Notes under the pieces: generated by a model | What the model saw: the letters and a program-made list of their open reading frames with translations, nothing else | Told to the model about the DNA's origin: nothing | Database searches by the model: none | DNA from: a virus | DNA: 64,000 bases | Reading direction: 5' to 3' (one strand) | Virus record (IMG/VR): IMGVR_UViG_3300042691_047309 | Span: 111,895-175,894 of that record | Translations under genes and position numbers: made by a program | Part shown: one piece after another, positions 1 to 64,000 of the stretch | How the letters are laid out: every line of letters starts with the position of its first letter | How positions within the stretch are numbered: the stretch's first letter is position 1

Positions 1-39
1 AATTAATATCATCAATAGTGATGATTCAAAATAATTTCC

Positions 40-47
40 TAAATTTG
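40..47 (+). promoter_or_regulatory. Bacteroidota-type -7 element
   Basis: TAAATTTG matches the Bacteroidota -7 consensus TAnnTTTG and lies 13 nt before the start codon at 61. No TTG is seen at the usual -33 position. Confidence 0.55.
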
Positions 48-60
48 TAAAAAAATAATT

Positions 61-1308
61 ATGCAAGAAGATATTCAAAATCCAGTAACTGAAGAAGTAA
101 GAACTGAACCAATCATTGGTGAGTTTAAACCAAAACGTAAATTCTTAAACTTTGTTTCTGCTGTAAATGGTGCTCGTGTTCGTTTCATTCGTGATGTTGC
201 CTTTCTTAAAGGTGAAAAACTATCTGGTGTTTTAGAAGGGGCTATATTTAAAATAACTATTTGTGATGAAGGTACAATTAACATTGAAGAACAGGAAGGA
301 ACTAATCTTTCTGATAAATCAATGATCCAAAGACTTCTTAATGAAATCGATGAAATCGATGTTACTGGTTATGCTCAAAAGTTTGTTGTCGCTGGATTAG
401 AGTTCGCTGATGTAAAAGGTGACCGTTGTTACTTAGAAGTAGAACATCAAAAACCAATTGATAAATTAAAATCACTTTTTGATGAAGAGGAAAAAGTTGA
501 GGTTTCTGAAAAGAGTTTGAGTTTACTTGATGATTTATTTGGGAGTGATGAAGAAGAGTGGGATGAGGATCATGCACTTTCAGAAGTGATGAATTCTATG
601 TTAGATGATCTATCAGAAGAAGATGTTAAGACAATTATTGAAGCAAATGAAAATCCAGCTGAACCTAATGATAAATTAAAAGAGGCTGCTGAGTCATATA
701 TGGAAAAACAATTCCGTAAAATGCATGAAGCAAAAATCATTGAGTTAGAATACCGTATTGAAGAAACTCAGAGAGAAATCATTCGATATAAAAATGATGC
801 TAAACAAGCTGAGTCAAAGGCTGAAGAAAAAGTTGAAGCACTTGGTATTTTAGAAACTCGATTAGAAACAATGAAACCAGGTGACGAACCTAATGGTTAT
901 GTATTTTTTGTATCTGAGGAAATGAAAGATATGGAAGAACTTGATGAAACCGAAGCTAAAGTAGCTGCTAAGATTGCAGATATTATGAAGTTGAAGAAAG
1001 ACGTTTTGGTTAAGATGTTGACAGAAGGCTACTACAAAATCAAAATTGCTAAGTCCGATGATATTTCAAATCAAGACTTTGAATTAGACAAAGAAATCTA
1101 TAATAAGATTATGACTTTAGATATTGATGGTAAGATGTCACTTACTGATAGTGAGTTTCGATACCGTGGTAAATTAAACTGGCATCAACTTGTCTCTAAA
1201 ATGATTAAATCTGGATTTGCTCAAGATGAAGAGTTTGATAAACTTTGCAACTCTAATTCTTATGAAAGTCACGAAGAAGAAAAAGAATCTGATAAAACTG
1301 AAGAGTAA
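61..1308 (+). CDS. acidic coiled-coil protein of unknown function
   Basis: Not recognised. The 415-residue product has a mixed N-terminal domain (about residues 20-135), a very acidic linker (135-215), a long charged helix likely to form a coiled coil (215-275) and a helical C-terminal part ending in an acidic tail. No signal peptide or membrane segment is visible. It starts an operon-like block (next start 3 nt after its stop) and lies just upstream of the VWA/metallopeptidase gene at 2225. Its codons are richer in C-ending forms than most of the window, as in the genes at 2225, 18732 and 23036, which suggests high expression. A role as cofactor of the MoxR/VWA pair is a guess from position only. 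Confidence 0.85.
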   Translation: MQEDIQNPVTEEVRTEPIIGEFKPKRKFLNFVSAVNGARVRFIRDVAFLKGEKLSGVLEGAIFKITICDEGTINIEEQEGTNLSDKSMIQRLLNEIDEIDVTGYAQKFVVAGLEFADVKGDRCYLEVEHQKPIDKLKSLFDEEEKVEVSEKSLSLLDDLFGSDEEEWDEDHALSEVMNSMLDDLSEEDVKTIIEANENPAEPNDKLKEAAESYMEKQFRKMHEAKIIELEYRIEETQREIIRYKNDAKQAESKAEEKVEALGILETRLETMKPGDEPNGYVFFVSEEMKDMEELDETEAKVAAKIADIMKLKKDVLVKMLTEGYYKIKIAKSDDISNQDFELDKEIYNKIMTLDIDGKMSLTDSEFRYRGKLNWHQLVSKMIKSGFAQDEEFDKLCNSNSYESHEEEKESDKTEE

Positions 1309-1310
1309 AA

Positions 1311-1697
1311 ATGAATATGGGGTTTACAAGATATTGGGAATTTGAGAGATTAAATAGTGAGAAGTTTAAAGAGTTCTCTAATATCTGTCAGTTACTTATA
1401 GATAATATGGATATTCCACTTGATGATGTCACCGTTAATGAAGCACAAGTAAGATTCAATGGAGTTGATGATGATGGTCATGAAACATTCAATTTCTCTT
1501 TAAATAAAGATGGATTTAACTTTTGTAAAACAGCTACTAAACCTTACGATGAAGTTGTGTATGGTTGTCTTTATATTGCTAAGTTAATATTCGAAGATAG
1601 TGTAAAGATAAATCAAGATTGTAAAGAAGACGAACCTTATGTAAAAAAAGTAATATCTATTCTAAGAGAAAATAAACTTAATCAACTATTAAAATAA
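1311..1697 (+). CDS. small protein with conserved C-terminal tail
   Basis: Unrecognised 128-residue protein. The first ATG lies 3 nt after the preceding stop; a second ATG two codons on is an alternative start. Its last residues, LRENKLNQLLK, match a tail R-x-x-K-[LI]-x-x-[LI]-[LF] that recurs at the C-terminus of about ten small proteins in this window (for example at 27549, 44619, 48910 and 51273). The body is mixed alpha/beta without catalytic motifs that I can name. Confidence 0.8.
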   Translation: MNMGFTRYWEFERLNSEKFKEFSNICQLLIDNMDIPLDDVTVNEAQVRFNGVDDDGHETFNFSLNKDGFNFCKTATKPYDEVVYGCLYIAKLIFEDSVKINQDCKEDEPYVKKVISILRENKLNQLLK

Positions 1698-1704
1698 AAA
1701 AAAT

Positions 1705-2175
1705 ATGATAACTAAAGAAAACCTGAAAATAAAACTTACTAGATTAAGAAGAATAATTAAAGTTTTTTATTTAAAAACATTTAAAACTCTTGGTAAAGAA
1801 AAGAGGCTTAAAAAACCAAAAAAACTTACCGAGTCTGAAGATACTGCTTGTGAGATATTTTTAACAATATTACACAATAAGGATAGTAAATTACATTATG
1901 ATATTCAAACACAGGAATGTTATATAAGTTCTTCAGATAAAACACTTTTTGTCTTTTTAGAAGCTGGTAATGTTAAGATTATTAATTCTGTTTTTGGGTA
2001 TGATGTGCATATACGTCAAGACTTAGAGGCTTATCTACTTGACAAATTTATTAGAGAAATGAGTATTAGAAGAAATGCTTTCAAAAAAGAAGTTCTTTCT
2101 AAAATAAATCACTCTTTAGACAGCACTCTTGATAGAATTAAAGACTGGGATAAAGAATCAAAAAGTAAAAAATAA
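1705..2175 (+). CDS. hypothetical basic-N-terminus protein
   Basis: Unrecognised 156-residue protein. The first 45 residues are strongly basic (many Lys/Arg, few acids), the middle looks like a small alpha/beta domain, and the C-terminus is a charged helix ending in a Lys-rich stretch. Soluble, no signal peptide. It follows the 1311 gene by 7 nt, so it is probably the third gene of the same transcript. Nucleic-acid binding through the basic N-terminus is possible but unsupported. Confidence 0.75.
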   Translation: MITKENLKIKLTRLRRIIKVFYLKTFKTLGKEKRLKKPKKLTESEDTACEIFLTILHNKDSKLHYDIQTQECYISSSDKTLFVFLEAGNVKIINSVFGYDVHIRQDLEAYLLDKFIREMSIRRNAFKKEVLSKINHSLDSTLDRIKDWDKESKSKK

Positions 2176-2199
2176 TTAGGTTTATCAATTAATAAATAC

Positions 2200-2207
2200 T
2201 ATATTTG
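2200..2207 (+). promoter_or_regulatory. Bacteroidota-type -7 element
   Basis: TATATTTG matches TAnnTTTG and lies 17 nt before the VWA gene at 2225. No clear TTG at -33. Confidence 0.6.
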
Positions 2208-2224
2208 TAAAAAATATTCTAAAA

Positions 2225-3718
2225 ATGATAATTAAGAACATTCACGAAAAATTACTTAACGGTATCCAAACGATGCTTATTGATACTAAAATCAATTTGC
2301 CTTACTACGGAGAATTCAACCTACACGTTTCATTTCATGAGCAAGATTCAATTGGAACCTGTGCTGTAAATGTTACCTCAAAAGGTATGAACTTCTTTTA
2401 TTCTCCAAAGTTTTTGGAAAATATGTCTCAGAAAGAAGTGAACTTCATCACATTACATGAAGATTTTCACTTACTTTTTAATCATCCTCGTAGAACAATC
2501 ACTGGTCAATACGATCACAAATTGTCCAACATCGCTCAAGATATGATTATTAATCACGTTATCTGGGAAGATATCCCACACGCTTTTGTTGAAATTCCAA
2601 AGTCTCCAGATGGTAAGAATATGGCACTTTTTGTTCCGAAAGAATATGAAGGTAAACTTATCTTTGAAGAGCTTTACGAATGGTTGAAAGAAGAAAAAGA
2701 AAAATGGCAGAAAGAACAAAAACAAAACTCTCAATGTCAGTCTTGTGGTGGATCTGGAAAGAAACAAGATGGTCAATGTCAGCAACCTCAAAAAAGTGAT
2801 GACCAAAAACAAGATGGTAAGGGAAAAGGTGAAAAACAAAATGGTGAAGGAGACCAACCAGAGGATGGTCAAAGTCAATCAGAAGGTCAGGGTCAAGGAG
2901 AATCTTGTACAGATTGTCAAGGAACTGGTAATGAAGAAGGAAAAGACTCTTCCGGAAAACCTTCTTATGGACCCTATGGTAAAAATCCATCTAAAGATGG
3001 TGAGTCACTTGATACTTGGTCCAAAGAGCAAATCTTCCAAGATATGGAGAATGGGAATGGAGAGTATCTTGACAAACACATCGGTGATGATGTACCTGAA
3101 GAATTGAGAGATGCGATGGTTAAGGATGTTATGGAGAGATTAGCCGCTCGTGGTTTATCAGCGGGTAATGTTGAACAAACACTAAACAAACTTCGTAAGA
3201 AACGAAAAGATTATCTTCGTGAAATCAAAAGAGCAGTTTCTAATATGATTTTTGGAACTGTTAAAGAACGAACAATTGTTAAACCTAATCGAAAAGGTAT
3301 ATCTGGTTTAAAAGGTAATCGTAAAGTTAAAACCAAAATTAATTGTATCTTAGACACATCAGGTTCAATGGGTGGAACTTTTGAGAGAGTTTTGAACTAT
3401 GTTTATCGTAATGATATTGAAATCAATTTGATTGAGGCTGATACTGAGGTTAAATGGATTGAAAATATTAAAAATGCGAAAAAACTTGAAACTCTTAAAA
3501 TCAAAGGTCTTGGAGGAACAATTCTTCAACCTGCGATTGACTTAGTTGCTGACCAATACAATGAGTTTAACACTGTTGTATTGACTGATGGTTACTGCGA
3601 CTCTCTTGACTTATCTAAGATTAAAGGTAGAGTCTTAATGGTATCGATTGGTGTAAAAGTTCCGATTTCTCGTTCTAATGGAAAAGTCAAGCAGATTATG
3701 GTTGAGAAAGAAAACTAA
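2225..3718 (+). CDS. VWA domain / putative metallopeptidase protein (DUF2201-like)
   Basis: The 497-residue protein has three parts. The N-terminal domain carries HEDFH at residues 78-82, an HExxH zinc-peptidase signature, followed by a helix with Q105-D106. The low-complexity Gln/Gly/Lys/Glu-rich middle (about 160-250) holds two DnaJ-type CxxCxGxG knuckles. The C-terminal VWA-like domain has a MIDAS start D377-T-S-G-S381 and a later TDG. This is the architecture of the DUF2201 VWA-like metallopeptidases, which in bacteria pair with MoxR-type AAA+ ATPases. A MoxR-like ATPase is encoded at 23036 with similar codon use, so the two probably work together, perhaps as a remodelling or chelatase-like machine comparable to CobS/CobT. 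The substrate is unknown. Confidence 0.85.
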   Translation: MIIKNIHEKLLNGIQTMLIDTKINLPYYGEFNLHVSFHEQDSIGTCAVNVTSKGMNFFYSPKFLENMSQKEVNFITLHEDFHLLFNHPRRTITGQYDHKLSNIAQDMIINHVIWEDIPHAFVEIPKSPDGKNMALFVPKEYEGKLIFEELYEWLKEEKEKWQKEQKQNSQCQSCGGSGKKQDGQCQQPQKSDDQKQDGKGKGEKQNGEGDQPEDGQSQSEGQGQGESCTDCQGTGNEEGKDSSGKPSYGPYGKNPSKDGESLDTWSKEQIFQDMENGNGEYLDKHIGDDVPEELRDAMVKDVMERLAARGLSAGNVEQTLNKLRKKRKDYLREIKRAVSNMIFGTVKERTIVKPNRKGISGLKGNRKVKTKINCILDTSGSMGGTFERVLNYVYRNDIEINLIEADTEVKWIENIKNAKKLETLKIKGLGGTILQPAIDLVADQYNEFNTVVLTDGYCDSLDLSKIKGRVLMVSIGVKVPISRSNGKVKQIMVEKEN

Positions 3719-3721
3719 TCA

Positions 3722-3748
3722 AAAAGACCAACCTATAGTTGGTCTTTT
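3722..3748 (+). terminator. intrinsic terminator
   Basis: AAAAGACCAAC (3722-3732) pairs with GTTGGTCTTTT (3738-3748) across a 5-nt loop, 3 nt after the VWA stop codon. The right arm also contains the -33 TTG of the next promoter. Confidence 0.85.
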
Positions 3749-3768
3749 TATTTTAATAAATATATTTG
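3739..3768 (+). promoter_or_regulatory. promoter with 4-nt gap to ATG (leaderless?)
   Basis: TTG (3739-3741), 19-nt spacer, TATATTTG (3761-3768), then only 4 nt to the ATG at 3773. With transcription starting a few nt after the -7 box, the mRNA would be leaderless or nearly so. The -33 box lies inside the terminator hairpin of the previous gene. Confidence 0.65.
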
Positions 3769-3772
3769 TAAT

Positions 3773-4339
3773 ATGAAAGTAATTTTTTTGGATTTTGATG
3801 GTGTTATGTGTCTCTCTGAGCAATGGGGTGGACGAGCTAAAAAAATGCTAAAGTTTCAAAGAGAATTTCCGGGTTCAACTGAAGATGATATGCCAGCTTG
3901 GATTAAGCTAGATAATTTTGATTTTAAGGCAACTAAAGTTCTTAACTCTATTTTATTACATCACGATGTTGAGATAGTTTGCTCTTCAGATTGGAAATTA
4001 TTTGCTACTTTAGATCAACTTCAAGATATGTTTGATAAATACGGTGTGATTAAATCACCAATAGATGTCACACCAACTCTTGTTAAGTATGAGTCTAAAT
4101 CTCAATTCACACAAAGTGAATTAGAGCAATGGAGAGTTAAAGAAATTAAAACGTGGTTAGATTTACATCCAGAAGTAACACACTGGGTTGCTGTTGATGA
4201 TATGGACTTAGGTGAGAAGTTTGGTCCTATTTCTGGAAATTCCAATGGTGGTCTAACTAACTTCATATTAACTAAGCAGTATATTGGAATTAAACAATCC
4301 GGAATAAAAGAAAAAATCATTAAGTTCTTAAATGATTAA
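3773..4339 (+). CDS. HAD-superfamily phosphatase (HAD_SAK-like)
   Basis: A 188-residue HAD-fold hydrolase. Motif I is DFDGVM near residue 8 (nucleophile Asp and acid/base Asp), motif II is the Ser of VCSSDWK, and motif IV is the VDDMD stretch near residue 142. The pattern of motif II followed by a W-x-L segment and a late W-x-A-x-DD resembles the HAD domain associated with RNA-repair proteins, so a nucleic-acid or nucleotide phosphatase is plausible. It is the first gene of its own transcript, and the next gene overlaps its end. Confidence 0.75.
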   Translation: MKVIFLDFDGVMCLSEQWGGRAKKMLKFQREFPGSTEDDMPAWIKLDNFDFKATKVLNSILLHHDVEIVCSSDWKLFATLDQLQDMFDKYGVIKSPIDVTPTLVKYESKSQFTQSELEQWRVKEIKTWLDLHPEVTHWVAVDDMDLGEKFGPISGNSNGGLTNFILTKQYIGIKQSGIKEKIIKFLND

Positions 4340-4829
4340 TGTTTTAGAAATGGACATGAGTATTGAATACAAGTTCGCGTGGAATGTAGCTGCTCGAGCT
4401 TGTTTCAGTATTTTCTATATCCTACCAGACTGTATGTTACTTTATAGACATCAAGTGTCGGAACCATATATCTGGACTAAATTCGGATGTAATCACCCTG
4501 ATAAAATAGATTTAGTAAAACTAGATGGTAAAAATCTAATGTTATTTCATGTTGATGTTTATAAAGAAAAAACTCATAAATTTAAAGACCTAATTGATTA
4601 TTGTCAGTCTAATAACATTGATATCTGGATTCCTTTTCCACTTAAAAACCTTTGGAGAACTGAAGAGCCTCATCTTCAGATTATGAAAGATATACTAGAT
4701 AATTATCAATACAGCACTTACGATTTAACTGGAATGAACTACAGGAGTGAAAATGAAATAAGTAGATTGGTTAAAGAAAAAACGAAACCTATATTAAGAG
4801 ATATAAAATTAAGAAACTTATTTGATTAA
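4332..4829 (+). CDS. hypothetical protein with conserved C-terminal tail
   Basis: Unrecognised 165-residue protein overlapping the HAD gene by 8 nt; an in-frame ATG at 4350 is an alternative start. Aromatic-rich, with no signal peptide. The C-terminus LRDIKLRNLFD fits the R-x-x-K-[LI]-x-x-[LI]-[LF] tail shared with other small proteins here. It converges with the minus-strand gene 4826-5080, whose end overlaps it by 4 nt. Confidence 0.75.
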   Translation: MINVLEMDMSIEYKFAWNVAARACFSIFYILPDCMLLYRHQVSEPYIWTKFGCNHPDKIDLVKLDGKNLMLFHVDVYKEKTHKFKDLIDYCQSNNIDIWIPFPLKNLWRTEEPHLQIMKDILDNYQYSTYDLTGMNYRSENEISRLVKEKTKPILRDIKLRNLFD

Positions 4830-5080
4830 TATTCTATTTTCTCAACATCATCTAAATCAACATAGTATTCATTACCATCGATTTCTACTGTTATTAAACC
4901 ATCTTCATCTATATCGACCGGAGTAATTGGATCTTTTGGATCATTATCAGGATATTCTTTAACAATTGTAGAATAGATAACTCCTCTTTTCTTAATACAT
5001 TTTATTATATCATCAATTGTGATAAGAGTTCCTTCTTCATTATTCTGTTTGAAATCCTCAAATAATTTTATCCATTTCAT
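4826..5080 (-). CDS. small acidic protein with capsid-targeting-like leader
   Basis: An 84-residue protein beginning MKWIKLFEDFKQNNEE, one of about 15 leaders of this type in the window. The rest is acidic, with a short beta-rich stretch. The start is preceded by the TTTAATATATAA box and lies back-to-back with the leader gene at 5115. Function unknown. By analogy with T4 internal proteins it may be packaged in the capsid and its leader cut off; that is inference. Confidence 0.8.
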   Translation of the reverse strand: MKWIKLFEDFKQNNEEGTLITIDDIIKCIKKRGVIYSTIVKEYPDNDPKDPITPVDIDEDGLITVEIDGNEYYVDLDDVEKIEY

Positions 5081-5083
5081 AAA

Positions 5084-5097
5084 TTATATATTAAAAA
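5084..5097 (-). promoter_or_regulatory. TTTTTAATATATAA box, minus strand
   Basis: The minus strand reads TTTTTAATATATAA, 3 nt upstream of the start codon at 5080. One of about a dozen near-identical boxes ahead of leader-protein and virion genes; candidate late promoter. Confidence 0.55.
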
Positions 5098-5098
5098 C

Positions 5099-5109
5099 TT
5101 AATATATAA
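5099..5109 (+). promoter_or_regulatory. TTAATATATAA box, plus strand
   Basis: TTAATATATAA ends 5 nt before the ATG at 5115 and is back-to-back with the minus-strand copy, making a compact divergent control region. Confidence 0.55.
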
Positions 5110-5114
5110 AAAGT

Positions 5115-5927
5115 ATGAAGTATATTAAAAGATTCAACGAAGAGCTTAAACCAGAAACTTATATTAGTGCTGGTTATAGATTAAAAAATTTACCAGGTGG
5201 TGGAAAAAGAAGATCTTCACCTCTTATTGATTATGGTTTTGGGAAAAAGTATGGTTTCTATAAAATGCACTGGGCTAATGGTTCATCTCTTTTAGGAAAA
5301 GATTTAACATTTACTAATCTAATATGTGAGAGTTACTTTGGGAGACCTGACTCTTCAAAAATTGAGACTTTTAGGTATTCAGCAGAAGATGCTGTGGAAC
5401 TGTGGAAACAAGGTAATCATCCTCTTTGTATGACTTTTAATTTTGTTTTTCAATCTACTGAAGAAACAAAAGATAAATTAAATAGTAGTAGTGAACTTAA
5501 TACCAACTGTCCAATGTTCTCATTTGAGATTTGGTTTAGTAACTGGGAAGAAGGTTTAGATTCTTATAATTGGGATTATGATACTGAAGAGCCAATGACT
5601 GGAGATACCGTAGTTGATTTAAATGGTATGTATAAATGGACTAATGAACTTACAATCTATAAGAAGAAACCTGTTAAAATGTATTACTCAAAATCATATC
5701 CTTTCTGTGGTATATTTTCAGATAGAGCTTCTGCTTTGAAATTCAAAAAAGAATTAAACAGTTTAATGGATCCACATAAAGAAAAAGTTATGGAACTTTT
5801 AAGCTGTGTTAATGCTTCTGCTGACGACATAGAAGATTTTGAAGATAGAATCAATAAAATAAGTTTAAATCATCTTTTCTCAGTTGATGAAAAAACAACC
5901 AATTGGTTCACATACAATGAATTGTAA
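5115..5927 (+). CDS. leader protein, tandem paralog family member 1
   Basis: First of four consecutive paralogs (5115, 5941, 6663, 7527). The 270-residue protein begins MKYIKRFNEELKPETYISAG, the capsid-targeting-like leader followed by the family signature NEEL[KR]x-x-TY. The core is rich in Trp, Tyr and Asp. Near the end is the shared block DRASALKFKKEL. There are no catalytic motifs and no signal peptide. Member 1 differs from the others just after the signature, where a Gly/Lys-rich stretch replaces the usual helix with LGH. Likely a late virion or internal protein. Confidence 0.8.
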   Translation: MKYIKRFNEELKPETYISAGYRLKNLPGGGKRRSSPLIDYGFGKKYGFYKMHWANGSSLLGKDLTFTNLICESYFGRPDSSKIETFRYSAEDAVELWKQGNHPLCMTFNFVFQSTEETKDKLNSSSELNTNCPMFSFEIWFSNWEEGLDSYNWDYDTEEPMTGDTVVDLNGMYKWTNELTIYKKKPVKMYYSKSYPFCGIFSDRASALKFKKELNSLMDPHKEKVMELLSCVNASADDIEDFEDRINKISLNHLFSVDEKTTNWFTYNEL

Positions 5928-5940
5928 ATAAATTAATAAT

Positions 5941-6666
5941 ATGAAACACTTAAAGAAATTTAACGAAGAACTTAGACCACAGACTTATATGTCTGCTGCT
6001 AGAAAATTAGATAAATTAGGTCACCACGATAGAGCAAATGCTTTAAAAGACTGGGCTAAAGAAACTGAGAAAAAAGAAGAAATGATTAAGTGGCAAGACC
6101 GCATACAAGATTATGCTCAGTTTGGAACATTTAAATTGACTATAAAAAATCCAGAAACTAATGAAACATTAACTGGTGATTTTCATTTAGATGTTAATTT
6201 TGATGATTTATCATTTAGTGATGAGCCTGAAAGTGGTATAACTTTCTTCTTAGGTTTAATTCCAACTTCTGAAGATTTAATCTATCAGTATATGGAACTT
6301 TGTCCAGATTATGATTTCGGAAACGGTTTCTTCTGGGGTAAAATCTTTAATTTACAATATGAATTAGGAGATACTGTTGTATTTACTAAGTGGAATATGT
6401 GGGACTATGATGATGAAATGAATGGTAAAATAAATTTTGCTGACAGAGCATCTGCTAACAAGTTCAAGAATTTAATTATACAAATATTTAGTAATCCACA
6501 ATTAGGTTATCCATCTGGATATACCGACGCTGATGACTTATATGAAAAATTAACTAATACTATCTTAGCAGAGAACTCATTCTCTTCTGATTATGGATTT
6601 AAATTAGAAGATGCTGCTGAATACATGAGAACAATTAGTCCAAATTTACTTTCTTCTACACTATGA
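5941..6666 (+). CDS. leader protein, tandem paralog family member 2
   Basis: A 241-residue paralog. It begins MKHLKKFNEELRPQTYMSAA, then has the helix with KLGHHDRANALKDWAK, an acidic Phe/Trp-rich core, and the shared C-terminal block DRASANKFKNLI near residue 166. It follows member 1 by 13 nt and overlaps member 3 by an ATGA. Function unknown. Confidence 0.8.
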   Translation: MKHLKKFNEELRPQTYMSAARKLDKLGHHDRANALKDWAKETEKKEEMIKWQDRIQDYAQFGTFKLTIKNPETNETLTGDFHLDVNFDDLSFSDEPESGITFFLGLIPTSEDLIYQYMELCPDYDFGNGFFWGKIFNLQYELGDTVVFTKWNMWDYDDEMNGKINFADRASANKFKNLIIQIFSNPQLGYPSGYTDADDLYEKLTNTILAENSFSSDYGFKLEDAAEYMRTISPNLLSSTL

Positions 6667-7523
6667 GATACTTAAAAAGATTTAATGAAGAGTTAAAAGC
6701 ATCTACTTACAAAAAAGCAGGTGAGAAATTCACTCAGATGGGTCACAAAAGAAGAGGATCTGAATTATTAGATTATGCAACTCAAGTTGAATTAAAAGAA
6801 AAATATCAAAAATTAAGACAGGCTCAGGATGAAAATAAGGAGTATGGTTTATTTGATATTACGATGACAAGAGGTTATGGGTCAAATAAGAAAGATGTAT
6901 TTTCTGGTAAATTTTATCTACAAATGTGTTTAGAATCTGATTGGTTCAAAGACCAATTATGGGATTGGTTTTATGAAGGTATGGATTGGCATATGGGAAT
7001 TGCTATGGAGTTTGCCATTATACCAGCTGATGACGAAACACTTAGAATGTTGGAAACAAGTGAAGACGGAGATATAGTGTATTTTAGAAATAATACTATG
7101 TGGGGAGATGACTATAGATACTGGACAAATAGACTTTGGCTTACACTCTGTGATAAAAATGCAGTTCCTCTTTATATAGCAGGTGCTGGTGGATTTGAAG
7201 ATAGAGATTCTTTTACATTCCATTTTAATTCAAGATCAGAAGCTATGAAATTTAGAAACTTATTGGCTAATACATTAGAAGGAAAATCTGATTGGGGTTC
7301 TTATAATGGTAGAACGATTTCTGACCAATTAAAATCAACAATTATTATGGATGAAGAAGACTGGAGATCAAAACTAATGGATAAGTTTTTACCGGGTAGA
7401 GAAGATGAATATGATATTAATAATCCAGATACTTGGCCAAAAAATACTTTTACAGAAGATACTTACAAAGGAGCTATCGAGGCGGTTAAGAGAATGTCAG
7501 TAAATGGTTTATATAGAGATTAA
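6663..7523 (+). CDS. leader protein, tandem paralog family member 3
   Basis: A 286-residue paralog beginning MRYLKRFNEELKASTYKKAG, then MGHKRRGSELLDYA, a Trp-rich acidic core, the block SRSEAMKFRNLLANTLEG and the ending VNGLYRD, which matches the NSLYRD end of member 4. Translationally coupled to member 2 (ATGA). Function unknown. Confidence 0.8.
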   Translation: MRYLKRFNEELKASTYKKAGEKFTQMGHKRRGSELLDYATQVELKEKYQKLRQAQDENKEYGLFDITMTRGYGSNKKDVFSGKFYLQMCLESDWFKDQLWDWFYEGMDWHMGIAMEFAIIPADDETLRMLETSEDGDIVYFRNNTMWGDDYRYWTNRLWLTLCDKNAVPLYIAGAGGFEDRDSFTFHFNSRSEAMKFRNLLANTLEGKSDWGSYNGRTISDQLKSTIIMDEEDWRSKLMDKFLPGREDEYDINNPDTWPKNTFTEDTYKGAIEAVKRMSVNGLYRD

Positions 7524-7526
7524 GAG

Positions 7527-8798
7527 ATGAAGTATTTAAAAAGATATGAAGAAGCTGTCGGTGTTAGATTGAAATCAGAATTGAAATCAACAGTTGAAGA
7601 TTTGCTTATTGATTTAAGAGATGATGAATTTGAAACTAAAGTATCTGAAATAGATTATCATTCTCAAAAAGTAAAGGTCAAAGTCAATATACAAAGAGAT
7701 AGAGAATTTACTTATGAAGATATAAAACCTCAAATTGAATCTATTTGGTCTTATTTAAATGAAGAAGGATTTACAATTGAAAACTTCACTAGTGTAGAAG
7801 ACTGGGAAAACTTTGAAGAACCAGAAGACGAATTTACAATTCATCAAAAAGATAAAGGTTATGTGTGGTCCACTGGTGAAGATGGTGAGATTAAATCTAT
7901 TGACAAAGAATTTCAAAGAAGACCAAATGTCATGATTTCACCAATATATAATCCAGAAAACTTTGATAGAATTCAAAAGTGGATATTTGAGATTTCATTT
8001 ACTAAAGATAAAATTGTAGTTGATAGAAAGAGAGGTCATCTTACAACTAATGAAGAGTTAAAACCACAAACATATATAAGTGCTGCTGATAAACTAACTA
8101 AGTTAGGTCATATTAAAAGACCTGAGCAATTAAAATCTTGGGCTGAAACTATTAAGCAAAGAGAAATAGATACTAAACACAAAATGGCTTTAGAAGAAGC
8201 AAAAAAATTAGGACAATTTCAATTAAGATTTGTTGGTAGAGGAAGTGAAATAAGGTTTGCAAACTGTTACATTCAACTTTATTTTAATTCCGATTATTAC
8301 CTAAGTGAGATGTTACCAGAGTGGTTAGATGGTGAGAGAAACACACTTTGGTCACAGTTTATGTTTGGGATTCATCCGGTTTCTTCAGAAGATTTAGAAG
8401 TTTTAAATTGGTTTTCTGGTGATATTAAAGGTTATACAAATAGAGCGAATGGTATAATCTGGTTACAAGATGTTTATATCAATCTGACAAATCAAAACTG
8501 CAAAGATGAAGATGGTGTGACTTTACCTATGACCCCTTCAGGTGTAGTTTCAATCGAATGCTCTGAATTTAGTGAAGTTTATTTTGCAAATAGAAGAGAA
8601 GCTATTAAGTTTAGAAATTTATTAGTCGATCTTTTCGAGGGAGATATAGATTACATACAACCGAATGGTAAAGACTTTAAAGAAGATATAATTGAAACTT
8701 GGTGTGATCATGAAGAAAGACCAGTTGAACTTTCAGAGTTAGAAGATTTTATTGATAAACTTAGAGTAATGAGATTAAATTCATTATATAGAGATTAA
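7527..8798 (+). CDS. leader protein, paralog member 4 with inserted domain
   Basis: A 423-residue protein built differently from its three neighbours. A short leader MKYLKRYEEAVG is followed by about 165 residues not found in the other members. The family signature NEELKPQTYISAADKLTKLG then appears near residue 176, followed by the normal core, the block NRREAIKFRNLLVDLFEG and the end NSLYRD. The family module thus sits behind an inserted or fused domain, with Glu-rich junctions that could be processed. It ends the tandem array. Confidence 0.8.
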   Translation: MKYLKRYEEAVGVRLKSELKSTVEDLLIDLRDDEFETKVSEIDYHSQKVKVKVNIQRDREFTYEDIKPQIESIWSYLNEEGFTIENFTSVEDWENFEEPEDEFTIHQKDKGYVWSTGEDGEIKSIDKEFQRRPNVMISPIYNPENFDRIQKWIFEISFTKDKIVVDRKRGHLTTNEELKPQTYISAADKLTKLGHIKRPEQLKSWAETIKQREIDTKHKMALEEAKKLGQFQLRFVGRGSEIRFANCYIQLYFNSDYYLSEMLPEWLDGERNTLWSQFMFGIHPVSSEDLEVLNWFSGDIKGYTNRANGIIWLQDVYINLTNQNCKDEDGVTLPMTPSGVVSIECSEFSEVYFANRREAIKFRNLLVDLFEGDIDYIQPNGKDFKEDIIETWCDHEERPVELSELEDFIDKLRVMRLNSLYRD

Positions 8799-8814
8799 TT
8801 ATTATATTTACAAA

Positions 8815-9987
8815 ATGAAAATAAAAAGATATAGACAATTCTTAGAATCAAACTCTAATGATATGTGGAACATTATTCCACAGTCAGTGAAAGATTTGCA
8901 ACAACTTTTTAAATCAAAAGAAAAAAAATTATATGTTGTTGGAGGTGCCGTTAGAGACTTTCTAACAGGAGATACACCAAAAGACTTTGACTTAGCAACT
9001 GATGCACTTCCAGATGAAGTATTAGAAATATTAGGAAGTAAATATAAAACTAACCTACAAGGTAAAGCATTTGGAGTGGTCGTGGTTTTCACCAATGATC
9101 AACCAGAAGGAATGGAGATTGCAACATTCCGAGAAGATGTTTCAAAAGGTAGAAACCCTGAAGTTAAATTAGGAGTTACCATTGAAGATGATGTTAAAAG
9201 AAGAGATTTAACTTATAACGCACTTTTCTATGATTTAGATACTAAAGAGATTGTTGATTTAACTGGAGGACGTGAGCATTTAGCAAAAGGAATAACTCAA
9301 ATGGTTGGTGATCCTATTGAAAGATTTGATGAAGATTCTTTAAGAATTTTGAGAGCTTTTAGATTTGCTTCAAGATATGGACACCCTTTACATAAAGATA
9401 CTGAAGCGGCAATTGAAAAAAGAAAACAATTAGAAAATATAGATCCTGAAACCGGTGAAATGAAAAGAATTTCACAAGAAAGAGTTTGGGAAGAGATGAA
9501 CAAGGCGTGGAAACAAGCAAAAGACTATAGAAACTATTTACAATTCTTTACTAAGTTTGATATGTGGTCTGAAGTTTTTCCAGGCTCTGAAATCAATACC
9601 GATCTGGTTGATAGTAAAGACTTTGTGGTTGTTATTGCTAACTTATTTAAGAATGAAAACACGGATGGTTTAGAAAAGAGATTGGTTCAAGACTACAGAA
9701 TAGATTCTCAAATGGCATCAAAAATAGTTTTCTTAATTAGATTATTAGAATTGACACCAGATACAGCATTTGATTTACATAAGTCAAAATTACAATGTCA
9801 TATTGAAGATAAAACTATTTTAGAATGGTTTAGAGTTTTGGGTGTAAATGATACTGTTAAAATTAAATTTGTAGAATACAAACCAACTACTTCTGCTCAG
9901 GAATTGATGTTACAGGGTTTTAAAGGAAAGGCTTTAGGTGATGAGTTAAAAAGACTTGAAATTGAAAATTTCAAGAAGATTTTATAA
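8815..9987 (+). CDS. CCA-adding enzyme / poly(A) polymerase family nucleotidyltransferase with leader
   Basis: A 390-residue class II tRNA nucleotidyltransferase-type protein. Residues 41-62 hold VVGGAVRD (GG at 43-44, R47-D48) and the metal-binding D57-F-D59. Further on are the RRDLTYNALFYD and ERFDEDSLRILRAFRFASR blocks of the head and neck domains. It would add CCA (or A) to RNA 3' ends, and the two tRNA genes at 20.8 kb lack an encoded CCA. Unusually, the protein starts MKIKRYRQFLESNSND, a capsid-targeting-like leader ahead of the catalytic domain, which raises the possibility of delivery with the virion. It directly follows the paralog array. Confidence 0.9.
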   Translation: MKIKRYRQFLESNSNDMWNIIPQSVKDLQQLFKSKEKKLYVVGGAVRDFLTGDTPKDFDLATDALPDEVLEILGSKYKTNLQGKAFGVVVVFTNDQPEGMEIATFREDVSKGRNPEVKLGVTIEDDVKRRDLTYNALFYDLDTKEIVDLTGGREHLAKGITQMVGDPIERFDEDSLRILRAFRFASRYGHPLHKDTEAAIEKRKQLENIDPETGEMKRISQERVWEEMNKAWKQAKDYRNYLQFFTKFDMWSEVFPGSEINTDLVDSKDFVVVIANLFKNENTDGLEKRLVQDYRIDSQMASKIVFLIRLLELTPDTAFDLHKSKLQCHIEDKTILEWFRVLGVNDTVKIKFVEYKPTTSAQELMLQGFKGKALGDELKRLEIENFKKIL

Positions 9988-10019
9988 TTTTCTCATTTTA
10001 AAAATAGATATATACTGCT

Positions 10020-10484
10020 ATGATTTACCACTTATCGTATTTAAGAGACCGTTTAGGAAATAACTATTTAGGAATTAATATTCCAGTCGATTTAATTGAA
10101 CCCTATTTAAATGAATTAAAAAATCACTTAACTACTGAAGAATACTCAACTTATGTCCAAAATCATCAAAATAGAGATTCTGGTCATTATCACATTACGG
10201 TTATAAATGTTATGGATTATAATAAGTTAGCGGAAGAATGGGGAATGGATAAATTTATTAATTCTTTAGAACCGGTTTTTCACTATGAAATCGATGACTT
10301 AGAAATGTTAGGAGTTGGAAAGGCCATAAAAGAACCAAACGTGGCTTATTTTATCGTCTGTAATTCGGATAAATTAGATGCTGTAAGAACTAGATTTGAT
10401 TTACCAAAACAAGATTTTCATGTTACAATAGGTTTCAAAGATAAAGATGTTTTTGGTGTAAGAAAAAATGAATTACTAAATTAA
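10020..10484 (+). CDS. 2H phosphoesterase-like protein
   Basis: A 154-residue protein with the two signature motifs of the 2H (LigT-like) phosphoesterase superfamily: H58-I-T60 and H134-V-T136, each in a beta strand. Members hydrolyse 2'-5' or cyclic phosphodiester bonds. The phage T4 anti-CBASS enzyme Acb1 is a 2H protein of similar length, so cleavage of cyclic-oligonucleotide defence signals is one option; RNA 2',3'-cyclic phosphate processing beside the CCA enzyme is another. The end RKNELLN is a weak version of the recurring C-terminal tail. Confidence 0.75.
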   Translation: MIYHLSYLRDRLGNNYLGINIPVDLIEPYLNELKNHLTTEEYSTYVQNHQNRDSGHYHITVINVMDYNKLAEEWGMDKFINSLEPVFHYEIDDLEMLGVGKAIKEPNVAYFIVCNSDKLDAVRTRFDLPKQDFHVTIGFKDKDVFGVRKNELLN

Positions 10485-10535
10485 ACTTTTAGTCTAATTA
10501 TAGATATAGGAATCTATAATAAAAAAATAAAATAT

Positions 10536-10808
10536 ATGGAAAAAATGGAACTTTATGATTACTACAATCTTGATGAATGTGTTGATAGAAAAAAAGTAAT
10601 TACTACATTAAAGAAGTTTAAAAAAGACGGAAAGATCGATTATTCTTTAGATGGTGAGGAACTTCATATTGAAGATATAGATTTAGATGATACTGAAATC
10701 GAGTATTTGTCTGAACTACTTGACGAAAATGATGTTTTTCCAAATCCTGATAAGGAAGAAGGTGATGATGATTATTCAGACTTTGATGACTACGATGATG
10801 ATTATTAA
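10536..10808 (+). CDS. small highly acidic protein
   Basis: Unrecognised 90-residue protein. The N-terminal half is a short helical domain; the C-terminal 25 residues are almost all Asp, Glu and Tyr. It is followed at once by a strong bidirectional terminator. Very acidic small phage proteins can mimic DNA or bind basic partners, but nothing here proves it. Confidence 0.75.
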   Translation: MEKMELYDYYNLDECVDRKKVITTLKKFKKDGKIDYSLDGEELHIEDIDLDDTEIEYLSELLDENDVFPNPDKEEGDDDYSDFDDYDDDY

Positions 10809-10810
10809 TA

Positions 10811-10840
10811 AAAAAGAGTTAGATTTTTCTAACTCTTTTT
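10811..10840. terminator. bidirectional terminator
   Basis: AAAAAGAGTTAG (10811-10822) pairs with CTAACTCTTTTT (10829-10840). It serves the plus-strand gene ending at 10808 and the minus-strand gene ending at 10829, whose last codons lie in the right arm. Confidence 0.85.
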
Positions 10841-11674
10841 TGTTTTCTTTCTTTTACGGTTCCAAAAATAAAGAAATATTGGAATAATTATAGTAGTCAT
10901 TAACCATTGCCAGTATTTCTCAAAAAAACCTTCAACTACAATCGGAAGATTTGATTTGATTTTAATATTTTTATTGAATACAATAATGTCTTTATTTAAA
11001 TCTTTCAACTTAATAACTAACTTTAAAGGAGTTTCACCACTTTTTTTAGGTGTCACAATCCATTCCCATTCTGTGTAACTTTCATTATCTATGTTTTGAA
11101 CAGGAGTTGAAAGTGCAACAATGTTGAAAGCTTCTGAGTCACCTCTTAAATCAGCCGACATCTCACCAGAAACTTTGATATCATCAATTGTTGCGACGCT
11201 CTCATATTGAGGATTGTTTATAAAATCATCATTTCCTAATATCAAAACTGATTTATTTTGACCATTTGTCTTTTTAGATATTCTTACTTTTATTGAGTAG
11301 TTTTTAGATACCTTCATGCTTTCAGGTACTGAATAAGCTATCCATCCTTTTGCAGTATCAACTATATTTTCAGAGATATTTTGAATTGACCTATCCACCA
11401 CTTTTAAATTTGTATTTTTTTCGTGTTTTTCAACTAGTCTTATTTGATGAATCACATCAATTTTATTGATGTCGTCTTTTTTTATTACTTTCATTTCTTC
11501 AACTAATTCTTGTCTAATTAAAGTGTCTTTTATCGGCTCAACATTTAATTCATCTTTAATAACCGAGACAGTATCTAGTTTTAAAGACTCTAAATTCGTA
11601 TCTGATTGGGTTACTTTTTGTGTTGCACATGAGACTAACCAAAATGCACTAATAAAAATAAAAATAAATCTCAT
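10829..11674 (-). CDS. lipoprotein with C-terminal membrane anchor (unimolecular-spanin-like)
   Basis: A 281-residue protein with a lipoprotein signal (hydrophobic start and LVSC, Cys16). A polar, partly helical stretch (20-110) follows, then a beta-rich domain (about 115-245) containing W-x-W-x-V-x-P, and a C-terminal transmembrane helix (about 256-271) capped by a basic tail. An outer-membrane lipid at one end and an inner-membrane helix at the other is the topology of unimolecular spanins, which fuse the membranes at lysis. It is about twice the usual size and no holin or endolysin gene is adjacent, so another envelope-spanning role is possible. Confidence 0.7.
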   Translation of the reverse strand: MRFIFIFISAFWLVSCATQKVTQSDTNLESLKLDTVSVIKDELNVEPIKDTLIRQELVEEMKVIKKDDINKIDVIHQIRLVEKHEKNTNLKVVDRSIQNISENIVDTAKGWIAYSVPESMKVSKNYSIKVRISKKTNGQNKSVLILGNDDFINNPQYESVATIDDIKVSGEMSADLRGDSEAFNIVALSTPVQNIDNESYTEWEWIVTPKKSGETPLKLVIKLKDLNKDIIVFNKNIKIKSNLPIVVEGFFEKYWQWLMTTIIIPIFLYFWNRKRKKTKKS

Positions 11675-11703
11675 ATGTTATATATTTAATATGAAAACTA
11701 AAA

Positions 11704-11713
11704 TTAATATATA
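11704..11713 (+). promoter_or_regulatory. TTAATATATA box
   Basis: TTAATATATA ends 5 nt before the ATG at 11719, as for other leader-protein genes. A related TTAAATATATAA stretch faces the minus-strand gene starting at 11674. Confidence 0.5.
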
Positions 11714-11718
11714 GTTTT

Positions 11719-12972
11719 ATGGATATTATTAAATTTTCTCAGTTTCTAAATGAAAATGTTATGATAACAGTTCTTGACTGTGTAATTGATGAATTCGGAA
11801 ATTTATACAATGGAACTAACAATCGATATCCGCTAATGAAAGGATATATTGAAAAAGAGAAACTTCCAAAAATTTCAGTTGGTAGAATTTTAGGTGATGA
11901 TAAAAGGACTTATTTAGCTGGTATAGACAAAAACGGTGTTTTAGTAGCAGCTGAAAAAAACAAATCATTAGATGGATATCTAATAGATAATATCGGAAAT
12001 AGAGTAAAAGTTCCGGCTTGGTTAAAAGGTACAAAATCAAGATATTGGAAGTTCTTTGACTTAACAAAGGATGCAAACGGAAATGATGTTCAAAGTTTTA
12101 ATTATGATTACACAAGACTTGTTCCAACTGTTGCAACTGGTTGGGTAAATACTAAAGTTGATATGGAAGTCATCAAAAAAGTTCGTAGATATTCAAGAGG
12201 TTTAGGTCAAGGTTCCGGTAGAGAAGGATTCGTTAGTAAATTGTCTGACTTGCAAAGAATATCTTCTGAAGGACTCCAAAAAAGAAAAAGATCAAGAAAT
12301 ACAATACAGAAAGAAATGTCTGTAATTATGTTACTTCACTACATTAATGAAATTAAAAACTTTTTTACTCCGTCAGCATCTGGATTCCTTTTTGAATCAT
12401 TCTTAGGTGGTTTAATTAAAAACTCAAAAGTGGTTGAAGATAATTCCAAAGCAGATGTAAGAGCTGACGGTGAAACTTGGCAAATAAAACTTTACGATGC
12501 TGTTTCATCCTCTTCGATATCAGTAGCCTATATGGACGAAAGGTCAGTGCCAAAAATTCCGGTAGATCACTTTGTAATTTGTTTGAAATATGCTGATAAG
12601 ATTGATATCGTTGTATTAAGAGGTATTGAAGACACAACAGATCCTCTTTGTTATACTAACTTCATAACCGGTGGTGGTAATTTTTCTGTAGCTAAAATCA
12701 AAAACACACCATTCAAATATACAATAGAGCTTTTAGGTATTGAAGAAAAAATTAAATCTATTGCATCTGGACTTAAAGAATCAATAGATGATATTTATTC
12801 TGATTTAAGCACTTTTCAATATAATATAGAATCAATAATCACTGGAGTAGATGAGAAAGGAAAATTGTTAAACGAGTCTAAGTTTGACCAGACTTACAAT
12901 GAATCAGTTAATATTGCACAAGGACTTGATGTCAAAATAACATCTCTTTACAAGACTATTAAACAAGAATAA
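11719..12972 (+). CDS. leader protein with PD-(D/E)XK-like nuclease signature
   Basis: A 417-residue protein starting MDIIKFSQFLNENVM (capsid-targeting-like leader with a possible L-N-E cut site). A basic central region (about 155-200, rich in Arg/Lys) precedes FLFESFLGG with E226, then AD246V followed by Q255-I-K257 in consecutive strands. This E...D...[QE]-x-K arrangement fits the PD-(D/E)XK nuclease fold. The C-terminal 80 residues look helical. It may be a virion-packaged nuclease or DNA-binding relative; the Q-x-K variant leaves activity uncertain. Confidence 0.75.
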   Translation: MDIIKFSQFLNENVMITVLDCVIDEFGNLYNGTNNRYPLMKGYIEKEKLPKISVGRILGDDKRTYLAGIDKNGVLVAAEKNKSLDGYLIDNIGNRVKVPAWLKGTKSRYWKFFDLTKDANGNDVQSFNYDYTRLVPTVATGWVNTKVDMEVIKKVRRYSRGLGQGSGREGFVSKLSDLQRISSEGLQKRKRSRNTIQKEMSVIMLLHYINEIKNFFTPSASGFLFESFLGGLIKNSKVVEDNSKADVRADGETWQIKLYDAVSSSSISVAYMDERSVPKIPVDHFVICLKYADKIDIVVLRGIEDTTDPLCYTNFITGGGNFSVAKIKNTPFKYTIELLGIEEKIKSIASGLKESIDDIYSDLSTFQYNIESIITGVDEKGKLLNESKFDQTYNESVNIAQGLDVKITSLYKTIKQE

Positions 12973-12973
12973 T

Positions 12974-13003
12974 TTGACTTTTATAAACATTGTATTATAT
13001 TTG
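12974..13003 (+). promoter_or_regulatory. Bacteroidota-type promoter
   Basis: TTG (12974-12976), 19-nt spacer, TATATTTG (12996-13003), 14 nt before the start codon at 13018. Confidence 0.75.
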
Positions 13004-13017
13004 TAATAAAATATATT

Positions 13018-13665
13018 ATGATAGATATAAAAGAAGTAGTTGATTACCTAAACACATTTAATAATTATCAACTTTCAAACTCAAGTGATGATGGAAGAGT
13101 TAATTCACTCACTTCTGAAGATTTACTTGTCTCAACTATTGAAAAAAATCTAAGTCACTACTCTAACATAAAAGTAGAACCTAAAACCAGCAACCGACAG
13201 GAGCATGATTTTGTTTTATCACTAATTGATAACTCTGGTGAATCAATTTTCACCGAAGGGCATGATATAAAGATTGTTGAACCTTCTAACTTCACAAATA
13301 CTGTTAGCTTTGTGAAACTATCTAAAATGTTAAATTTAGATGGGATGTCCTATGAGACAGTTATCAAATCTTATGAAAAGAAATCTAAAGCATGTGATAT
13401 TAAATTAACACAAGATTATTCAATTTTGTTTTTTAACAAATCAACGATGAAGTTTTTTCATTGCTATCTTTCTGAAATGCCTAATAATGATGTCACTACA
13501 AATCCATCGAATTGTATTCAAACAAAACTTCCAACTGAACTAGTTACAAGAACTGAAGAAGAAAAGTTCAACTTCATACATTCATTGTGGAAAGGATATA
13601 TTTATAAAAGAGTTGTAGCACCTGCTAAATTATGTGAGTCGATTGACTTTTCAGATATGTTTTAA
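13018..13665 (+). CDS. possible type II restriction endonuclease
   Basis: A 215-residue protein convergent with, and overlapping by 4 nt, a DNA adenine methyltransferase. Residues around 64-86 read EHDFVLSLI then HDIKI, which could be the D and D-x-K parts of a PD-(D/E)XK site. Length, position and own promoter are typical of a restriction enzyme beside its methylase, but I recognise no specific family. Alternatively it is an unrelated phage protein. Confidence 0.5.
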   Translation: MIDIKEVVDYLNTFNNYQLSNSSDDGRVNSLTSEDLLVSTIEKNLSHYSNIKVEPKTSNRQEHDFVLSLIDNSGESIFTEGHDIKIVEPSNFTNTVSFVKLSKMLNLDGMSYETVIKSYEKKSKACDIKLTQDYSILFFNKSTMKFFHCYLSEMPNNDVTTNPSNCIQTKLPTELVTRTEEEKFNFIHSLWKGYIYKRVVAPAKLCESIDFSDMF

Positions 13666-14804
13666 ACATCTATTGTTATATTTGATAAAGTTTTCTGAGA
13701 AAAAACAAATCTTCCACCAACTTTAAATCCTAAACTTTTCCAGTCAGTCAAATTAAGTTTTGATAAGTAGAAGTCTATGTTATTTTCAACCTCGTCTGAC
13801 TTTGGAATAAGAGCTAATACTGAACCATCGTAGTTCTTACATTCGTGTGTAAAGAATGGATTTTGATTTCTGGTTTTAGCATTAACATAGATTCTTCTTC
13901 TATCTGATTTATAGAAATCACGACCCCACATCCACCAATTAGTTTCGTTGAATTTTTTGATTTTACGTTTAATTATTACATCTTTCTTAGATGTGATATA
14001 ATCATTGATGATATTATAGTGAAAGGTTTTAAGTTGTCCAGTCTGTGCTGTATAAGAACAAACGAATTGCTCATTACCGGTTTCTTCTGCAAAAACTTCA
14101 TCCATTCCTGACACACCTCCGACTTTAACATCAAACAAGTCACCTAATCTTGTACCTGACGGAGCATCATCTAAAAATAGAATTTGACCGTTAAGTAATG
14201 TAAAGGTTTTGACACCTGAATTTGTAATTGTTTTTCTGGAAAAGTCACCTTTTTGAAATCTAAATATTACCACAGATGGAGAGTATCCTTTAAAGACGAC
14301 AGAATCACCAAATTCGTACCAATCAGTGATTGTTCCCATATCATAAATGAATTGGTTCAGACCAATAGATGAAGTAGATTTTATAAACTCTCTTGGTGTA
14401 ATAAAAATAATCTCACCGTTATCGGTTAGGTGATTGATACTTTTTTCAATAAAGTATAGGTAAAGATTTGACTTTGCGTGCGTCACGCACTTACTGTTAA
14501 TCTTTGAAAGTGTTTGTTTAAGTATTTTTTTACCTTTCACATACGGAGGATTTCCAACAATTGTGTCAAACTTTTCATCAATTGAATAATCAAAAAAATC
14601 CATGCAAATTGCATTTTCAGGACAATGATTTTGGTCGAATTCAATTCCAACTATATTCTCATTACTTAAATTATTCAGGAATATTCCATCGCCACAAGAA
14701 GGTTCAAGTATTCTTGAGCCGTTTTTTATCATTTTACACATTCTTTCAACTATATCTTCTGGTGTAAAAACTTGACCTAAATCTTCAACATTGTATTCTG
14801 ACAT
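13662..14804 (-). CDS. N6-adenine DNA methyltransferase (type II, TaqI/Eco57I-like)
   Basis: A 380-residue methyltransferase. The start at 14804 gives MSEYNVEDLGQVFTPEDIVE, the usual N-terminus of this class; the frame is open upstream to 14879, but that would add a non-conserved hydrophobic stretch. SAM-binding motif I is E34-P-S-C-G-D-G40 and the catalytic motif IV is N-P-P-Y (85-88). The C-terminal half looks like a target-recognition domain. It methylates adenine in a specific DNA site, for self-protection or as half of a restriction-modification pair with 13018-13665. Confidence 0.88.
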   Translation of the reverse strand: MSEYNVEDLGQVFTPEDIVERMCKMIKNGSRILEPSCGDGIFLNNLSNENIVGIEFDQNHCPENAICMDFFDYSIDEKFDTIVGNPPYVKGKKILKQTLSKINSKCVTHAKSNLYLYFIEKSINHLTDNGEIIFITPREFIKSTSSIGLNQFIYDMGTITDWYEFGDSVVFKGYSPSVVIFRFQKGDFSRKTITNSGVKTFTLLNGQILFLDDAPSGTRLGDLFDVKVGGVSGMDEVFAEETGNEQFVCSYTAQTGQLKTFHYNIINDYITSKKDVIIKRKIKKFNETNWWMWGRDFYKSDRRRIYVNAKTRNQNPFFTHECKNYDGSVLALIPKSDEVENNIDFYLSKLNLTDWKSLGFKVGGRFVFSQKTLSNITIDV

Positions 14805-14844
14805 AGTTATTATATTAAAAACTATTGATAAAGTTAAGATAATT

Positions 14845-14875
14845 TTGATAATTGAATTATTTATTATTATATTTG
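14845..14875 (+). promoter_or_regulatory. Bacteroidota-type promoter, short leader
   Basis: TTG (14845-14847), 20-nt spacer, TATATTTG (14868-14875), 5 nt before ATG 14881. It supports 14881 rather than the upstream in-frame ATG at 14791 as the start. Confidence 0.7.
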
Positions 14876-14880
14876 TCATT

Positions 14881-15471
14881 ATGAAAATTTATTTAGTAAG
14901 ACTAAAAAATACTAATGTTAGATGGTTTGATAATGATTCAGACCTTACTAACTTTTTTATTAATGCACCTGAAAGACTTGATAGTTATCAAGTCACTATA
15001 CTTAATGCTGAAGTTGATACAAAAATAACCGGTGATAAATTATTTGATGCTATTCAAGAACAGTCTAATCTTGATAGAAAATTAAATGTTGTTTTAGGTA
15101 ATGAATATGTTGATAAAGTCGAGAAATTAATTCAATTATATGAGCAGTTTTGCAAAAGGACTCCTTGGGATAAAACCAAAATGACTACAAATGCTCAAAA
15201 AGTTTATGAAAAATTGACTACCACCACACCGGAAGAAAAACAATTTTATAAACTTATGAGTAGTAGTTGTCAAAGATATTTACTTTACTCTGTTTCTGAC
15301 TCAGTTGAGTGGTACGAAGCTATGTTGGATGTTTATCCAAAAATTAAAGGTCTTGCTGAAACTTGTGAAATTGAGTATGTTGATCCTGTTACTCGTGGAA
15401 CTTCTTGGAGAGGTGGTAGAACTCCTGTAAAAATGGTTAAAAACTTCGAAAAAGCAAAAAAAATAAAATAA
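14881..15471 (+). CDS. hypothetical protein, paralog of the next gene
   Basis: A 196-residue soluble protein beginning MKIYLVRLKNTNVRWFDND. The start is set by the promoter 5 nt upstream; the frame is open to an ATG at 14791, but that stretch lies in the promoter and is antisense to the methylase start. It shares a middle pattern with the 15471 gene: a [KR]-x-T/R-K-L-N segment, then TP-x-E-K, then S/N-D-S-V-E-W-[YF]. The two genes overlap by one base. Function unknown. Confidence 0.8.
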   Translation: MKIYLVRLKNTNVRWFDNDSDLTNFFINAPERLDSYQVTILNAEVDTKITGDKLFDAIQEQSNLDRKLNVVLGNEYVDKVEKLIQLYEQFCKRTPWDKTKMTTNAQKVYEKLTTTTPEEKQFYKLMSSSCQRYLLYSVSDSVEWYEAMLDVYPKIKGLAETCEIEYVDPVTRGTSWRGGRTPVKMVKNFEKAKKIK

Positions 15472-16058
15472 TGAAAAAGTTTATAGTTTATAGTGATGTT
15501 GTTAAAATATTTAATGAAGAAAAAGACTTAGTTAAATATTTAGCCACTCAAAAGTCAAAAAGAACTTGGTCTGGTGGTAAAATCGTTTCTAAATTAGACC
15601 TTATTGAAATTGAAACTTGTGAGATTGAAGTTCTGGAAGAATCTATTGCTTCAAAATATTTAGAGTCTTATGTAGAAAAACAAAAAAGAGAAACAAAATT
15701 GAACAGTATTTTTGGAGATACTCTTTCTCAGAATTTTGAAAAGTTTAAAACTATGTTTTTAGAGTTAGCAAAAGATGATATGAACAAAAGGAAATTTCTA
15801 ACTCAACTAGAAATAACACCAGTTGAAAAGAAATCTATCTCAAAACTTATTTCAGGTTGGGTCTCTTATCTTTTCTTATTAAATGATAGTGTTGAGTGGT
15901 TTAAAATATTGATTGCCTTACACAACTTTAGAAAAATAAATGACTCCTATGTCACAGAAGTATTTTATTCCAACGGTTCAAGTAGATATCAAAATATCAA
16001 AATAAGTGAATCGACTAAAGAGAATTTCTATAAAGCAAAATCACTAAATAATTTTTAG
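15471..16058 (+). CDS. hypothetical protein, paralog of the previous gene
   Basis: A 195-residue protein coupled to its paralog (TAATG). Shared features: an N-terminal strand with FIVYSD, TKLNSIFGD near residue 78, TPVEKK, and NDSVEWF near residue 143. Function unknown. The pair looks like an old tandem duplication kept in one transcript. Confidence 0.8.
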   Translation: MKKFIVYSDVVKIFNEEKDLVKYLATQKSKRTWSGGKIVSKLDLIEIETCEIEVLEESIASKYLESYVEKQKRETKLNSIFGDTLSQNFEKFKTMFLELAKDDMNKRKFLTQLEITPVEKKSISKLISGWVSYLFLLNDSVEWFKILIALHNFRKINDSYVTEVFYSNGSSRYQNIKISESTKENFYKAKSLNNF

Positions 16059-16066
16059 AAAATAAT

Positions 16067-16096
16067 TTGTATTGTTAATTTTTTTTACTACTTTTG
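16067..16096 (+). promoter_or_regulatory. Bacteroidota-type promoter
   Basis: TTG (16067-16069), 19-nt spacer, TACTTTTG (16089-16096), 20 nt before the ATG at 16117. Confidence 0.65.
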
Positions 16097-16116
16097 TATA
16101 AATAAAATGTATCACT

Positions 16117-16626
16117 ATGAATATGTCTAAAATCTTTTGTGTTGATTTAACTAAATACAATCAAGATCAACTTACTAAAATTTCTGATATCATCGGAATA
16201 AATTCAGGTTCTCTTGTAGAAGCAAAAGTTAATGGAACTAAACGAGTTTATTTTGATCACGAGAATAGATTATTCATCGGAGAACTTGTAAAAGATGCTA
16301 CTAAGTATATTAGAAGCTACAAAAATCTTGTTCTTACTGAAAATTTTGCACACCTTTCTAAAAGAGAAAAAGACCAATTAATTAATATGGATCCTTATAA
16401 ATTCAACACAAAAAATGTTGATAAAAACGATTTATTTAATTCTGTTGTTGAGACTGAAATTATTGAAATTAAAGGTGATGTTACTAAAAATGAAATTGTT
16501 AATGTTGTTAGAGTTTCAAATGTTGTTTTGGAAATTGACGCTATATTAGATAAAATTGCAGACTTTGGAATTAAATCATTGACCAAAGAAGAAAAAGATT
16601 TCTTGGATAAGGAATCAATGAAATAA
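16117..16626 (+). CDS. hypothetical protein with C-terminal DUF6576-like helix pair
   Basis: A 169-residue protein; a second ATG two codons downstream is an alternative start. The N-terminal domain is unrecognised. The last 30 residues, with IDAILDKIADFGIKSLTKEE, match the helix pair often found at the C-terminus of Bacteroidota proteins (I-D-x-I-L-D-K-I-x-x-x-G-x-x-S-L-T-x-x-E). This suggests a host-derived interaction tail. Own promoter upstream. Confidence 0.75.
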   Translation: MNMSKIFCVDLTKYNQDQLTKISDIIGINSGSLVEAKVNGTKRVYFDHENRLFIGELVKDATKYIRSYKNLVLTENFAHLSKREKDQLINMDPYKFNTKNVDKNDLFNSVVETEIIEIKGDVTKNEIVNVVRVSNVVLEIDAILDKIADFGIKSLTKEEKDFLDKESMK

Positions 16627-16752
16627 ACTTTTTTCCGATTGAAAACCAAAATCAATATCTATAATAATCAGAACTCTAACTGATAGAATAAAATGAGGGA
16701 TAGAGAATTGGCATTTTTCTATATTTTCCTTGAAAAGTAATCATATTTACTC

Positions 16753-16818
16753 ATGTGTGGAAGATTTTCTTTACAACAATTTGTTAGAGAAGAAAAAATA
16801 AATTCTATTATTTCTTAA
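16753..16818 (+). pseudogene. remnant of SRAP (YedK/HMCES) protein N-terminus
   Basis: A 21-codon reading frame MCGRFSLQQFVREEKI... then TAA. MCGRF with Cys2 exposed after Met removal is the near-invariant catalytic N-terminus of SRAP domain proteins, which crosslink to abasic DNA and are normally about 200 residues. Here it stops after 21 residues and runs into the convergent exonuclease gene. It looks like the stump of a deleted gene; a functional micro-peptide is unlikely but not excluded. Confidence 0.5.
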
Positions 16819-17471
16819 TATATTCTTTTTGACGCCTCAATACAAGCAAGTACATCCTTTTCACAATACTCTTTTATCTCTTCTAATTTCCCATTCCAAA
16901 AATAAGTATTGACATCACCACCATTGATTTTATCTTTAGGTGATTCTACTCCTAACTCATAACACATTTCATCAAATGACCAAGACCAAGCAAATTTTTG
17001 TTTCCAATCATCAGCCATATCAACAATTCTCATTTCCCAAGGTTTCTTGTTGTATGGTTTAATAATATCAGCTGGAATAATTTCATACTTGTGAAGTTTA
17101 TGTAAAACATAAGGAATATCAAAATGTAAAATACGAAATCCAGAAAGACTAAAAGATTTCTTTTCGATTTTTTTAAGTAGATTATTAAATGATTCAACAA
17201 TTTCTTTCTCATCTTCACCATATATAGAACGAATTTGTGATTGACCAGAATCATCGGTGAATCCGAATGAAATACAAACAATTCTACCATAAGTTGAAAT
17301 GATACCACCCTGTTCTTTATAAGCTTCTTCTAATGAAGAATACTTATCTTCCCAATTCATACGATGGTATTTAGATTCAAAAAGTTTTGAACCTCTTTCG
17401 TCTTCTAATTTAAATGTTTCCCAGTTCGGGAATCCACAAGCTGTTTCTATATCCCAGTGAAATAATTCCAT
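16815..17471 (-). CDS. DEDD-family 3'-5' exonuclease
   Basis: A 218-residue exonuclease with the RNase H-like DnaQ fold. ExoI is D7-I-E9-T, ExoII lies in LHFDIPYVLHK (Asp in the middle), and ExoIII is Y-C-E-K-D near the C-terminus, the YxxxD form. It resembles the stand-alone exonucleases related to the proofreading domain of family B polymerases. Probably part of replication, repair or host-DNA breakdown. Its stop region overlaps the SRAP remnant. Confidence 0.85.
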   Translation of the reverse strand: MELFHWDIETACGFPNWETFKLEDERGSKLFESKYHRMNWEDKYSSLEEAYKEQGGIISTYGRIVCISFGFTDDSGQSQIRSIYGEDEKEIVESFNNLLKKIEKKSFSLSGFRILHFDIPYVLHKLHKYEIIPADIIKPYNKKPWEMRIVDMADDWKQKFAWSWSFDEMCYELGVESPKDKINGGDVNTYFWNGKLEEIKEYCEKDVLACIEASKRIY

Positions 17472-17522
17472 ATTTATTATACTACACAGTGAACTTAAGT
17501 TTTATTTTTTATATACCTTATT

Positions 17523-17636
17523 ATGATAAAAATAATAGAACTAATTAAAATTTATCCAATATCATTTTTTATGATAGTTGGTATATTCATAGCCTTAGTA
17601 TTTACAATTAAAGAAGAAATTGGAAGAAAAAAATGA
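17523..17636 (+). CDS. small single-TM membrane protein
   Basis: A 37-residue frame: short N-terminus, one hydrophobic helix of about 20 residues (from YPISFFMIVGIF onward), then a charged end with KEEIGRKK. It sits alone between the exonuclease start and the nuclease-like gene at 17671. Small phage membrane peptides often act in lysis control or superinfection exclusion; no specific assignment. Confidence 0.55.
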   Translation: MIKIIELIKIYPISFFMIVGIFIALVFTIKEEIGRKK

Positions 17637-17670
17637 TATGAGAAAAGATTAAGAGTTTTATAAATACTCA

Positions 17671-18183
17671 ATGGGTAGAAAATCATCAATCAATAAAATA
17701 AAAAGAGATAACTCTAAATCAAAAAATATAGAAGCATCTTTGGTAATGTATCTGTATCAAAAATCACATTCACCAATAACAACTAGATTCACCGGAATGG
17801 GTCTTCAAGAATGTGATGTGATATCAGTATCAAAGTCTGATTATATCTATGAGTATGAAATTAAAATAAGTCGTCAAGACTTTAAAAAAGATTTCATTAA
17901 AGAAAAACATAATCATATCTTAAATGAGAAATTTACTTATGTTAGAAAGGGTGAACAACTTTTCAGAGTTTGTAATTACTTTAACTATGTAGTTCCAAAA
18001 GATTTGATTTCAGTTGATGAGGTTCCAGAGTATGCTGGACTTATTTATATCAATGAGGATTTTACTTTTGAAATTGTGAAGAAACCAATATTATTACATA
18101 AGACTAAAGCAACTGCAGGATTTATCAGACAGTTAGCACATAATTTAAGTTGTAAATTAATATTTAATAAGGTTTTATCCTAG
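17671..18183 (+). CDS. PD-(D/E)XK nuclease-like protein (MmcB-like)
   Basis: A 170-residue protein. After a basic N-terminus, D49 in QECDVISVS is followed by E63-I-K65 in YEYEIKIS, the D...E-x-K signature of the PD-(D/E)XK fold. The later PEYAGLIYI stretch is typical of the small MmcB-type nuclease-like proteins seen in phages. It likely cuts or binds DNA. No promoter of the major types is obvious. Confidence 0.7.
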   Translation: MGRKSSINKIKRDNSKSKNIEASLVMYLYQKSHSPITTRFTGMGLQECDVISVSKSDYIYEYEIKISRQDFKKDFIKEKHNHILNEKFTYVRKGEQLFRVCNYFNYVVPKDLISVDEVPEYAGLIYINEDFTFEIVKKPILLHKTKATAGFIRQLAHNLSCKLIFNKVLS

Positions 18184-18240
18184 AACACGAGTGAACAACA
18201 CAATTATAATTTATATATACTAAAAAAATAATAAAACGTT

Positions 18241-18525
18241 ATGGATGAATACATAGGATCAATTTTACCAATGGCATTTAATTGGTCACCTAAAGGGTGG
18301 TATATTTGTCATGGTCAAGTATTATCAATTAATCAATATCAAGCACTTTTTGCACTTATTGGAACTACTTATGGTGGTGATGGTGCTACTACCTTTAAGA
18401 TACCTGATTTAAGAAAAAAGAATTCAGGTGGTAATTATTACCAACCTGGTGAGATTATGGAAGATGGAACTCCTTATATTGAGAGTTGTATCTGTGTTGA
18501 AGGTATATTTCCTTCGAGACCTTAA
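18241..18525 (+). CDS. short tail-collar domain protein
   Basis: A 94-residue protein matching the phage tail collar / MdpB domain: W-x-x-C-x-G-Q-x-L at residues 20-28, QYQALFALIGTTYGGDG, and TTFKIPDLR. Usual family members are 150-200 residues or longer and form fibre tips or adhesins. This one has only the conserved N-terminal module, so it is a truncated or minimal version. A terminator follows. Confidence 0.8.
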   Translation: MDEYIGSILPMAFNWSPKGWYICHGQVLSINQYQALFALIGTTYGGDGATTFKIPDLRKKNSGGNYYQPGEIMEDGTPYIESCICVEGIFPSRP

Positions 18526-18530
18526 ATTAA

Positions 18531-18559
18531 AACCTCATCTTTTAGATGGGGTTTTTTTT
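18531..18559 (+). terminator. intrinsic terminator
   Basis: AACCTCATCT (18531-18540) pairs with AGATGGGGTT (18544-18553) over a TTT loop, with one G-U pair, followed by a T run. Confidence 0.85.
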
Positions 18560-18569
18560 ATTCTAATAT

Positions 18570-18599
18570 TTGTAAATTAAAATAATTTCCGTATATTTG
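18570..18599 (+). promoter_or_regulatory. promoter P1 of the 18732 gene
   Basis: TTG (18570-18572), 19-nt spacer, TATATTTG (18592-18599). It would give a leader of roughly 125-130 nt for the gene at 18732. Confidence 0.75.
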
Positions 18600-18601
18600 T
18601 A

Positions 18602-18640
18602 TTGTCTGATTGAGACAACGATTTAGATACAACAATCAGA
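18602..18640 (+). promoter_or_regulatory. leader structure with two exclusive hairpins
   Basis: TTGTCT/AGACAA (18602-18607 with 18613-18618) and TCTGATTG/CAATCAGA (18605-18612 with 18633-18640) share bases, so only one can form at a time. Directly downstream of P1. Confidence 0.4.
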
Positions 18641-18644
18641 AAAA

Positions 18645-18690
18645 AAAGATAAGGAAATATTTGGTGAAACCAGAAAAACTCCTTATCTTT
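18645..18690 (+). promoter_or_regulatory. 11-bp inverted repeat in the leader
   Basis: AAAGATAAGGA (18645-18655) pairs perfectly with TCCTTATCTTT (18680-18690). Inside lies a small hairpin TTGGT-GAA-ACCAG (18661-18673, one U-G pair). In RNA this is a two-tier stem-loop. In DNA it overlaps promoter P2 and could be an operator. Confidence 0.55.
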
Positions 18691-18691
18691 G
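18661..18691 (+). promoter_or_regulatory. promoter P2 of the 18732 gene
   Basis: TTG (18661-18663), 20-nt spacer, TATCTTTG (18684-18691). Second, internal promoter; the same TATCTTTG box drives the tRNA genes at 20.7 kb. Confidence 0.55.
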
Positions 18692-18731
18692 TAAAAGAAA
18701 TTAATCACTACAAATAAAAAACAAAGAAACT

Positions 18732-19352
18732 ATGGCAAATTTATTCGCAAAAGCAAAGAAAGCAGCACCCGCTAAAACTACAGCAGCAAAAGACAAAAAA
18801 GTTCGTCTAAACGTAACTGACCCTACATTCTTCTCTAAAGTTGAGAAGTTGGAGCAACTAAACGACACTCTTAAATCAGCTAAAGCTCAAGCTGACATGA
18901 TTTCTGACGAAATCAAAGACTTGGCTAAATCTGAGTGGGTTGATTACTACTCTCAAACTGGTAAAAACCCTGAGTCTGTTATGATTGTTCAGGAAGTTGC
19001 TGGAGACACTGCACAAGTTATGTTCATACCTACAGACAAATACATTACCGTTACTGAGGCTCGTGCCGAAGAACTTCGTGAGACTTACGGTGAAGAAATC
19101 GTTGAAGAAGAAACTACTTTCTCTTTTGACTCAACAATGATTGAGAAATACGGTGAAGTTCTTTCTATGTTGATTGAGAACTGTGCTGATATCACAGACG
19201 CTGACAAAGAGAAAATCATCAAAGCAACTACTAAATACTCTGTCGCTAAAGGAACCATCGACAAATTGAACCAATACGGTGATGTGACTGAAGTTATGGA
19301 AGCTGTTAAACCAGTTGTAGCACTTAAGAACGTTGAAGTTATCAAAGGGTAA
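18732..19352 (+). CDS. abundant small helical protein, unknown
   Basis: A 206-residue protein. The N-terminus is Ala/Lys-rich (AKKAAPAKTTAAKDKK), reminiscent of a histone-like tail, and is followed by a helical acidic body with repeated Asp/Glu/Lys. Codon choice (GAC, AAC, CGT, ATC) is clearly different from the surrounding AT-ending genes and, with two promoters, a long structured leader and its own strong terminator, points to very high expression. The family is not recognised. A DNA-binding or abundant host-takeover protein would fit but is inference. Confidence 0.85.
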   Translation: MANLFAKAKKAAPAKTTAAKDKKVRLNVTDPTFFSKVEKLEQLNDTLKSAKAQADMISDEIKDLAKSEWVDYYSQTGKNPESVMIVQEVAGDTAQVMFIPTDKYITVTEARAEELRETYGEEIVEEETTFSFDSTMIEKYGEVLSMLIENCADITDADKEKIIKATTKYSVAKGTIDKLNQYGDVTEVMEAVKPVVALKNVEVIKG

Positions 19353-19370
19353 TCCTTTGATAACTTTTTT
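19338..19370 (+). terminator. terminator overlapping the 3' end of the gene
   Basis: GTTATCAAAGG (19338-19348) pairs with CCTTTGATAAC (19354-19364), then six T. The stop codon is in the loop, so the last four codons form the left arm. Confidence 0.9.
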
Positions 19371-19382
19371 AATATAATAATT

Positions 19383-19823
19383 ATGAAAAACACTATTTTA
19401 TTTTTAATCTCCTGTTGTATTAGTTTTCTAATAATGTTTGCTTGTAATGAAACAGACCGTGGTCCGAAAGCTCCTCAATCAAAACGAATGGAGTTAGATA
19501 CCACTTCACAATACTATGACCAACAATATAAAGTTTATACACTTGAAGGATGTGAATACATTGTAGTTGGATATGGTAAGGATAGGTGGGGATCTCATAA
19601 AGGAAATTGTAAAAATCCAATACACTCTAATGTTCCTGTTTGTAAAACACCTGTAATCGATACAGTAGAAAAACATTTCGATTGTTATGTAGAAGATTGT
19701 TATTTTGATAAAGAAATGAATTCATATGCAGTAACAACTGAATGTGGAATTCAATTTTACGATAAATCTAAACATAATAAGAATGTAGTCCTAAAAGGAT
19801 TTAAATCACCTAAACATAAATAA
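19383..19823 (+). CDS. Cys-rich lipoprotein
   Basis: A 146-residue protein with a lipoprotein signal peptide (hydrophobic 5-20, lipobox IMFAC with Cys21) and seven more cysteines in the mature part, suggesting disulfide bonds in the periplasm. It starts an envelope cassette (lipoprotein, mini-PspC, small TM protein, SGNH hydrolase). It could act in lysis or superinfection exclusion; no family recognised. Confidence 0.8.
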   Translation: MKNTILFLISCCISFLIMFACNETDRGPKAPQSKRMELDTTSQYYDQQYKVYTLEGCEYIVVGYGKDRWGSHKGNCKNPIHSNVPVCKTPVIDTVEKHFDCYVEDCYFDKEMNSYAVTTECGIQFYDKSKHNKNVVLKGFKSPKHK

Positions 19824-19824
19824 G

Positions 19825-19983
19825 ATGAAGAGAAGTAAGACTGATAGAATTGTAGGAGGAGTTTGTGGAGGTATTGGAAAATATTTTGATATAAACCCGT
19901 GGGCGCCAAGGCTAGTTTTTCTTTTAGCCGGTGGATTTTGGATATATGTTATCCTTTGGATAGCTTTAAAAGAAGAAAATTAA
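19825..19983 (+). CDS. mini PspC-domain membrane protein
   Basis: A 52-residue frame starting 1 nt after the previous stop. It matches a PspC domain: RIVGGVCGGIGKYFDINP, then an Arg and one hydrophobic helix ending YVILWIALKEE. PspC proteins are inner-membrane parts of the phage-shock response, which senses envelope stress. A bare PspC domain in a phage could damp or mimic that response during infection. The assignment rests on the conserved GGVCGG-x-x-x-Y and the L-W pattern. Confidence 0.75.
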   Translation: MKRSKTDRIVGGVCGGIGKYFDINPWAPRLVFLLAGGFWIYVILWIALKEEN

Positions 19984-19987
19984 CATT

Positions 19988-20125
19988 ATGGAAAATTGGA
20001 ATAGAAATGAATGGCAAGGTCGCCGTAAAGACCAATATGAATCATCTGCTAAGATTTTAGTTGGTTCTTTTGTTGCGATTGTTTTGATATTAGTTGTGTC
20101 TTTAATTTATTTGGTGTGTCTTTAA
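19988..20125 (+). CDS. small single-TM protein
   Basis: A 45-residue frame: polar N-terminus (ENWNRNEWQGRRKDQYES), then one hydrophobic helix (from AKILVGSFVAIVLILVV on). It starts 4 nt after the PspC stop and overlaps the GTG start of the SGNH gene, so it is probably co-translated. Could be a holin-like or regulatory peptide. Confidence 0.65.
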   Translation: MENWNRNEWQGRRKDQYESSAKILVGSFVAIVLILVVSLIYLVCL

Positions 20126-20706
20126 AATTTATAACTTTACTTCTAACACTTTTTATCTTCAATCCAGTTTTGAATGAATCTAAAAAAGTTGATATTAGAG
20201 TTAAAAAAATAGACACTTCTAAAAAACAGTTGGTTCAAAAAAATATCATCATCGGTGACTCTCAATCACCATTTGTTGATTGGGGAAGTCAGAGTTTTAA
20301 TTTGATTTCATCAAAAGGTGGCCAAAGTTCTCTTTGGTTGGGAGGGAAAACTTTAGGTTGGTTGTTAGAATCCATTAAAGTTTATCCTGGTGATAGTTTA
20401 GTAACTGGTGTTGCAATTTGTATTGGAACAAACGGTGGGTTTAATAAAAATGATAAGATTTCAGAATTGGTGACCGAGTGTAAATTAAAGTTTCCAAATT
20501 CTAAACTCTATGTAATACAGGGATCTTGGGGTTGGGGTGGTGTTTCTAATAAAACTGAAAGTGTTGTCAGAGATTACTATAAGAAGTTTTCAGAATTAGG
20601 TGTTGTAGTGGTTGAACCACCTATTGGAAAGATTGAACCACATGGTAGAAAACTAATTTATAAAAAGATTGGACAAAATTTAGATAGTTTAGTGAAAATA
20701 AACTAA
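20116..20706 (+). CDS. secreted SGNH/GDSL-type hydrolase
   Basis: A 196-residue protein with a GTG start inside the end of the previous gene. A signal peptide (hydrophobic 4-16) precedes an SGNH domain: block I G47-D-S49, block III near ICIGTNGG (G-x-N), and block V with IEPHG (His). Family members are esterases or lipases that deacetylate sugars or cut acyl groups. Periplasmic export suggests action on peptidoglycan or surface glycans, possibly at lysis. Confidence 0.75.
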   Translation: MSLKFITLLLTLFIFNPVLNESKKVDIRVKKIDTSKKQLVQKNIIIGDSQSPFVDWGSQSFNLISSKGGQSSLWLGGKTLGWLLESIKVYPGDSLVTGVAICIGTNGGFNKNDKISELVTECKLKFPNSKLYVIQGSWGWGGVSNKTESVVRDYYKKFSELGVVVVEPPIGKIEPHGRKLIYKKIGQNLDSLVKIN

Positions 20707-20712
20707 ACAAAG

Positions 20713-20742
20713 TTGATAATTAAGATAAAAGTTTTATCTTTG
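20713..20742 (+). promoter_or_regulatory. tRNA promoter
   Basis: TTG (20713-20715), 19-nt spacer, TATCTTTG (20735-20742), 13 nt before the first tRNA. Confidence 0.7.
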
Positions 20743-20755
20743 TTAAAAGAAATAA

Positions 20756-20840
20756 GGTCGAGTGATGAAATCGGTATACATGACAGACTTAAAATCTGTT
20801 GGGCATTACGCCCGTGCGGGTTCAAGTCCCGCCTCGACTA
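20756..20840 (+). tRNA. tRNA-Leu(UAA)
   Basis: Cloverleaf with a variable arm: acceptor GGTCGAG/CTCGACT (first pair G-U), anticodon stem ACAGA/TCTGT with anticodon TAA, variable arm near GGGCATTACGCCC, T-arm GCGGGTTCAAGTCCCGC. CCA is not encoded. It decodes TTA, the main Leu codon in this window. Confidence 0.93.
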
Positions 20841-20876
20841 CAAATAGGTAATCTTCGGAAATCCTTATAAAAAAAG

Positions 20877-20948
20877 GGTCCCATAGCTTAACGGATAAAG
20901 CCTCGGTTTTCTAAACCGATAATCCAAGTTCGATTCTTGGTGGGATCA
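20877..20948 (+). tRNA. tRNA-Arg(UCU)
   Basis: Acceptor GGTCCCA/TGGGATC (one G-U), anticodon arm TCGGT-TTTCTAA-ACCGA with anticodon TCT, T-arm CCAAGTTCGATTCTTGG. CCA is not encoded. It decodes AGA, the main Arg codon here. Confidence 0.93.
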
Positions 20949-20954
20949 CAAAAA

Positions 20955-20983
20955 AAAAGAGACTCAGATTTGAGTCTCTTTTT
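20955..20983. terminator. bidirectional terminator
   Basis: GAGACTCA (20959-20966) pairs with TGAGTCTC (20971-20978), flanked by A and T runs. It ends the tRNA transcript and the minus-strand gene stopping at 20987. Confidence 0.85.
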
Positions 20984-20986
20984 GTT

Positions 20987-21337
20987 TTAAATAATTTCAG
21001 TTACATCTGATGCGGTTTGACCATCTTCTTCGTCGACTTTCTGAATCAACATTTTATCTCTATCTTCAGAATTAAACCAGTAGTCAACTACTTTGTTTAG
21101 GTTACCAACAAATGCCCCTAAAAGGATAAGTAACATTTCTTTCCAATCTTCGTTAATCGAGGCTCCCATAAACACACCAGCATTTATTCCTAAAATAATG
21201 AAAAAGAAAAGTCCTAATACGATAGCTGTAATTCTCCATCTATTAGCTTGCATTTGTTGAAGCATATAATAGAATCTGTTTTTATCTTCTACTTTAACAT
21301 ACTCGGTCTTTGCGCTAAAAATGTTTTTAAATCTCAT
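20987..21337 (-). CDS. holin-like two-TM protein
   Basis: A 116-residue protein with two hydrophobic helices (about 36-58 and 66-84) and charged ends. The second helix with LLGAFVGNLNKVVDYWF and the polar tail resemble phage holin-like proteins (GA-x-x-G-x...Y/FWF-x-S pattern). It would form membrane lesions at lysis. No endolysin is adjacent, so it could instead be another membrane factor. Confidence 0.6.
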   Translation of the reverse strand: MRFKNIFSAKTEYVKVEDKNRFYYMLQQMQANRWRITAIVLGLFFFIILGINAGVFMGASINEDWKEMLLILLGAFVGNLNKVVDYWFNSEDRDKMLIQKVDEEDGQTASDVTEII

Positions 21338-21414
21338 AATATTTTTTGTTTTATATATTATAAGTCGAATTCAATAATTTTTCTAACATTTTACAAAAAT
21401 TCAATATAACATAA

Positions 21415-22101
21415 ATGATTAATATAACTAAAGGTGTCATAGTAACAGAAGTTGATTCTATAATTAAATATATCAATGAGATTAAAAAGATACCGATTCT
21501 TACAAGAGAAGAAGAGTTTGAGATTTGTCAAAGAATCAAATCTGGTGACCAATCTGCTATTTCTGAGTTAGTAAAACACAATTTAAGATTTGTTATACAC
21601 ACTGCAAAAAAGTATCAGAATTTAGGTCTTACATTTGAGGATTTAATATCATTTGGTAACTTGGGTCTTTACAGAGCAGTTGAAAAGTTTGATATTGATA
21701 GAGGATTTAAGTTTATAACATTTGCTGTTTGGTATATCAAATCTGAAATAACAACCGCTATAAATGAACTATCTACTCAGGTGAGGATACCTAACTCACA
21801 GGACTCTGATAATTATGATTTTAAGTCGGAAGATGCTAATTTATCTACAAATGATGTTAGTAGATTCGATAAGAGTGATTTAATGACGGAGTTAAAAATG
21901 GTTCTTAATTGTTTGTCTAGTGAGGAATATGATTATATAACTAGATTTTATGGATTTGGATATGAGTTTGCTCAATCTATTGATGATATTGCTGAAGTAA
22001 TGAGTCTATCTAATGAAAGAGTAAGACAGGTGATTAGAAAGGCTGAAAGAAGGTTAAAGAGTCATCCTAATTTAGATATATTAAGGAAATATTTAGATTA
22101 A
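21415..22101 (+). CDS. phage-encoded sigma-70-family factor
   Basis: A 228-residue sigma factor. A region 1.2-like start (12-45, with LTREEE), a full region 2 (about 50-115: LRFVIHTAKKYQ, EDLISFGNLGLYRAVEKFD, FITFAVWYIKSEI), a very short region 3, and region 4 (155-216) with a helix-turn-helix around 188-212 (IAEVMSLSNERVRQVIRKAE). It should redirect host RNA polymerase. The abundant TTTAATATATAA boxes ahead of virion genes are the obvious candidate target; the link is inference. Confidence 0.92.
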   Translation: MINITKGVIVTEVDSIIKYINEIKKIPILTREEEFEICQRIKSGDQSAISELVKHNLRFVIHTAKKYQNLGLTFEDLISFGNLGLYRAVEKFDIDRGFKFITFAVWYIKSEITTAINELSTQVRIPNSQDSDNYDFKSEDANLSTNDVSRFDKSDLMTELKMVLNCLSSEEYDYITRFYGFGYEFAQSIDDIAEVMSLSNERVRQVIRKAERRLKSHPNLDILRKYLD

Positions 22102-22121
22102 AATTATTTTTTACAAACTAT

Positions 22122-22151
22122 TTGATATTTATACTAAAAGTGGTATATTTG
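22122..22151 (+). promoter_or_regulatory. Bacteroidota-type promoter
   Basis: TTG (22122-22124), 19-nt spacer, TATATTTG (22144-22151), 14 nt before ATG 22166. Confidence 0.75.
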
Positions 22152-22165
22152 TAAAAAATAGTAAT

Positions 22166-22333
22166 ATGTCACAGCTCAGTAAAGAGCAAGATTTGCTCAG
22201 AAAGTTATATGAATGTCAGGAAGAAATGGAAAAACTTCTAAAGCAGGGTAAGGAAGATTCTCACTATAAAATGATATGTGAGTTAATAACTCGTTTAGAG
22301 ATGTTTCTTTGTAATAATCAAGATTTAATGTAA
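22166..22333 (+). CDS. small coiled-coil protein
   Basis: A 55-residue frame directly behind a good promoter and 3 nt before the next gene. It reads as one charged amphipathic helix (QLSKEQDLLRKLYECQEEME...) with heptad-like Leu spacing, so a coiled-coil dimer is likely. Function unknown. Confidence 0.7.
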   Translation: MSQLSKEQDLLRKLYECQEEMEKLLKQGKEDSHYKMICELITRLEMFLCNNQDLM

Positions 22334-22336
22334 GTT

Positions 22337-22786
22337 ATGGATATAGATAAACTTTATAGTGATTTCAACTTTGCTCAGGGAGTAGATGAAAAAAGACAAA
22401 TTTTAGAATCATTTTCTGATGATATTTCGGATCATGATTTAAAAGAGCTTCAAGCTCAGATTAATGATGTTATTGAGAATTCAAAAATTGAAGAGGATAT
22501 TATTATTTCTATGGAAATAGAAGATGGTAAGTACCACCTTTATAACTGTGTGGAAAGTGTTGCTGATTATAAATCTGGTTCTAATTACTATGTCAAAGTA
22601 GATGATCCAAAAGAATTTTACTTATCAACTGGAATTGGTGAAACAAATACAATTATTCACAATATGATTGAAACTATTAAACCAATCTATTGGATTATAA
22701 CTGACGATGGTATTGGTACATTAAAAAGAAAAAATATTTTCCCGAATGATGTTGATTTTTCGGATTATTTTGTTAAATTTGCTTAA
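22337..22786 (+). CDS. hypothetical acidic protein
   Basis: Unrecognised 149-residue protein: a helical N-terminal third, then a beta-rich domain with GKYHLYNCVE. Soluble, no motif. Second gene of the transcript from the 22122 promoter. Confidence 0.75.
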   Translation: MDIDKLYSDFNFAQGVDEKRQILESFSDDISDHDLKELQAQINDVIENSKIEEDIIISMEIEDGKYHLYNCVESVADYKSGSNYYVKVDDPKEFYLSTGIGETNTIIHNMIETIKPIYWIITDDGIGTLKRKNIFPNDVDFSDYFVKFA

Positions 22787-22795
22787 AATATAAAT

Positions 22796-22981
22796 ATGGA
22801 AAAAATTAATGAAGTTGAAATTATCTCAAGATTAGATAAACAATTCGGAAATGATCAAGATTTGGGTAAAAACTACCGTAGTGTTATCTTAATGAATTTT
22901 GGAAAATTCGACGAAAATTGCAAAAAATATCCTAATGATTTTGACTTAGGAAAAAATTTAAGAAAAAAAATTAAAAATTAA
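22796..22981 (+). CDS. small hypothetical protein
   Basis: A 61-residue basic protein with two related segments, NDQDLGKNYR and NDFDLGKNLR, about 32 residues apart, which hints at an internal duplication. Starts 9 nt after the previous stop. Confidence 0.65.
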   Translation: MEKINEVEIISRLDKQFGNDQDLGKNYRSVILMNFGKFDENCKKYPNDFDLGKNLRKKIKN

Positions 22982-22982
22982 T

Positions 22983-23012
22983 TTGGTAAAAAGAAAATAA
23001 TTACTAACTTTG
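22983..23012 (+). promoter_or_regulatory. Bacteroidota-type promoter
   Basis: TTG (22983-22985), 19-nt spacer, TAACTTTG (23005-23012), 23 nt before ATG 23036. Confidence 0.7.
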
Positions 23013-23035
23013 TTAAAAATAAAAACGAAAAATAT

Positions 23036-24160
23036 ATGTCAATGAAACCTAATGGAATGTCAGAAGAAATGTTAGAGAACTTGGGTAACCTAACAGAAAA
23101 AGAAAGAAAGTATTTTGCTATTATGTGGGCAAAGTATGGTGTTCTTTTTATATCATCTAAACCCGGAGTTGCTAAGTCTGCAATTGGTCGTTCAATCGCT
23201 GAGAAGATGGGATTTGCATACTTAGATATGCGTTTATCGATGTCTGATGAATCTGACTTCAAATATCCTTATCTTGAAGATGGTACGTTTGAGGGAAAAC
23301 CAATTAAAGTTTCCGGATACGCAGTACCGAAATGGGCTTATGAGGCTAACCAACGCCCAACACTTATTCACTTCGAAGAGTTAAACAGAGCTCCTCAATT
23401 CGTAAGAAATGCGGCTCTACAAATCCTTCTTGAGCGTGAGATTGGTGAATTCAAATTCAACTCTAACGTTATTATGATGGCATCTGGTAACTTAGGTGAT
23501 GAAGATGGTACTGACGTTGAAGAGTTCGACTCAGCTCTTAACAACCGTCTAATTCACATTCCTCACTCTCTTGGAGTTGAAGAGTGGTTAGGTGATTTCG
23601 CATCTACAGGGTGTCACAAACTTATCACTTCATTCATCAAATCTCACCCAGAGCAGATGTATAAGACGAGTGATAACACTAAGGGTTACGCAACTCCACG
23701 TTCTTGGACAATGTTGTCTAAGTTTATCACAGAAAACTGGGGAATGGAAGCTTCACCGAGAGAGTTTCTTCCACTTTTGAAAGAGGTAGCCTCTGGATAT
23801 GTTGGAAACTCAGCGATGAAGTTCATTCAATACTGTGAGGATATGTTGAATATCTCAATTCAAGATGTTCTTAATGACTACGACCGTATCAAAAAGGATC
23901 TTGAGAAGTACAACCGTGATAAGAACTCTGAATTGATTCAGTCATTGAAAGAGATTGATATCACTAAGTTGTCTGAGAAACAACTTGACAATTGTGTTAA
24001 ATTTCTTAACGGAGTTGGTGATGATGAAAAGACGGCTTACCTACTTTACATCTTAGATAATATCGCGGATGTGACTAATCCAAAAATGAAGAAGTTTCTT
24101 CTTAAGTTTGAGGAATTGTTGAGAACAATTAAGAAAATCAACAAACCAGGTAGTAAGTAA
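23036..24160 (+). CDS. MoxR/CobS-like AAA+ ATPase
   Basis: A 374-residue AAA+ ATPase. Walker A is the variant S-K-P-G-V-A-K-S (41-48, with A in place of the third Gly as in some MoxR proteins), then DMRLSMSDESDFKYP (MoxR signature area), Walker B LIHFEELN (110-117) with Glu pair, and sensor-1 Asn152 in MASGN. The C-terminal 150 residues are helical. MoxR ATPases act with VWA proteins to remodel or load metal into targets; the VWA/HExxH protein at 2225 is the likely partner. CobS-type relatives are common in marine myoviruses. Codon use suggests high expression. Confidence 0.88.
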   Translation: MSMKPNGMSEEMLENLGNLTEKERKYFAIMWAKYGVLFISSKPGVAKSAIGRSIAEKMGFAYLDMRLSMSDESDFKYPYLEDGTFEGKPIKVSGYAVPKWAYEANQRPTLIHFEELNRAPQFVRNAALQILLEREIGEFKFNSNVIMMASGNLGDEDGTDVEEFDSALNNRLIHIPHSLGVEEWLGDFASTGCHKLITSFIKSHPEQMYKTSDNTKGYATPRSWTMLSKFITENWGMEASPREFLPLLKEVASGYVGNSAMKFIQYCEDMLNISIQDVLNDYDRIKKDLEKYNRDKNSELIQSLKEIDITKLSEKQLDNCVKFLNGVGDDEKTAYLLYILDNIADVTNPKMKKFLLKFEELLRTIKKINKPGSK

Positions 24161-24179
24161 TAGTCTTTCTGAGAGTTAA

Positions 24180-24209
24180 GGGGATGTCGAAAAGATATCC
24201 CCTTTTTTT
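24180..24209 (+). terminator. intrinsic terminator
   Basis: GGGGATGTC (24180-24188) pairs with GATATCCCC (24194-24202), one G-U pair, followed by seven T. Confidence 0.88.
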
Positions 24210-24242
24210 GATAATTAAGAAATTATTTTAGATATATAAACC

Positions 24243-24467
24243 ATGTATGAGATAAAACTTGTTTTGATAAGCACTTACGGTGAATTTCGAGGTAGGCCTG
24301 CAATTCTATCTTTAGAAGACTATGCTCGTCTTGTCGAAATGACCAAAACATTTTACAGTGGAGGATTTGAATTGACACTTGAAGATGGTACATTCGTAGT
24401 ATTTGCCCCTGATGTTGTTAGTCAATCTATTCTTAAAATAGAAAAAAAAGAAATAAAAAATGTTTAA
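24243..24467 (+). CDS. small hypothetical protein
   Basis: A 74-residue protein that looks like a small alpha/beta domain (strand, helix with LEDYARLVEMTK, two strands). Not recognised. It overlaps the next gene by 8 nt. Confidence 0.7.
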   Translation: MYEIKLVLISTYGEFRGRPAILSLEDYARLVEMTKTFYSGGFELTLEDGTFVVFAPDVVSQSILKIEKKEIKNV

Positions 24468-25110
24468 AAATAGATTTAAAAGATTTGGGGGAGATTACAT
24501 TCCTGATATCATAGAGTATCTTTCTGATTATATTAGTAAAGATCCTAGTGTTACTATTTCAGTTGGTTGTGACTCTATTCAAAAGAGACGAAGAACTGTT
24601 TATGCAATCACAATTATGATGTATAATACCGATTTAAGACATGGGGCTCACGTTGTTTTTTTCAGAGAGTCTTGTCCTAAAATTAGAGACAACAATGAAA
24701 GACTTTTTAAAGAAGCTCAATATTTACATGATATTGGAACTTACTTAGATGGTGAGCTTTCCAAATTTTATAAAAGAACAGACTTATCAGAAAGAGAAAT
24801 GAAAAGATATAAGTATCACCTTCTTAAATGTGCGGGTGAATATGGACACGTTCCTCTTCACCAAGATGATGCGGTAATGAATGCTCTGTTTCTCAGTCCT
24901 GCTGATATGATTGATTATAGAACTGTTGATATACATGTTGACTTTAATCCATTTGAGGGTTCAATAAATGAAAAAGGATTACATAAAAATAAGTCGTATG
25001 CTGCTTATAAAAGTTATACACCTTGGTTGAGAGGCATGGGCTTTAGAACTTGGGCAAAACCTCTCGCCCATGCCAGTACATCAGCCGCAGACTTACTTTT
25101 ACAGGACTGA
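24460..25110 (+). CDS. RNase H-like nuclease fold protein (YkuK/DUF458-like)
   Basis: A 216-residue protein. ISVGCDSIQ near residue 35 provides the first acidic residue of an RNase H/RuvC-like fold. It is followed by strands with VYAITIMMYN and HVVFFRE, and DIHVDFNP later; these fit the YkuK (DUF458) family of predicted RNase H-like proteins. Probably acts on nucleic acid. A palindrome-like repeat (GCATGGGC... / ...GCCCATGC) lies in its last 30 codons (about 25033-25073). Ends TGATG, coupled to the next gene. Confidence 0.65.
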   Translation: MFKNRFKRFGGDYIPDIIEYLSDYISKDPSVTISVGCDSIQKRRRTVYAITIMMYNTDLRHGAHVVFFRESCPKIRDNNERLFKEAQYLHDIGTYLDGELSKFYKRTDLSEREMKRYKYHLLKCAGEYGHVPLHQDDAVMNALFLSPADMIDYRTVDIHVDFNPFEGSINEKGLHKNKSYAAYKSYTPWLRGMGFRTWAKPLAHASTSAADLLLQD

Positions 25111-25469
25111 TGTTTGAATTAAACTCACATATGATTCAAAAAATGGGGTGGTTTTCATATCACCCTTCTATTGGACTTGGGTTTGATTTGCCTGGTGTTT
25201 TTCATAGTGATCCTTTTGTTAGATTTTTTTTCATTGACAAGTCTAAAAATGTTGTTTTCATTATTAAAGAAATGACTCCTGATGAAAAACAAAAGACAAA
25301 AAAAGAATATAAATTTATAGATTTTAAAACACCAATAAACATAAAAGCTACTAAGATGAATATAGTAGAATTTAACTCAAATGAAGAATTATGGAAACTG
25401 GTTATTGAAAATGAGGCTTGTGGTGAAAATTATCAAAGACACTTTAGACTAAACAAAATATTAAAATGA
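25110..25469 (+). CDS. hypothetical protein with conserved C-terminal tail
   Basis: A 119-residue protein. The start at 25110 is chosen because of the TGATG overlap with the previous stop; the frame is open further upstream inside that gene. It has an aromatic-rich beta domain, and the end YQRHFRLNKILK fits the recurrent R-x-x-[KR]-L-x-x-[LI]-L tail. Function unknown. Confidence 0.7.
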   Translation: MFELNSHMIQKMGWFSYHPSIGLGFDLPGVFHSDPFVRFFFIDKSKNVVFIIKEMTPDEKQKTKKEYKFIDFKTPINIKATKMNIVEFNSNEELWKLVIENEACGENYQRHFRLNKILK

Positions 25470-26092
25470 AAAGAAAAGAATTAAAAATTTTAGGTCTCTC
25501 TTATAGCCAAACACAAATCGGATCTTATGTTTGTGTGCTAACTGAAAAAAAGGGAACAATTAAGATACCACTTATTATTAAAGCAAATGAAGCTCAAAGA
25601 ATTGCACTTGAACTTGAAGGTATTAAACCAACTAGAACTCTAACACATGATACCATTAAAGGTATTTGTGATTCTTTTGATTTAGATGTTCAGGAAGTTT
25701 TTATTTACGCACTTATGGAAGGTGTTTTCTACACCAGAATAGTAGTTTCTAACGGAATTGATGAAATGGAAATTGAAACAACTATTGGTGATGCACTTGC
25801 TCTATCAACAATATATAAATGTCCAATTTACACTACCACTGATATCATAGGTTCGGTAGGTGTCAAAATTAATGATGATGGTAGCTTTGATTCAAATGAT
25901 AAAGATGAAGATGATTTTGAGGATGATGATTTTGAAGATGATTTTGATAGTTTTATTGATGATGGAAAAAAAGAAAGAGTTGTCTCTGTTGAAGATTTAG
26001 AGATACTTATGCAAAATGCTATTGATAATGAAGAGTATGAAATTGCAGCAGAACTAAGAGACCGCATACAAAAATTAAAAAATGAAGAATAA
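25466..26092 (+). CDS. bifunctional nuclease (BFN) domain protein with UVR motif
   Basis: A 208-residue protein. Residues 5-130 match the bifunctional nuclease (DUF151) domain: VLTEKKGTIKIPLIIKANEA, then the PTRTLTHD block. A very acidic Asp/Glu/Phe linker (about 138-165) follows, then a UVR/UvrB-C helix pair (172-206: LMQNAIDNEEYEIAAELRDR). The same BFN-UVR layout is a standard chromosomal gene of Bacteroidota, so this was probably taken from a host. Predicted to cut DNA/RNA. Confidence 0.85.
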   Translation: MKRKELKILGLSYSQTQIGSYVCVLTEKKGTIKIPLIIKANEAQRIALELEGIKPTRTLTHDTIKGICDSFDLDVQEVFIYALMEGVFYTRIVVSNGIDEMEIETTIGDALALSTIYKCPIYTTTDIIGSVGVKINDDGSFDSNDKDEDDFEDDDFEDDFDSFIDDGKKERVVSVEDLEILMQNAIDNEEYEIAAELRDRIQKLKNEE

Positions 26093-26523
26093 TGGAGAAA
26101 AAGTTATACGATAAAATCGATAGTAATATACTTAAATCACTACCTAACCCAACTGAAGAAGCTTACGAGGCAAAAATAAAAATTCCAGAATGTACCTTTT
26201 TAGGAGTTCATGAACAACCAGATTTTGCTAGTTTCTACCTTACTTTTTATGCTGATAAAAAAATCATTGAATTGAAATCTCTTAAACATTACATCTATCA
26301 ATTGAGAGATATTGTAGTTTCATATGAGAGACTAATCAATATCGTTTATGAGGATTTAATGAAAACATATGAGCCTACTAGATTAAGAATCGTTATGGTT
26401 TGTAATCCACGAGGCGGTATAAGTTCTAAACTAACCATTGATTCGGATTGGGGAATTAGAGGTGGGAAAGAAATTTTCAAAGACTGGCACCAATCAGAGG
26501 ACACTTGGGAAGTTGTAATGTAA
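26092..26523 (+). CDS. QueF-like T-fold protein lacking the catalytic cysteine
   Basis: A 143-residue homolog of QueF (preQ0 reductase): QPDFASFYLTFY with the conserved Asp, then ELKSLKHYIYQLRD, and NPRGGISS are all typical. In QueF the nucleophilic Cys lies five residues before the Gln of QPD; here that position is Leu (segment CTFLGVHEQPDF), and the only nearby Cys is three residues earlier. So it keeps the substrate-pocket blocks but probably not nitrile reduction. It may bind a 7-deazaguanine or have a changed reaction, perhaps in DNA modification. Confidence 0.8.
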   Translation: MEKKLYDKIDSNILKSLPNPTEEAYEAKIKIPECTFLGVHEQPDFASFYLTFYADKKIIELKSLKHYIYQLRDIVVSYERLINIVYEDLMKTYEPTRLRIVMVCNPRGGISSKLTIDSDWGIRGGKEIFKDWHQSEDTWEVVM

Positions 26524-26537
26524 AAAAAAATTACAAT

Positions 26538-26567
26538 AAAGGCAACTTAGGTTGTCTTTTTTTATAT
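26538..26567 (+). terminator. intrinsic terminator
   Basis: AAAGGCAAC (26538-26546) pairs with GTTGTCTTT (26551-26559), one G-U pair, with a T run. Confidence 0.8.
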
Positions 26568-26588
26568 AACAAAAAAATAAAATATTAA

Positions 26589-27488
26589 ATGGCATTATCT
26601 TATATCGGTGGTAAGTCAAGAATCGGAACTTGGATTAGAAATTATATTCCAAAAGACATTGAGACTTATGTAGAACCTTTTTCCGGAATGTTCTGGGTCT
26701 TCTTCAAAATGGAGCTTCCAGTATATCAAAATATCAAAACTGTCGTTTATAACGACTGGAACCCACTCAATGTAAATCTTTTCAACTGTATCAAAAATTA
26801 CAAAGAGTTTTATGATGTGATTAAAGATTATAAATCACAGGATAAATCAATGTTTGAAAAGTTTCAAAAAGAGATTTTTAGTCCTGAATTTAAAATAGAT
26901 TTGACCAATTCTGATTATCACACGGCCGCAAAATACGCTTATGTTTTATCACAAGTTTGGTCTGGGACTAATCCTGAGAAATCTAAATTTATTGATCTTA
27001 AGGGTAAATATAAATCAAAGTTTGATTCATTTGTTAATAAACTTCAAAACCCTAATTGGCAAAAGTATTTTGATAAAATAACAGTTTGTGAAAATTTAGA
27101 CTTTGAAGAAGTTATTAAAAAATATGATTCGGAAAGAACATATTTCTACTGTGATCCACCTTACTATAAGACGGAAAAGTATTACGCAAATCATGAGTTT
27201 GGAATTGAAACACATGAAAGATTGGCAAATTGTTTAAAATCAACTACTGGTAAATTTTCACTTAGCTACTATCACTTTGAACAATTAGAGGAATGGTTTC
27301 CAAAAGATGAGTATCAGTGGCAATCTAAAGAATTCTCAAAAGCAGCAATGGCTAAGGCAGGTAAATCTCAAACAGTTGGAACTGAACTACTAATTATGAA
27401 CTATGGAAAAGTAGAAAAGAGAGAATTGATAGAAGAAGAAAAGACATCAACTATTTTAGATGATGATAACTTTGATTTCAGTATTTAA
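26589..27488 (+). CDS. D12-class N6-adenine DNA methylase (Dam-like)
   Basis: A 299-residue methylase: N-terminal YIGGKSRIGTWI and YVEPFSGMFWVF (SAM binding), NDWNPLNVNLF, and catalytic DPPYYKTEKYY near residue 193. D12 enzymes methylate adenine in short sites such as GATC. With the TaqI-like methylase at 13.7 kb this phage has two adenine methylases, presumably to mask its DNA from host restriction. Confidence 0.9.
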   Translation: MALSYIGGKSRIGTWIRNYIPKDIETYVEPFSGMFWVFFKMELPVYQNIKTVVYNDWNPLNVNLFNCIKNYKEFYDVIKDYKSQDKSMFEKFQKEIFSPEFKIDLTNSDYHTAAKYAYVLSQVWSGTNPEKSKFIDLKGKYKSKFDSFVNKLQNPNWQKYFDKITVCENLDFEEVIKKYDSERTYFYCDPPYYKTEKYYANHEFGIETHERLANCLKSTTGKFSLSYYHFEQLEEWFPKDEYQWQSKEFSKAAMAKAGKSQTVGTELLIMNYGKVEKRELIEEEKTSTILDDDNFDFSI

Positions 27489-27505
27489 TTTATAAAAGGA
27501 GACTT

Positions 27506-27538
27506 GATAATTTTTATAAATAAGTTATAAAAATTATC
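27506..27538. repeat. 14-bp perfect inverted repeat
   Basis: GATAATTTTTATAA (27506-27519) and TTATAAAAATTATC (27525-27538) with a 5-nt loop ATAAG, in the gap ahead of 27549. No T run follows, so an operator or RNA hairpin is as likely as a terminator. Confidence 0.6.
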
Positions 27539-27548
27539 ACTCTTTTCT

Positions 27549-27770
27549 ATGAAGTACAAACCCGGTGATATAGTCATTAAAACCACAGGTGGTAATAAAA
27601 TGACAATCTTTGATAAGATATCCGATGGTGTTTATAAATGTCTTTGGTTTGTTGAAAACTCAATGAAGGAATCCGTATTTAATGAGGAGGAATTAGTTAC
27701 TTTAAATGAGTATAAACGGTTTCTGAAAACGGAAGAAAGAGAAGATAAGATTAATCAATTACTGGGTTAA
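27549..27770 (+). CDS. DUF2158-like small protein with conserved tail
   Basis: A 73-residue protein. KPGDIVIKTTGGNKMTIFDK and CLWFVENS...ESVFNEEEL follow the small DUF2158 (YodC-type) pattern, an SH3-like barrel of unknown role. The added C-terminus EEREDKINQLLG is the recurring tail seen on other small phage proteins here. It converges with the leader gene 27751-28248, overlapping by 20 nt. Confidence 0.75.
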   Translation: MKYKPGDIVIKTTGGNKMTIFDKISDGVYKCLWFVENSMKESVFNEEELVTLNEYKRFLKTEEREDKINQLLG

Positions 27771-28248
27771 AATAAACATTTAATGATATTGACTTATATT
27801 CTTCGTGGTGTGAATTCATATCAATAAGAACTTTATCATAACTATCTTTAAGTCTATCCCAAGTTACTAAAATATCCTTTAACTTATCAACACCAGAATC
27901 ATCTAAAATAGCATAATCAGCTTTTATCTTTATGGTAGCACAAAATACAAACGGATATTCATCTAAATCAGTTGTGCGTAAAAATAATTGACGGTAAGAC
28001 TCATTATCAAGATATCTATTAGCTTCTTCTGTTTGAGATTGAACCCATCTTTCAAAATTTCCATTATTTGGATTTACAGACCAAAGCATGTCACGCTCTT
28101 TTACACCAGAGTATCCACAAACACACATGCTATAAGATACAACATCATCATCTTCATACTCTACGAAATATTCCCTAATCTTATTTACTTCATCTTTGAA
28201 AGAATCAGACGAATTACTTTCATTAAATTTTGACCAGTCTTTAATCAT
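27751..28248 (-). CDS. leader protein of unknown function
   Basis: A 165-residue protein beginning MIKDWSKFNESNSSD, a capsid-targeting-like leader with a possible F-N-E cut site. The rest is a mixed domain with CVCGYSG and many acidic residues. Its ATG follows the stop of an upstream 20-codon frame by one base, suggesting coupled translation. Function unknown. Confidence 0.75.
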   Translation of the reverse strand: MIKDWSKFNESNSSDSFKDEVNKIREYFVEYEDDDVVSYSMCVCGYSGVKERDMLWSVNPNNGNFERWVQSQTEEANRYLDNESYRQLFLRTTDLDEYPFVFCATIKIKADYAILDDSGVDKLKDILVTWDRLKDSYDKVLIDMNSHHEEYKSISLNVYFNPVID

Positions 28249-28249
28249 A

Positions 28250-28312
28250 CTACTTCTTTCTTACAGCAACTCTACCTTTAAGTAAAGATTTTAATAATTC
28301 TAATATTTTCAT
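28250..28312 (-). CDS. 20-residue upstream peptide
   Basis: A 20-codon frame, MKILELLKSLLKGRVAVRKK, whose ATG sits 3 nt after a TTTTTAATATATAA box and whose stop is 1 nt before the next start. Amphipathic basic helix. It may be a real micro-protein or a translational coupler. Confidence 0.4.
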   Translation of the reverse strand: MKILELLKSLLKGRVAVRKK

Positions 28313-28315
28313 AGA

Positions 28316-28329
28316 TTATATATTAAAAA
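28316..28329 (-). promoter_or_regulatory. TTTTTAATATATAA box, minus strand
   Basis: Same box as at 5084 and 61081. It overlaps the last codons of the TonB receptor gene and serves 28250-28312 and the leader gene behind it. Confidence 0.5.
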
Positions 28330-31112
28330 TTATATTTGAAAGAAAGACTTATTGATTGACCAAAGTTTATTTCCTGCCATCTATTGTCACCAGATGTATA
28401 TTTTCTATTACCATCTAAATCTTGAAATAAAATCAAATCTTGAGATATAATATCTTTGATATTCAGTTTAAGCTCACAATTTTTAATTGTCTTAGAAATT
28501 TGTAAATCAATTACATTTCTACCATTTTCCCAAACAGATGGCTCTTGAACATTACCAACTATATAAATCCTTTGGCCTATTAGGTTGTATGAAATTGTCG
28601 CTGTGAAATCCTTTTTAGGGGATGTGTAAAATAAACCAGAATTTATTATAAAAGGTGATTGTCCCTGTAGAGGTCTATTTTCAGATCCATGAAAACCTTC
28701 TAAATTAACTTCAGACTTAATAAGTGATGCATTTGTGTATATTGATAGATTTTCAAATTTACTGGATATAAATTTTAAATTAGTTCTCATTTCAATCTCT
28801 GCTCCGAAATTTCTACTTGACTTAGCATTCATGTAATACAATTCTGGAGAACCTGAAGTTCCCGTTCTGTTTATCAACTCTATTGGGTTTATGAATTTTT
28901 TATAGAAACCGGATACTGAAATCATTTGACCACTTTTAGGAAACCACTCCCATCTTAAATCTAAATTATCAATGGTTGCTCTCTCTAATTTAGGATTTCC
29001 AGAAACTATGTTGTCTAAAACAAAGTTATAAAAACTAAATGGTGCTAATTCTCTAAACTCTGGTCTCGAAACTGACTTGAAGTAAGCCGCTCTTATTTTC
29101 ATTTTATCAGTTAGTGAATAGATTAAATTCAATGAAGGTAAAACATCAATAACAGTTGTATCAATTGTCTTTTTTAAGTTACTTCCGAATTCAACATAAT
29201 TAAACTTCTGACTGTAAGACTCAACTCTCACTCCTGTAACAAATCTGAAATTGTTTATTTTTGAATCTGTCATTAGAAATCCAGAGTTGAGAAATGAATT
29301 CGCTGAGTAAGAGTCATCGACATTTGTCGCTTCATCTAATTTGAATCCACCTGTTCCATCGGATAAAAGACCCATATTTTGTTGTGAGAAGATTTCACTC
29401 GCTGGAAGTAAAAGTAACTGTGAGTTGAAATACGAACCTTGTGGTTTATATTGAGAAAATCCAAAGTTTCTTGATATAAATTCTTTGTCTCTAAATTGAT
29501 GCCATCCTCCGAGTTTAATCTCATTTTCTAATTTTGATATATTGACCGGTATTATATAATCATAATTCAAAGACCATATATTTTCACCTGATTTAGACCA
29601 AAACATATTACCAGCAGCTGTTGGAATAGTTCCATTTGATTGTATGACAGCCGCGTATTGTTGAGTCGTATCATCTTCGTATAAAGAGTATTTTCTATAA
29701 ACTATTCTTCTTAAATTCGGAATATCTCTTATAACATTTGAATATCCAATATTCCAATTGAATACGGTTTTTTTAATATCGTGTTTTCCAGATAACTGAT
29801 TTGTTAAAATATTATTTTGTGTTAGCCAAAAATTAGTGGATTTTTCCCATTGACGAGGATCATTATCCATTTCACGAACACCGTTTCTAACATTTATTCT
29901 ATCTTCAGAGTTTATTGAATATAAAGATTTCAACTTAATGTTGTTTTTTTGATTAATTTTTAGACTCAAATTCAATAAGTTAGTAAATAATATATTTTTT
30001 GTAAAAACCGAATCTTTTAATTCCATTTTCGTAATTACACCTGAAGCTTGTTCTTCAAAATCTCGCCTGATTGAATTATTCATTGATTCAACATTTTGAT
30101 AAGATGTAGCAAAAATAAGACCTAATTTTGTGTCTTTTTTTAATTTAATTTCTTTACCAATGGTCCATTGTAAAGTTCCACCTGGAAGAGCTAATCTTTG
30201 ATTAGTGGTCCAGTTCCAATTCATCAGTTTAGAATAGTCAGCTCTCTGATTTTTATCAGTTAATAACCAGTCTTCTATTGTTGGTATTCCATCTGGTAGA
30301 TTTCTTGATTTACCAGCAATTCCTAAAAATTCTAAACCAGAATTTTTATTATAATTAAAGTTTCTAAAAGTAGAGATTGTGTTATAATTTAAACCTAAAC
30401 TTAGATTATGTATAACCTTAGCATCAAGTGTTGATACATTTATCACACCACCTGCAAACTCACCAGGTAGGTCTGGAGAACCCGATTTATAAATGACTAA
30501 ATTGTCTAATATATTTGAAGGAAATATATCAAAAGAAAAAGCTCTTTTGTCAGATTCGGTCGATGGTAGAGGACTTCCATTTATAAGTCCAAAATTATAT
30601 CTATCATTAAGTCCTCTTATGATAACGAATTTGTTTTCCTGTATTGAAGCTCCTGAAACTCTTTTAAATACATCAGTAGCTTTAGAATCAGGTGTTTTTT
30701 TAAATTGTTCTGATGTCACTCCATCTAAAGAAACTGCTGATTTATTTTGCATTCTTATAATTTCAGAAGTTGATCCTTTATCAACCGTCATAGTGACTGT
30801 CACTCCCTCAAGCTCCTGTGTTTTAGATTCTAAACTTACAACTATTGAAGTGTCGGAATTTATAGATAATTCTATTAACTTATTTTGATACCCGATATAT
30901 CTGAACTCAATTCTATTAACACCTTTAGATAGATTAATTTTGAAATTACCATCATAATCTGTTCTAGTCCCTGTTTGTTGATTAATTATATATACTGTTG
31001 CACCAAAAAGTGACTCACCTGATTGAGAGTCACTAATGGTTCCAGTTAGTGTTTGTGAAAATGTGTAATAAGAAATAAATAATAATACTACACTTAAAAA
31101 TAAATTTCTCAT
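28323..31112 (-). CDS. TonB-dependent outer-membrane receptor
   Basis: A 929-residue receptor, full length: signal peptide 1-19, CarboxypepD_reg-like domain about 22-100 (GTISDSQSGESLFGATVYI), plug about 120-235 (with FVIIRGLNDRYNFGLINGSP), then a 22-strand-type barrel ending in Phe (SLSFKYNF). Such proteins import scarce nutrients across the outer membrane with TonB energy. It overlaps the upstream T9SS gene by ATGA, forming one operon. A complete receptor in a lytic phage is very unusual; it could boost nutrient uptake during infection or alter the surface to block rival phages. Confidence 0.93.
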   Translation of the reverse strand: MRNLFLSVVLLFISYYTFSQTLTGTISDSQSGESLFGATVYIINQQTGTRTDYDGNFKINLSKGVNRIEFRYIGYQNKLIELSINSDTSIVVSLESKTQELEGVTVTMTVDKGSTSEIIRMQNKSAVSLDGVTSEQFKKTPDSKATDVFKRVSGASIQENKFVIIRGLNDRYNFGLINGSPLPSTESDKRAFSFDIFPSNILDNLVIYKSGSPDLPGEFAGGVINVSTLDAKVIHNLSLGLNYNTISTFRNFNYNKNSGLEFLGIAGKSRNLPDGIPTIEDWLLTDKNQRADYSKLMNWNWTTNQRLALPGGTLQWTIGKEIKLKKDTKLGLIFATSYQNVESMNNSIRRDFEEQASGVITKMELKDSVFTKNILFTNLLNLSLKINQKNNIKLKSLYSINSEDRINVRNGVREMDNDPRQWEKSTNFWLTQNNILTNQLSGKHDIKKTVFNWNIGYSNVIRDIPNLRRIVYRKYSLYEDDTTQQYAAVIQSNGTIPTAAGNMFWSKSGENIWSLNYDYIIPVNISKLENEIKLGGWHQFRDKEFISRNFGFSQYKPQGSYFNSQLLLLPASEIFSQQNMGLLSDGTGGFKLDEATNVDDSYSANSFLNSGFLMTDSKINNFRFVTGVRVESYSQKFNYVEFGSNLKKTIDTTVIDVLPSLNLIYSLTDKMKIRAAYFKSVSRPEFRELAPFSFYNFVLDNIVSGNPKLERATIDNLDLRWEWFPKSGQMISVSGFYKKFINPIELINRTGTSGSPELYYMNAKSSRNFGAEIEMRTNLKFISSKFENLSIYTNASLIKSEVNLEGFHGSENRPLQGQSPFIINSGLFYTSPKKDFTATISYNLIGQRIYIVGNVQEPSVWENGRNVIDLQISKTIKNCELKLNIKDIISQDLILFQDLDGNRKYTSGDNRWQEINFGQSISLSFKYNF

Positions 31113-32671
31113 TTATTGATAGTTATCGTTTTTGTAATATCTCCTACTTTTACAAAGTAGATTCCACTTGATAAATTTGATAAATTAATATAAGAGTCAT
31201 TAGTAGAGATTAAATTCTTACCTAAATTATCTGATATCGAGACTATAACATTTCTGTCTGACTTGATATTTATGTAATCAGTAGCAGGATTTGGATAAAC
31301 AACTACATCTGAATTAGAAATTTCAGAAACAGTCAAAAATCCACCTTGAAATTTAGGGTTGGTGAAGTCAGCTCCTGTTGATACTGTAGAATTATTATTT
31401 AGTCTGAAATCTGGATTATTTGAAAAAGCATCAACCCAAGAAATTTGATCTATTGATTTAGTAGTATCATTTGAATTCTGATTAAAAAATGTTGAATAAA
31501 ATTGTGTAGTAGCTGTTACTAAATTAAATCCGGTTGTGAATTCAACTAAATCATTATTTGCGAAAACTAAATTTCCATTTGATATATTTGTTTCAACTGG
31601 TAATCCTTCAATTGATAGCCCCTTTTCCCAACCAGTAACTAAAGAGTTAAATATTGAAATTGAAGAGTTTCTTCTTATTCTGAAAGATTTCTCAAATTTC
31701 TCACCAACTGGAAGTTGAATACTACCATCACCTTTTGGTCCTATGATTGTGAAGTTTGAAAATATAGCCGATGTTTGTGGTGTATTTGATGAACCTTGAG
31801 CATCATTGTCTGATTCAAAACAATTTGAATCACCCGCAGCATCTGATAAATATTGAGTTCTTATTGATAATCCAAATTGAACTTTTCCTCTATATCCAAA
31901 ATCAGTATCGAAATCATCATCAGTTCCTTTAAAAGCAATCAAGTGTCTGCAATTAACAGTTCCGCCAAACCATTCAAATGAATCATCTCCTGAAAAAGAA
32001 ACTTGAACGAAATCAACTTCTGTTTCACTACCTACGGATCCAAAAGTCAAACCATTTATTTCTTTGTTAGGCTCTAGTGCAATTCCTGCAAATTCTATTC
32101 TAACATATTTTAATATTCCCGAATTGTCTAAGTCATTACTTCCACCATACTCGGTATTGGAAGTTGGTGAAATTCCTTCAATATTTGCAACTCCACCAGG
32201 TTGGTTATTAGTTGCTTGTCCTAAGATCACCAGACCACCCCAATCACCTTCAGCTCTTAGACCGACATTTTGTGAAGAAGTGAAAACTATTGGATTTGTT
32301 GATGTGCCTTCTGCTATTATTTTTGAGCCTTTTGTTATAATCAAACTACCTTGAGTGGAACCATCTCCTCTGATTATAGTTCCTGGTAGAATTGTTAATA
32401 CTGCTCCATTTTTAACATAAACTTTATTTTCTAATAGAACTACTCCAGAGATGGTTGTATTTGTAGTAATATCGTTATTTAAGGTTGAAGTAATTTGAGG
32501 ATAATAGGTATTTTCAGGATCGAAATTTGACCAACCATCTGTCCAGTCTGTCTGAGATGTTCCATCTGTCACCGGAAATGCTCCTTTATAGCTTGTTGAT
32601 GTCCAAAATGCTTGCTGACTTAATAACAAATTAGAAATGCAAATTGTAATTAATGTAATTAATTTTTTCAT
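31109..32671 (-). CDS. secreted protein with T9SS type A sorting domain
   Basis: A 520-residue protein: signal peptide 1-19, a beta-helix-like body with repeated I-x-G/V-x-L strands and Asn/Asp-rich turns (about 60-420), and a C-terminal type IX secretion sorting domain (from VVYPNPATDYINIKS to the end KTITINK). It would be exported by the host T9SS and attached to or released from the surface. Operon partner of the TonB receptor, so it may capture its substrate. Homologous pairs are chromosomal in Bacteroidota; host origin is likely. Confidence 0.9.
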   Translation of the reverse strand: MKKLITLITICISNLLLSQQAFWTSTSYKGAFPVTDGTSQTDWTDGWSNFDPENTYYPQITSTLNNDITTNTTISGVVLLENKVYVKNGAVLTILPGTIIRGDGSTQGSLIITKGSKIIAEGTSTNPIVFTSSQNVGLRAEGDWGGLVILGQATNNQPGGVANIEGISPTSNTEYGGSNDLDNSGILKYVRIEFAGIALEPNKEINGLTFGSVGSETEVDFVQVSFSGDDSFEWFGGTVNCRHLIAFKGTDDDFDTDFGYRGKVQFGLSIRTQYLSDAAGDSNCFESDNDAQGSSNTPQTSAIFSNFTIIGPKGDGSIQLPVGEKFEKSFRIRRNSSISIFNSLVTGWEKGLSIEGLPVETNISNGNLVFANNDLVEFTTGFNLVTATTQFYSTFFNQNSNDTTKSIDQISWVDAFSNNPDFRLNNNSTVSTGADFTNPKFQGGFLTVSEISNSDVVVYPNPATDYINIKSDRNVIVSISDNLGKNLISTNDSYINLSNLSSGIYFVKVGDITKTITINK

Positions 32672-32740
32672 AATTTTTTTTTGTTTTTTATTTTTATATA
32701 TGTGATTTGTCTAAATCAATAAAAAACACAAAAATCATCT

Positions 32741-32763
32741 AAACTATTGCTGGGTAATAGTTT
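32741..32763. repeat. inverted repeat upstream of the receptor operon
   Basis: AAACTATT (32741-32748) and AATAGTTT (32756-32763) around GCTGGGT. It lies between the T9SS gene start and the direct repeats at 32782, as an operator might. Confidence 0.4.
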
Positions 32764-32781
32764 CAAACGATTTTTACTTTT

Positions 32782-32812
32782 GTTAAGAAATCGTTAAGAA
32801 AAGGTTATAAAA
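32782..32812. promoter_or_regulatory. 11-bp-spaced direct repeats, Pho-box-like
   Basis: GTTAAGAAA at 32782-32790 and 32793-32801, and a degenerate GTTATAAAA at 32804-32812, all with an 11-bp period (one helix turn). On the other strand this is CTTAAC-N5-CTTAAC, the layout of cyanobacterial Pho boxes and of OmpR/PhoB-family sites generally. It lies 110-140 bp upstream of the T9SS/TonB operon. Confidence 0.45.
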
Positions 32813-32820
32813 TCAGCACA

Positions 32821-32832
32821 TCTAATATATAA
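32821..32832 (+). promoter_or_regulatory. TCTAATATATAA box
   Basis: TCTAATATATAA ends 3 nt before the ATG at 32836; variant of the TTTAATATATAA box. Confidence 0.45.
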
Positions 32833-32835
32833 CCT

Positions 32836-33180
32836 ATGAAACTTGACATAAATGAAGTATATCATAACTATATTGTTAGAGTGGTAATTTTTTCACTCTT
32901 CACTTATAAGAGATTAGTTAGGCAGCCAAATGTATATAAACAATCTGTTCTTTCGTTTGTGACTAAAAGAGTTGCATGGAAAATACATCTTGTTATAGAT
33001 ACTGGTCTTCAAATGTCAAAAGATGAAGAAAGAGATATAGTATTAAATGAGTTACTCGAAGGAATTGAATCTGATTATCTAACAACAGTAACTGTTACTT
33101 TTACAACACCACTTAAAGAAATAACAATAGAGGTTGATTTAAAAGATGAAGATAAATACCAAAACTTTCTGTACTTATAA
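32836..33180 (+). CDS. hypothetical protein
   Basis: Unrecognised 114-residue protein with a basic, hydrophobic N-terminal half (VVIFSLFTYKRLVRQ) and an acidic beta-rich C-terminal half. One weak hydrophobic stretch (14-22) is too short for a clear membrane helix. First gene of a late-type transcript that continues with the cyclase. Confidence 0.7.
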   Translation: MKLDINEVYHNYIVRVVIFSLFTYKRLVRQPNVYKQSVLSFVTKRVAWKIHLVIDTGLQMSKDEERDIVLNELLEGIESDYLTTVTVTFTTPLKEITIEVDLKDEDKYQNFLYL

Positions 33181-33192
33181 TTTAATATATAA
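33181..33192 (+). promoter_or_regulatory. TTTAATATATAA box
   Basis: Perfect copy of the box, directly after the preceding stop codon and 3 nt before ATG 33196. Confidence 0.55.
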
Positions 33193-33195
33193 AGT

Positions 33196-33867
33196 ATGAA
33201 ATATTTAAGTAATTGGAAACAAATAAATGAAGCTGATAATCAACTAACTGAAGAAACACCAAGTAGATCTGGTAGAGTATTAACTCAAGCTCAGCGAGAG
33301 TGGAATGATGATTCTTCTATAGAAAGAGGTGATAATTTACCTTCAGTTCTCTTTACTGATGTTGAGGGATCTTCTGAAAAATGGTCAAGTGATGCTGTAA
33401 CAATGATGGAGCAATTGAAAGGACATCATGAGTTAGTTAATAGAATTTCTAAAAAGTATAACGGATGGATTGTTAAAACAATAGGAGATGCTTTTATGAT
33501 ATATTTTGAACCAAATACTGATTCACTAACAAATGCAATTAAATGTGGTAAAGAGATAATTTTGTCTGAAAAAAACTATAATTTAAGAGTTGGGGTTTGC
33601 CAGGGTCCGATGCAAGAAGATACTTATGAGTTACAAAAGGTAACTCTAAGAGATTTTTATGGTAACTCTATAAATGTTGCATCTAGAATGGAGTCTAAAA
33701 TCGCAGAAGCTGCCGGTTATATTGCTTTTACATCACTTGAGCCAATTAGTAAAAATATTATATCTCAGTATAGTAAAACAATTGGTGAGGTTTTAGATGT
33801 TGATTTAAGTAAATTTGATCTAAAAGGAGCTAAAACCGAATCTGCTTATAGAATAAAAGTAAAATGA
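33196..33867 (+). CDS. class III nucleotidyl cyclase with capsid-targeting-like leader
   Basis: A 223-residue protein. Leader MKYLSNWKQINEADNQ (possible I-N-E cut), a linker to about 47, then one complete class III cyclase catalytic domain. Metal-binding D55 in FTDVEGS and D98 in TIGDAFM; K94 and D153 fit the adenine-selecting Lys/Asp pair; N160 and R164 in GNSINVASRM are the transition-state residues. It should work as a homodimer making cAMP (or another cyclic NMP, as in Pycsar cyclases). No membrane or receptor domain. A packaged cyclase could flood the cell with signal on entry; this is inference. Confidence 0.9.
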   Translation: MKYLSNWKQINEADNQLTEETPSRSGRVLTQAQREWNDDSSIERGDNLPSVLFTDVEGSSEKWSSDAVTMMEQLKGHHELVNRISKKYNGWIVKTIGDAFMIYFEPNTDSLTNAIKCGKEIILSEKNYNLRVGVCQGPMQEDTYELQKVTLRDFYGNSINVASRMESKIAEAAGYIAFTSLEPISKNIISQYSKTIGEVLDVDLSKFDLKGAKTESAYRIKVK

Positions 33868-33892
33868 TTTTACTTTATTAAATTTTTTTTAG

Positions 33893-33900
33893 TATATTTG
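33893..33900 (+). promoter_or_regulatory. -7 element 4 nt from the ATG
   Basis: TATATTTG, then TAAT, then ATG 33905. No TTG at -33. Probable leaderless transcript. Confidence 0.5.
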
Positions 33901-33904
33901 TAAT

Positions 33905-34120
33905 ATGTTTATCTGTGTTAGTAATACATCAAATAGAAGTGAATTAGAAATAGGAAAATACTATGACTTATTTAAACATGAGCAACACCCAAAAGTTGTT
34001 TGGGTAAAAATACCCGATTCATCTAATACTGTTGGTTACAGAACTATTCAATGTTATTTAGCTGACTTTAAAAATAAAGGTCAATGGAGAAATGATCAGA
34101 TTGATAAGATTTTAGATTAA
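33905..34120 (+). CDS. small SH3-like protein with conserved tail
   Basis: A 71-residue protein with the pattern F-I-C-V-S-N...L-x-x-G-K-Y-Y, a predicted small beta barrel related to those at 48656 and 48910. It ends GQWRNDQIDKILD, the recurring tail. Function unknown. Converges with the kinase gene (4-nt overlap). Confidence 0.7.
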   Translation: MFICVSNTSNRSELEIGKYYDLFKHEQHPKVVWVKIPDSSNTVGYRTIQCYLADFKNKGQWRNDQIDKILD

Positions 34121-35451
34121 TCTTCCCAAAAGAAATAGACAAACTTATCTGGCCATCTGTAATCAAAGTGTGCAAAACCATATAACTCTGCAACTCTTTC
34201 TAATCTATCATCAGTATTTCTTGGAAGTTCTCCGTCATACTCGATTGAGTCAAATTCAACATAAACATTATCATCATGTTCTGTGACATCTAAAATATGT
34301 AAGCCAGTATGATGTTCGAAATTGGACCTGAACTCATTGGTATCAAATTTCTTTTCACCAACTCTTTCGTCTTTCTTTTTGAATTTAAAATCAATTGTGT
34401 GAAATTTAATATCTGTTTGTTCACCTTCACTTGAATAAGGCTCGAATTTCACTAAAGACCAACCTAAATCTGAAAGTCTAGCAATTACCACTTGCATTTC
34501 ATCACAAATTCTAACAAAGTCTTCATAGGTCTTAAATTTATCATTTTTAAAGAATCTTATAAAAAACTGAGAAACCAAAACACCGCTACTCATTTTTATT
34601 TGTGGTTGGAAACTGGTATCACCATCTAAATATTGTTGATAAGTAATACCACCACCATGTGATATAAATTTTATATCATATCCATCATCAATAAAATCTA
34701 GCATAGTATCAACTATTTGTGAAGTAACATCTTTGTTATCAACACTTTCTTTAATGACGTATCTGTCATTCTTTCTAATTGCTAACTTACCATCAATAAA
34801 TTTATAAAACTTATATTTCTTATCAATTGATGTTACTAAATAATATGCATCTGGATTAAGTGCTTTATATCTTTGAATATTACCTTCTACTTTAACTCCA
34901 TCAACTTCACCACCCTGTTGTTTAGCATAAGCCCATTGAATATAGTGTGGATCAACGTGACGTGATCTTAAAGCATCTTGGTCAATAGAGGTTTGTAAAG
35001 TAGAAAGTAAATGAATGAATATTATTTTATATTTATTTTGTCTAGCATTATCATAAATCTCTTTTATGTGTTCATATCCTTTATCTGTGAATTCTTTTCC
35101 AGCACCAGTTGTGTCATAGATAAAGTTTTGACCAGTTTCCATAAACTCCATCATTCTTAGAAGATTTAATTCAGAAGCATTCTTAGTTCTACCACCTTCT
35201 TTTTTTTCTCTACCTCTGTAATAAACATTTGGATCTTTTGTAAAAAGAAGTGAAACATCATCAGTTGAGAAGTCTTTAATGTTTCTATTTTTAGTATGAA
35301 TATGATTTTTAACAAAGTAAGACTTTCCGATACCTGGTGCTCCAATCAAGAAGATAGCTAGTCCTCTACTCATTCCAATGATTTCTGGAATCGGCTCGTT
35401 TTTAGAAACTTCTTCTAAAATAAATTGGTTATATTCCTTAATAAATTTCAT
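34117..35451 (-). CDS. P-loop kinase (zeta-toxin-like) with capsid-targeting-like leader
   Basis: A 444-residue protein: leader MKFIKEYNQFILEEVSKNE (I-L-E cut site), then a kinase domain with Walker A G37-A-P-G-I-G-K-S44, an STDDVSLLF stretch and FIYDTTGAGKEF, as in zeta-toxin/polynucleotide-kinase-type P-loop kinases. The C-terminal half (about 245-444) is an unrelated mixed domain. Zeta kinases phosphorylate UDP-sugars or other small substrates and are toxic. Packaging with the virion would allow early action; substrate unknown. Confidence 0.8.
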   Translation of the reverse strand: MKFIKEYNQFILEEVSKNEPIPEIIGMSRGLAIFLIGAPGIGKSYFVKNHIHTKNRNIKDFSTDDVSLLFTKDPNVYYRGREKKEGGRTKNASELNLLRMMEFMETGQNFIYDTTGAGKEFTDKGYEHIKEIYDNARQNKYKIIFIHLLSTLQTSIDQDALRSRHVDPHYIQWAYAKQQGGEVDGVKVEGNIQRYKALNPDAYYLVTSIDKKYKFYKFIDGKLAIRKNDRYVIKESVDNKDVTSQIVDTMLDFIDDGYDIKFISHGGGITYQQYLDGDTSFQPQIKMSSGVLVSQFFIRFFKNDKFKTYEDFVRICDEMQVVIARLSDLGWSLVKFEPYSSEGEQTDIKFHTIDFKFKKKDERVGEKKFDTNEFRSNFEHHTGLHILDVTEHDDNVYVEFDSIEYDGELPRNTDDRLERVAELYGFAHFDYRWPDKFVYFFWED

Positions 35452-35457
35452 ACTATA

Positions 35458-35488
35458 TTGTATATATTAAAATTGTTTATTATATTTG
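35458..35488 (+). promoter_or_regulatory. Bacteroidota-type promoter, 4 nt from the ATG
   Basis: TTG (35458-35460), 20-nt spacer, TATATTTG (35481-35488), then TCGT and ATG 35493. Probable leaderless transcript; overlaps the opposing late-type box. Confidence 0.65.
35461..35474 (-). promoter_or_regulatory. AATTTTAATATATA box, minus strand
   Basis: Box for the kinase gene (start 35451, 9 nt away). It lies within the spacer of the opposing host-type promoter at 35458-35488. Confidence 0.5.
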
Positions 35489-35492
35489 TCGT

Positions 35493-36347
35493 ATGAGAGG
35501 ATTTAGAATTTACAACAAACAAGAACTATTCAATTCGATTGAAAAAATCACGGTTGAAAAAATTGAAGACCAAGTTATCACAAAGTATAACGGTCGTGTC
35601 ACACAGGTGGCAAATGTCTCAAAAAGATATGAGATATTTGATATTGTTAAATATCTAAAAGATAAGATTGAACTTATTGAACAAAACTTTACTATTTCTA
35701 AATATCAATTGTTGATTAGAAAAGGTCAACAATACCTTCAACTTATTTCTGATAGTGTTGAAATCGGAGGTATTCGTTTTTACAAATCCTTTTACATACT
35801 TAACTCAACTGATAAATCACGTAGGCTTAGTTTCTATGCGGGTCTACACTCTGAAAAATATTATTTCATCGGAGCAAACAATGTAGGTATGTCAAGAAAA
35901 CATCTTACTGGTGTCACTGAAGCTGCTGATGTTGCTTCAACCGCATTGAATGGTGAAACTTTTGATGAACAAATTAAAGCTCTTCAAAACTTAGTCGGTC
36001 ACCGTATTCAACTCTCTAAAATACGTGAGGTTATCTTAGGTGATAAAGAGGAAATTCCACAAATCAATCATCGTAAATTTGATGCGTTTAAGAACTCTAT
36101 TCGTTACGCTGATAGTGATGGTCTTATCAGACTTACCAGAGAACAACGTTCTCAATTATATACTGACTCTGAAAGAATGACAGAAGTTAAAGAAGATTTT
36201 TACTTAGATGCTTTCTGGGTTTTCGGAACTTATATGAGATTGTTTAACAAACAAGACTCACATATCATTAAAAATGAAACAGACCGTATTATGAAGATTA
36301 CTCAATGGGCTGTTAGAAACTCAGTGTTGGAGGCACTTGGTATCTAA
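35493..36347 (+). CDS. hypothetical protein (weakly DUF932-like)
   Basis: A 284-residue soluble protein with regular alpha/beta content, including YQLLIRKGQQYLQLISDSVEI-type strands and a helical second half. Codon use is of the better-expressed type. It faintly resembles phage/plasmid DUF932 proteins but I cannot confirm this. It starts a short operon (35493, 36347, 36465). Confidence 0.75.
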   Translation: MRGFRIYNKQELFNSIEKITVEKIEDQVITKYNGRVTQVANVSKRYEIFDIVKYLKDKIELIEQNFTISKYQLLIRKGQQYLQLISDSVEIGGIRFYKSFYILNSTDKSRRLSFYAGLHSEKYYFIGANNVGMSRKHLTGVTEAADVASTALNGETFDEQIKALQNLVGHRIQLSKIREVILGDKEEIPQINHRKFDAFKNSIRYADSDGLIRLTREQRSQLYTDSERMTEVKEDFYLDAFWVFGTYMRLFNKQDSHIIKNETDRIMKITQWAVRNSVLEALGI

Positions 36348-36481
36348 TGAAAAAAATTGGATGCACAGACTATGATAGTATGGGAAACCACGGAAGGTTT
36401 CCTAAAAGAAAAGAGATTGAGCCAAGTCTTATGACTAAATTTATAAATTCAATTAAAAGATTTTATGCTAAGAGAAGATAA
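36347..36481 (+). CDS. small basic protein
   Basis: A 44-residue frame overlapping the previous stop (TAATG) and the next start by 17 nt. It contains DYDSMGNHGRFPKRKEIEPS and a basic C-terminal helix. The tight coupling on both sides supports a real gene. Function unknown. Confidence 0.6.
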   Translation: MKKIGCTDYDSMGNHGRFPKRKEIEPSLMTKFINSIKRFYAKRR

Positions 36482-36947
36482 CACCGGATTTGTAAATTTT
36501 CCTATATCAGGAAAAGTAATTGATAGAATTGAAGGTCTTAAAACCTTTATCTATTTGGTCGCGTTTGAAACATTAGACCTAACTAATGTTCCTTATATAC
36601 TTTCTAATTGCAGATTGAATTTACAAGGAACTCTTGTATCTGATGATGTTACCTTTAGAAAACGATTTACACACAATACACTCGACGAAATTATCGAGTC
36701 ACAATTGGATAGTAACGAGTTTGAAAGTCGTTATTTTCCAAACGTAGATGGAGAAACTCAAGTTTCTATTCCACTAACTACTTCAATTTGTTTGGGTTGG
36801 TCTGAACATACTTATCAATTCAAAGATGGAAATGATTGGGTTTGTACTTTCAGAGATCTAACTAATGAAGGACAGAAGTTATACTATTCAATAAAAAAGC
36901 TTCACAATAATAAAGAAGTAAGAATTTTTACTTTTAACAATATTTAA
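36465..36947 (+). CDS. hypothetical protein
   Basis: Unrecognised 160-residue, mostly beta protein, with one segment of aromatic residues (ICLGWSEHTYQF). Third gene of the 35493 operon. No signal peptide. Confidence 0.7.
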   Translation: MLREDNTGFVNFPISGKVIDRIEGLKTFIYLVAFETLDLTNVPYILSNCRLNLQGTLVSDDVTFRKRFTHNTLDEIIESQLDSNEFESRYFPNVDGETQVSIPLTTSICLGWSEHTYQFKDGNDWVCTFRDLTNEGQKLYYSIKKLHNNKEVRIFTFNNI

Positions 36948-36949
36948 TA

Positions 36950-36979
36950 TTGTATTTTTCATTTTAATCATTATATTTG
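36950..36979 (+). promoter_or_regulatory. Bacteroidota-type promoter
   Basis: TTG (36950-36952), 19-nt spacer, TATATTTG (36972-36979), 14 nt before ATG 36994. Confidence 0.75.
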
Positions 36980-36993
36980 TAGAAAATAATTTT

Positions 36994-38316
36994 ATGGCAT
37001 ACGAAAGAAAAACTTACGACCTCTTTATCTCTGACGAACTAAAAGAAGTTTTAGAACAAATTAAATCAGAATCAGTTGTTGCTGATTTGCTTCTTAAACG
37101 CAGACATTCCAAAGAGGACTTGGTTGATGATCCAATAAATTTCGTATCCATTTCATCACAAGATTCAACTCGAATTTCTTACCTTACAACTGAGCGTATA
37201 GGTATGATAAACGAGGGTGAATTTTGGACATCCTCTCGTAGATTTCACATGAAACCAGGTGGTTTTATTTCTAAAGTTTTTAAGAATATTTCTGCAAAAG
37301 ATGTTGAGGTTTTTTCAAATCTTTACCGTTCAGAGGTTCGAAAACCTAAATTTGAATTTAAAATTGTAAATGGTGAAGATATCAGAAGATATTACCATTA
37401 TGATTACCACGCAAATGACTATGGAAGTCTTGGTGTTTCTTGTATGAGATATGAATCTTGTCAAAAACTATTCAATATGTATGTCGAAAACTCTGATAAA
37501 ATTTCTTTGTTACTTATGTTAAACGAAGATGGTCGAGTTATGGGTCGAACTCTTCTTTGGAACTTCGATGGGAATAGAATTATGGATAGGATTTATTCTG
37601 TCAATGACGAACAACTACCTTTTTATTTTAAGAAGTGGGCAACTGAAAACGGTTACTACTATAAATCACAACAAAATTGGTATAACTCAATTCAATTTGA
37701 AAGACTAGGAGAGGGTAAAAAATTATTAAAGTTAGACGTTAAGTTAGATAGTTTTGATTTTAGATACTATCCTTATATGGACACTTTTAAGTTCTTCAAT
37801 CCCGATACAGGAACATTCTCTAATTACCGACCAGAAGGTAGAGATCATTATACACTTTGTTCATCTGATGGAAGCAAATATGATTGGAACTATCTTGAGT
37901 ACGATGATTTTGATAAAGTTTATCGTCATAGAGGAGAGACCGTAAGACTTAATTATCTTAATATGAATGCTCACCCTGATAGATGTAACTATTCTGAAAT
38001 ACATGACCAATACTTGTTAAGTGATCATTCTCAATGGAGAGACGATTTAAGAGATTATGTTTTTAGTGGTGAATATTCAAACTTGAATGATGTGAATAGA
38101 ATCGAACAAAGAATTAAAGATAATGAGGAATATGAAAAAGAGAGAGAATCTCGTAGAAGTAGAAGGGGATATTCTATTTCACAGAGAATATTAGAATCAC
38201 TTTCTAATCCTCAAAGTGAGATTGATATGTCAAGTCTTTATCAACAATATGTAACCTCAGGATCAGCATTCGACCAAATTAATATATCAACACAAACAGA
38301 ATCTACAGAAGAATAA
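36994..38316 (+). CDS. conserved phage protein of unknown function
   Basis: A 440-residue soluble protein. The block GSLGVSCMRYESCQKLFNMY followed by LLLMLNEDGRVMGRTLLW is a pattern I associate with conserved proteins of unknown role in large phages. The Cys-containing loop and the GR-x-L-x-W strand suggest a small enzyme or binding fold. The C-terminal 70 residues are charged and Ser/Gln-rich. Own promoter and terminator; probably well expressed. Confidence 0.75.
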   Translation: MAYERKTYDLFISDELKEVLEQIKSESVVADLLLKRRHSKEDLVDDPINFVSISSQDSTRISYLTTERIGMINEGEFWTSSRRFHMKPGGFISKVFKNISAKDVEVFSNLYRSEVRKPKFEFKIVNGEDIRRYYHYDYHANDYGSLGVSCMRYESCQKLFNMYVENSDKISLLLMLNEDGRVMGRTLLWNFDGNRIMDRIYSVNDEQLPFYFKKWATENGYYYKSQQNWYNSIQFERLGEGKKLLKLDVKLDSFDFRYYPYMDTFKFFNPDTGTFSNYRPEGRDHYTLCSSDGSKYDWNYLEYDDFDKVYRHRGETVRLNYLNMNAHPDRCNYSEIHDQYLLSDHSQWRDDLRDYVFSGEYSNLNDVNRIEQRIKDNEEYEKERESRRSRRGYSISQRILESLSNPQSEIDMSSLYQQYVTSGSAFDQINISTQTESTEE

Positions 38317-38346
38317 AAAAAAGAGATCTAATGGTCTCTTTTTTCT
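38317..38346. terminator. bidirectional terminator
   Basis: GAGATC (38323-38328) pairs with GGTCTC (38333-38338), flanked by A and T runs, between convergent genes. Confidence 0.8.
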
Positions 38347-38867
38347 TTTTTATACTTATCTAATAACTCTCTAACATTTGTATAGTCATAATAATCAATA
38401 TAATTATCTATTGTTTTTATAAAGTTCCAATCTTTTCTTTCAGTAGTTGTTAGTATATTAAAATAGTAATCAAAATAATTGAATATTTTTTTTTCTGACA
38501 CTAAACCATTTTTACAATGAATATTGAAGTAAGCCAGTTTATCAAAAAAGTTATCAAAAAGGTCTCTTATATGTGCTTCCTCAATTGAAAATCTTGACTT
38601 TTGATTATGTGTTTTCAAAGCTTCTATCATATAATCATCATTTACTTTAACTTCCTGTCCATTAATCATAATTTTTCTGACATTCCAATCAAGTAGTGTT
38701 AAAACAACTTTTACTCTTTCATCTGAAAAAAACTCTTTAATCTCTTTAGATAAAAACTCAGATTCTTTCCAAAGTTGTGTTTTTCTATATTCAATGATGG
38801 CTTTTATAAATGAAAATATTCCAAGCAAAGGAATAATATCAATTATGATGTTATATATTGTCTCCAT
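38328..38867 (-). CDS. membrane-anchored hypothetical protein
   Basis: A protein of about 179 residues. The ATG at 38867 is preferred over a TTG two codons upstream. One N-terminal transmembrane helix (about 3-23) is followed by a helical, charged cytoplasmic domain rich in Phe, Tyr and Lys. Similar layouts occur in chromosomal Bacteroidota proteins of unknown role. Possible superinfection-exclusion or host-interaction factor. Confidence 0.65.
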   Translation of the reverse strand: METIYNIIIDIIPLLGIFSFIKAIIEYRKTQLWKESEFLSKEIKEFFSDERVKVVLTLLDWNVRKIMINGQEVKVNDDYMIEALKTHNQKSRFSIEEAHIRDLFDNFFDKLAYFNIHCKNGLVSEKKIFNYFDYYFNILTTTERKDWNFIKTIDNYIDYYDYTNVRELLDKYKKEKRDH

Positions 38868-38899
38868 AAACAAACACTTTTTTCTATATATAAATTATT

Positions 38900-39634
38900 A
38901 TGAAAGATTTAATCTTATCTCAATTAGAATGTTTTAACGATACTGACTTTAAATTCGATCCAAAGTATCACAAATACACTTATCACGGAGAACAATTTAT
39001 TTCCGTAACAAAGTATATTCAGAATTTTCACAAACCATTTGAAACTGATTTTTGGTCTAAAAAGAAGGCAGAACAAAGAGGAGTCGATCAAGAAGTTATT
39101 CTAAAAGAATGGAAACAACTCAACGATTATGCAAATGATGTTGGAACAGATACACATCAATGGATAGAAGATTACTTTAATGAAATTTGGAAACCACTTC
39201 CATCTAATTTAGATTTAATACATCGTATAAATAAATTCAATAAGATATTCGCTAAACATCTTCACAAGTTAGAACCACTTAAATTTGAGGTAAGAGTATT
39301 TTCTAAAAAATGGAAAATTGCAGGAATGATAGATTCTCTTTTTCTTTATAAAGGAAAAATCTATATTTTAGATTGGAAAACAAATAAACAATTCACAAAC
39401 GATGATCATCAAAAAGGTCAATATGAAAAACTATTAGAACCATTTGATGATTTCTGGAAAAACCATCATAACGAATATTCAATACAGTTATCTCTTTATG
39501 CTCTTATTTTAGAAGAGTGGGGATTTGAAGTAGGAGGAGCTTATCTCGTTCATATAGGACCAGGTGACGAAGAAGCTGAATTATACAAGGTTGTTGATAT
39601 GAGAGATAAGTTAAAAATAGCTCTTGAAAAATGA
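38900..39634 (+). CDS. RecB/Cas4-like PD-(D/E)XK exonuclease
   Basis: A 244-residue nuclease with all core motifs: H86 in DTHQWIE, E130, D145 in GMIDSLF, D158-W-K160 in ILDWKTNK, and the later Q-L-x-x-Y of YSIQLSLYALILEE. This is the Cas4/AddB-type exonuclease fold common in phages for recombination or host-DNA breakdown. It overlaps a small membrane gene downstream by 4 nt. Confidence 0.88.
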   Translation: MKDLILSQLECFNDTDFKFDPKYHKYTYHGEQFISVTKYIQNFHKPFETDFWSKKKAEQRGVDQEVILKEWKQLNDYANDVGTDTHQWIEDYFNEIWKPLPSNLDLIHRINKFNKIFAKHLHKLEPLKFEVRVFSKKWKIAGMIDSLFLYKGKIYILDWKTNKQFTNDDHQKGQYEKLLEPFDDFWKNHHNEYSIQLSLYALILEEWGFEVGGAYLVHIGPGDEEAELYKVVDMRDKLKIALEK

Positions 39635-39864
39635 AATCAATTTTAGGATTTTTTAGATTTTTAGGAAATATTGCTCTGATTTATCTGGCTTTTTACTTTC
39701 TTTTTTGGTACATAAAAATGCACTTCAATCGTAAATGGTTTTGGGCTTTTTGGTTAAACACTAGTTTATCAATAGTCATGTTTATAAATCATAATAAACC
39801 AGATCGTGAAAGGGAAAAGATTGAAAGAATGACAGGTGCTGAATACTGGAAGATGACACATTAA
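39631..39864 (+). CDS. small membrane protein
   Basis: A 77-residue protein with one long or two short hydrophobic helices (about 8-30 and 38-53) rich in Trp and Phe, then a charged C-terminal tail. Coupled to the exonuclease gene (ATGA). Function unknown. Confidence 0.7.
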   Translation: MKSILGFFRFLGNIALIYLAFYFLFWYIKMHFNRKWFWAFWLNTSLSIVMFINHNKPDREREKIERMTGAEYWKMTH

Positions 39865-39869
39865 ACAAA

Positions 39870-39896
39870 AAAAGAGAGTATTTAACTCTCTTTTTT
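39870..39896. terminator. bidirectional terminator
   Basis: AAAAGAGAGT (39870-39879) pairs with ACTCTCTTTT (39885-39894) over a 5-nt loop, between convergent genes. Confidence 0.85.
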
Positions 39897-40358
39897 CTCT
39901 GACTTTTCAACATATTCCGAAAAAATATTCATTTCTTTAAATACCTCTAAAATTTGTGATGTTATTTCAAATTTCTCAGCAGCATAGACTGTTTCAATTT
40001 TACTAATAACAGCATCTATGGAGTTTTTGATTGAATATTCTGAAACTATTTTTTCTATATCTTCATAAACCTCTTCTTTTAATTTTTGACCCATCTTTGA
40101 TAGTTTATATTTTGCATCTTTATCAATTTCAACCATTTGACTTTGTAGCCTCTGAAATTTTTCCATTCTTTGTTCTTGAGTAAGGTTGTCAACAATAATA
40201 CCACCCTGAGATGCAGCAATGATATTTTGCATTTCTCTTCTCATTGGTTCAATACTTTCAAGTATTTGTGCCTTTTCTTTGTCAATCTCAGCAACTCCTT
40301 TTTGATACTTATCAAAGTGTCTTGTTAGTAATTCAAAATCTACGACTCTAATTTCCAT
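39882..40358 (-). CDS. Skp/OmpH-like coiled-coil protein without signal peptide
   Basis: A 158-residue protein that is nearly all helical, with a long charged coiled coil (about 15-120) and a C-terminal YAAEKFEITSQILEVFKE that mirrors the end of Skp/OmpH chaperones. Periplasmic Skp has a signal peptide; this one starts MEIRVVDFELL and has none, so it would act in the cytoplasm or virion, perhaps as an assembly chaperone for the structural protein encoded just upstream. Confidence 0.6.
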   Translation of the reverse strand: MEIRVVDFELLTRHFDKYQKGVAEIDKEKAQILESIEPMRREMQNIIAASQGGIIVDNLTQEQRMEKFQRLQSQMVEIDKDAKYKLSKMGQKLKEEVYEDIEKIVSEYSIKNSIDAVISKIETVYAAEKFEITSQILEVFKEMNIFSEYVEKSEKKES

Positions 40359-40393
40359 AATTATAATATTTTTCTATTATATATGAAATATCA

Positions 40394-42088
40394 TCAAGAG
40401 TTTAGATAATCCACAGCTTGGGTATATCTAATTAGTAAATTTTGATCTTCCGCCAAAGATAAGTCATCATAAGCAAAAATTGATGCCGTTGCAAAGCCAG
40501 TTAATGATGTTAAATCTACTTTATGTACTTCAAGATATGTTTTTCTTGCTCCTATAATTTTAGCAAATTGTCGATTTAACAATAAATATTTTGCATCAGG
40601 TGTAAATATTTCTCTTTCAATGATTTTTCCTAAATAAGTGTTCCTGTTTGTGTCAATTTTGTAATTTAGTATTTGATTTTTACCTTTATAGTAATTAACT
40701 CTGTAGTAATAATTACTTGATTTACTTAGATTAGTTAATAAAACAGAGGCGGTAGTTCCATAAATTTGTTTTCCTAATTTATACTTTTGTTCTATAGTAC
40801 TGAATGTGCTACTTTTCGAAAGTTCAAATTCGTATCCATTTTCATTATTTACAGACATTGGTCCTGTATTGATAGTTGGCCAATATGCAGTTCCAAATGA
40901 ATCTGAGGATATGACCTCACCGGATTGAGTTTGACCATATAATGTTCTTACTCTGTAGTAATAAGTTCCGGTAGAAAGTCCAGATATTGAATACGTATTC
41001 GAAACACTACTAGTAATATATGGTAAAGTATTCGACAATGTACCTAAAGTCAAACTGTAATTAGGTAATAAAGATGAGAATGAACTAAATGTTGATATAT
41101 CAAAAGAATATGCATCAGCTGAATTATTTGTCGGCCATGTAAAACTAGCAGTACTGCCACTAGCTGATAATATCAACTGATTAGTAAAAGTAGTTAAAGT
41201 ATATCTTGAAGTATAATAATAAGTAGTATTTGGTGATAAATCAAATACAACAAGAGAAGCGGTATTTCCAGAAACATTATAAGATGGTGGATTTGAACCT
41301 GTTCCTAACTTTATGGAATTATAACTAGATAATTTTGTTTCAAAAGAACTTGATGTTGATATGTTTAATATGTATCCAGTTGTTACCGGGTCTGTATTCC
41401 AAACTATTGACGCGGTTGGATTAGAAGACATAAAAGAAGCCGAGTAAGTAAAATTCTTTAAAATATTTTCTCTTTCTTCTGTGTAAATCCACCATTGTTT
41501 AGTCAAATCTAAATTTATTTGAGTTTGAATCTCACTAAATGTTCCAACTAAGAAATTCATATATTCTACCGCGTTTGATGGTACAAAAGTGTCATTATCA
41601 TCAACCCATTCAGATAGATAAAGTTTAAAAGAGTATAGATTATCTCTAATGATATTCATATTAACGGAATAATCTTCTTCTTTTGTTAGTATAAAGGAAC
41701 TAGTGAGCGAGGTAATAGAAAAAGTTGTCGATAATGGATCAGATAGAGATAAATTTATATTATTTATATTTAGTGAGTAAATATCGACCGATGTTTGATA
41801 AACTTTCTTCTTATCATACATCAGTTTTAACTTCTTCAAAAAAGGTGTATTAGTTTCAAAACAAATCTGTTCCCAAGTAGTTCTTTTAATCTCAGCCAAA
41901 TTTGTTACCTCATCAATATTAATTTTGTAATAGTAATACAAACATTGTTGAAAAGCTTGAAAATCTCCTTTATTGACTAATTCGTCAATATACTTATAAT
42001 ATTCTGAAATATTATCTTTGCCCTTAGATGCTAATTTATCAAGGCTATTTTGAATTTTTGCTAATTTTCTTTGATAGAGATTTGCCAT
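40394..42088 (-). CDS. virion protein with FN3-like repeats
   Basis: A 564-residue protein. The N-terminal helical part (1-110) is followed by Ser/Thr-rich beta domains. Three repeats of about 90-100 residues (roughly 215-480) each contain a W-x-x-x-x-x-A/T-x-x-Y strand and end ...YYY-x-x-R/N, like fibronectin type III modules. A more compact C-terminal domain follows. Such proteins are typical of tail or fibre attachments. Preceded by the late-type box. Confidence 0.75.
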   Translation of the reverse strand: MANLYQRKLAKIQNSLDKLASKGKDNISEYYKYIDELVNKGDFQAFQQCLYYYYKINIDEVTNLAEIKRTTWEQICFETNTPFLKKLKLMYDKKKVYQTSVDIYSLNINNINLSLSDPLSTTFSITSLTSSFILTKEEDYSVNMNIIRDNLYSFKLYLSEWVDDNDTFVPSNAVEYMNFLVGTFSEIQTQINLDLTKQWWIYTEERENILKNFTYSASFMSSNPTASIVWNTDPVTTGYILNISTSSSFETKLSSYNSIKLGTGSNPPSYNVSGNTASLVVFDLSPNTTYYYTSRYTLTTFTNQLILSASGSTASFTWPTNNSADAYSFDISTFSSFSSLLPNYSLTLGTLSNTLPYITSSVSNTYSISGLSTGTYYYRVRTLYGQTQSGEVISSDSFGTAYWPTINTGPMSVNNENGYEFELSKSSTFSTIEQKYKLGKQIYGTTASVLLTNLSKSSNYYYRVNYYKGKNQILNYKIDTNRNTYLGKIIEREIFTPDAKYLLLNRQFAKIIGARKTYLEVHKVDLTSLTGFATASIFAYDDLSLAEDQNLLIRYTQAVDYLNS

Positions 42089-42092
42089 ATAA

Positions 42093-42107
42093 TTTATATA
42101 TTAAAAA
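42093..42107 (-). promoter_or_regulatory. TTTTTAATATATAAA box, minus strand
   Basis: Perfect box 4 nt upstream of the virion gene starting at 42088. Confidence 0.55.
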
Positions 42108-42121
42108 TCTCAATCTATAAG

Positions 42122-43252
42122 TTATTGCTCTTCTCCTCCACCTAATTGTTTTTCAATTTCAGCGATTTTATCTTTATTAACATCAGGATCTTTGTAAAGG
42201 TCAGCTATATCACTTAGTTTTTTGATTGCTTCAGGATTCTTAGTTTTTACATCTTTAAGTGTATTTACTAAGTCTTCTTGTCCTTCTGCTTTTGCTTCTA
42301 CTTTTCCTAATAAATCCTCAGTTTTCTTTTTAAAATCTGCATCTTCAAAGGAAACAACATCACCGTTAATATCCTTGACTTTTTTAATACCTATCATTTC
42401 TTTATCTTGAAGATCTTTCATAGGTCCTTCATTAGGTTTTTTCTTATCCTCATCAGTTATTTTTTTCCATTCATCTTCATTGAATTTATCTCTTTTATAG
42501 ATAACTGTATCACCAGCTTTGTAACCTCCTTCTGGTCCAGCTTCCGGAACTTCTTTTCCTAATGACTCAACGTATTTATCAACGTCTTCGTCTTTAATTT
42601 CGGATAAATATTTATCAAGTCTCGGAACTAAAATTTTATTTACCCAATCAATAGATAATTGTTTCATCTTTTTAGTATCTTTTCCAGCTGGTAGAATTGC
42701 CTTTTTAAATTCCGGAAGGTGAGTTTGATCTTTCATATCAACAACAATCTTTTTGTCATCTACCTTAGCGTCTGTTCCAACTTTTAAATCAGGTCCACCC
42801 GCATATTTATAATCTTTAATAGCTCTATTTCTTATTGTTTCCATATAGAATTTAACTATATCGACTGTCGGTGTATCTTTACCAAAAGATTTCAAAAGTC
42901 CATCATAAAGAGTTTGAAGACCTTGTTTTCCAAGTGCTCCCAATTGAGGATCGAGTATGTTTTTAATCAGATCTAAACATGCTTGTTCATTAATATCTGT
43001 ATCTTTTTTCTTTATAAATTCGTCCATTACTCCTTTAAGTAAGTAACTATCATCTTGTGGATTCAATGGATTTTTATCAATCCATGCTTCAATTTCTTCA
43101 GGTGCTGGGTTTTCTCCTAATTTTTTAATTTCCTCTACGGCTTTATTCCACATATTTTTGAAAAAATTCAAAACACCAGATAGGAGTTCTTCATTTACTG
43201 ATTTTAGGTTTCTATCTTTTTTAAATGACTCAAATTTCTTAATATAGCTCAT
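42122..43252 (-). CDS. internal-protein-like leader protein
   Basis: A 376-residue, very charged (Lys/Asp/Glu) protein with leader MSYIKKFESFKKDRNLKSVNEE. The body is mostly helical, with few aromatics and a disordered Lys/Asp-rich C-terminus (QLGGGEEQ). Composition and leader are what is expected of a prohead-core or internal protein processed by a maturation protease. No enzyme motif seen. Confidence 0.75.
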   Translation of the reverse strand: MSYIKKFESFKKDRNLKSVNEELLSGVLNFFKNMWNKAVEEIKKLGENPAPEEIEAWIDKNPLNPQDDSYLLKGVMDEFIKKKDTDINEQACLDLIKNILDPQLGALGKQGLQTLYDGLLKSFGKDTPTVDIVKFYMETIRNRAIKDYKYAGGPDLKVGTDAKVDDKKIVVDMKDQTHLPEFKKAILPAGKDTKKMKQLSIDWVNKILVPRLDKYLSEIKDEDVDKYVESLGKEVPEAGPEGGYKAGDTVIYKRDKFNEDEWKKITDEDKKKPNEGPMKDLQDKEMIGIKKVKDINGDVVSFEDADFKKKTEDLLGKVEAKAEGQEDLVNTLKDVKTKNPEAIKKLSDIADLYKDPDVNKDKIAEIEKQLGGGEEQ

Positions 43253-43275
43253 TACATAATATTATTTTTACAAAC

Positions 43276-43285
43276 TATATATTAT
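43276..43285 (-). promoter_or_regulatory. ATAATATATA box, minus strand
   Basis: Variant of the late-type box, 23 nt upstream of the leader gene starting at 43252. Confidence 0.35.
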
Positions 43286-43311
43286 TTTTTTTATATAAAA
43301 AATAAAAAATT

Positions 43312-43767
43312 ATGAACTATTTATCAAAAGTATCAGAGTTTCATAAAACCTTTGACGCTCCAATATTAGAAAGTCCTCAAATTCCATCTGATGAAAGATG
43401 TCAATTAAGAGTTTCACTACTTCAAGAAGAATTAAATGAATTAAAACAAGCTATTGATGATAATGATATTGTTGAAATCGCAGATGCTCTCTGTGATTTA
43501 CAATATGTCCTTTCTGGTGCAATCTTAGAATTTGGTTTAGGTGAAAAGTTTGATGAACTTTTTGATGAAGTACAAAGGAGTAATATGTCTAAGGCTTGTA
43601 GTTCAATACAAGAAGCAATCGAAACAATATCACACTATAAAAAGAAAGATAGTACTGAATCATCATATAAAATGATTGGTGAAAAATGTGTAGTGTATAG
43701 AGACTCTGATAACAAGGTGTTGAAATCTATAAACTATTCACCTGCTGATTTAAAAAATAAAATTTAA
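43312..43767 (+). CDS. MazG-like nucleotide pyrophosphohydrolase
   Basis: A 151-residue protein with the all-alpha NTP pyrophosphohydrolase signature: LLQEELNELKQAI (EE-x-x-E) followed by EIADALCDLQYVLSG (E-x-x-D-x-x-x-D). It would hydrolyse (d)NTPs to NMPs. Phage MazG proteins have been linked to nucleotide recycling or alarmone control. First gene of a long metabolic operon. Confidence 0.85.
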   Translation: MNYLSKVSEFHKTFDAPILESPQIPSDERCQLRVSLLQEELNELKQAIDDNDIVEIADALCDLQYVLSGAILEFGLGEKFDELFDEVQRSNMSKACSSIQEAIETISHYKKKDSTESSYKMIGEKCVVYRDSDNKVLKSINYSPADLKNKI

Positions 43768-43769
43768 GA

Positions 43770-44615
43770 ATGGAAAATTTAGGAATTATAGGACAGGGTT
43801 TTGTCGGAGGTGCAGTTTATCAAGGAATGAAAAACTTCTTCAATGTTTATACTTTTGATATAAATGGAAATTGTACAGAGTCATCACTTTTTAATTTAAT
43901 CGAAAAAGTTGATATGACATTTTTATGTTTACCAACACCAATGAGAAAAACAGGAGAATGTGATTTATCAATTGTTAAAAATTGTCTCTCTCAAATAGAT
44001 TTGATTGTTAAATCATTAGATAAAAAAGATTTTATTGTTATTATAAAATCAACAATTCCACCGGGAACAACAGAAATGTTAAATAAAGAAAACGAAAATA
44101 TACATATCGTTTTCAATCCAGAATTTTTAACAGAAGCCAATGCTGTTGAAGATTATAAAAATCAAAATAGAATTATTGTCGGAGGTGACAGACCTTATTC
44201 ATCAAAAGTTAAAAATATTTTTGAAAAGGCTTTCCCAAAAGTTCCTATTGTAAAGACTTCCTCAACAATTGCAGAAATGATTAAATATGTTACAAATACT
44301 TTTTTAGCAACTAAAGTTTCATTTGCTAATGAAATGTATCAAATATGTGAGGGGTTGAATATTGATTATGATAAAGTGATTGAATACGCTCGTTATGATG
44401 ATAGATTGGGTAATTCTCATTGGTCGGTTCCTGGACCGGATGGCGACCTGGGATACGGTGGTCATTGTTTTCCAAAAGATGTAGCAGCTCTAAAATATGT
44501 CGGTGACTCAATGAATGTTTCAACGACAATGTTATGTGCAACTATGGACAAAAATAAAGAAGTTAGAACAGACAAAGATTGGGAAAGCCAAATAGGAAGA
44601 GCAGTTTCAGAATAA
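43770..44615 (+). CDS. short UDP-glucose/GDP-mannose dehydrogenase-like protein
   Basis: A 281-residue protein. The N-terminal Rossmann G-I-I-G-Q-G-F-V-G-G, STIPPGTT and FNPEFLTEA blocks, the central helix region, and the catalytic Cys in GYGGHCFPKD are all present. Family members are 390-450 residues; here the C-terminal UDP-binding domain is missing, so the sugar-nucleotide site is incomplete. It may use a different substrate or act with another subunit. Confidence 0.85.
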   Translation: MENLGIIGQGFVGGAVYQGMKNFFNVYTFDINGNCTESSLFNLIEKVDMTFLCLPTPMRKTGECDLSIVKNCLSQIDLIVKSLDKKDFIVIIKSTIPPGTTEMLNKENENIHIVFNPEFLTEANAVEDYKNQNRIIVGGDRPYSSKVKNIFEKAFPKVPIVKTSSTIAEMIKYVTNTFLATKVSFANEMYQICEGLNIDYDKVIEYARYDDRLGNSHWSVPGPDGDLGYGGHCFPKDVAALKYVGDSMNVSTTMLCATMDKNKEVRTDKDWESQIGRAVSE

Positions 44616-44618
44616 AAT

Positions 44619-44867
44619 ATGAATCCTGATATGTCGGATATTCTTATGATGAACTCTAAGTTCTATGGTGATTATTACTGTAAGAAAGTAAAAGATTTTT
44701 TTGATGACGGTCAAATAGTAACTGTTTATTCACACTACTCATATAGACTTTTTACAATAGGAAAAAATAAAAGAATATTCAGAATTCATCATACAGATTT
44801 TGGAACTACACTTTTTACAAAAGAAGAATGGAGAAATAAAAAAATTAATAGAGTTTTAAAAAAATAA
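44619..44867 (+). CDS. small protein with conserved tail
   Basis: An 82-residue protein, probably a small beta barrel, with the tail EEWRNKKINRVLKK. In-frame ATGs at codons 4, 10 and 11 make the exact start uncertain. Part of the same transcript as the dehydrogenase. Function unknown. Confidence 0.65.
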   Translation: MNPDMSDILMMNSKFYGDYYCKKVKDFFDDGQIVTVYSHYSYRLFTIGKNKRIFRIHHTDFGTTLFTKEEWRNKKINRVLKK

Positions 44868-44871
44868 TTTC

Positions 44872-44879
44872 TATATTTG
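44872..44879 (+). promoter_or_regulatory. -7 element 4 nt from the ATG
   Basis: TATATTTG followed by CCAT and ATG 44884; probable leaderless start inside the metabolic operon. No TTG at -33. Confidence 0.5.
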
Positions 44880-44883
44880 CCAT

Positions 44884-45240
44884 ATGTTATCGAATAAAGA
44901 AAAGAAACGAAGACAACACGAGAAAGAACTGAAGTCACTTAGAAATAAGATGAGTAAAAACATCATATGGTTTGACGCTCTCAATACCACTCAACAATAT
45001 GACCTTCTTTTTGCTTGGAAGAGAGAGAAAAAATCAAACACACGAACTAAACCTCAAAAGAAAACAATTATAAGAAAAGTGGGTGGATTCTTGAATGGTA
45101 GATATCAGACTATGAGAAAAGAAATCGAAATAGTGTCTTATCCACCAAACTTTAAACATTTTCTTAAAAATATGAAACCAAAATTCAGCGTAAGTGTCTC
45201 AAAAATGAGACAGGCTCAATTAAAACATCTATTGAAATAA
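44884..45240 (+). CDS. small basic protein
   Basis: Unrecognised 118-residue protein, strongly basic throughout (many Lys and Arg), likely to bind nucleic acid. The N-terminal helix has NKEKKRRQHEKELKSLRNK. It ends RQAQLKHLLK, close to the recurring tail pattern. Confidence 0.7.
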   Translation: MLSNKEKKRRQHEKELKSLRNKMSKNIIWFDALNTTQQYDLLFAWKREKKSNTRTKPQKKTIIRKVGGFLNGRYQTMRKEIEIVSYPPNFKHFLKNMKPKFSVSVSKMRQAQLKHLLK

Positions 45241-45255
45241 ATTAAATAATAATAT

Positions 45256-46242
45256 ATGAAAATTTTTAGCGGAACCGGAAGTCAGCAATTGACTAAAGAA
45301 ATTTGTAAAGTCTTAAAAGAAAGAGGTAGTGATATATCACCTGGTAGATTGAAAATTGATAAGTTTTTAGACGGTGAAATACTACCGTTATTTGAAGAGT
45401 CAGTTAGAGACCAAGATGTCTTTTTTGTTCAAACAACAAATAGCTCTGATAACATAATGGAAACACTCTTAGTTATCGATGCTGCAAAAAGAGCCGGTTG
45501 TAAATCATTTACACTTGTTGCTCCATTCCACGGATACTCTCGTCAGGATAAAACAGACCACCTCCGTTCATCAATTGGTTCTAAAATGTTAGCTGATGTC
45601 TTAACAACAGCTGGTATGAACCGAATTATTACAATCGACTTACATGCCTCTGCTATTCAAGGATTTTATAATGTTCCTGTTATTCACTTAAATGGGAATA
45701 AAATATTTATTGACTACATTAAAGAGAACGAAATAGAAGATTTAACAATTGTTGCTCCAGACCAAGGAGCTGTTAAAAGAGCTTCTGACTTTTGTAAAGC
45801 ATTTCCAGAAGCAACATTCGCAATGATTAATAAGAAAAGAATTAAACCAAATGAAATTCATTCAATGGAGTTAGTTGGTGAAGTTACTGGTCGTAATGTT
45901 GTTATTGTAGATGATATGGCTGATACATTAGGAACAATGTGTAAAGCAGCTGAGTTGCTTATTGAGAAGGGTGCTAATTCTGTAAGATGTATTGCGACTC
46001 ATGGTATTCTAAGTGGTAAAGCAATTGAAAACCTTTACAACTCTAAGATTACTGAGTTATTAGTATCTGATACAATCTCATTTATTGGTGATAAAGATGC
46101 TTCTCGTAATGAAGGTAGAGGTATTTATCAAGGTCCTCCAACTAATTCAAAAATGAGAGTGATTAGTTGTGCAAAAATTATTGGTAAATCAATCTGGTCT
46201 CTCTCTCAGCGTCAATCAATACACGAAATTAATATGATATAA
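45256..46242 (+). CDS. prs: ribose-phosphate pyrophosphokinase (PRPP synthetase)
   Basis: A 328-residue PRPP synthetase: N-terminal FSGTGSQQLTKEI, PFHGYSRQDKTD (ATP-binding flexible loop region), TIDLHA, and the PRPP loop VVIVDDMADTLGTM. It makes PRPP from ribose-5-phosphate and ATP for nucleotide and NAD synthesis. Related proteins annotated the same way act in phage NAD rebuilding against NAD-depleting defences, and that variant cannot be excluded from sequence. Overlaps the next gene by one base. Confidence 0.92.
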   Translation: MKIFSGTGSQQLTKEICKVLKERGSDISPGRLKIDKFLDGEILPLFEESVRDQDVFFVQTTNSSDNIMETLLVIDAAKRAGCKSFTLVAPFHGYSRQDKTDHLRSSIGSKMLADVLTTAGMNRIITIDLHASAIQGFYNVPVIHLNGNKIFIDYIKENEIEDLTIVAPDQGAVKRASDFCKAFPEATFAMINKKRIKPNEIHSMELVGEVTGRNVVIVDDMADTLGTMCKAAELLIEKGANSVRCIATHGILSGKAIENLYNSKITELLVSDTISFIGDKDASRNEGRGIYQGPPTNSKMRVISCAKIIGKSIWSLSQRQSIHEINMI

Positions 46243-46607
46243 TGAAAAAGATTTTACTATGTGACATAGACGGAACTATATGTGATGATATCAAAAATGA
46301 GGAATCACATCTTTATGCAACTGCAGAAGTGTATGAAGGATCCAGAGAACAATTAAATCAATGGTATGATGAAGGACATCATATTACATTCTTTACAGCT
46401 CGTGAAGAAAAAGATAGAGAAGTGACCGTAAAATGGTTAGATTATAATGGGTTTAAATATCACGGTCTTATTATGAATAAACCAAGATGTTTAAATGATG
46501 AAGATGTTTATTGTTGGATAGACAATAGAAAAGTTATGGGTGTTACTTATAAAGGGGTCTGGGGACCACTTGTTGAAAGAGTAACAACAATAAAAACGAT
46601 GGAATAA
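46242..46607 (+). CDS. HAD-superfamily phosphatase
   Basis: A 121-residue HAD-like protein with motif I DIDGTICDD, motif II Thr in FFTAREE, and a late WIDNRKV acidic site. Close in form to the small HAD phosphatases found in sugar-phosphate loci. Substrate unknown. Coupled to prs (TAATG). Confidence 0.8.
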   Translation: MKKILLCDIDGTICDDIKNEESHLYATAEVYEGSREQLNQWYDEGHHITFFTAREEKDREVTVKWLDYNGFKYHGLIMNKPRCLNDEDVYCWIDNRKVMGVTYKGVWGPLVERVTTIKTME

Positions 46608-46608
46608 T

Positions 46609-46701
46609 ATGGTAGTGTATTTAGTTGGTGGGATAGCAATAGGAATTATGATTGCACCTACAGTTAATCAAATGATTAAAGATTACGTTAATAGAAAATA
46701 A
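46609..46701 (+). CDS. 30-residue membrane peptide
   Basis: A 30-codon frame: one hydrophobic helix (VVYLVGGIAIGIMIAP) and a polar end. It fits exactly between two genes, with 1 nt gaps. Likely a small membrane protein. Confidence 0.5.
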   Translation: MVVYLVGGIAIGIMIAPTVNQMIKDYVNRK

Positions 46702-46702
46702 T

Positions 46703-47347
46703 ATGAGTTATCTTAATGAACTTAAAGCTTATCTAAGAGATATAAATTTGGAAATTCTAATGGAAAGTCCAGATGTTAAAATTGATATATCTAAAAGATA
46801 TTATAATAAATTTAGACTTTTTTACCCAAGTCGTAGGCTTATCAAATACACCACCAATATTGGTGGTGTATTGGTTGGATCAAGAGCAATTCGTTGCTTT
46901 ACAATAAATGATAAACCAATTCTTGAAAGAAGAGTAAATGATTGGGACTTTATTGTAACACTTGATATGGCTTTTAAGATCTGTGATGATATGGGAATAG
47001 AAGAGATTCCAAAAATCGGTGGTGTTATAAGTATTAAGAATCAAAGAAGATGGGCTCATCCATCTTATCAAGATGCTTATAGAGTTGGTCCAGTTGATGT
47101 TCAGTTAATTGTAGAGGAAGAACTACCGGATTATACGGAAGTTGATGGTGTTAGAATTGCTAACTTTGGTTATTCAATTTCTCAAAAGATTGGTCTAACT
47201 TCTGAATTACAAAGTAAATTGGGTGATCGAAACAAATACAAAAGCCTATCTTCTCGTTATGATAGTATAGATGAACAATATCATAAACACATAGATGATT
47301 TAAAAGAAATAATTATAAAATATAATAGTATCAAATGCAAACTTTAG
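46703..47347 (+). CDS. nucleotidyltransferase-fold protein
   Basis: A 214-residue protein. GGVLVGSRAIRCF followed by RRVNDWDFIVT resembles the G-S...D-x-D core of the polymerase-beta-like nucleotidyltransferase fold. A later VDVQLIV may supply the third acidic residue. Target unknown; tRNA-modifying or toxin-like enzymes of this fold exist. Overlaps folD by 13 nt. Confidence 0.6.
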   Translation: MSYLNELKAYLRDINLEILMESPDVKIDISKRYYNKFRLFYPSRRLIKYTTNIGGVLVGSRAIRCFTINDKPILERRVNDWDFIVTLDMAFKICDDMGIEEIPKIGGVISIKNQRRWAHPSYQDAYRVGPVDVQLIVEEELPDYTEVDGVRIANFGYSISQKIGLTSELQSKLGDRNKYKSLSSRYDSIDEQYHKHIDDLKEIIIKYNSIKCKL

Positions 47348-48240
47348 CAAACATTTTAGATGGAAGAATCGTATCAGGTCAAATTTTATCCAATATCAAA
47401 GATAAAATCGAAGGTCACATAGAAAAAAGCCAATCAAGATTAGGATATCAAATTTCAAAACCATCTATGGCGATAGTTCTTGTTGGAAATAATCCAGCAT
47501 CTGAGTCTTATGTCAATGGAAAAACAAAAGCTTGTGAAAAAGCTGGAATAAACTATAGTGTTATTAGATTTCCAGAAAAAATAACCTCATTTGATCTTTT
47601 AGAAGAAGTAAAAAGATTAAATAAGTCTTCTTATGATGGATTTATTGTTCAACTTCCATTACCAGAACACATTAAGTCGGATTCTATTATAAACGAGATA
47701 AGTGCATATAAAGACATTGATGGATTTCATCCTCTTAACTTTGGTAAAATGTCACTTGGTCAGAAGTCAATGAGACCAGCAACTGCTTATGGTATATTAA
47801 AACTAATCGAATGGTATGAAATTGACACTAAAGGAAAACATGTCGTAGTTATTGGTCGCTCTAATATTGTCGGGAAACCTATTTCTATTATGTTAGGTAA
47901 CGACTTTAACATTGGAAGAGCTACCGTTACATCTTGTGATATAAACACTCCTAAAGAACTCCTAATTGAAGAAACTAAGAAAGCTGATATAGTAATTGTT
48001 GCAGTTGGAAAACCTGGTTTATTAACAGCTGATATGATTAAAGAAGGAGTGGTTGTGATTGATGTAGGTATCAATAGATTAGAATCTGGTAAATTAGTTG
48101 GTGATTGTGATTTTGATTCTATTTCTAAGAAGGCTTCTTGGATTACTCCAGTACCAGGTGGTGTTGGACCAATGACTATATCTGGTTTGATTTTGAATAC
48201 TTATGAGGCTTGGAAGATGAAAAATTTTATTGAAGAATAA
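47335..48240 (+). CDS. folD: methylenetetrahydrofolate dehydrogenase/cyclohydrolase
   Basis: A 301-residue, full-length FolD: substrate site SYVNGKTKACEKAGI (catalytic Lys region), DGFIVQLPLP, KDIDGFHPLN, the NADP site VVVIGRSNIVGKP, and PVPGGVGPMT. It interconverts 5,10-methylene- and 10-formyl-THF. With DHFR at 52774 it supports one-carbon supply for dTMP and purine synthesis during replication. Confidence 0.95.
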   Translation: MQTLANILDGRIVSGQILSNIKDKIEGHIEKSQSRLGYQISKPSMAIVLVGNNPASESYVNGKTKACEKAGINYSVIRFPEKITSFDLLEEVKRLNKSSYDGFIVQLPLPEHIKSDSIINEISAYKDIDGFHPLNFGKMSLGQKSMRPATAYGILKLIEWYEIDTKGKHVVVIGRSNIVGKPISIMLGNDFNIGRATVTSCDINTPKELLIEETKKADIVIVAVGKPGLLTADMIKEGVVVIDVGINRLESGKLVGDCDFDSISKKASWITPVPGGVGPMTISGLILNTYEAWKMKNFIEE

Positions 48241-48659
48241 TGGGATTTATAGGAGCAACAACTTTATTAAATCATGATGTATCTATTAACCCAAGATCAA
48301 AGATGACTTGGTCTCAAAAAATAGATGATATATCCTCTTACTTAGAGAATCCAGATTTTGAGGTTATAAACCCAACCGTAAAAATATGTGAGTATTTTAA
48401 AGATAAGATAGGATATTGTCTACCATCATCAAGTTTCTTTGTTATTGATAATAGTAGATTAGAGATTTTTAATCAACCATTAAATTGCTTAGATTTTTAT
48501 AACTATGATGATTTAATAAAATATTTAAGTGATGAGAAGAAAACTATTTATGTAAGTAAGATTACATTAAACTTTGGTAGAATATACAAAGCTTTTATCT
48601 ATGAGATAGATAATTTACCTAATATAAGAAATCATAAATTAGAAAAAATAGGAATATGA
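48240..48659 (+). CDS. hypothetical protein with conserved tail
   Basis: Unrecognised 139-residue protein starting on the folD stop (TAATG). Mixed alpha/beta; ends IRNHKLEKIGI, a form of the recurring tail. ATGA overlap with the next gene. Confidence 0.7.
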   Translation: MGFIGATTLLNHDVSINPRSKMTWSQKIDDISSYLENPDFEVINPTVKICEYFKDKIGYCLPSSSFFVIDNSRLEIFNQPLNCLDFYNYDDLIKYLSDEKKTIYVSKITLNFGRIYKAFIYEIDNLPNIRNHKLEKIGI

Positions 48660-48913
48660 AAGTAAAGTGTTTATCTAATGAAAGTTGGGATCTTCTTCAC
48701 AATTTGCGTGATAAACTAACGATTGGTAAAATATATGATGTTATAAAAATTGAACAAATACCATTCTCACCACATAGATATGATGATCCAAGTGGTCCCT
48801 TTTATAGAATAAAATGTGATAATGGAGAAATAAAACACATTGATGCAAATAGATTTCGCGAATTGACTATGTATGAAAAAAGAGAATTAAAATTGAAAGA
48901 TTTAGGTATATGA
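48656..48913 (+). CDS. small SH3-like protein with conserved tail
   Basis: An 85-residue protein: KVKCLSNESW...LTIGKIYDVI, then YRIKCDNGEIKHIDANRF, and tail YEKRELKLKDLGI. Clearly related to the next gene (I/V-x-C-x-x-N...L-T-x-G-K-x-Y...D-x-G-x-x-x-x-[YI]-x-x-x-R-F). Function unknown. Confidence 0.75.
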   Translation: MKVKCLSNESWDLLHNLRDKLTIGKIYDVIKIEQIPFSPHRYDDPSGPFYRIKCDNGEIKHIDANRFRELTMYEKRELKLKDLGI

Positions 48914-49143
48914 GAAAGTTTTATAAAATAGTTTGTATAAATAATAAACCAATTCCCGGTAGTAGCGAAAGAACTCAAAGCCTCACGGAAGGAAAAGTCT
49001 ATCAAACTTATGACAATCCAGATTATAGAGATGTTTGTGTTGTAAATGATAAAGGAATAGAAGTAAACTATTCGAGTTCTAGATTTATAACATTAGAAGA
49101 ATTTAGAGAAAATAAATTAAATAAAATATTAGAATGCAGTTAA
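48910..49143 (+). CDS. small SH3-like protein with conserved tail
   Basis: A 77-residue paralog of the previous gene: KIVCINNKPIPG...LTEGKVYQTY, VVNDKGIEVNYSSSRFITLEEF, and tail RENKLNKILECS. Tandem duplicates in one operon. Function unknown. Confidence 0.75.
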   Translation: MRKFYKIVCINNKPIPGSSERTQSLTEGKVYQTYDNPDYRDVCVVNDKGIEVNYSSSRFITLEEFRENKLNKILECS

Positions 49144-49472
49144 TACTTGGAATATTATTTGGAACATTAGCACAAATACTTGTTTTTTTTCAGATACAAG
49201 GTAGTTTGAAATATCCTTTCTTACAGAATAATCAATGGATAGTTCTGCTTTCTGGTGTTCCAATAACTTGGCTTTTTGTAGAATCGGTAAAATATATTTA
49301 CGATTGGAGTGGAGGTCAACTTTGGCCCGGAAGACTTATCGGATTTTCAATTGGTATAGTTGTCTTCACAGCGATGTCAATTATATTATTTGGAGAGGGA
49401 ATAAGTGCTAAAACTGGAATTTGTTTAGTTCTATCAGTTTTGATTCTACTTATACAAATTTTTTGGAAATGA
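49134..49472 (+). CDS. four-TM membrane protein
   Basis: A 112-residue protein with four predicted helices (about 3-20, 34-52, 66-86, 92-110) and very short loops; the loop between helices 2 and 3 carries YDWSGGQLWPGR. Resembles small integral proteins of DMT-like layout. Overlaps the previous gene by 10 nt. Confidence 0.75.
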   Translation: MQLILGILFGTLAQILVFFQIQGSLKYPFLQNNQWIVLLSGVPITWLFVESVKYIYDWSGGQLWPGRLIGFSIGIVVFTAMSIILFGEGISAKTGICLVLSVLILLIQIFWK

Positions 49473-49498
49473 ATATAAATAAAAAATAAAATAATATT

Positions 49499-51262
49499 AT
49501 GAATGTATTAAGAGGTGGTGAGTTTTTGATTAAAGAATCAAACTGTGATGAAACTTTTATACCAGAAGAGTTTAATGAAGAGCAATTGATGATTGCTGAG
49601 ATGTGTGAAGACTTCATCGAAACAGAAGTTTATCCTAATCTAGATAGAATCGATTCAATGGAAGATGGTCTGATGGTTTCTATTTTGGACAAAGCTGGTG
49701 AATTAGGATTATTAAGCATTTCAATCCCTGAAGAACTAGGTGGAATGGGTTCCGACTTTGTAACTTCAATGATTACAACTGAAAAAACTGGAACTGGTCA
49801 CTCTGCGGCTGTTGCACTTTCAGCTCACACTGGAATTGGAACTTTACCAATACTATACTTTGGAAGTGATGAACAAAAATTAAAGTATATTCCAAAATTA
49901 GCCACTGGTGAATTAAAGGCTTGTTATTGCTTGACAGAGCCAAATGCGGGTAGTGATGCTAATAGTGGAAAAACCAAAGCGGTGTTGAATGGTGATAAGT
50001 CTAAATATCTAATCACAGGACAAAAAATGTGGATAACAAACTCGGGGTTTGCTGATATATTTGTTGTTTTTGCTAAAATTGATGATGATAAAAATCTATC
50101 AGCATTTATTGTTGAAAAAGAATATTCAGGTATTTCTTTAAATCCTGAGGAAAAGAAAATGGGTATTAAAGGTTCTTCAACTCGACAAGTATTCTTTAAT
50201 AACTGTGAAGTTCCGGTGAAAAATTTACTTGGTAAAAGAGAAGATGGTTTTAAAATTGCACTTAATATTCTCAATATCGGTAGAATTAAATTAGCAGGAG
50301 CTACACTTGGTTCATCTAAAAAGGTCATCGAAGATACAATTAAGTATTCGCTTGAAAGAGAACAGTTTGGAAGACCAATTGCTAAATACTCTGCGATAAA
50401 AAATAAAATTGCAAATCAAATTATTAAAACATACGCATCAGAATCAGCGCTATATAGAGTATCAAAAAATATTGATGACTTAATCAACCAATCAATTGCT
50501 AATGGTAAAACTAAATCCGAATCATTACTAGATGCTATTAAAGAATATGCTTCTGAAGCAGCTATGTTAAAAGTACATGGCTCTGAAACATTGGATTATG
50601 TAGTAGATGAAGGAGTTCAGGTATATGGTGGTATGGGGTATTCCGCAGAGGCTCCTATGGATAGAGCATATAGAGATTCGAGAATTAATAGAATATTTGA
50701 AGGGACAAATGAGATTAACAGAATGTTATCAGTTGATTTTATACTAAAAAAGGCAATGAAAGGTGAATTAGATTTAATGTCACATGCTACAAAGATAGCT
50801 GGTGATTTGATGTCTATTCCGGATTTTTCAACTGAAGAAGAATCAACCTTTGATAAACATAAAAAATATATCAAAAACTTTAAGAAGATATTATTAATGA
50901 TAGCAGGGGCTGCTGTGCAGAAATTAATGATGACTTTATCAAAAGAACAAGAGATACTAATGAATCTATCTGATATTATGATTGAAACATACGTATCCGA
51001 ATCTCTTTTACTAAGAGTTGAAAAATTAGTAAAACTAAGAGGTGAAGAAAACTGCCAGTATGAAATTGAAATTATGAAGAGTTATATTTATGATGCTTCT
51101 GATAAAATTAACAAATTAGGAAAAGATACACTAAATTCATTTTCATCAGGTGATGATTTAAGAATAATGTTAATGGGTTTGAAAAGATTTACAAAACAAG
51201 ATCCTTTTAATATTACAAAGTCTAAAAGACTTATCTCTGAAGTTGCAATGAGTAAAAACTAA
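49499..51262 (+). CDS. acyl-CoA dehydrogenase
   Basis: A 587-residue, full-length enzyme of the large Bacteroidota type. FAD/substrate blocks CYCLTEPNAGSDA and KMWITNSG, the C-terminal domain YSLEREQFGRPI, and QVYGGMGYSAEAPMDRAYRD followed by RIFEGTNEI with the expected catalytic Glu at 401. It oxidises acyl-CoA in fatty-acid beta-oxidation, passing electrons to ETF. About 150 extra helical residues follow the core. It sits inside the phage metabolic operon. An auxiliary gene that could release energy or remodel lipids; beta-oxidation genes are rare in phages. Confidence 0.93.
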   Translation: MNVLRGGEFLIKESNCDETFIPEEFNEEQLMIAEMCEDFIETEVYPNLDRIDSMEDGLMVSILDKAGELGLLSISIPEELGGMGSDFVTSMITTEKTGTGHSAAVALSAHTGIGTLPILYFGSDEQKLKYIPKLATGELKACYCLTEPNAGSDANSGKTKAVLNGDKSKYLITGQKMWITNSGFADIFVVFAKIDDDKNLSAFIVEKEYSGISLNPEEKKMGIKGSSTRQVFFNNCEVPVKNLLGKREDGFKIALNILNIGRIKLAGATLGSSKKVIEDTIKYSLEREQFGRPIAKYSAIKNKIANQIIKTYASESALYRVSKNIDDLINQSIANGKTKSESLLDAIKEYASEAAMLKVHGSETLDYVVDEGVQVYGGMGYSAEAPMDRAYRDSRINRIFEGTNEINRMLSVDFILKKAMKGELDLMSHATKIAGDLMSIPDFSTEEESTFDKHKKYIKNFKKILLMIAGAAVQKLMMTLSKEQEILMNLSDIMIETYVSESLLLRVEKLVKLRGEENCQYEIEIMKSYIYDASDKINKLGKDTLNSFSSGDDLRIMLMGLKRFTKQDPFNITKSKRLISEVAMSKN

Positions 51263-51272
51263 AATATTATCA

Positions 51273-51566
51273 GTGATTAACAATTGGATTATAAAGGATA
51301 GAATAAAAAGTGGTATAATTTCATTTGAGGTTGGTGATGAAATAGTTATTTTTTGGAGAAAAGGAAATGGCTATCCGAGAACTATAATTGATAATAAAAT
51401 ATACGTTATCAGTAGAATTGAATCTGATAATTTATTTTTAAACGAAAAAAATATTATAAACTCAAAACATTTTCCATTAAGAGTGCATAAAACCTATATG
51501 ATACCTCTGTATGTTTTAAGAGAAATCAAATTAAATAGTCTGTTTGACGAAACAAAGTTAATATAA
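51273..51566 (+). CDS. small protein with conserved tail, GTG start
   Basis: A 97-residue protein starting at GTG 51273, the only plausible start. A small beta barrel-like body (VGDEIVIFWRKGNG) and tail VLREIKLNSLFDETKLI. Function unknown. Confidence 0.65.
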   Translation: MINNWIIKDRIKSGIISFEVGDEIVIFWRKGNGYPRTIIDNKIYVISRIESDNLFLNEKNIINSKHFPLRVHKTYMIPLYVLREIKLNSLFDETKLI

Positions 51567-51598
51567 TAAAATATAAAATAAAAAATAAAAAATTCTAA

Positions 51599-52777
51599 AT
51601 GGGAAAATTAGCCTTAAATTTTATTTGTAAAGATGAATCACATGTCATCGAAAAAATGCTAGAAAGTAATAAATCCATAGTTGATTTAGTAGTTTGTAAT
51701 GACACTGGTTCAACTGATGGTACTCAAGATATAATTAAAAACTGGGGAGAAAAAAATAACATTCCAACTTACGTTTTTGAAAGACCGTTCGATGATTTCG
51801 AAAAAAGTAGAAATCATGCGATGCAGAAACTTAAAGATGTTGTTGCTGAACTAAAATGGAATCCAAATGATGTACATGGTTACTGGTGTGACTGTGATGA
51901 AACGGTTGTCATTGATCCTAAATTCAATAAAAATCAATTCAAAAATGACCTTTATATGATTAACACTTATATCGGTCAAATGAAATATACCAGAAATACA
52001 TTCTTTAGAGTATCACTTCCCTTTAAATGGTATGGACCCGTTCATGAGTTCATTGTATGTGATAAGAAAGATATTACTTCTGGTTTAGCTGAAGGTATCC
52101 ATGTTGATGTTAAAATGACAGGTAATTCCTGGAAAGGTAATATCCCTACAAAATACAAATCACATGCCTTTGTTTTAGAGAAATATATTGATGAGAACAG
52201 ACAAGATCCTCGTTGGATATTCTATACAGCTCAGTCTTATCACGACTCAGCTTCTATCCCGGATAATAAAGAGGAAAATGAAGAAAGATTAAGAAGAGCT
52301 CTTAAATATTATAGAGAGAGAACAAATAGATTCGATGGATATGCGGAAGAAAACTACTATTCTCAATACAGAATCGGTACTATTATGAGAGTTTTAGAAG
52401 ATCCGTGGCACTTGACTATGCAGGAATGTCTCAAAGCTTACTCAATGGATCCAGTTAGGGGAGAATCTATCAAAACTATCATAGACCATTACTTACAAGT
52501 TGGTGAATGGAATTTAGCTTATCTATATACAAAATTTGCTAAAGAAAATTTTCACGGCAAAAATCCTTACCCATCAAGATTACTCTTTGTCGATGAGGCA
52601 CTTTACGCTTGGAAGTTTGCAGAAGCTCACGCAGCCGCGAGTTTCTACACTGGTAGAATGGAAGAAGCTAAGGGTAATTATCAGGAAATTCTAAAAGCAA
52701 TGAAAACTCATCCACAGTGTTTCACACCAGAAGATATAAAAAAGGTTGAAATGAACGGTCAGTTTTTTAACAGATGA
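51599..52777 (+). CDS. family 2 glycosyltransferase with TPR-like C-terminus
   Basis: A 392-residue protein. The N-terminal GT2 domain has LNFICKDESHVIEKML, NDTGSTDGTQDII and the metal-binding W-C-D-C-D-E-T. The C-terminal half is helical with repeats like tetratricopeptides. It transfers a sugar to an unknown acceptor (virion protein, DNA base or host glycan). Typical of large phages. Confidence 0.85.
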   Translation: MGKLALNFICKDESHVIEKMLESNKSIVDLVVCNDTGSTDGTQDIIKNWGEKNNIPTYVFERPFDDFEKSRNHAMQKLKDVVAELKWNPNDVHGYWCDCDETVVIDPKFNKNQFKNDLYMINTYIGQMKYTRNTFFRVSLPFKWYGPVHEFIVCDKKDITSGLAEGIHVDVKMTGNSWKGNIPTKYKSHAFVLEKYIDENRQDPRWIFYTAQSYHDSASIPDNKEENEERLRRALKYYRERTNRFDGYAEENYYSQYRIGTIMRVLEDPWHLTMQECLKAYSMDPVRGESIKTIIDHYLQVGEWNLAYLYTKFAKENFHGKNPYPSRLLFVDEALYAWKFAEAHAAASFYTGRMEEAKGNYQEILKAMKTHPQCFTPEDIKKVEMNGQFFNR

Positions 52778-53253
52778 TTAAGTTAATAGTTGCAATATCA
52801 AAGAATAGAGTTATTGGTGATTCGAATAAACTAATTTGGAATTTACCAGCAGACTTAAAACGATTTAAGGAAATCACAACAGGTCATCCAATTGTTATGG
52901 GTAGAAAAACCTATCAATCAATTGGAAGACCTCTTCCTAATCGTAGAAACATTATTATAACAAGAGATGAGAGTTATGAAGTTGATGGATGTGAAGTCGT
53001 CAATTCTGTTGAAGAAGCTCTTTTACTTACGAATAATGATTGCTTTATAATTGGTGGTGGTGAAATTTACAAACAAACCTTACATATTGCTGACCAGATT
53101 TATATGACCGAAGTTCATGAAGAATTTGTTGGTGATACTACTTTTCCAGAACTAACTGCTGTTTGGTATGTGTCTAAAGAAGAAAAGTTCTTAGCAGACA
53201 AAAAAAATAATTACAACTATTCATTTATTTTTTATGAAAAATTTGAATTCTAA
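52774..53253 (+). CDS. folA: dihydrofolate reductase
   Basis: A 159-residue, full-length DHFR: IVAISKNRVIGDSNKLIWNLPADLKRFK (with the active-site Asp in PAD), VMGRKTYQSIGRPLP, and FIIGGGEIYKQ. It reduces dihydrofolate for dTMP synthesis. ATGA overlap with the glycosyltransferase. Confidence 0.95.
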   Translation: MIKLIVAISKNRVIGDSNKLIWNLPADLKRFKEITTGHPIVMGRKTYQSIGRPLPNRRNIIITRDESYEVDGCEVVNSVEEALLLTNNDCFIIGGGEIYKQTLHIADQIYMTEVHEEFVGDTTFPELTAVWYVSKEEKFLADKKNNYNYSFIFYEKFEF

Positions 53254-53806
53254 AGGTAAACTTATAATGATAATCGGGGCACCTGCTTCTGGTAAATCAA
53301 CATTGGCTTCTGAAGTTCATACTGAACTAAAGAAAAGAAATAAGAACTCTATTTTTATTAGTGAAGTCGCTACAGATTTTATTGCAGAATATGGAATACC
53401 AAACACACCAATTGATCAGATGGTTATATTTTATAAACAATTGAATAAAGAAACAATGTTTTTAGATTCAAAGGAGTTCATTGTTTGTGATTCGAGTTCT
53501 ATCTTAAACTATTTTTACTTTAGAAAATTATTCCCTGAGAAGTTATCCAATAAAGATATTGCTTCTATTAATCATCTTCAAAAAGAAATATTAAAACATA
53601 TTAATACAATTGACTATATCTTTTATGTACCACCTATGATAGATATCGATACTAATGATGGTATTAGGTATCACAAAGAAGATGATATAAAGAGATTAGA
53701 TAGATGGATTAAGTCTTATTTAGAATTAGAAAATATAAATCATACTGATTTATCTGAAGTGAAAGTAAATGATAGATTAGATTTTATTTTAAAAGAATTA
53801 CTATAA
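53234..53806 (+). CDS. NadR-like P-loop kinase/ATPase (AAA_28)
   Basis: A 190-residue protein: Walker A GAPASGKST at 15-23, then ISEVATDFIAEYGIP and YVPPMIDIDTNDGIRY, the pattern of the AAA_28/NadR C-terminal kinase family. NadR kinases phosphorylate nicotinamide riboside, so with the PRPP synthetase a role in NAD metabolism is possible. Last gene of the metabolic operon; overlaps folA by 20 nt. Confidence 0.75.
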   Translation: MKNLNSKGKLIMIIGAPASGKSTLASEVHTELKKRNKNSIFISEVATDFIAEYGIPNTPIDQMVIFYKQLNKETMFLDSKEFIVCDSSSILNYFYFRKLFPEKLSNKDIASINHLQKEILKHINTIDYIFYVPPMIDIDTNDGIRYHKEDDIKRLDRWIKSYLELENINHTDLSEVKVNDRLDFILKELL

Positions 53807-54127
53807 TCCATCCTCATCGTGACTGTGTGAAGAATGACCTGTTCGGGTTGATTTATACTGATTCCACATCTCCATATAATCCTCTTCATCTTCGATTTTA
53901 TCAAATATATCAACTGGCTTTTCATGTTCTTCTTCATTATCTGTCGATGATAAAGATCCATGAAAAATCTCACCCGGTTTAATATTTTCATCCAACCAAT
54001 TCTCAAATTCCTCAACCTCATCGATTGTACAACCAAGTCTCTTAGATATATCATCATAAGTTAGTGGTATGAACATTGATTCTTTATTTCCACTCACAAA
54101 TTCTAAAAATAATTTTATCTTCTTCAT
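53801..54127 (-). CDS. small acidic leader protein
   Basis: A 108-residue protein with leader MKKIKLFLEFVSGNKE, then a helix-turn-helix-sized helical stretch (YDDISKRLGCTIDEVEEFE) and an acidic, His-rich end (GHSSHSHDEDGL). Preceded by a perfect late-type box. The central helices could bind DNA. Possible internal protein. Confidence 0.75.
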   Translation of the reverse strand: MKKIKLFLEFVSGNKESMFIPLTYDDISKRLGCTIDEVEEFENWLDENIKPGEIFHGSLSSTDNEEEHEKPVDIFDKIEDEEDYMEMWNQYKSTRTGHSSHSHDEDGL

Positions 54128-54131
54128 AAGG

Positions 54132-54147
54132 TATATATTAAAAAAAA
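54132..54147 (-). promoter_or_regulatory. TTTTTTTAATATATA box, minus strand
   Basis: Box 4 nt upstream of the start codon at 54127. Confidence 0.5.
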
Positions 54148-54149
54148 TT

Positions 54150-54208
54150 AGACAAAAAAGAAACCCAAGAAAATCATTCTTGGGTCGGTCTAAGAATACT
54201 ATTCTTAG
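54150..54208 (-). terminator. double-hairpin terminator
   Basis: Two consecutive hairpins behind the stop of 54219-54866: CTAAGAAT/ATTCTTAG (54190-54208) and ACCCAAGAA/TTCTTGGGT (54163-54185), the latter followed on the minus strand by a T-rich run. Confidence 0.8.
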
Positions 54209-54218
54209 AGTGGTTTGT

Positions 54219-54866
54219 TTATTTACTTAGTAGTCTAATTAAATCCTCAGTGATTTTAGTAATCATTTTCTTACCATCTAAAGTAATAGTAGGAATGTTT
54301 TTTACCATAGAATATTTATCATTACCATCAACATAAATAGCCTCAACAAGCTTTTGAATCTTTGGTTCGTTTGAATATTTTTTCAAGTAATATGTTTTTA
54401 ATTCGTTAACAAATTTAGTTAAATCAACACCTTCTTTGTAGTTGTATTTGACCATTTGTAATTCATTATCTTGTTTTTCAACCATCAAATACCAAATTGA
54501 CTTCTTAGAAACTTTAACATTTTCTAAGAAGTTATAAGCTTTTGATGCCTTAACATTTTTTGGGAATTTAGCAACTTTGCCAGTAAAATCAACTTTTGAT
54601 TCATGAGTCTCTTCGTCTAAATCTATATCGTTTTCAAAATCATCAGAATCCTCATCTATTTCTAAATTTTGGTCTTGAGGTATGATATTCTTTCTAGAAG
54701 TTAATCTCTCAACTCTGTTGGAGTCTTTTGATAAATTCGGATTCATTGGTATGTCACTATCACTATCTGGTGATTGAGGCAAAGAAGCATCTACCTCTTC
54801 CATTTTAGATTTACCTTTAATTTCAGAGAATTTCTTAAAACCAACTACTTTTTTATTTTCCGCCAT
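54219..54866 (-). CDS. acidic structural-type protein, possibly leader-bearing
   Basis: A 215-residue protein. The N-terminus has VVGFKKFSEIKGKSK, a shifted version of the leader, then a disordered acidic region (25-105) and a compact C-terminal domain (about 110-215). Late-type box upstream and baseplate genes behind it suggest a virion or assembly role. Function unknown. Confidence 0.7.
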   Translation of the reverse strand: MAENKKVVGFKKFSEIKGKSKMEEVDASLPQSPDSDSDIPMNPNLSKDSNRVERLTSRKNIIPQDQNLEIDEDSDDFENDIDLDEETHESKVDFTGKVAKFPKNVKASKAYNFLENVKVSKKSIWYLMVEKQDNELQMVKYNYKEGVDLTKFVNELKTYYLKKYSNEPKIQKLVEAIYVDGNDKYSMVKNIPTITLDGKKMITKITEDLIRLLSK

Positions 54867-54886
54867 TAATTCAATTTATTTTATTC

Positions 54887-54900
54887 TTTATATATTAAAA
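54887..54900 (-). promoter_or_regulatory. TTTTAATATATAAA box, minus strand
   Basis: Perfect box, here 20 nt before the start codon at 54866. Confidence 0.55.
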
Positions 54901-54915
54901 CTCGAAATTAGTTTT

Positions 54916-55170
54916 TTAACCTTTACCTTTATAATGATATTTATCTACCATATAATTTCTCCAATTCTTGATGATGTTCATTTTATCAAAAAACAAAGCC
55001 ATTAATGGTTGGAGTCTATCTAAAAATCCAGCCATTGTCTTATTTTCGTAAATATATGGTGAGAGTGATTTATTCAAAATATCATTTTCATAGTCAAAGT
55101 TAGGTGTTTCTGAATCATGTATATGCTTCATAAATTTTAATTCTGGTAGTTGCCTTCTATCGTATAACAT
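54916..55170 (-). CDS. small baseplate-operon protein
   Basis: An 84-residue protein coupled to the baseplate gene (TAATG overlap). Helical, with several aromatic and Met residues. Its position suggests a baseplate or tail assembly role. Not recognised by sequence. Confidence 0.7.
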   Translation of the reverse strand: MLYDRRQLPELKFMKHIHDSETPNFDYENDILNKSLSPYIYENKTMAGFLDRLQPLMALFFDKMNIIKNWRNYMVDKYHYKGKG

Positions 55171-56924
55171 TATCTTCCTTTATTTTTAACATCTACAGTT
55201 CCAGTGAAGAACACATTTAACCCACATATATTAGATGTTGATATTGGATCTTCATCTGTATAGAAAGATCCATTTCTGTCATAAAAATTTCCTCTCAATA
55301 CTGGTATTTCGCTTGGTTCGAAAATAATATCGCCTAATTGAGAGTCGATACCAAGTATTTTATTTGGATCGTAAGAGTTTGGTGATGAAGAAGGATCACT
55401 TCCGAAGTTTGACTCATCAAAAGAAGCTCTACTCAAAAGTGACTTTTGACCTTCTATGTGGTAATCTTCATTCTTTTTACAAACAAATTCTACTTTTACT
55501 GAGTTGATATCAGCGATATTGGAAAGTAATTTAACAATATCTGATTTTGGAATTCTATCAATTTTATTAAGAGATAAGAAATAATTTGATATTTGACCTA
55601 CTATTTGTGCTTTGACAGCGTCGGTTGTTGAATCTGAATAGTTGATAACCCAAACATTCATTACATAAAAAGACAATGTAGGTGACTTTACTATAAATTT
55701 CTTTGTTAATTGAATATTTCCACCTGATTTTAGGTAAGTGATTATTTTATTACGCTCATAAGAGTCTAACTCAAATGCTGATGTCTTTACTTTACCTGAT
55801 TCAAAAGTGTTTTGAATCGGAATATTAAAGTAACTCTCATCATCTCTTTTAAACAAGTTTATGTTAGGTACAAGATATATAAAAACGGTACCATTTTTTT
55901 CTTCAGCATTGACGTGTGTGAAGATACCAAGTTTTTTCAACTCATAAGCATACTGTTGAGGTAGAGCCAATACAAAGTTATTAGAGGCTATTGGTAGAAG
56001 ACTTCTAGTAAATAAATAGTTTTCTCTATCCGCTCCAAAATTGATATCATTATAAATTTCTATGTCAAATATTTTTTCTAACTCCACAGTGTCGCCACCT
56101 ATGTCAAAAATATCATCAATAATTGACCAGTCATTAACAGTCCTTCTATAGATGTTGCCTATTGCACCATCAGAACAAAGGTATCTAACAATGATTTCAG
56201 AAGATATAGAAGGTATCCTACCAAATCCACCATTACCAAAAATGATATCAATTCCACCATCAAATGATGTTCTCACTACACAAGACCTTTCATTTGGTAG
56301 TAAGTCATAGACATGTTTTTTTAATTCAAAAATAATACCATCGACCGAAACTTCAACATTAAAGTTTTCAATATCTTTTTCACCGATCTCTTGAACATTA
56401 TAAGTTTGCATCTGAGAACCATCACCTGTAAAGACTTGGCTTTTCCACTCTCCTTGTATAATAGGAATAGGAATAAACTTAGTATTATTGACGTTATATT
56501 CCAATTTGAATTTACCTATATTGAATGAGTAAAATAAGTTATTTGTTTTATTTTTTATTTTTGTTTTGTTATTTAATACGATAACTCCACTTGGTAGTTC
56601 TTTCTCAATATCAATTGAGGTTTTTTTAATTAATCTAATTGTCCCAGTAGAACTAATTGAACGAAATGGAATATGACCAGCTAAAATTGCAGTATTCTTA
56701 ATCACTCTTTCGTTGGTGCTATTGAACTTATTCAAATCTAATTGACTTATTGTATTTTTTAGATACAACAACGAAAGTTGATGTAGATTTTCAATCACAG
56801 CAAGTACCTGACCATAAGGGGAAGCAGGACTATATAAAAGACTAGCCTTATTGTGCTCCTCTCTTAAGTATCTTTCTACTTCGTTTTTAATATTCGAAAA
56901 GGATATGGAAGAAAATGCTGTCAT
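55170..56924 (-). CDS. baseplate wedge protein (T4 gp6 / J-like)
   Basis: A 584-residue protein with the conserved J/gp6 core: IIFGNGGFGRIPSISSEIIV followed by YLCSDGAIGNIYRR (the F-G-x-G-x-x-G...G-x-x-G-N pattern), preceded by a helical N-terminus and followed by a beta-rich C-terminal part. It builds the inner baseplate ring of a contractile tail, so the phage is a myovirus. Confidence 0.87.
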   Translation of the reverse strand: MTAFSSISFSNIKNEVERYLREEHNKASLLYSPASPYGQVLAVIENLHQLSLLYLKNTISQLDLNKFNSTNERVIKNTAILAGHIPFRSISSTGTIRLIKKTSIDIEKELPSGVIVLNNKTKIKNKTNNLFYSFNIGKFKLEYNVNNTKFIPIPIIQGEWKSQVFTGDGSQMQTYNVQEIGEKDIENFNVEVSVDGIIFELKKHVYDLLPNERSCVVRTSFDGGIDIIFGNGGFGRIPSISSEIIVRYLCSDGAIGNIYRRTVNDWSIIDDIFDIGGDTVELEKIFDIEIYNDINFGADRENYLFTRSLLPIASNNFVLALPQQYAYELKKLGIFTHVNAEEKNGTVFIYLVPNINLFKRDDESYFNIPIQNTFESGKVKTSAFELDSYERNKIITYLKSGGNIQLTKKFIVKSPTLSFYVMNVWVINYSDSTTDAVKAQIVGQISNYFLSLNKIDRIPKSDIVKLLSNIADINSVKVEFVCKKNEDYHIEGQKSLLSRASFDESNFGSDPSSSPNSYDPNKILGIDSQLGDIIFEPSEIPVLRGNFYDRNGSFYTDEDPISTSNICGLNVFFTGTVDVKNKGR

Positions 56925-56925
56925 A

Positions 56926-57246
56926 TTAGTTTAGTTTTTCTAAATAATCGGATGAGAATCTATTTTTAGTGAAAATATCACTTACGTCGTTAGTAAAGTT
57001 AGATACAGAGGATTTTCTCTCCACTACTTGTGAATCATTTTCAAGTGGATTTGATTTATAGTTCCACTCAAATTCGTCAGAGTTTAAATCTTGTTTCTTG
57101 AACTCTAATTTTAAATTTTTATTTTCCTCATTGATGATCATCTCAATAAATGATACACCTTTAATAAACTTTTCATTTACTATAACTTCACCATAGAGTG
57201 ATTCTAACTCACTATGTAACTTATTTATGTTCTCTTTGAATTTCAT
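56926..57246 (-). CDS. small charged virion-operon protein
   Basis: A 106-residue protein starting MKFKENINKLHSELESLYGE, helical with an acidic and Ser/Asn-rich end. It directly precedes the baseplate gene (1 nt gap) behind a late-type box. It may be a baseplate partner; the N-terminus is only loosely like the leader. Confidence 0.7.
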   Translation of the reverse strand: MKFKENINKLHSELESLYGEVIVNEKFIKGVSFIEMIINEENKNLKLEFKKQDLNSDEFEWNYKSNPLENDSQVVERKSSVSNFTNDVSDIFTKNRFSSDYLEKLN

Positions 57247-57262
57247 ACAGATTAAAAATTTA

Positions 57263-57276
57263 TTTTATATATTAAA
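57263..57276 (-). promoter_or_regulatory. TTTAATATATAAAA box, minus strand
   Basis: Box 16 nt before the start of the baseplate operon (57246). Confidence 0.5.
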
Positions 57277-57360
57277 TACGTATTCCTTCAATTAAATTGA
57301 TATTTAAAAAAATGGGTATTTTCTAAAAAAATATATATAATAAACAGAACTTTTAATAAA

Positions 57361-58080
57361 ATGAGTATTAAGGAAATATCCGAAATTTTTGAGAAATATG
57401 GTTATAAAGGTGGGATTTTTATAATAATTATCTTTCTTTTGATTCTATTGGTAAAAAGCAAATGGTTTTCTGATTTCTTCTCTAAGATTTCGGATAAGTT
57501 TGTTGAAAGACTAATGAGAAATAAAGTTAAAGATATTAGTGTAGTGTCGAAATCTATAACTGACTCTGATATTACAAATCACGATATTTTTAATTATATT
57601 GACTTTTGGATGTATTCGAAGGTTCCAACTTTGCAATTCTCAACAGACTATAGAACTGCAGTATTTAGAAAATACTTAACAATTTATCTAAAATCTTACA
57701 AAAAAAATATTTCAGACTTCGTTCTTACAAAAGATTATCAAAATATGGATGATGCTAAAGTTTGGAAAGCTCTACTTAATTTAATAAATAAAACAGTATT
57801 TGATTATGAAAGAGAATGTTTAGAAGTTGGAATTCCAAAAATCATCATAGATAAGATGAAAGTTAAAAATAACGATAATATAACTTTAACATTTGATTTG
57901 ATTGAAGGTGTTTGTGGATCTCAATTTTATGATTCAGATAAGAATTTACTGAAAGTATATTCTATATTAAACATTCTATTATCAGTTTTGGAAAATACGA
58001 TTAGTAACTCAGAGAGTGTTTGTAATTCAATTAATGGACAACTAAAAGGTTTGAATTTTGAAGGTAGAACAGAACCTTAA
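57361..58080 (+). CDS. membrane-anchored hypothetical protein
   Basis: A 239-residue protein: one N-terminal transmembrane helix (about 17-32, rich in Ile and Leu), then a helical cytoplasmic domain with many Lys and Asp. Convergent with, and overlapping by 4 nt, the guanylate-kinase-like gene. Function unknown. Confidence 0.75.
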   Translation: MSIKEISEIFEKYGYKGGIFIIIIFLLILLVKSKWFSDFFSKISDKFVERLMRNKVKDISVVSKSITDSDITNHDIFNYIDFWMYSKVPTLQFSTDYRTAVFRKYLTIYLKSYKKNISDFVLTKDYQNMDDAKVWKALLNLINKTVFDYERECLEVGIPKIIIDKMKVKNNDNITLTFDLIEGVCGSQFYDSDKNLLKVYSILNILLSVLENTISNSESVCNSINGQLKGLNFEGRTEP

Positions 58081-58625
58081 TCCATTAAATCATAAACATC
58101 ATCAGCTGTGAATTCATGATCTCTAATCTTTAAGTCATAGTCAGTAAAGCTTTGAAAGTCTAGTTCATCAGCGTCTAATCTTCTTTTGATAGAGTCATTT
58201 TTATCTTCTCTTTTGAATAGTCTTGATTCTCTTACACTTCGGTCTATGTCTAAATAGACAACGAAACAATTTTTTCTTTGTTCAGTTGTTATGTTTTTAA
58301 ACTCACCTGGTGTCATTATTAGAACCTGTGAATTATCAAACTCTTCTTGGGTTATTCCATAATACCAATTTTCAGGAGATTTTCCTTCTGGTGTTACTTG
58401 AAACTTCTGATAAGCTAAGAATTTATTTTCATTTATTGATTGTACGAACTGAAAATCAGAAACAAAGTTATAATCTATACCAGGTTTTTCAAATTTACGA
58501 ACAGGTCTAGTAGTCCATTTAAGACAAGGTTTTAATCCTTTTTCTACAAGTTTTCTGACTAGAAAAGATTTACCACTACCGGTTTTTCCGATAACTATAC
58601 ACTTTTCTTTTTTTGATTTATCCAT
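58077..58625 (-). CDS. guanylate-kinase-like P-loop protein
   Basis: A 182-residue protein. Walker A GKTGSGKS at 13-20, then TTRPVRKFEKPGIDYNFVS, which is the GMP-binding signature of guanylate kinases. Slightly shorter than usual (about 200). It may phosphorylate (d)GMP or a modified nucleotide for phage DNA. Confidence 0.85.
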   Translation of the reverse strand: MDKSKKEKCIVIGKTGSGKSFLVRKLVEKGLKPCLKWTTRPVRKFEKPGIDYNFVSDFQFVQSINENKFLAYQKFQVTPEGKSPENWYYGITQEEFDNSQVLIMTPGEFKNITTEQRKNCFVVYLDIDRSVRESRLFKREDKNDSIKRRLDADELDFQSFTDYDLKIRDHEFTADDVYDLMD

Positions 58626-58656
58626 TATCTATTATAACAGATAATTTTAGAAAGTT

Positions 58657-58908
58657 TTAATTTCTACTTAAAGGTTTATAATCAGGCATTACACCTTTGA
58701 AGTTTCTCTCTCCGGATAAATATGCTTCTTGGTCAGCTTTACAAGCAGCGTCATATTCAGGATCCTTTATCTCATCCTCTTTACATTTCATGCAAATGAC
58801 CTCTTCATTGAACATTGATTGGGTTGTTGAGTTGTCAGTTGGACCTTTACATCTATCACAGAATTCTCTATACATTGAGAATGATTCGAATGTTTTTATG
58901 TTTTTCAT
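58657..58908 (-). CDS. zinc-ribbon protein with leader
   Basis: An 83-residue protein. Leader MKNIKTFESFSMYREF is joined directly to a small two-CxxC domain (CDRC at 17-20 and CMKC near 39-42) and an acidic tail ending GERNFKGVMPDYKPL, a pattern found in small free-standing zinc proteins. Here it carries the leader. Operon with the next upstream gene (4-nt overlap). Confidence 0.8.
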   Translation of the reverse strand: MKNIKTFESFSMYREFCDRCKGPTDNSTTQSMFNEEVICMKCKEDEIKDPEYDAACKADQEAYLSGERNFKGVMPDYKPLSRN

Positions 58909-59417
58909 TTTTTGATTGTGTTAAAATCATTTTTAAGGAAGTTATTAAAATCTAAAACTTTTTTATCTTTCGATTTAATTTCTCCTTCTCCAGATGTAAA
59001 GTCTTGTCTTTTAGCAAAGATATCTTTAAGTGCTTTTAAATCTAACCTTTTTTGTCTTGATTTCTTTCCAGTTCTGGGTCCATGTTCTTTACCCATCGGA
59101 CTTGGCATTTTCTGAAAAACTCTATTGGATCCAGATGGATTGTATGGAATTGAAACATCACCCGAACCGACAGATCCGCCACCAGAAGCCCAGTTTGTAC
59201 CTATTGTAGTTCCTGCTAATCCAGATGGTTGAGCATTTACAACAGCTCCCATTCCACCGACAGATGGGCCACCAGTTGCTGATGTATCTTCGAGTATAAG
59301 CGACTCTTTTTGTTTTATTGTTGAAACTATTTGTTCAAACAATACTTCATCACTGTGGTCTTCTTTCAAAAATCTAGATTTAATTTGATATAATTCCATT
59401 AGGCTTAAATGTTCCAT
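58905..59417 (-). CDS. Gly/Ser-rich structural-type protein
   Basis: A 170-residue protein: helical N-terminus with repeated Glu (EDHSDEVLFEQIV, ILEDTSATGG), a Gly/Ser-rich flexible centre, then a basic segment (GPRTGKKSRQKRLDLKALKDIF). ILED at about 41-44 could be a maturation-protease site. Probably a virion or prohead component; not recognised. Confidence 0.7.
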   Translation of the reverse strand: MEHLSLMELYQIKSRFLKEDHSDEVLFEQIVSTIKQKESLILEDTSATGGPSVGGMGAVVNAQPSGLAGTTIGTNWASGGGSVGSGDVSIPYNPSGSNRVFQKMPSPMGKEHGPRTGKKSRQKRLDLKALKDIFAKRQDFTSGEGEIKSKDKKVLDFNNFLKNDFNTIKK

Positions 59418-59429
59418 AAATCTATATAT

Positions 59430-59705
59430 TCAATTTTGTAAGCGGTTTCTTAGAAAAGTTATCTCGTGTCTATATTTTTCTACCCATTCAAAAACTAAGG
59501 ATACATCATCACCAACAGTAAACGTTACCGCAAGTTGAGGATTGTCTATATCAACACCCTCGATATTAATTAGCATAATTTTATTTTTCACAGGTGTGTA
59601 ATATATCTGCATCTCAAAATCTTTAGACTTTCTCCAGAAAGTCTTTTTTGTTTTACCAACAATTACAACTTGACTCAATAATCTTTTTAGTCTTTTGTAA
59701 TTCAT
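59430..59705 (-). CDS. small hypothetical protein
   Basis: A 91-residue protein: basic N-terminus, beta-rich centre (MQIYYTPVKNKIMLINIEG) and a C-terminal helix. Twelve nt upstream of the previous gene on the same strand. Function unknown. Confidence 0.65.
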   Translation of the reverse strand: MNYKRLKRLLSQVVIVGKTKKTFWRKSKDFEMQIYYTPVKNKIMLINIEGVDIDNPQLAVTFTVGDDVSLVFEWVEKYRHEITFLRNRLQN

Positions 59706-59775
59706 TGTGAAGATTTTTTTTTGAACAAACTCGTTTATAACTTATATATAATTTACTAAATATAGAAAAACATTA

Positions 59776-60441
59776 ATGAATAAAGTGAAACTCTTAGAAG
59801 TAAAAAAACTTCTAAAAGAATTGGAGTTTATTGAATCTGATTTTGACTATCGAAATGAAATTATCGGAGAAGCAGATTCTGCTTTTATAAATTCAATCAA
59901 TCAATTCTTATCACTTCATCCAGAACTTAAGGAAATCTATGACAACAAAATTACGGAAAAAATTAATCAATCAATCAAAAAAACGGAAGAATTCTCAGGA
60001 GAATCTACAACGGAAAATTCCGAATTGGTTGAACCAGATGATATCGAAAACGAGAAAATTGAATCTGAAAATATTGAGGAGAATGAAGAGGAAGTTAAGA
60101 ATCAAAGCCATCTTTCGGTTATAAAAAAACTTTACAGAGAAATTGTAAAAATTACACATCCTGATAAAATTAAAAATAGTAGATTAAACGAGTTATATCT
60201 CAAATCAACACAATATTATGATAGTAATAATAAGATTGGAATTTATGCAGTTTGCAATGAGTTAAATATTAATTATGAAATATCAGATGATGACATTGAA
60301 TTGATTTATGGTGAAATAAAAAAATATCAACAGAAAATTAATTTTATTGAAAGTACATATACTTGGAAATGGTATAATTGTGATGACGATGGATTAAAAA
60401 ATCAAATATTGGTAAATTATATCAAACAAAAAATTACATAA
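59776..60441 (+). CDS. J-domain (DnaJ-like) protein
   Basis: A 221-residue protein. Acidic disordered middle (about 75-115), then a J domain: IKKLYREIVKITHPDKIKNS contains the HPD tripeptide needed to stimulate DnaK. The C-terminal 60 residues are helical. Likely recruits host Hsp70 to phage assembly or replication. Confidence 0.8.
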   Translation: MNKVKLLEVKKLLKELEFIESDFDYRNEIIGEADSAFINSINQFLSLHPELKEIYDNKITEKINQSIKKTEEFSGESTTENSELVEPDDIENEKIESENIEENEEEVKNQSHLSVIKKLYREIVKITHPDKIKNSRLNELYLKSTQYYDSNNKIGIYAVCNELNINYEISDDDIELIYGEIKKYQQKINFIESTYTWKWYNCDDDGLKNQILVNYIKQKIT

Positions 60442-61078
60442 CATTTATTTTAATCTTCTTGTCTTTTACTAAATCCTCTAATTCTTCTTTTCTAAAAGTC
60501 TCTTTATAAATATCATTAATCTTATCCTTATTCTGAAGTATCCACTCATTACCATTCGATGTAGTGTAGATATAGTTCTGGTCACCATCAACAATTTCAA
60601 TAGTTCTTGATGTAAGTTTATCATAAAACTTTTTGACATCATCTTTAATTTTATAAATTTTTACATCATTCCATTTTGAAACAGTGTCATTGAATATTTG
60701 CATAAGAATATAGAGTGGATTCTCTAGTTCACTACTATTTATGTCATATAAAAACATAAATCTACAAGGTTTATTTAAAAATGTTTGATAGTCATTTGAA
60801 TTTTCAAGAGGAGACTTCTTTAACGCTATACTTGATAAGGAGTTAATGAACTCTATGTTATCTGTTAAAACATCTAAATCTAACTTATCTTGAAAATCAT
60901 TTTGTGGCAATTTCAAAGTATCAAAGATATTTGTTTCCTCAGCGCCTATCGAAGATAGTAGTGCATCATGCCATACAGTTAGTGATTCAAGTAGATCCTC
61001 TACTCTCTGAAAATTTAAGTCGATGACCAACGATTCTTTGAACTGACTATATGTCTTGAGCCTTTTTAGATGTTTCAT
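60434..61078 (-). CDS. leader protein of unknown function
   Basis: A 214-residue protein with leader MKHLKRLKTYSQFKESLVID (F-K-E cut site). The body is helical and acidic with no motif I know. It sits back-to-back with the leader gene at 61125 across paired late-type boxes. Candidate internal protein. Confidence 0.75.
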   Translation of the reverse strand: MKHLKRLKTYSQFKESLVIDLNFQRVEDLLESLTVWHDALLSSIGAEETNIFDTLKLPQNDFQDKLDLDVLTDNIEFINSLSSIALKKSPLENSNDYQTFLNKPCRFMFLYDINSSELENPLYILMQIFNDTVSKWNDVKIYKIKDDVKKFYDKLTSRTIEIVDGDQNYIYTTSNGNEWILQNKDKINDIYKETFRKEELEDLVKDKKIKINVM

Positions 61079-61080
61079 AA

Positions 61081-61094
61081 TTTATATATTAAAA
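61081..61094 (-). promoter_or_regulatory. TTTTAATATATAAA box, minus strand
   Basis: Box 2 nt upstream of the start codon at 61078; paired with the plus-strand box at 61107. Confidence 0.55.
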
Positions 61095-61106
61095 AAAGAG
61101 ATTCAA

Positions 61107-61119
61107 TTTTAATATATAA
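61107..61119 (+). promoter_or_regulatory. TTTTAATATATAA box, plus strand
   Basis: Perfect box 5 nt upstream of ATG 61125. Confidence 0.55.
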
Positions 61120-61124
61120 GAAGT

Positions 61125-62483
61125 ATGAAATGGATCAGAGGTTATCAACTTTTTAAAGAATCAAAGACTTATGCTAACAAAAACATTATTAGTGAGATTT
61201 GCATCTCTATGGTTCTATTGAATAATGAATTTCTTGACTCAATATTAGATAGAGGACTAAAAGCTAGGTATTCTGAGAATTCTCAGATATTTTTAACAGA
61301 CTTAAAGAATTTACTTCTTGCTAAGAATAGACTTGAGTTAGGTAAATTTGTGGATGGTAAATGTGTAACAGATGATGAGGTTTCTAAAATAAACGGTGGA
61401 TTCGATGAGATAGATTTTGATATTGAAAAAGATTGGAATATACTTTTAAATGCTAGATTAGCTGCTCGTAGTATTATTGATAAACTACTCCCAGATCAAA
61501 AACTTGAATCTGAAATGATTTCAAAAGTTTATTGGTTAGGTCCTAATAAAGACAACGAAAACAAAGAAGATATTGTTTTAGAACTAAAAGACGGGAAACA
61601 ATTTTCATTTTACATAAATAAAAGTTTAAGTAGTCAAAAGAGCTCTTCTTTTAATACATTCGCTGAAGACTTATTAGGATCTAATTTAGAAAAACTATAT
61701 TCAGAAGAGTATTTACCAAAATGGGATAAATTAGTACAACAATGGATTAAAATAATTTATGAAAATTCTAATAAAAATATTCAAAGACATATAGAAAATT
61801 TCATTGATCCAAATAGAATAGATACTATGAAATATTTTGAATACTTTGATATTAGACACAGTGATCCTAAATTTAAACATTTAGGTGAGTTTATTGATGA
61901 GTTTAGTAAGAACATTTTAAAATTTGACGAACTACTTAATGAAGTTTGGAAAAACAAAGAAAGATGCTTTGTTGATGTCGATAGAGTTGAAAAAGATTGG
62001 AATGAAACAAAGATAGTTATTCTAAACTCAAAAATATTAGAGAACTTATTTACAAACTCGCTCAAAACTCAATTTCCAGAAGATATCAAAAAAGTTGATG
62101 ATAATTTTAAAGAAGCCGCTGGTACTGTTAAAATGAAATTTATTAAAACAGTTGTTGATAAAATGGGTTGCTTAGAAAGACCAATTTACTATGTCGGTAC
62201 AGGAGGTAAAGATTTTAATCTATTACCATCGAGAGAGTTCTTTAGAGAGAACTATGATAATTTACAACTATTATTTGACTACCACGTAAACTTTGAAATA
62301 AGTCAATTAGACAATGACTTTAAAATTAAATTGATACTTAATTTCGAAAATGAAAAACTAATCGAAATGGACATCATTATTAAATTTAGTGGAAGTGAGT
62401 TATCTGGAAAACTTAGTTCAAAATACAGGTATGAAATTCCTGCAAATTTTAACTATCTAGTCTCAAAGAATATCTTAGATTAA
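61125..62483 (+). CDS. leader protein, possible PD-(D/E)XK relative
   Basis: A 452-residue protein with leader MKWIRGYQLFKESKTY (F-K-E cut site). D149-I-V-L-E-L, then K155-D-G-K, and K166 at the end of the following strand (EDIVLELKDGKQFSFYINKS) resembles the D...x-x-K strand pair of PD-(D/E)XK proteins, as in the leader protein at 11719. The remainder is helical and charged. Activity uncertain. Confidence 0.7.
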   Translation: MKWIRGYQLFKESKTYANKNIISEICISMVLLNNEFLDSILDRGLKARYSENSQIFLTDLKNLLLAKNRLELGKFVDGKCVTDDEVSKINGGFDEIDFDIEKDWNILLNARLAARSIIDKLLPDQKLESEMISKVYWLGPNKDNENKEDIVLELKDGKQFSFYINKSLSSQKSSSFNTFAEDLLGSNLEKLYSEEYLPKWDKLVQQWIKIIYENSNKNIQRHIENFIDPNRIDTMKYFEYFDIRHSDPKFKHLGEFIDEFSKNILKFDELLNEVWKNKERCFVDVDRVEKDWNETKIVILNSKILENLFTNSLKTQFPEDIKKVDDNFKEAAGTVKMKFIKTVVDKMGCLERPIYYVGTGGKDFNLLPSREFFRENYDNLQLLFDYHVNFEISQLDNDFKIKLILNFENEKLIEMDIIIKFSGSELSGKLSSKYRYEIPANFNYLVSKNILD

Positions 62484-63619
62484 GCAGCGACTATAGTTGC
62501 CTTAAGCAACGGTAGTCCATTAGATAAACTCTTATTTAAATCAGCATATGCTTTTTGTTTATCCTTTTCAATTTTTTCTCTAAACGATTCATAAAGCTGT
62601 CTTTGTGTTTTATAAGGATTTACACCACCGGCTGGATTCGGAGCAAAGAAGCTAACAGCTGTATTTTTAAGTAGTGTATCATATCCTTCAATCTGAACCT
62701 GATAAGCTAAAAGAACTACAAGCTTAGCATCAATAAACTTAGAAATCGCGTCATATTTAAGTCTTTTTGATTCAATTTTTTTCATTTCCAAATTTAAGTA
62801 AGTAGATATCAATACTTTAGATTGTGGTTTTATGATAAAATCTAAATAATGAGTGTGTAAAAATAAATCCCCAATGGATGAAAGTTTCTTTTTTCCTTCT
62901 TTAATCATAGATTTACAAACATGATATATTGCATATATTCCAGATATGCTCAAAATTGAATGACTTGTTATAGGAGACCAACCAGCTCCATGATCTAAAA
63001 CACCCGTAGGATCCGCAGCTACTAACTCTATATAATCCGGAGGAACGTGAAATGATGTGTTCTCAAACTTAGTAGCTCTATCGATTAAAGTCATCATGTA
63101 ATTGAGGTCCTCATCTAACTCAGAGTTAAAATATTGTATTTTATGAAAGTCCGAAGCAACTTGTTTTTTCATTAAATAGATATCTTCAAACATTTTGTCC
63201 TCTCTTCTTAGTGGCTTGAAAGGAGAATCCGGATCATCGTCCATCTCTCTATCGGTTTTCACACCATCTAATCTATCAGATACAATTGATGGATTTAAGT
63301 CTTCATCATCTGTTGTCCATGGTACATAAAGTGGTCCTAATTGTTTTTTTAAATCCGTTCCATAAACCATTTTATTTGCATCTTCGTCTGACAAATAATC
63401 ACCGTTTTCTTCATCTCTTTTTTCATAGACAGGATAAACCTTTATAGTATTTGCTCTTTTAAGAGTCATTCTTTTATAACATTGTCTATCAGACATATAA
63501 TGTTGCTTAACATTAAAACTTGCTGGTAAAAAATATGCTTCATTAGTCAAGATAAATAGTCTGACAGTATCTTCCAAAATGTTCATTTCAGGACTAAAAC
63601 CTTGTTCCTTAAAATCCAT
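62480..63619 (-). CDS. virion-type protein of unknown function
   Basis: A 379-residue protein, with acidic loops around 75-130 (many Asp, with DDEDLNPS) and a helical C-terminal half. No signal peptide or membrane segment. Ends converge with the 61125 gene (4-nt overlap). An AAATATATAAAAA stretch upstream is a weak variant of the late-type box. Possibly structural. Confidence 0.65.
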   Translation of the reverse strand: MDFKEQGFSPEMNILEDTVRLFILTNEAYFLPASFNVKQHYMSDRQCYKRMTLKRANTIKVYPVYEKRDEENGDYLSDEDANKMVYGTDLKKQLGPLYVPWTTDDEDLNPSIVSDRLDGVKTDREMDDDPDSPFKPLRREDKMFEDIYLMKKQVASDFHKIQYFNSELDEDLNYMMTLIDRATKFENTSFHVPPDYIELVAADPTGVLDHGAGWSPITSHSILSISGIYAIYHVCKSMIKEGKKKLSSIGDLFLHTHYLDFIIKPQSKVLISTYLNLEMKKIESKRLKYDAISKFIDAKLVVLLAYQVQIEGYDTLLKNTAVSFFAPNPAGGVNPYKTQRQLYESFREKIEKDKQKAYADLNKSLSNGLPLLKATIVAA

Positions 63620-63670
63620 AATTTTTTTTTATTTTTATATATTTGATTAAACATCTTCTATCGACTGCTA

Positions 63671-63678
63671 TATAAATA
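63671..63678 (+). promoter_or_regulatory. TATAAATA element
   Basis: TATAAATA, identical to the phage T4 late -10 box, 21 nt before ATG 63700. With only one clear case it may be chance in AT-rich DNA. Confidence 0.3.
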
Positions 63679-63699
63679 AAAAATTAAAATTTTATCAAT

Positions 63700-64000
63700 A
63701 TGGCTACAAATTCAAAGCACAGAAAGAATCATAAACAAAAAGTAGAAGCTAGAAAAAAAAGAATGGCTCATCAAAAAAGAACTCAGGAAAAATTCCAAAG
63801 AGAATTTATTATGAATTTGATTAAACAAGAGCAAGAAAAAGGACTTTTTGAATCATCTACACCAGTTGATGGACCAGTTATTGATGGACCAGTTATTGAT
63901 GGACCAGTTATTGATGGACCAGTTATTGACGGACCAGTTATTGACGGACCAGTTATTGACGGACCAGTTATTGACGGACCAGTTATTGACGGACCAGTTA
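63700..64000 (+). CDS. basic protein with DGPVI pentapeptide repeats (partial)
   Basis: Starts MATNSKHRKNHKQKVEARKK, a Lys/Arg/Gln-rich helical head (about 1-50), then SSTPV and perfect DGPVI repeats to the window end. At least nine copies are visible and the frame stays open. It might be a ribosome- or DNA-binding head with an extended repetitive stalk. C-terminus lies outside the window. Confidence 0.75.
   Translation, partial: MATNSKHRKNHKQKVEARKKRMAHQKRTQEKFQREFIMNLIKQEQEKGLFESSTPVDGPVIDGPVIDGPVIDGPVIDGPVIDGPVIDGPVIDGPVIDGPV
63868..64000 (+). repeat. 15-bp tandem repeat encoding DGPVI
   Basis: Unit GATGGACCAGTTATT. The first four copies (63868, 63883, 63898, 63913) begin GAT; the next five (63928 to 63988) begin GAC. 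Otherwise identical, so the two blocks expanded separately and recently. Continues past the window end. Confidence 0.9.

What the first reader, a model, noticed from the sequence alone, without database searches (positions are those of the whole stretch)
4826..61125. Shared capsid-targeting-like leader on about 15 unrelated proteins
Proteins starting at 5080(-), 5115, 5941, 6663, 7527, 8815, 11719, 28248(-), 33196, 35451(-), 43252(-), 54127(-), 58908(-), 61078(-) and 61125 begin with a basic-amphipathic leader, roughly M-K-x-[IL]-K-x-[FY]-x-x-F-x-E, then continue into unrelated domains: nucleotidyl cyclase, CCA-adding enzyme, P-loop kinase, PD-(D/E)XK-like proteins, a zinc ribbon and unknowns. 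T4 internal proteins use a similar short N-terminal sequence (MKTYQEFIAEA in IPIII) to enter the prohead and are cut after Glu by the gp21 protease. Most leaders here offer [FLI]-x-E or [FLI]-E next to the end. The pattern suggests a whole set of enzymes packaged in the capsid and injected with the genome.
Basis: partly seen in the sequence, partly recalled or inferred. Interest (0 to 1): 0.9.

Follow-up and report, generated by a model that had tools for sequence, protein, structure and literature searches.

The report
Capsid-address leaders across a giant phage
About one protein in seven of this giant Bacteroidetes phage starts with the same short tag, which matches the known 'pack me into the virus head, then cut here' signal of phage T4, so the phage probably injects dozens of different proteins along with its DNA.

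Summary
The window is a fragment of a Mahaphage-type huge phage; the head module lies outside it. Relatives carry a T4-type S77 prohead protease beside a gp23-type capsid protein. Five lines support a T4-like capsid-targeting propeptide. (1) Hydrophobic residues sit at 4 and 7, the positions shown to target T4 IPIII, ahead of [FIL]-x-E. (2) That ending matches predicted cut sites in the capsid protein and in the repetitive scaffold-like tail fused to the protease; the PAU capsid site agrees with published N-terminal sequencing. (3) First-in-operon leader genes share a TTAATATATA box with portal and protease genes. (4) Other gp23/S77 phages carry their own leaders; in PAU they flank the protease gene. 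(5) Control phages lack such leaders. Packaging, cleavage and injection are inferred. Known kind (T4 internal proteins), far larger scale.

The parts
5057..5080 (-). leader MKWIKLFE|D of ORF 4826-5080 (84 aa)
   Evidence: leader conserved in LR745206 and LR756502 orthologs
5115..5141 (+). leader MKYIKRFNE|E of ORF 5115-5927 (270 aa)
5941..5967 (+). leader MKHLKKFNE|E of ORF 5941-6666 (paralog of 6663 and 7527)
6663..6689 (+). leader MRYLKRFNE|E of ORF 6663-7523
7527..7553 (+). leader MKYLKRYEE|A of ORF 7527-8798; an internal NEELKPQTYISA stretch repeats the post-leader sequence of its paralogs
8815..8847 (+). leader MKIKRYRQFLE|S of CCA-adding enzyme / polyA-polymerase-head protein, ORF 8815-9987
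   Evidence: PF01743 E=3.6e-30; leader form kept with changed letters in orthologs
11719..11754 (+). leader MDIIKFSQFLNE|N of ORF 11719-12972 (unknown; PD-(D/E)XK not confirmed)
   Evidence: register variant not hit by the matrix
28219..28248 (-). leader MIKDWSKFNE|S of ORF 27751-28248
   Evidence: similar MIKKWNQFNES form in LR745206
33196..33231 (+). leader MKYLSNWKQINE|A of class III nucleotidyl cyclase, ORF 33196-33867
   Evidence: (PF00211 E=2.7e-15); relative in L190/L206 starts MKSFKEFINES
35413..35451 (-). leader MKFIKEYNQFILE|E of P-loop (AAA_33-like, weak) protein, ORF 34117-35451
43190..43252 (-). leader MSYIKKFESFKKDRNLKSVNE|E of ORF 42122-43252 (376 aa)
   Evidence: orthologs MKYVRTFESFRNKKTEPVNEE and MKHLRNFDKFKKSNVNEE
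54101..54127 (-). leader MKKIKLFLE|F of ORF 53801-54127
58885..58908 (-). leader MKNIKTFE|S of two-CxxC (zinc-ribbon-like) ORF 58657-58908
   Evidence: ortholog MDNLETFESFS
61034..61078 (-). leader MKHLKRLKTYSQFKE|S of ORF 60434-61078
   Evidence: ortholog MRYIKSYKTFKES
61125..61160 (+). leader MKWIRGYQLFKE|S of ORF 61125-62483
   Evidence: ortholog MKWLRNFELFKEA
5085..5093 (-). TAATATATA promoter-like box before ORF 4826-5080
5100..5108 (+). TAATATATA box before ORF 5115
11705..11713 (+). TAATATATA box before ORF 11719
33183..33191 (+). TAATATATA box before the cyclase gene
35461..35469 (-). TAATATATA box before ORF 34117-35451
43276..43284 (-). TAATATATA box before ORF 42122-43252
54132..54140 (-). 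TAATATATA box before ORF 53801-54127
61083..61091 (-). TAATATATA box before ORF 60434-61078
61110..61118 (+). TAATATATA box before ORF 61125

Best explanation
The leader is a capsid-targeting propeptide of the T4 internal-protein type, used by a Mahaphage-type huge phage on roughly 12-15% of its genes. A short basic helix (K2, hydrophobic 4, K/R5, aromatic 7) brings each protein to the scaffold core of the prohead. The scaffold is probably the repetitive tail fused to the prohead protease. The S77 protease then cuts after the Glu of [FIL]-x-E at residues 8-15. The trimmed proteins stay in the head and enter the host with the DNA, where they act at once on host or defence targets. Shown: recurrence, register, a cut-site form shared with capsid and scaffold-like proteins of relatives, co-occurrence with S77/gp23 genes, and a shared promoter box. 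Inferred: binding to the scaffold, cleavage, packaging, injection and function in the host.
For: (a) Leader genes: 34 of 228 in the contig and 106 of 864 in LR745206, under 1 expected in each. (b) Hydrophobic frequency peaks at residues 4 and 7 in the contig (0.74/0.72), LR745206 (0.69/0.75) and phage PAU (0.79/0.79), versus 0.34-0.49 in the other genes of the same genomes. In T4 IPIII (MKTYQEFIAEA) residues 4 and 7 carry targeting and 8 and 10 carry processing (PMC9026906). (c) The protease frame in LR745206, LR756502, LR756501 and LR756504 is S77 fused to a tail with about ten ~15-residue repeats such as AYSEYIAENLDKNI, each offering [LI]-A-E; [ILVFY]xE counts in the tail exceed all 300 shuffles. 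Predicted capsid junctions are SINE|N, QINE|N, QMNE|N, QIHE|N and ELYE|N. In PAU the junction is RALME64|N; published N-terminal sequencing gives 585 to 520 residues (PMC5646251; 521 by our count). Leaders end FNE|S, LFE|S, IFE|S and similar. (d) The box TAATATATA precedes 38/53 first-in-operon leader genes of LR745206 versus 80/382 others (p=4e-13), and 14/18 versus 11/92 in the contig (p=5e-8). It or a near form precedes portal, protease and capsid genes. (e) PAU has its own leader MKTL..LYE[AS] on about 20 proteins, several directly beside its S77 protease. (f) Leader DNA in IMG/VR: 85 of 89 matches start an ORF of 45 aa or more. Of 30 large contigs, 14 have gp23 above cut-off, and 12 of those 14 have S77 next to it. 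(g) External check: in S77/gp23 phage CBB, proteins found in virions by mass spectrometry carry a leader-like N-terminus more often than others (7/49 vs 15/307, p=0.02; PMC5259590).
Against: There is no virion proteomics for any Mahaphage. The contig itself lacks protease and capsid genes. A few orthologs have no clear leader (contig 2177 vs LR745206 419216), and some leaders lack a clean [FIL]xE close by (MKWLKTYETFRPLN). The promoter box also occurs before some recombination and metabolism genes. The CBB enrichment is modest.
Confidence: 0.8

Rival explanations
1. The leader is an uncleaved docking tag that attaches proteins to another part of the virion (tail, whiskers, outer head), not an internal-protein signal.
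For: Phage CBB has a second shared N-terminus, MLPF[PS]R..EYGN, on about nine virion proteins found by mass spectrometry, some with Kelch or Laminin-G domains. So shared virion-docking leaders other than T4-type ones exist.
Against: The CBB tag sits on adhesion-type proteins. Here the tag ends in a form that matches the predicted protease sites of capsid and scaffold-like proteins, keeps the T4 residue 4/7 register, and sits on enzymes (CCA-adding, NUDIX, cyclase) that make little sense outside the particle.
Confidence: 0.1
2. The leader is an address inside the infected cell (membrane, replication compartment, chaperone) and has nothing to do with the virion.
For: A short basic amphipathic helix could bind membrane (helical moment 0.45 vs 0.30). 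The T4 gp23 N-terminus directs proteins to GroEL (cited in PMC10052503).
Against: It would not explain the [FIL]xE ending, the co-occurrence with S77/gp23, the promoter box shared with portal and protease, or the PAU cluster around the protease.
Confidence: 0.07
3. The shared start is a by-product of a common translation-start region, gene duplication, or chance in an AT-rich genome.
For: Some leader proteins are paralogs, and leader genes often lie in tandem.
Against: Synonymous codons vary within the leader. Bodies are mostly unrelated, chance expectation is under 1, and AT-rich control phages lack the pattern.
Confidence: 0.03

Closest known systems
T4 internal proteins IPI/IPII/IPIII and Alt with the capsid targeting sequence
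   Same: Short N-terminal leader, K2 (in the IPs), hydrophobics at 4 and 7, Glu at the predicted cut, S77 protease (gp21) and gp23 capsid in the system.
   Different: T4 has three IPs plus Alt; here about 34 per 176 kb and over 100 in a 635-kb genome. The leader is more basic (K/R5) and usually ends FNE or xFE. Cargo includes CCA-adding enzyme, nucleotidyl cyclase and NUDIX proteins. The protease of relatives is fused to a repetitive scaffold-like tail.
Propeptides of SPN3US/phiKZ-type head and ejection proteins (protease gp245)
   Same: Many ejected proteins in a giant head; N-terminal propeptides removed after Glu.
   Different: Different capsid lineage; propeptides mostly 111-254 residues with two of 20-24, and nine substrates known (PMC10052503); no shared short leader across many proteins reported there.
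Phage PAU MKTL..LYE[AS] proteins (seen here)
   Same: A lineage-specific leader in the same register, gp23/S77 phage, LxE cut form shared with its N-terminally sequenced capsid protein.
   Different: Mostly small unknown proteins, many clustered at the protease; a different leader sequence.

Membership tests
T4-type capsid-targeting sequence / internal proteins | About 10-residue N-terminal leader shared by otherwise unlike proteins | tested here: met
T4-type capsid-targeting sequence / internal proteins | Hydrophobic residues at positions 4 and 7 (targeting determinants in IPIII) | tested here: met
   position 7 is partly selected by the motif used, position 4 is not. Literature: PMC9026906
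T4-type capsid-targeting sequence / internal proteins | Hydrophobic-x-Glu cleavage site at the leader end | tested here: met
   enriched 2.6-2.7-fold; a minority of leaders lack a clean site
T4-type capsid-targeting sequence / internal proteins | S77 (gp21-type) prohead protease and gp23-type capsid in the same phage | tested here: inconclusive
   absent from the window's fragment; present close together in relatives LR745206, LR756502, LR756500, LR756501, LR756504. S77 scores are below the Pfam cut-off in most of these but the place is consistent.
T4-type capsid-targeting sequence / internal proteins | Protein present in the virion, cut after the leader Glu | not testable with these tools
   no virion proteomics available; only indirect enrichment in phage CBB
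T4-type capsid-targeting sequence / internal proteins | Leader sufficient to package and inject a foreign protein | not testable with these tools
   needs a leader-reporter fusion
Homology of the leader to the T4 sequence (common ancestry) | Sequence similarity beyond form | tested here: inconclusive
   too short to decide; intermediate forms MKTFKEYLIE, MKSFKEFINES, MERIKSFNEFINES in L206

The most novel reading that the evidence does not exclude
Mahaphages carry a modular injected proteome: more than 100 different proteins per genome, including nucleotide-signalling and RNA enzymes, are loaded through a lineage-specific address tag that docks on tandem, CTS-like, protease-cleavable repeats (AYSEYIAEN) in a protease-scaffold fusion, so tag and scaffold repeat co-evolve and any gene can become cargo by gaining about 10 codons.
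Probability: 0.45. Interest if true: 0.88.

Novelty: new variant of a known kind. Interest (0 to 1): 0.75.

Why it matters
If true, one sequence rule predicts which of the hundreds of unknown proteins of the largest phages are injected at the first moment of infection. That gives a direct list of candidate anti-defence and takeover proteins, a portable loading tag for very large capsids, and an explanation for a sizeable share of 'dark' genes in huge phages.

Tried and rejected
A wide promoter matrix (22 columns) gave weak separation (LR745206 p=7e-3, contig p=1) because building it dropped boxes lying close to the ATG; exact-motif counts replaced it. Structure prediction was not used: a scan of viral contigs found no relatives of ORF 61125 and two of the cyclase, too few for a deep alignment. 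CCA-adding relatives next to a prohead protease in two short contigs looked promising, but one starts without a leader and the other start is doubtful, so they were not used as evidence. A PDB search with the PAU capsid protein found nothing. A portal hit among leader proteins proved to be a shared NUDIX region. A T4-trained profile was not tried because T4 has too few examples. Chance, codon-level constraint and simple paralogy were rejected.
Full report
What the window is. The window is positions 111,895-175,894 of a 175,894-base virus record. Its best relatives are complete huge-phage genomes LR745206 (634,780 b) and LR756502 (642,428 b), then LR756501 (735 kb), LR756504 (636 kb), LR756500 and the Lak phages. 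Lak and the genomes over 634 kb belong to the Mahaphage clade, with Bacteroidetes hosts (PMC7162821). 121 of 139 contig genes with a match in LR745206 fall in one stretch, 418-557 kb, in nearly the same order (Spearman 0.95). So the record is most likely a fragment of a genome of similar size.

The observation. All 15 leaders are present as described. A matrix trained only on LR745206 finds 34 leader genes among 228 in the contig at a threshold passed by 0.1% of internal positions (expected 0.23), and 106 of 864 in LR745206. Phage crAss001 gives 2 of 94, phage G 0 of 116, and T4 and PAU, which have their own leaders, 0 and 2. Tandem arrays of leader genes lie at contig positions 32-42 kb and 55-63 kb, outside the window. 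Removing the leader leaves three window proteins as paralogs (5941, 6663, 7527) and the rest without detectable similarity, apart from one marginal 35-residue match.

What the leader looks like. Consensus M-[KR]-[YH]-[LI]-[KR]-x-[FY], then either N-E-S directly or a second aromatic one helical turn later, as in YKIFES. Synonymous codons vary. Hydrophobicity peaks at residues 4 and 7 and charge at 2 and 5. In T4 IPIII, residues 4 and 7 carry targeting and 8 and 10 carry processing, and the leader is sufficient to package and inject foreign proteins (PMC9026906). The T4 leaders read from the T4 record are MKTYQEFIAEA (IPII, IPIII) and MKTFKEFT (IPI).

The machinery. T4-type S77 protease and gp23 capsid genes lie close together in LR745206 (198,546-202,434), LR756502, LR756501, LR756504, LR756500 and PAU. 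In the first four, the protease frame is about 700-800 residues. The part after the protease holds about ten tandem repeats of the form AYSEYIAENLDKNI, each with [LI]-A-E, and [ILVFY]xE counts above all 300 shuffles. The repeat resembles the T4 leader core YQEFIAE. Capsid junctions align as SINE|N, QINE|N, QMNE|N, QIHE|N and ELYE|N. For PAU, N-terminal sequencing of the mature capsid protein is published (585 to 520 residues, PMC5646251), against RALME64|N65 here (521 residues, 56.1 kDa against the reported 56.2). Leader ends have the same P3 hydrophobic, P1 Glu form.

Other lineages. PAU carries MKTL..LYE[AS] on about 20 proteins, with several directly flanking the protease gene. The cyclase relative in L206 lies in a phage whose leaders are MKTFKEYLIE, MKSFKEFINES (on the cyclase itself), MERIKSFNEFINES and MRNLPTYEQYMISEA, very close to T4. 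Lak and LR756501 show further variants. A DNA pattern for MK[YH]LKxFNES hits 77 stretches of IMG/VR. 85 of 89 matches open an ORF of at least 45 residues, with about one leader ORF per 2.9 kb around them. Among 30 large contigs, 14 have gp23 above cut-off and 12 of those 14 have the S77 frame next to it.

Regulation. First-in-operon leader genes have TAATATATA within 70 bases in 38/53 cases against 80/382 for other genes in LR745206 (p=4e-13), and 14/18 against 11/92 in the contig (p=5e-8). The same box precedes the protease (TAATATATAC) and the portal (TTAATATATAA), and a near form the capsid gene (TTATATATA). Non-leader genes with the box include portal, tail tube, head decoration and endolysin, but also recombination genes. 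Those without it include DNA polymerase, helicase and ligases. This fits a late promoter, not proven. In the window nine of the 15 genes have the box; most of the others follow another gene closely.

Cargo. 77 LR745206 leader proteins match 11 Pfam families; 77 random non-leader proteins (longer on average) match 81. Leader cargo is thus mostly unknown, with NUDIX, M15 peptidase, methyltransferase, CCA-adding and cyclase domains as exceptions. The cyclase keeps FTDVEG, GDAF and N..ASR stretches like those of active class III enzymes (sequence; family knowledge, not tested).

External check. In phage CBB (S77, gp23), a leader-like N-terminus is found in 7 of 49 proteins detected in virions by mass spectrometry against 15 of 307 others (p=0.02) (PMC5259590). 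This is supportive but modest.

Function. T4 IPI blocks a type IV restriction enzyme and IPIII is needed against an unknown defence (PMC9391042). The most likely role here is the same: first-response counter-defence and takeover. That step is inference.

Limits. Gene starts come from a simple caller; no transcript or protein data exist for this phage; the fragment lacks its own protease. Literature searches found no report of such leaders in huge phages, but only open-licence papers were searchable.

Noticed in passing
LR745206 198546-200669 (L031/L032); LR756502 225272-227371; LR756501 73913-76336; LR756504 near 187058: S77 prohead protease fused to a long acidic tail with about ten tandem ~15-residue repeats (AYSEYIAENLDKNI), each a predicted cleavage site and similar to the T4 leader core YQEFIAE; probably a protease-scaffold fusion.
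   Followed up: partly
L212 15989-26322 (phage CBB genes 536-553), also CBB_144 and CBB_247: A different shared N-terminus, MLPF[PS]R..EYGN, on about nine virion proteins found by mass spectrometry, some with Kelch or Laminin-G domains; looks like a virion-surface docking tag.
   Followed up: no
window 33196-33867: Class III nucleotidyl cyclase with apparently intact catalytic motifs in a phage; relatives in LR745206 and in a second phage type (L206) also start with leaders.
   Followed up: partly
window 7527-8798: Fusion whose internal NEELKPQTYISAADKL repeats the start of its paralogs (5941, 6663), as if a leader gene had been joined behind another.
   Followed up: partly
   Followed up: no
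Lak-A2 loci L100-L103: Lak phage (TAG read as Gln) proteins share a different start, MNKLIRKLLENLFDD, possibly the Lak version of the leader.
   Followed up: partly
L195 and L198: CCA-adding enzyme gene lies divergently next to an S77 prohead protease gene in two other viral contigs.
   Followed up: partly

Follow-up and report, generated by a model that had tools for sequence, protein, structure and literature searches.

A class III cyclase gene in a probable huge-phage contig

The window, a stretch of DNA of 64,000 nucleotides, covers positions 111,895-175,894 of a virus record of 175,894 bp. It holds a gene for a 223-residue protein (Table 1) which had been read, from the letters alone, as a class III nucleotidyl cyclase. 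This assignment holds, since the protein matches PF00211 with an E-value of 2.7e-15 (56.9 bits against the Pfam cut-off of 21.9) and the predicted structure, which is a class III cyclase fold, agrees. The AlphaFold model has a mean pLDDT of 75.5, is confident from about residue 48 and mostly reaches 80-95 in the catalytic domain, and its best Foldseek match is 5oyh (E 2.6e-12, TM-score 0.75 by target length). The catalytic residues named in the same reading are all present and correctly numbered (Table 1), and the Lys/Asp pair that it pointed to, K94 and D153, is indeed of the ATP type typical of adenylate cyclases, which predicts ATP as the substrate. Among solved sequences, those nearest to the protein are the trypanosome GRESAG 4 cyclases.

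The contig of the window was compared with LR745206.1, an uncultured phage genome of 634,780 bp whose sequence was left out of the structure prediction. The two are syntenic: 138 of the 234 open reading frames of the 176-kb contig match LR745206, and their order is mostly conserved. A survey of huge phages assigned genomes of more than 634 kb to the Mahaphage clade and predicted Bacteroidetes as their hosts (PMC7162821). Because of this placement and the synteny with LR745206, the contig most likely represents part of the genome of a huge phage of Bacteroidota.

Several other genes of the contig were recorded. Directly upstream of the cyclase and the 114-residue gene before it, the minus strand of the window encodes two proteins, a TonB-dependent receptor of 929 residues and a secreted protein of 520 residues that carries a type IX secretion sorting domain (28323-32671); the pair is absent from the corresponding place in LR745206, which has a distant homologous pair elsewhere (77454-81294). 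These phages have kept a trio of PrkA kinase, DUF444 and SpoVR genes that is familiar from bacteria (contig 70988-77343; 8948-13750 in L048, one of the cyclase loci introduced below). The window also holds a full acyl-CoA dehydrogenase gene (49499-51262), which scores 762 bits with the NCBIfam FadE model against a cut-off of 600.

Table 1. Features of the window, with their positions in it, and leaders of the related phage cyclases; a slash marks the predicted cut
Feature	Position	Strand	Remarks
Four consecutive leader-bearing genes, starts 5115, 5941, 6663, 7527	5115..8798	+	leader 17-19 bits each
Leader-bearing poly(A) polymerase/CCA-adding-type enzyme (MKIKRYRQFLES)	8815..9987	+	PF01743 E 3.6e-30; leader 11.5 bits
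tRNA genes Leu (taa) and Arg (tct)	20756..20949		
TAATATATA, 4 nt before the 114-aa gene	32823..32831	+	
114-aa gene, function unknown, 15 nt upstream of the cyclase	32836..33180	+	58% identity to LR745206 counterpart, same order
Late-promoter-like motif TAATATATA, 4 nt before cyclase ATG	33183..33191	+	same element before LR745206 cyclase
Class III nucleotidyl cyclase gene, 223 aa	33196..33867	+	ATG start, in-frame stop
Capsid-targeting-like leader MKYLSNWKQINE	33196..33231	+	leader model; E12 invariant in 11 homologues
D55 codon, first metal-binding Asp	33358..33360	+	invariant in 11 phage homologues
K94 codon, adenine-selecting Lys	33475..33477	+	invariant in 11 phage homologues
D98 codon, second metal-binding Asp	33487..33489	+	invariant in 11 phage homologues
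D153 codon, adenine-selecting Asp	33652..33654	+	invariant in 11 phage homologues
N160 codon, transition-state Asn	33673..33675	+	invariant in 11 phage homologues
R164 codon, transition-state Arg	33685..33687	+	invariant in 11 phage homologues
Leader-bearing P-loop protein, polynucleotide-kinase-like (MKFIKEYNQFILEE)	34117..35451	-	PHROG 505 E 2.6e-5; leader 14.3 bits
Leader-bearing 452-aa protein (MKWIRGYQLFKES)	61125..62483	+	leader 14.4 bits; retained in LR745206 orthologue
LR745206 cyclase leader			MQHLDKYKYFQINE/A
L048 cyclase leader			MKHINNFRLFE/A
L003 cyclase leader			MKSFKEFINE/S
L052 cyclase leader			MKTFIEFINE/S
L053 cyclase leader			MRWINDFRVFE/S
L056 cyclase leader			MRWINEFKIFE/A
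L057 cyclase leader			MKIINKFNIFE/A
L058 cyclase leader			MKRISGFRLFE/A
L059-L064 cyclase leader			MERIDRFNVFE/A
L065 cyclase leader			MKWINEFKFFE/S

Phage homologues of the cyclase

One search of viral contigs gave 19 cyclase loci (referred to here by L numbers) which, together with the window and LR745206, represent 11 distinct proteins; the other phage cyclases are 42-57% identical to that of the window. Pairwise dN/dS values among the homologues lie between 0.08 and 0.35, a codon pattern that shows purifying selection on the cyclase. The gene is an accessory one, with only one clear match among 50,697 phage records; weak matches were two Acinetobacter phage records annotated cyaA and the fecal phage clone MT838110. 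In a genome scan, 3 query sequences found no cellular relatives and 11 query sequences did. When they were placed in one tree with 68 homologues from cells, the phage cyclases formed a single group (support 100/100) on a long stem, which suggests a long-established phage lineage and not a recent capture. The group has no close cellular relative within this sample, which was picked by motif and may have missed closer kin.

A capsid-targeting-like leader

In phage T4, the internal proteins IPI-IPIII and Alt carry a capsid-targeting sequence, are cut by gp21 and are injected. The window cyclase begins MKYLSNWKQINE/AD, with a predicted prohead-protease cut after codon 12 (INE/A), so that of the 16 N-terminal residues first said to match a packaging leader only residues 1-12 make up the leader proper. 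We scored N-termini with a leader model trained solely on LR745206 leaders, the LR745206 cyclase being excluded. At 4 bits or more it picked out 44 of the 234 N-termini of the window's contig, where about 4 are expected from shuffles; of the decoys, 5 of the 729 internal Met positions and 36 of the 2,340 shuffled N-termini reached this score. The model also recognised the capsid-targeting sequence of T4 IPIII (8.6 bits). The window cyclase leader scores 6.3 bits and, because one of the 729 internal Met positions and 11 of the 2,340 shuffled decoys score as high, it is, taken alone, a middling, moderately strong member; the LR745206 cyclase leader, which is longer, receives only 0.7 bits with the same model.

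The family as a whole gives a much stronger sequence pattern than the window leader by itself. The motif [ILVF]xE[AS] occurs near residues 7-17 in all 11 phage cyclases (related proteins and not 11 independent trials), against a background frequency of 1.7% at other N-termini and 2.3% in internal stretches. Judged by these patterns, the leader is real and more than chance. The L003 leader is comparable to T4's MKTYQEFIAE/A, the 10-residue IPIII propeptide annotated in X04567.1, in which positions 4 and 7 drive targeting and positions 8 and 10 processing (PMC9026906), and it fits this register exactly. Short leaders suffice for packaging and delivery in T4 (PMC9026906, PMC5694885). In the AlphaFold model the leader region has low confidence and is probably disordered; the phage cyclases also share a conserved N-terminal segment, RS.R.L...Q. 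Among the matches listed, cellular cyclase homologues have no leader and many start no more than about 10 residues before the catalytic domain, on which grounds the predicted leader is a phage addition.

Head machinery in relatives

LR745206 encodes a T4-type portal (PF07230, 2.7e-57), a head maturation protease (PHROG 207, 4.7e-30) and a gp23-type major capsid protein (MCP; PF07068, 1.8e-26) in genes near one another, and a T4-type head module is also present in G004, the contig of an L053-type cyclase. The protease was assigned by PHROG 207 and by its position adjoining the MCP gene; with Pfam S77 it scored under the curated cut-off. Neither PF03420 nor PF07068 was found in the window's own contig, a 176-kb fragment, and protease, portal and MCP were seen in the relatives instead. 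The MCP N-terminus of LR745206 includes YAEFHSINE/NAY, where a cut is predicted, and that of G004 is alike; the MCP propeptide thus appears to end in INE in both, a motif that it has in common with the window cyclase leader.

The protease reading frame runs on into repeats such as NIAYSEYIAENLDK, which are present in both LR745206 and G004; a leader-like core occurs in it 11 times where 0.16 copies are expected. The fusion of a prohead protease to about 11 such repeats of 14 residues spans 198546-200669 in LR745206 and 5217-7370 in L153. These repeats are possible docking sites for cargo, and we infer that the leaders load cargo by imitating them. Small proteins made up largely of the YSEY-type repeats of the protease tail are encoded at 47375-47542 of the contig and at 460435-460686 of LR745206.

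A late-promoter-like motif before the cyclase

The element that precedes the cyclase of the window and of LR745206 (Table 1) occurs 191 times in LR745206, 152 of these in the 6.5% of the genome that is intergenic, and mostly 0-9 or 15-29 nt before gene starts. It lies upstream of 41 of 123 leader genes versus 101 of 786 others in LR745206 (p 9e-8), and of 11 of 41 versus 18 of 193 in the window's contig (p 0.004). The cyclases L053-L065 have TTATATATA at the corresponding place, and close variants precede the portal, protease and MCP genes of G004. The L003 and L052 cyclases have ATAAATA 4 nt before the ATG, close to the T4 late promoter TATAAATA (PMC1524935), while the L048 cyclase is without such a motif and overlaps the end of another leader-bearing gene. 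Position and gene class point to a late-promoter role for TAATATATA, and a translation element is possible; since there are two preferred distances from the starts, we favour the promoter. As a late promoter at these distances the element would imply many leaderless mRNAs. These motifs suggest that the cyclase is transcribed late together with the head genes, and their relation to the head-gene motifs argues against expression only as an early, non-virion protein.

Gene neighbourhoods

The cyclase gene occupies at least three different neighbourhoods. The first, partly rearranged, is that of the window, LR745206 and L048; in the second (L053-L065) about 2-3 kb separate the cyclase from the portal gene downstream of it; and in the third (L003 and L052) tail and gp32-like genes stand among small leader-bearing genes. 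We looked for a general partner gene and found none in these settings: the 114-residue upstream gene is kept only in the window and LR745206, and a 71-residue downstream gene only in the window and L048-L050. By this comparison of gene order, leader and enzyme have moved together and with no constant partner gene.

Proposed packaging and injection of the cyclase

From the cyclase family and active site, the leader, the T4-type head module of the relatives and the late-type motif we infer a course of packaging, cleavage, injection, activity and effect. The cyclase would be transcribed late in infection with the head genes, and its 12-residue leader would bind the core of the prohead, where it probably imitates the YxEY[IL]AEN repeats that the prohead protease carries. 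The same protease would then cut the leader off after E12 (INE/A), and the mature form, beginning ADNQLTEETPSR, would remain in the head beside the DNA and enter the next cell at injection. There, as a homodimer, it would convert host ATP to cAMP in the first minutes. The cAMP may act on cyclic-nucleotide receptors of the host, shifting host transcription or a nucleotide-gated defence; the host is named here because the phages yielded no receptor domain. We consider it likely that the phage packages an adenylate cyclase via the scaffold, which the prohead protease cleaves and which makes cAMP in the host after injection. Since every phage relative found carries the leader, these phages may inject a signalling enzyme.

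In the 176-kb contig, LR745206 and the other contigs searched there is no cNMP-binding domain (PF00027), whereas such a domain turned up in 10 of 14 control genomes, Bacteroides ihuae among them; the cAMP receptor, if any, is therefore probably the host's. Bacteroides ihuae gave no PF00211 match. Little is known of cAMP signalling in Bacteroidota, for which the cyclase, if injected, would be a test case. Raising host cAMP, one of the two purposes suggested in the sequence-only reading, is possible, and signalling via host receptors would be the most likely purpose.

The main alternative, which we regard as unlikely, is that the packaged cyclase serves counter-defence: its product would jam a cyclic-nucleotide defence such as Pycsar, or its reaction would drain the substrate of one. 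Packaging would run through the same steps and only the purpose would differ, and the accessory nature of the gene, noted above, is in its favour. We know of no competition by other cyclic nucleotides at PycTIR. Cargo often serves counter-defence, as do the internal proteins that T4 injects as anti-restriction factors (PMC12373910); against this, PycTIR is not activated by other cyclic nucleotides up to 1 mM (PMC11224242), and the cyclase is without specificity residues of the Pycsar type. The purpose against Pycsar proposed in the sequence-only reading thus found no specific backing, as the specificity residues differ from the ones in PycC and the search of these phages for a cyclic-nucleotide receptor gene had no hit.

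Slightly less probable is an active adenylate cyclase made and acting inside the infected cell, with a leader-like N-terminus that is not for packaging. The middling score of the window leader would agree with this, as would the adenylate cyclase genes of pelagiphage curli clusters, for which the available text of PMC9599517 reports no packaging. Three observations speak against it: all 11 homologues, from unrelated neighbourhoods, carry a leader with a cleavage-type site, the listed cellular homologues have no such leader, and the late-type motif is related to head-gene motifs. A dead or decaying cyclase domain retained as a structural head protein is very improbable: the long stem branch towards the cellular cyclases would suit it, but the six catalytic residues are invariant despite divergence elsewhere to 42% identity, and dN/dS is low (0.08-0.35). 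Least credible of all is a phage-borne Pycsar-like cyclase making cUMP or cCMP, for example to exclude rival phages, since its PADLOC matches to PycC are weak (E 3.6e-6 with the L003 protein and 0.033 with that of the window) and would be expected of any class III cyclase, the pyrimidine-selecting positions read F53, K94 and I96 instead of F/R/Q (CTP, EaPycC) or Y50, D94 and R97 (UTP, BcPycC), and neither the 176-kb contig nor LR745206 has a cNMP-binding domain as a paired cyclic-pyrimidine receptor, nor is there a conserved effector neighbour.

Relation to known systems

The putative injected cyclase resembles T4 IPI-IPIII and Alt in its short N-terminal leader with aromatic positions that ends in [LI]xE/A or S, in having an enzyme as cargo (T4 Alt is an ADP-ribosyltransferase), in the T4-type portal, MCP and protease (here in relatives) and in the late-type motif before the gene. 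In T4, Alt and the internal proteins reprogram the host or block restriction (PMC9026906, PMC12373910). Here, unlike in T4, the cargo is a class III cyclase, the protease continues into a leader-like repeat region, and leader-bearing genes are far more numerous, about 40 in 176 kb.

With the class III adenylate cyclases trypanosome GRESAG 4, Mycobacterium avium Ma1120 and Spirulina CyaC the protein shares the fold, the six catalytic residues and the ATP-type K/D pair; it differs from them in being a stand-alone 223-residue protein with no sensor domain, in its leader and RS.R.L...Q segment and in belonging to a separate phage clade. PycC of Pycsar is of the same superfamily, with other specificity residues and a paired receptor gene that was not found here. 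In principle the cyclase, if injected, would also be like the ExoY-type bacterial toxins, as a cyclase delivered into a target cell; the cyclase class of those toxins differs from class III, delivery route and target differ as well, and we do not claim membership. If the packaging reading is true, phages inject a second-messenger enzyme. Bacterial toxins are known to use this tactic on animal cells, and as far as we could see no case has been described of phages using it on bacteria.

Delivery of a cyclase by a phage had been put forward as a new strategy. This claim had to be trimmed, since phage-borne adenylate cyclase genes are already reported in pelagiphage curli (T8SS) clusters (PMC9599517). 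There the gene is part of a curli cluster, whereas here it stands singly and has a packaging leader, and the phages are huge phages of Bacteroidota and T4-like phages. The literature searched held no class III cyclase with a packaging leader conserved across phages, so that the packaging leader on an adenylate cyclase appears to be new.

Other leader-bearing proteins

If the packaging reading is true, the cyclase is one of about 40 candidate injected proteins in the 176-kb contig, and a reading rule of leader, cleavage site and late motif would predict the injected proteome of uncultured huge phages. Because a CCA/poly(A)-polymerase-type protein, whose leader is retained in its LR745206 orthologue, and a polynucleotide-kinase-like protein carry the leader (Table 1), RNA-repair enzymes may be injected too. 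More broadly, we lean, with some reserve, towards a modular cargo system in huge Bacteroidota phages, in which a leader mimicking the scaffold-protease repeats, borne by dozens of unrelated proteins, would load the head with enzymes; one of these, the adenylate cyclase, would reset second-messenger signalling of the host from the start of infection, before any phage gene is expressed. A leader is also found on an Asp/Glu racemase-like protein (contig 61465-62238).
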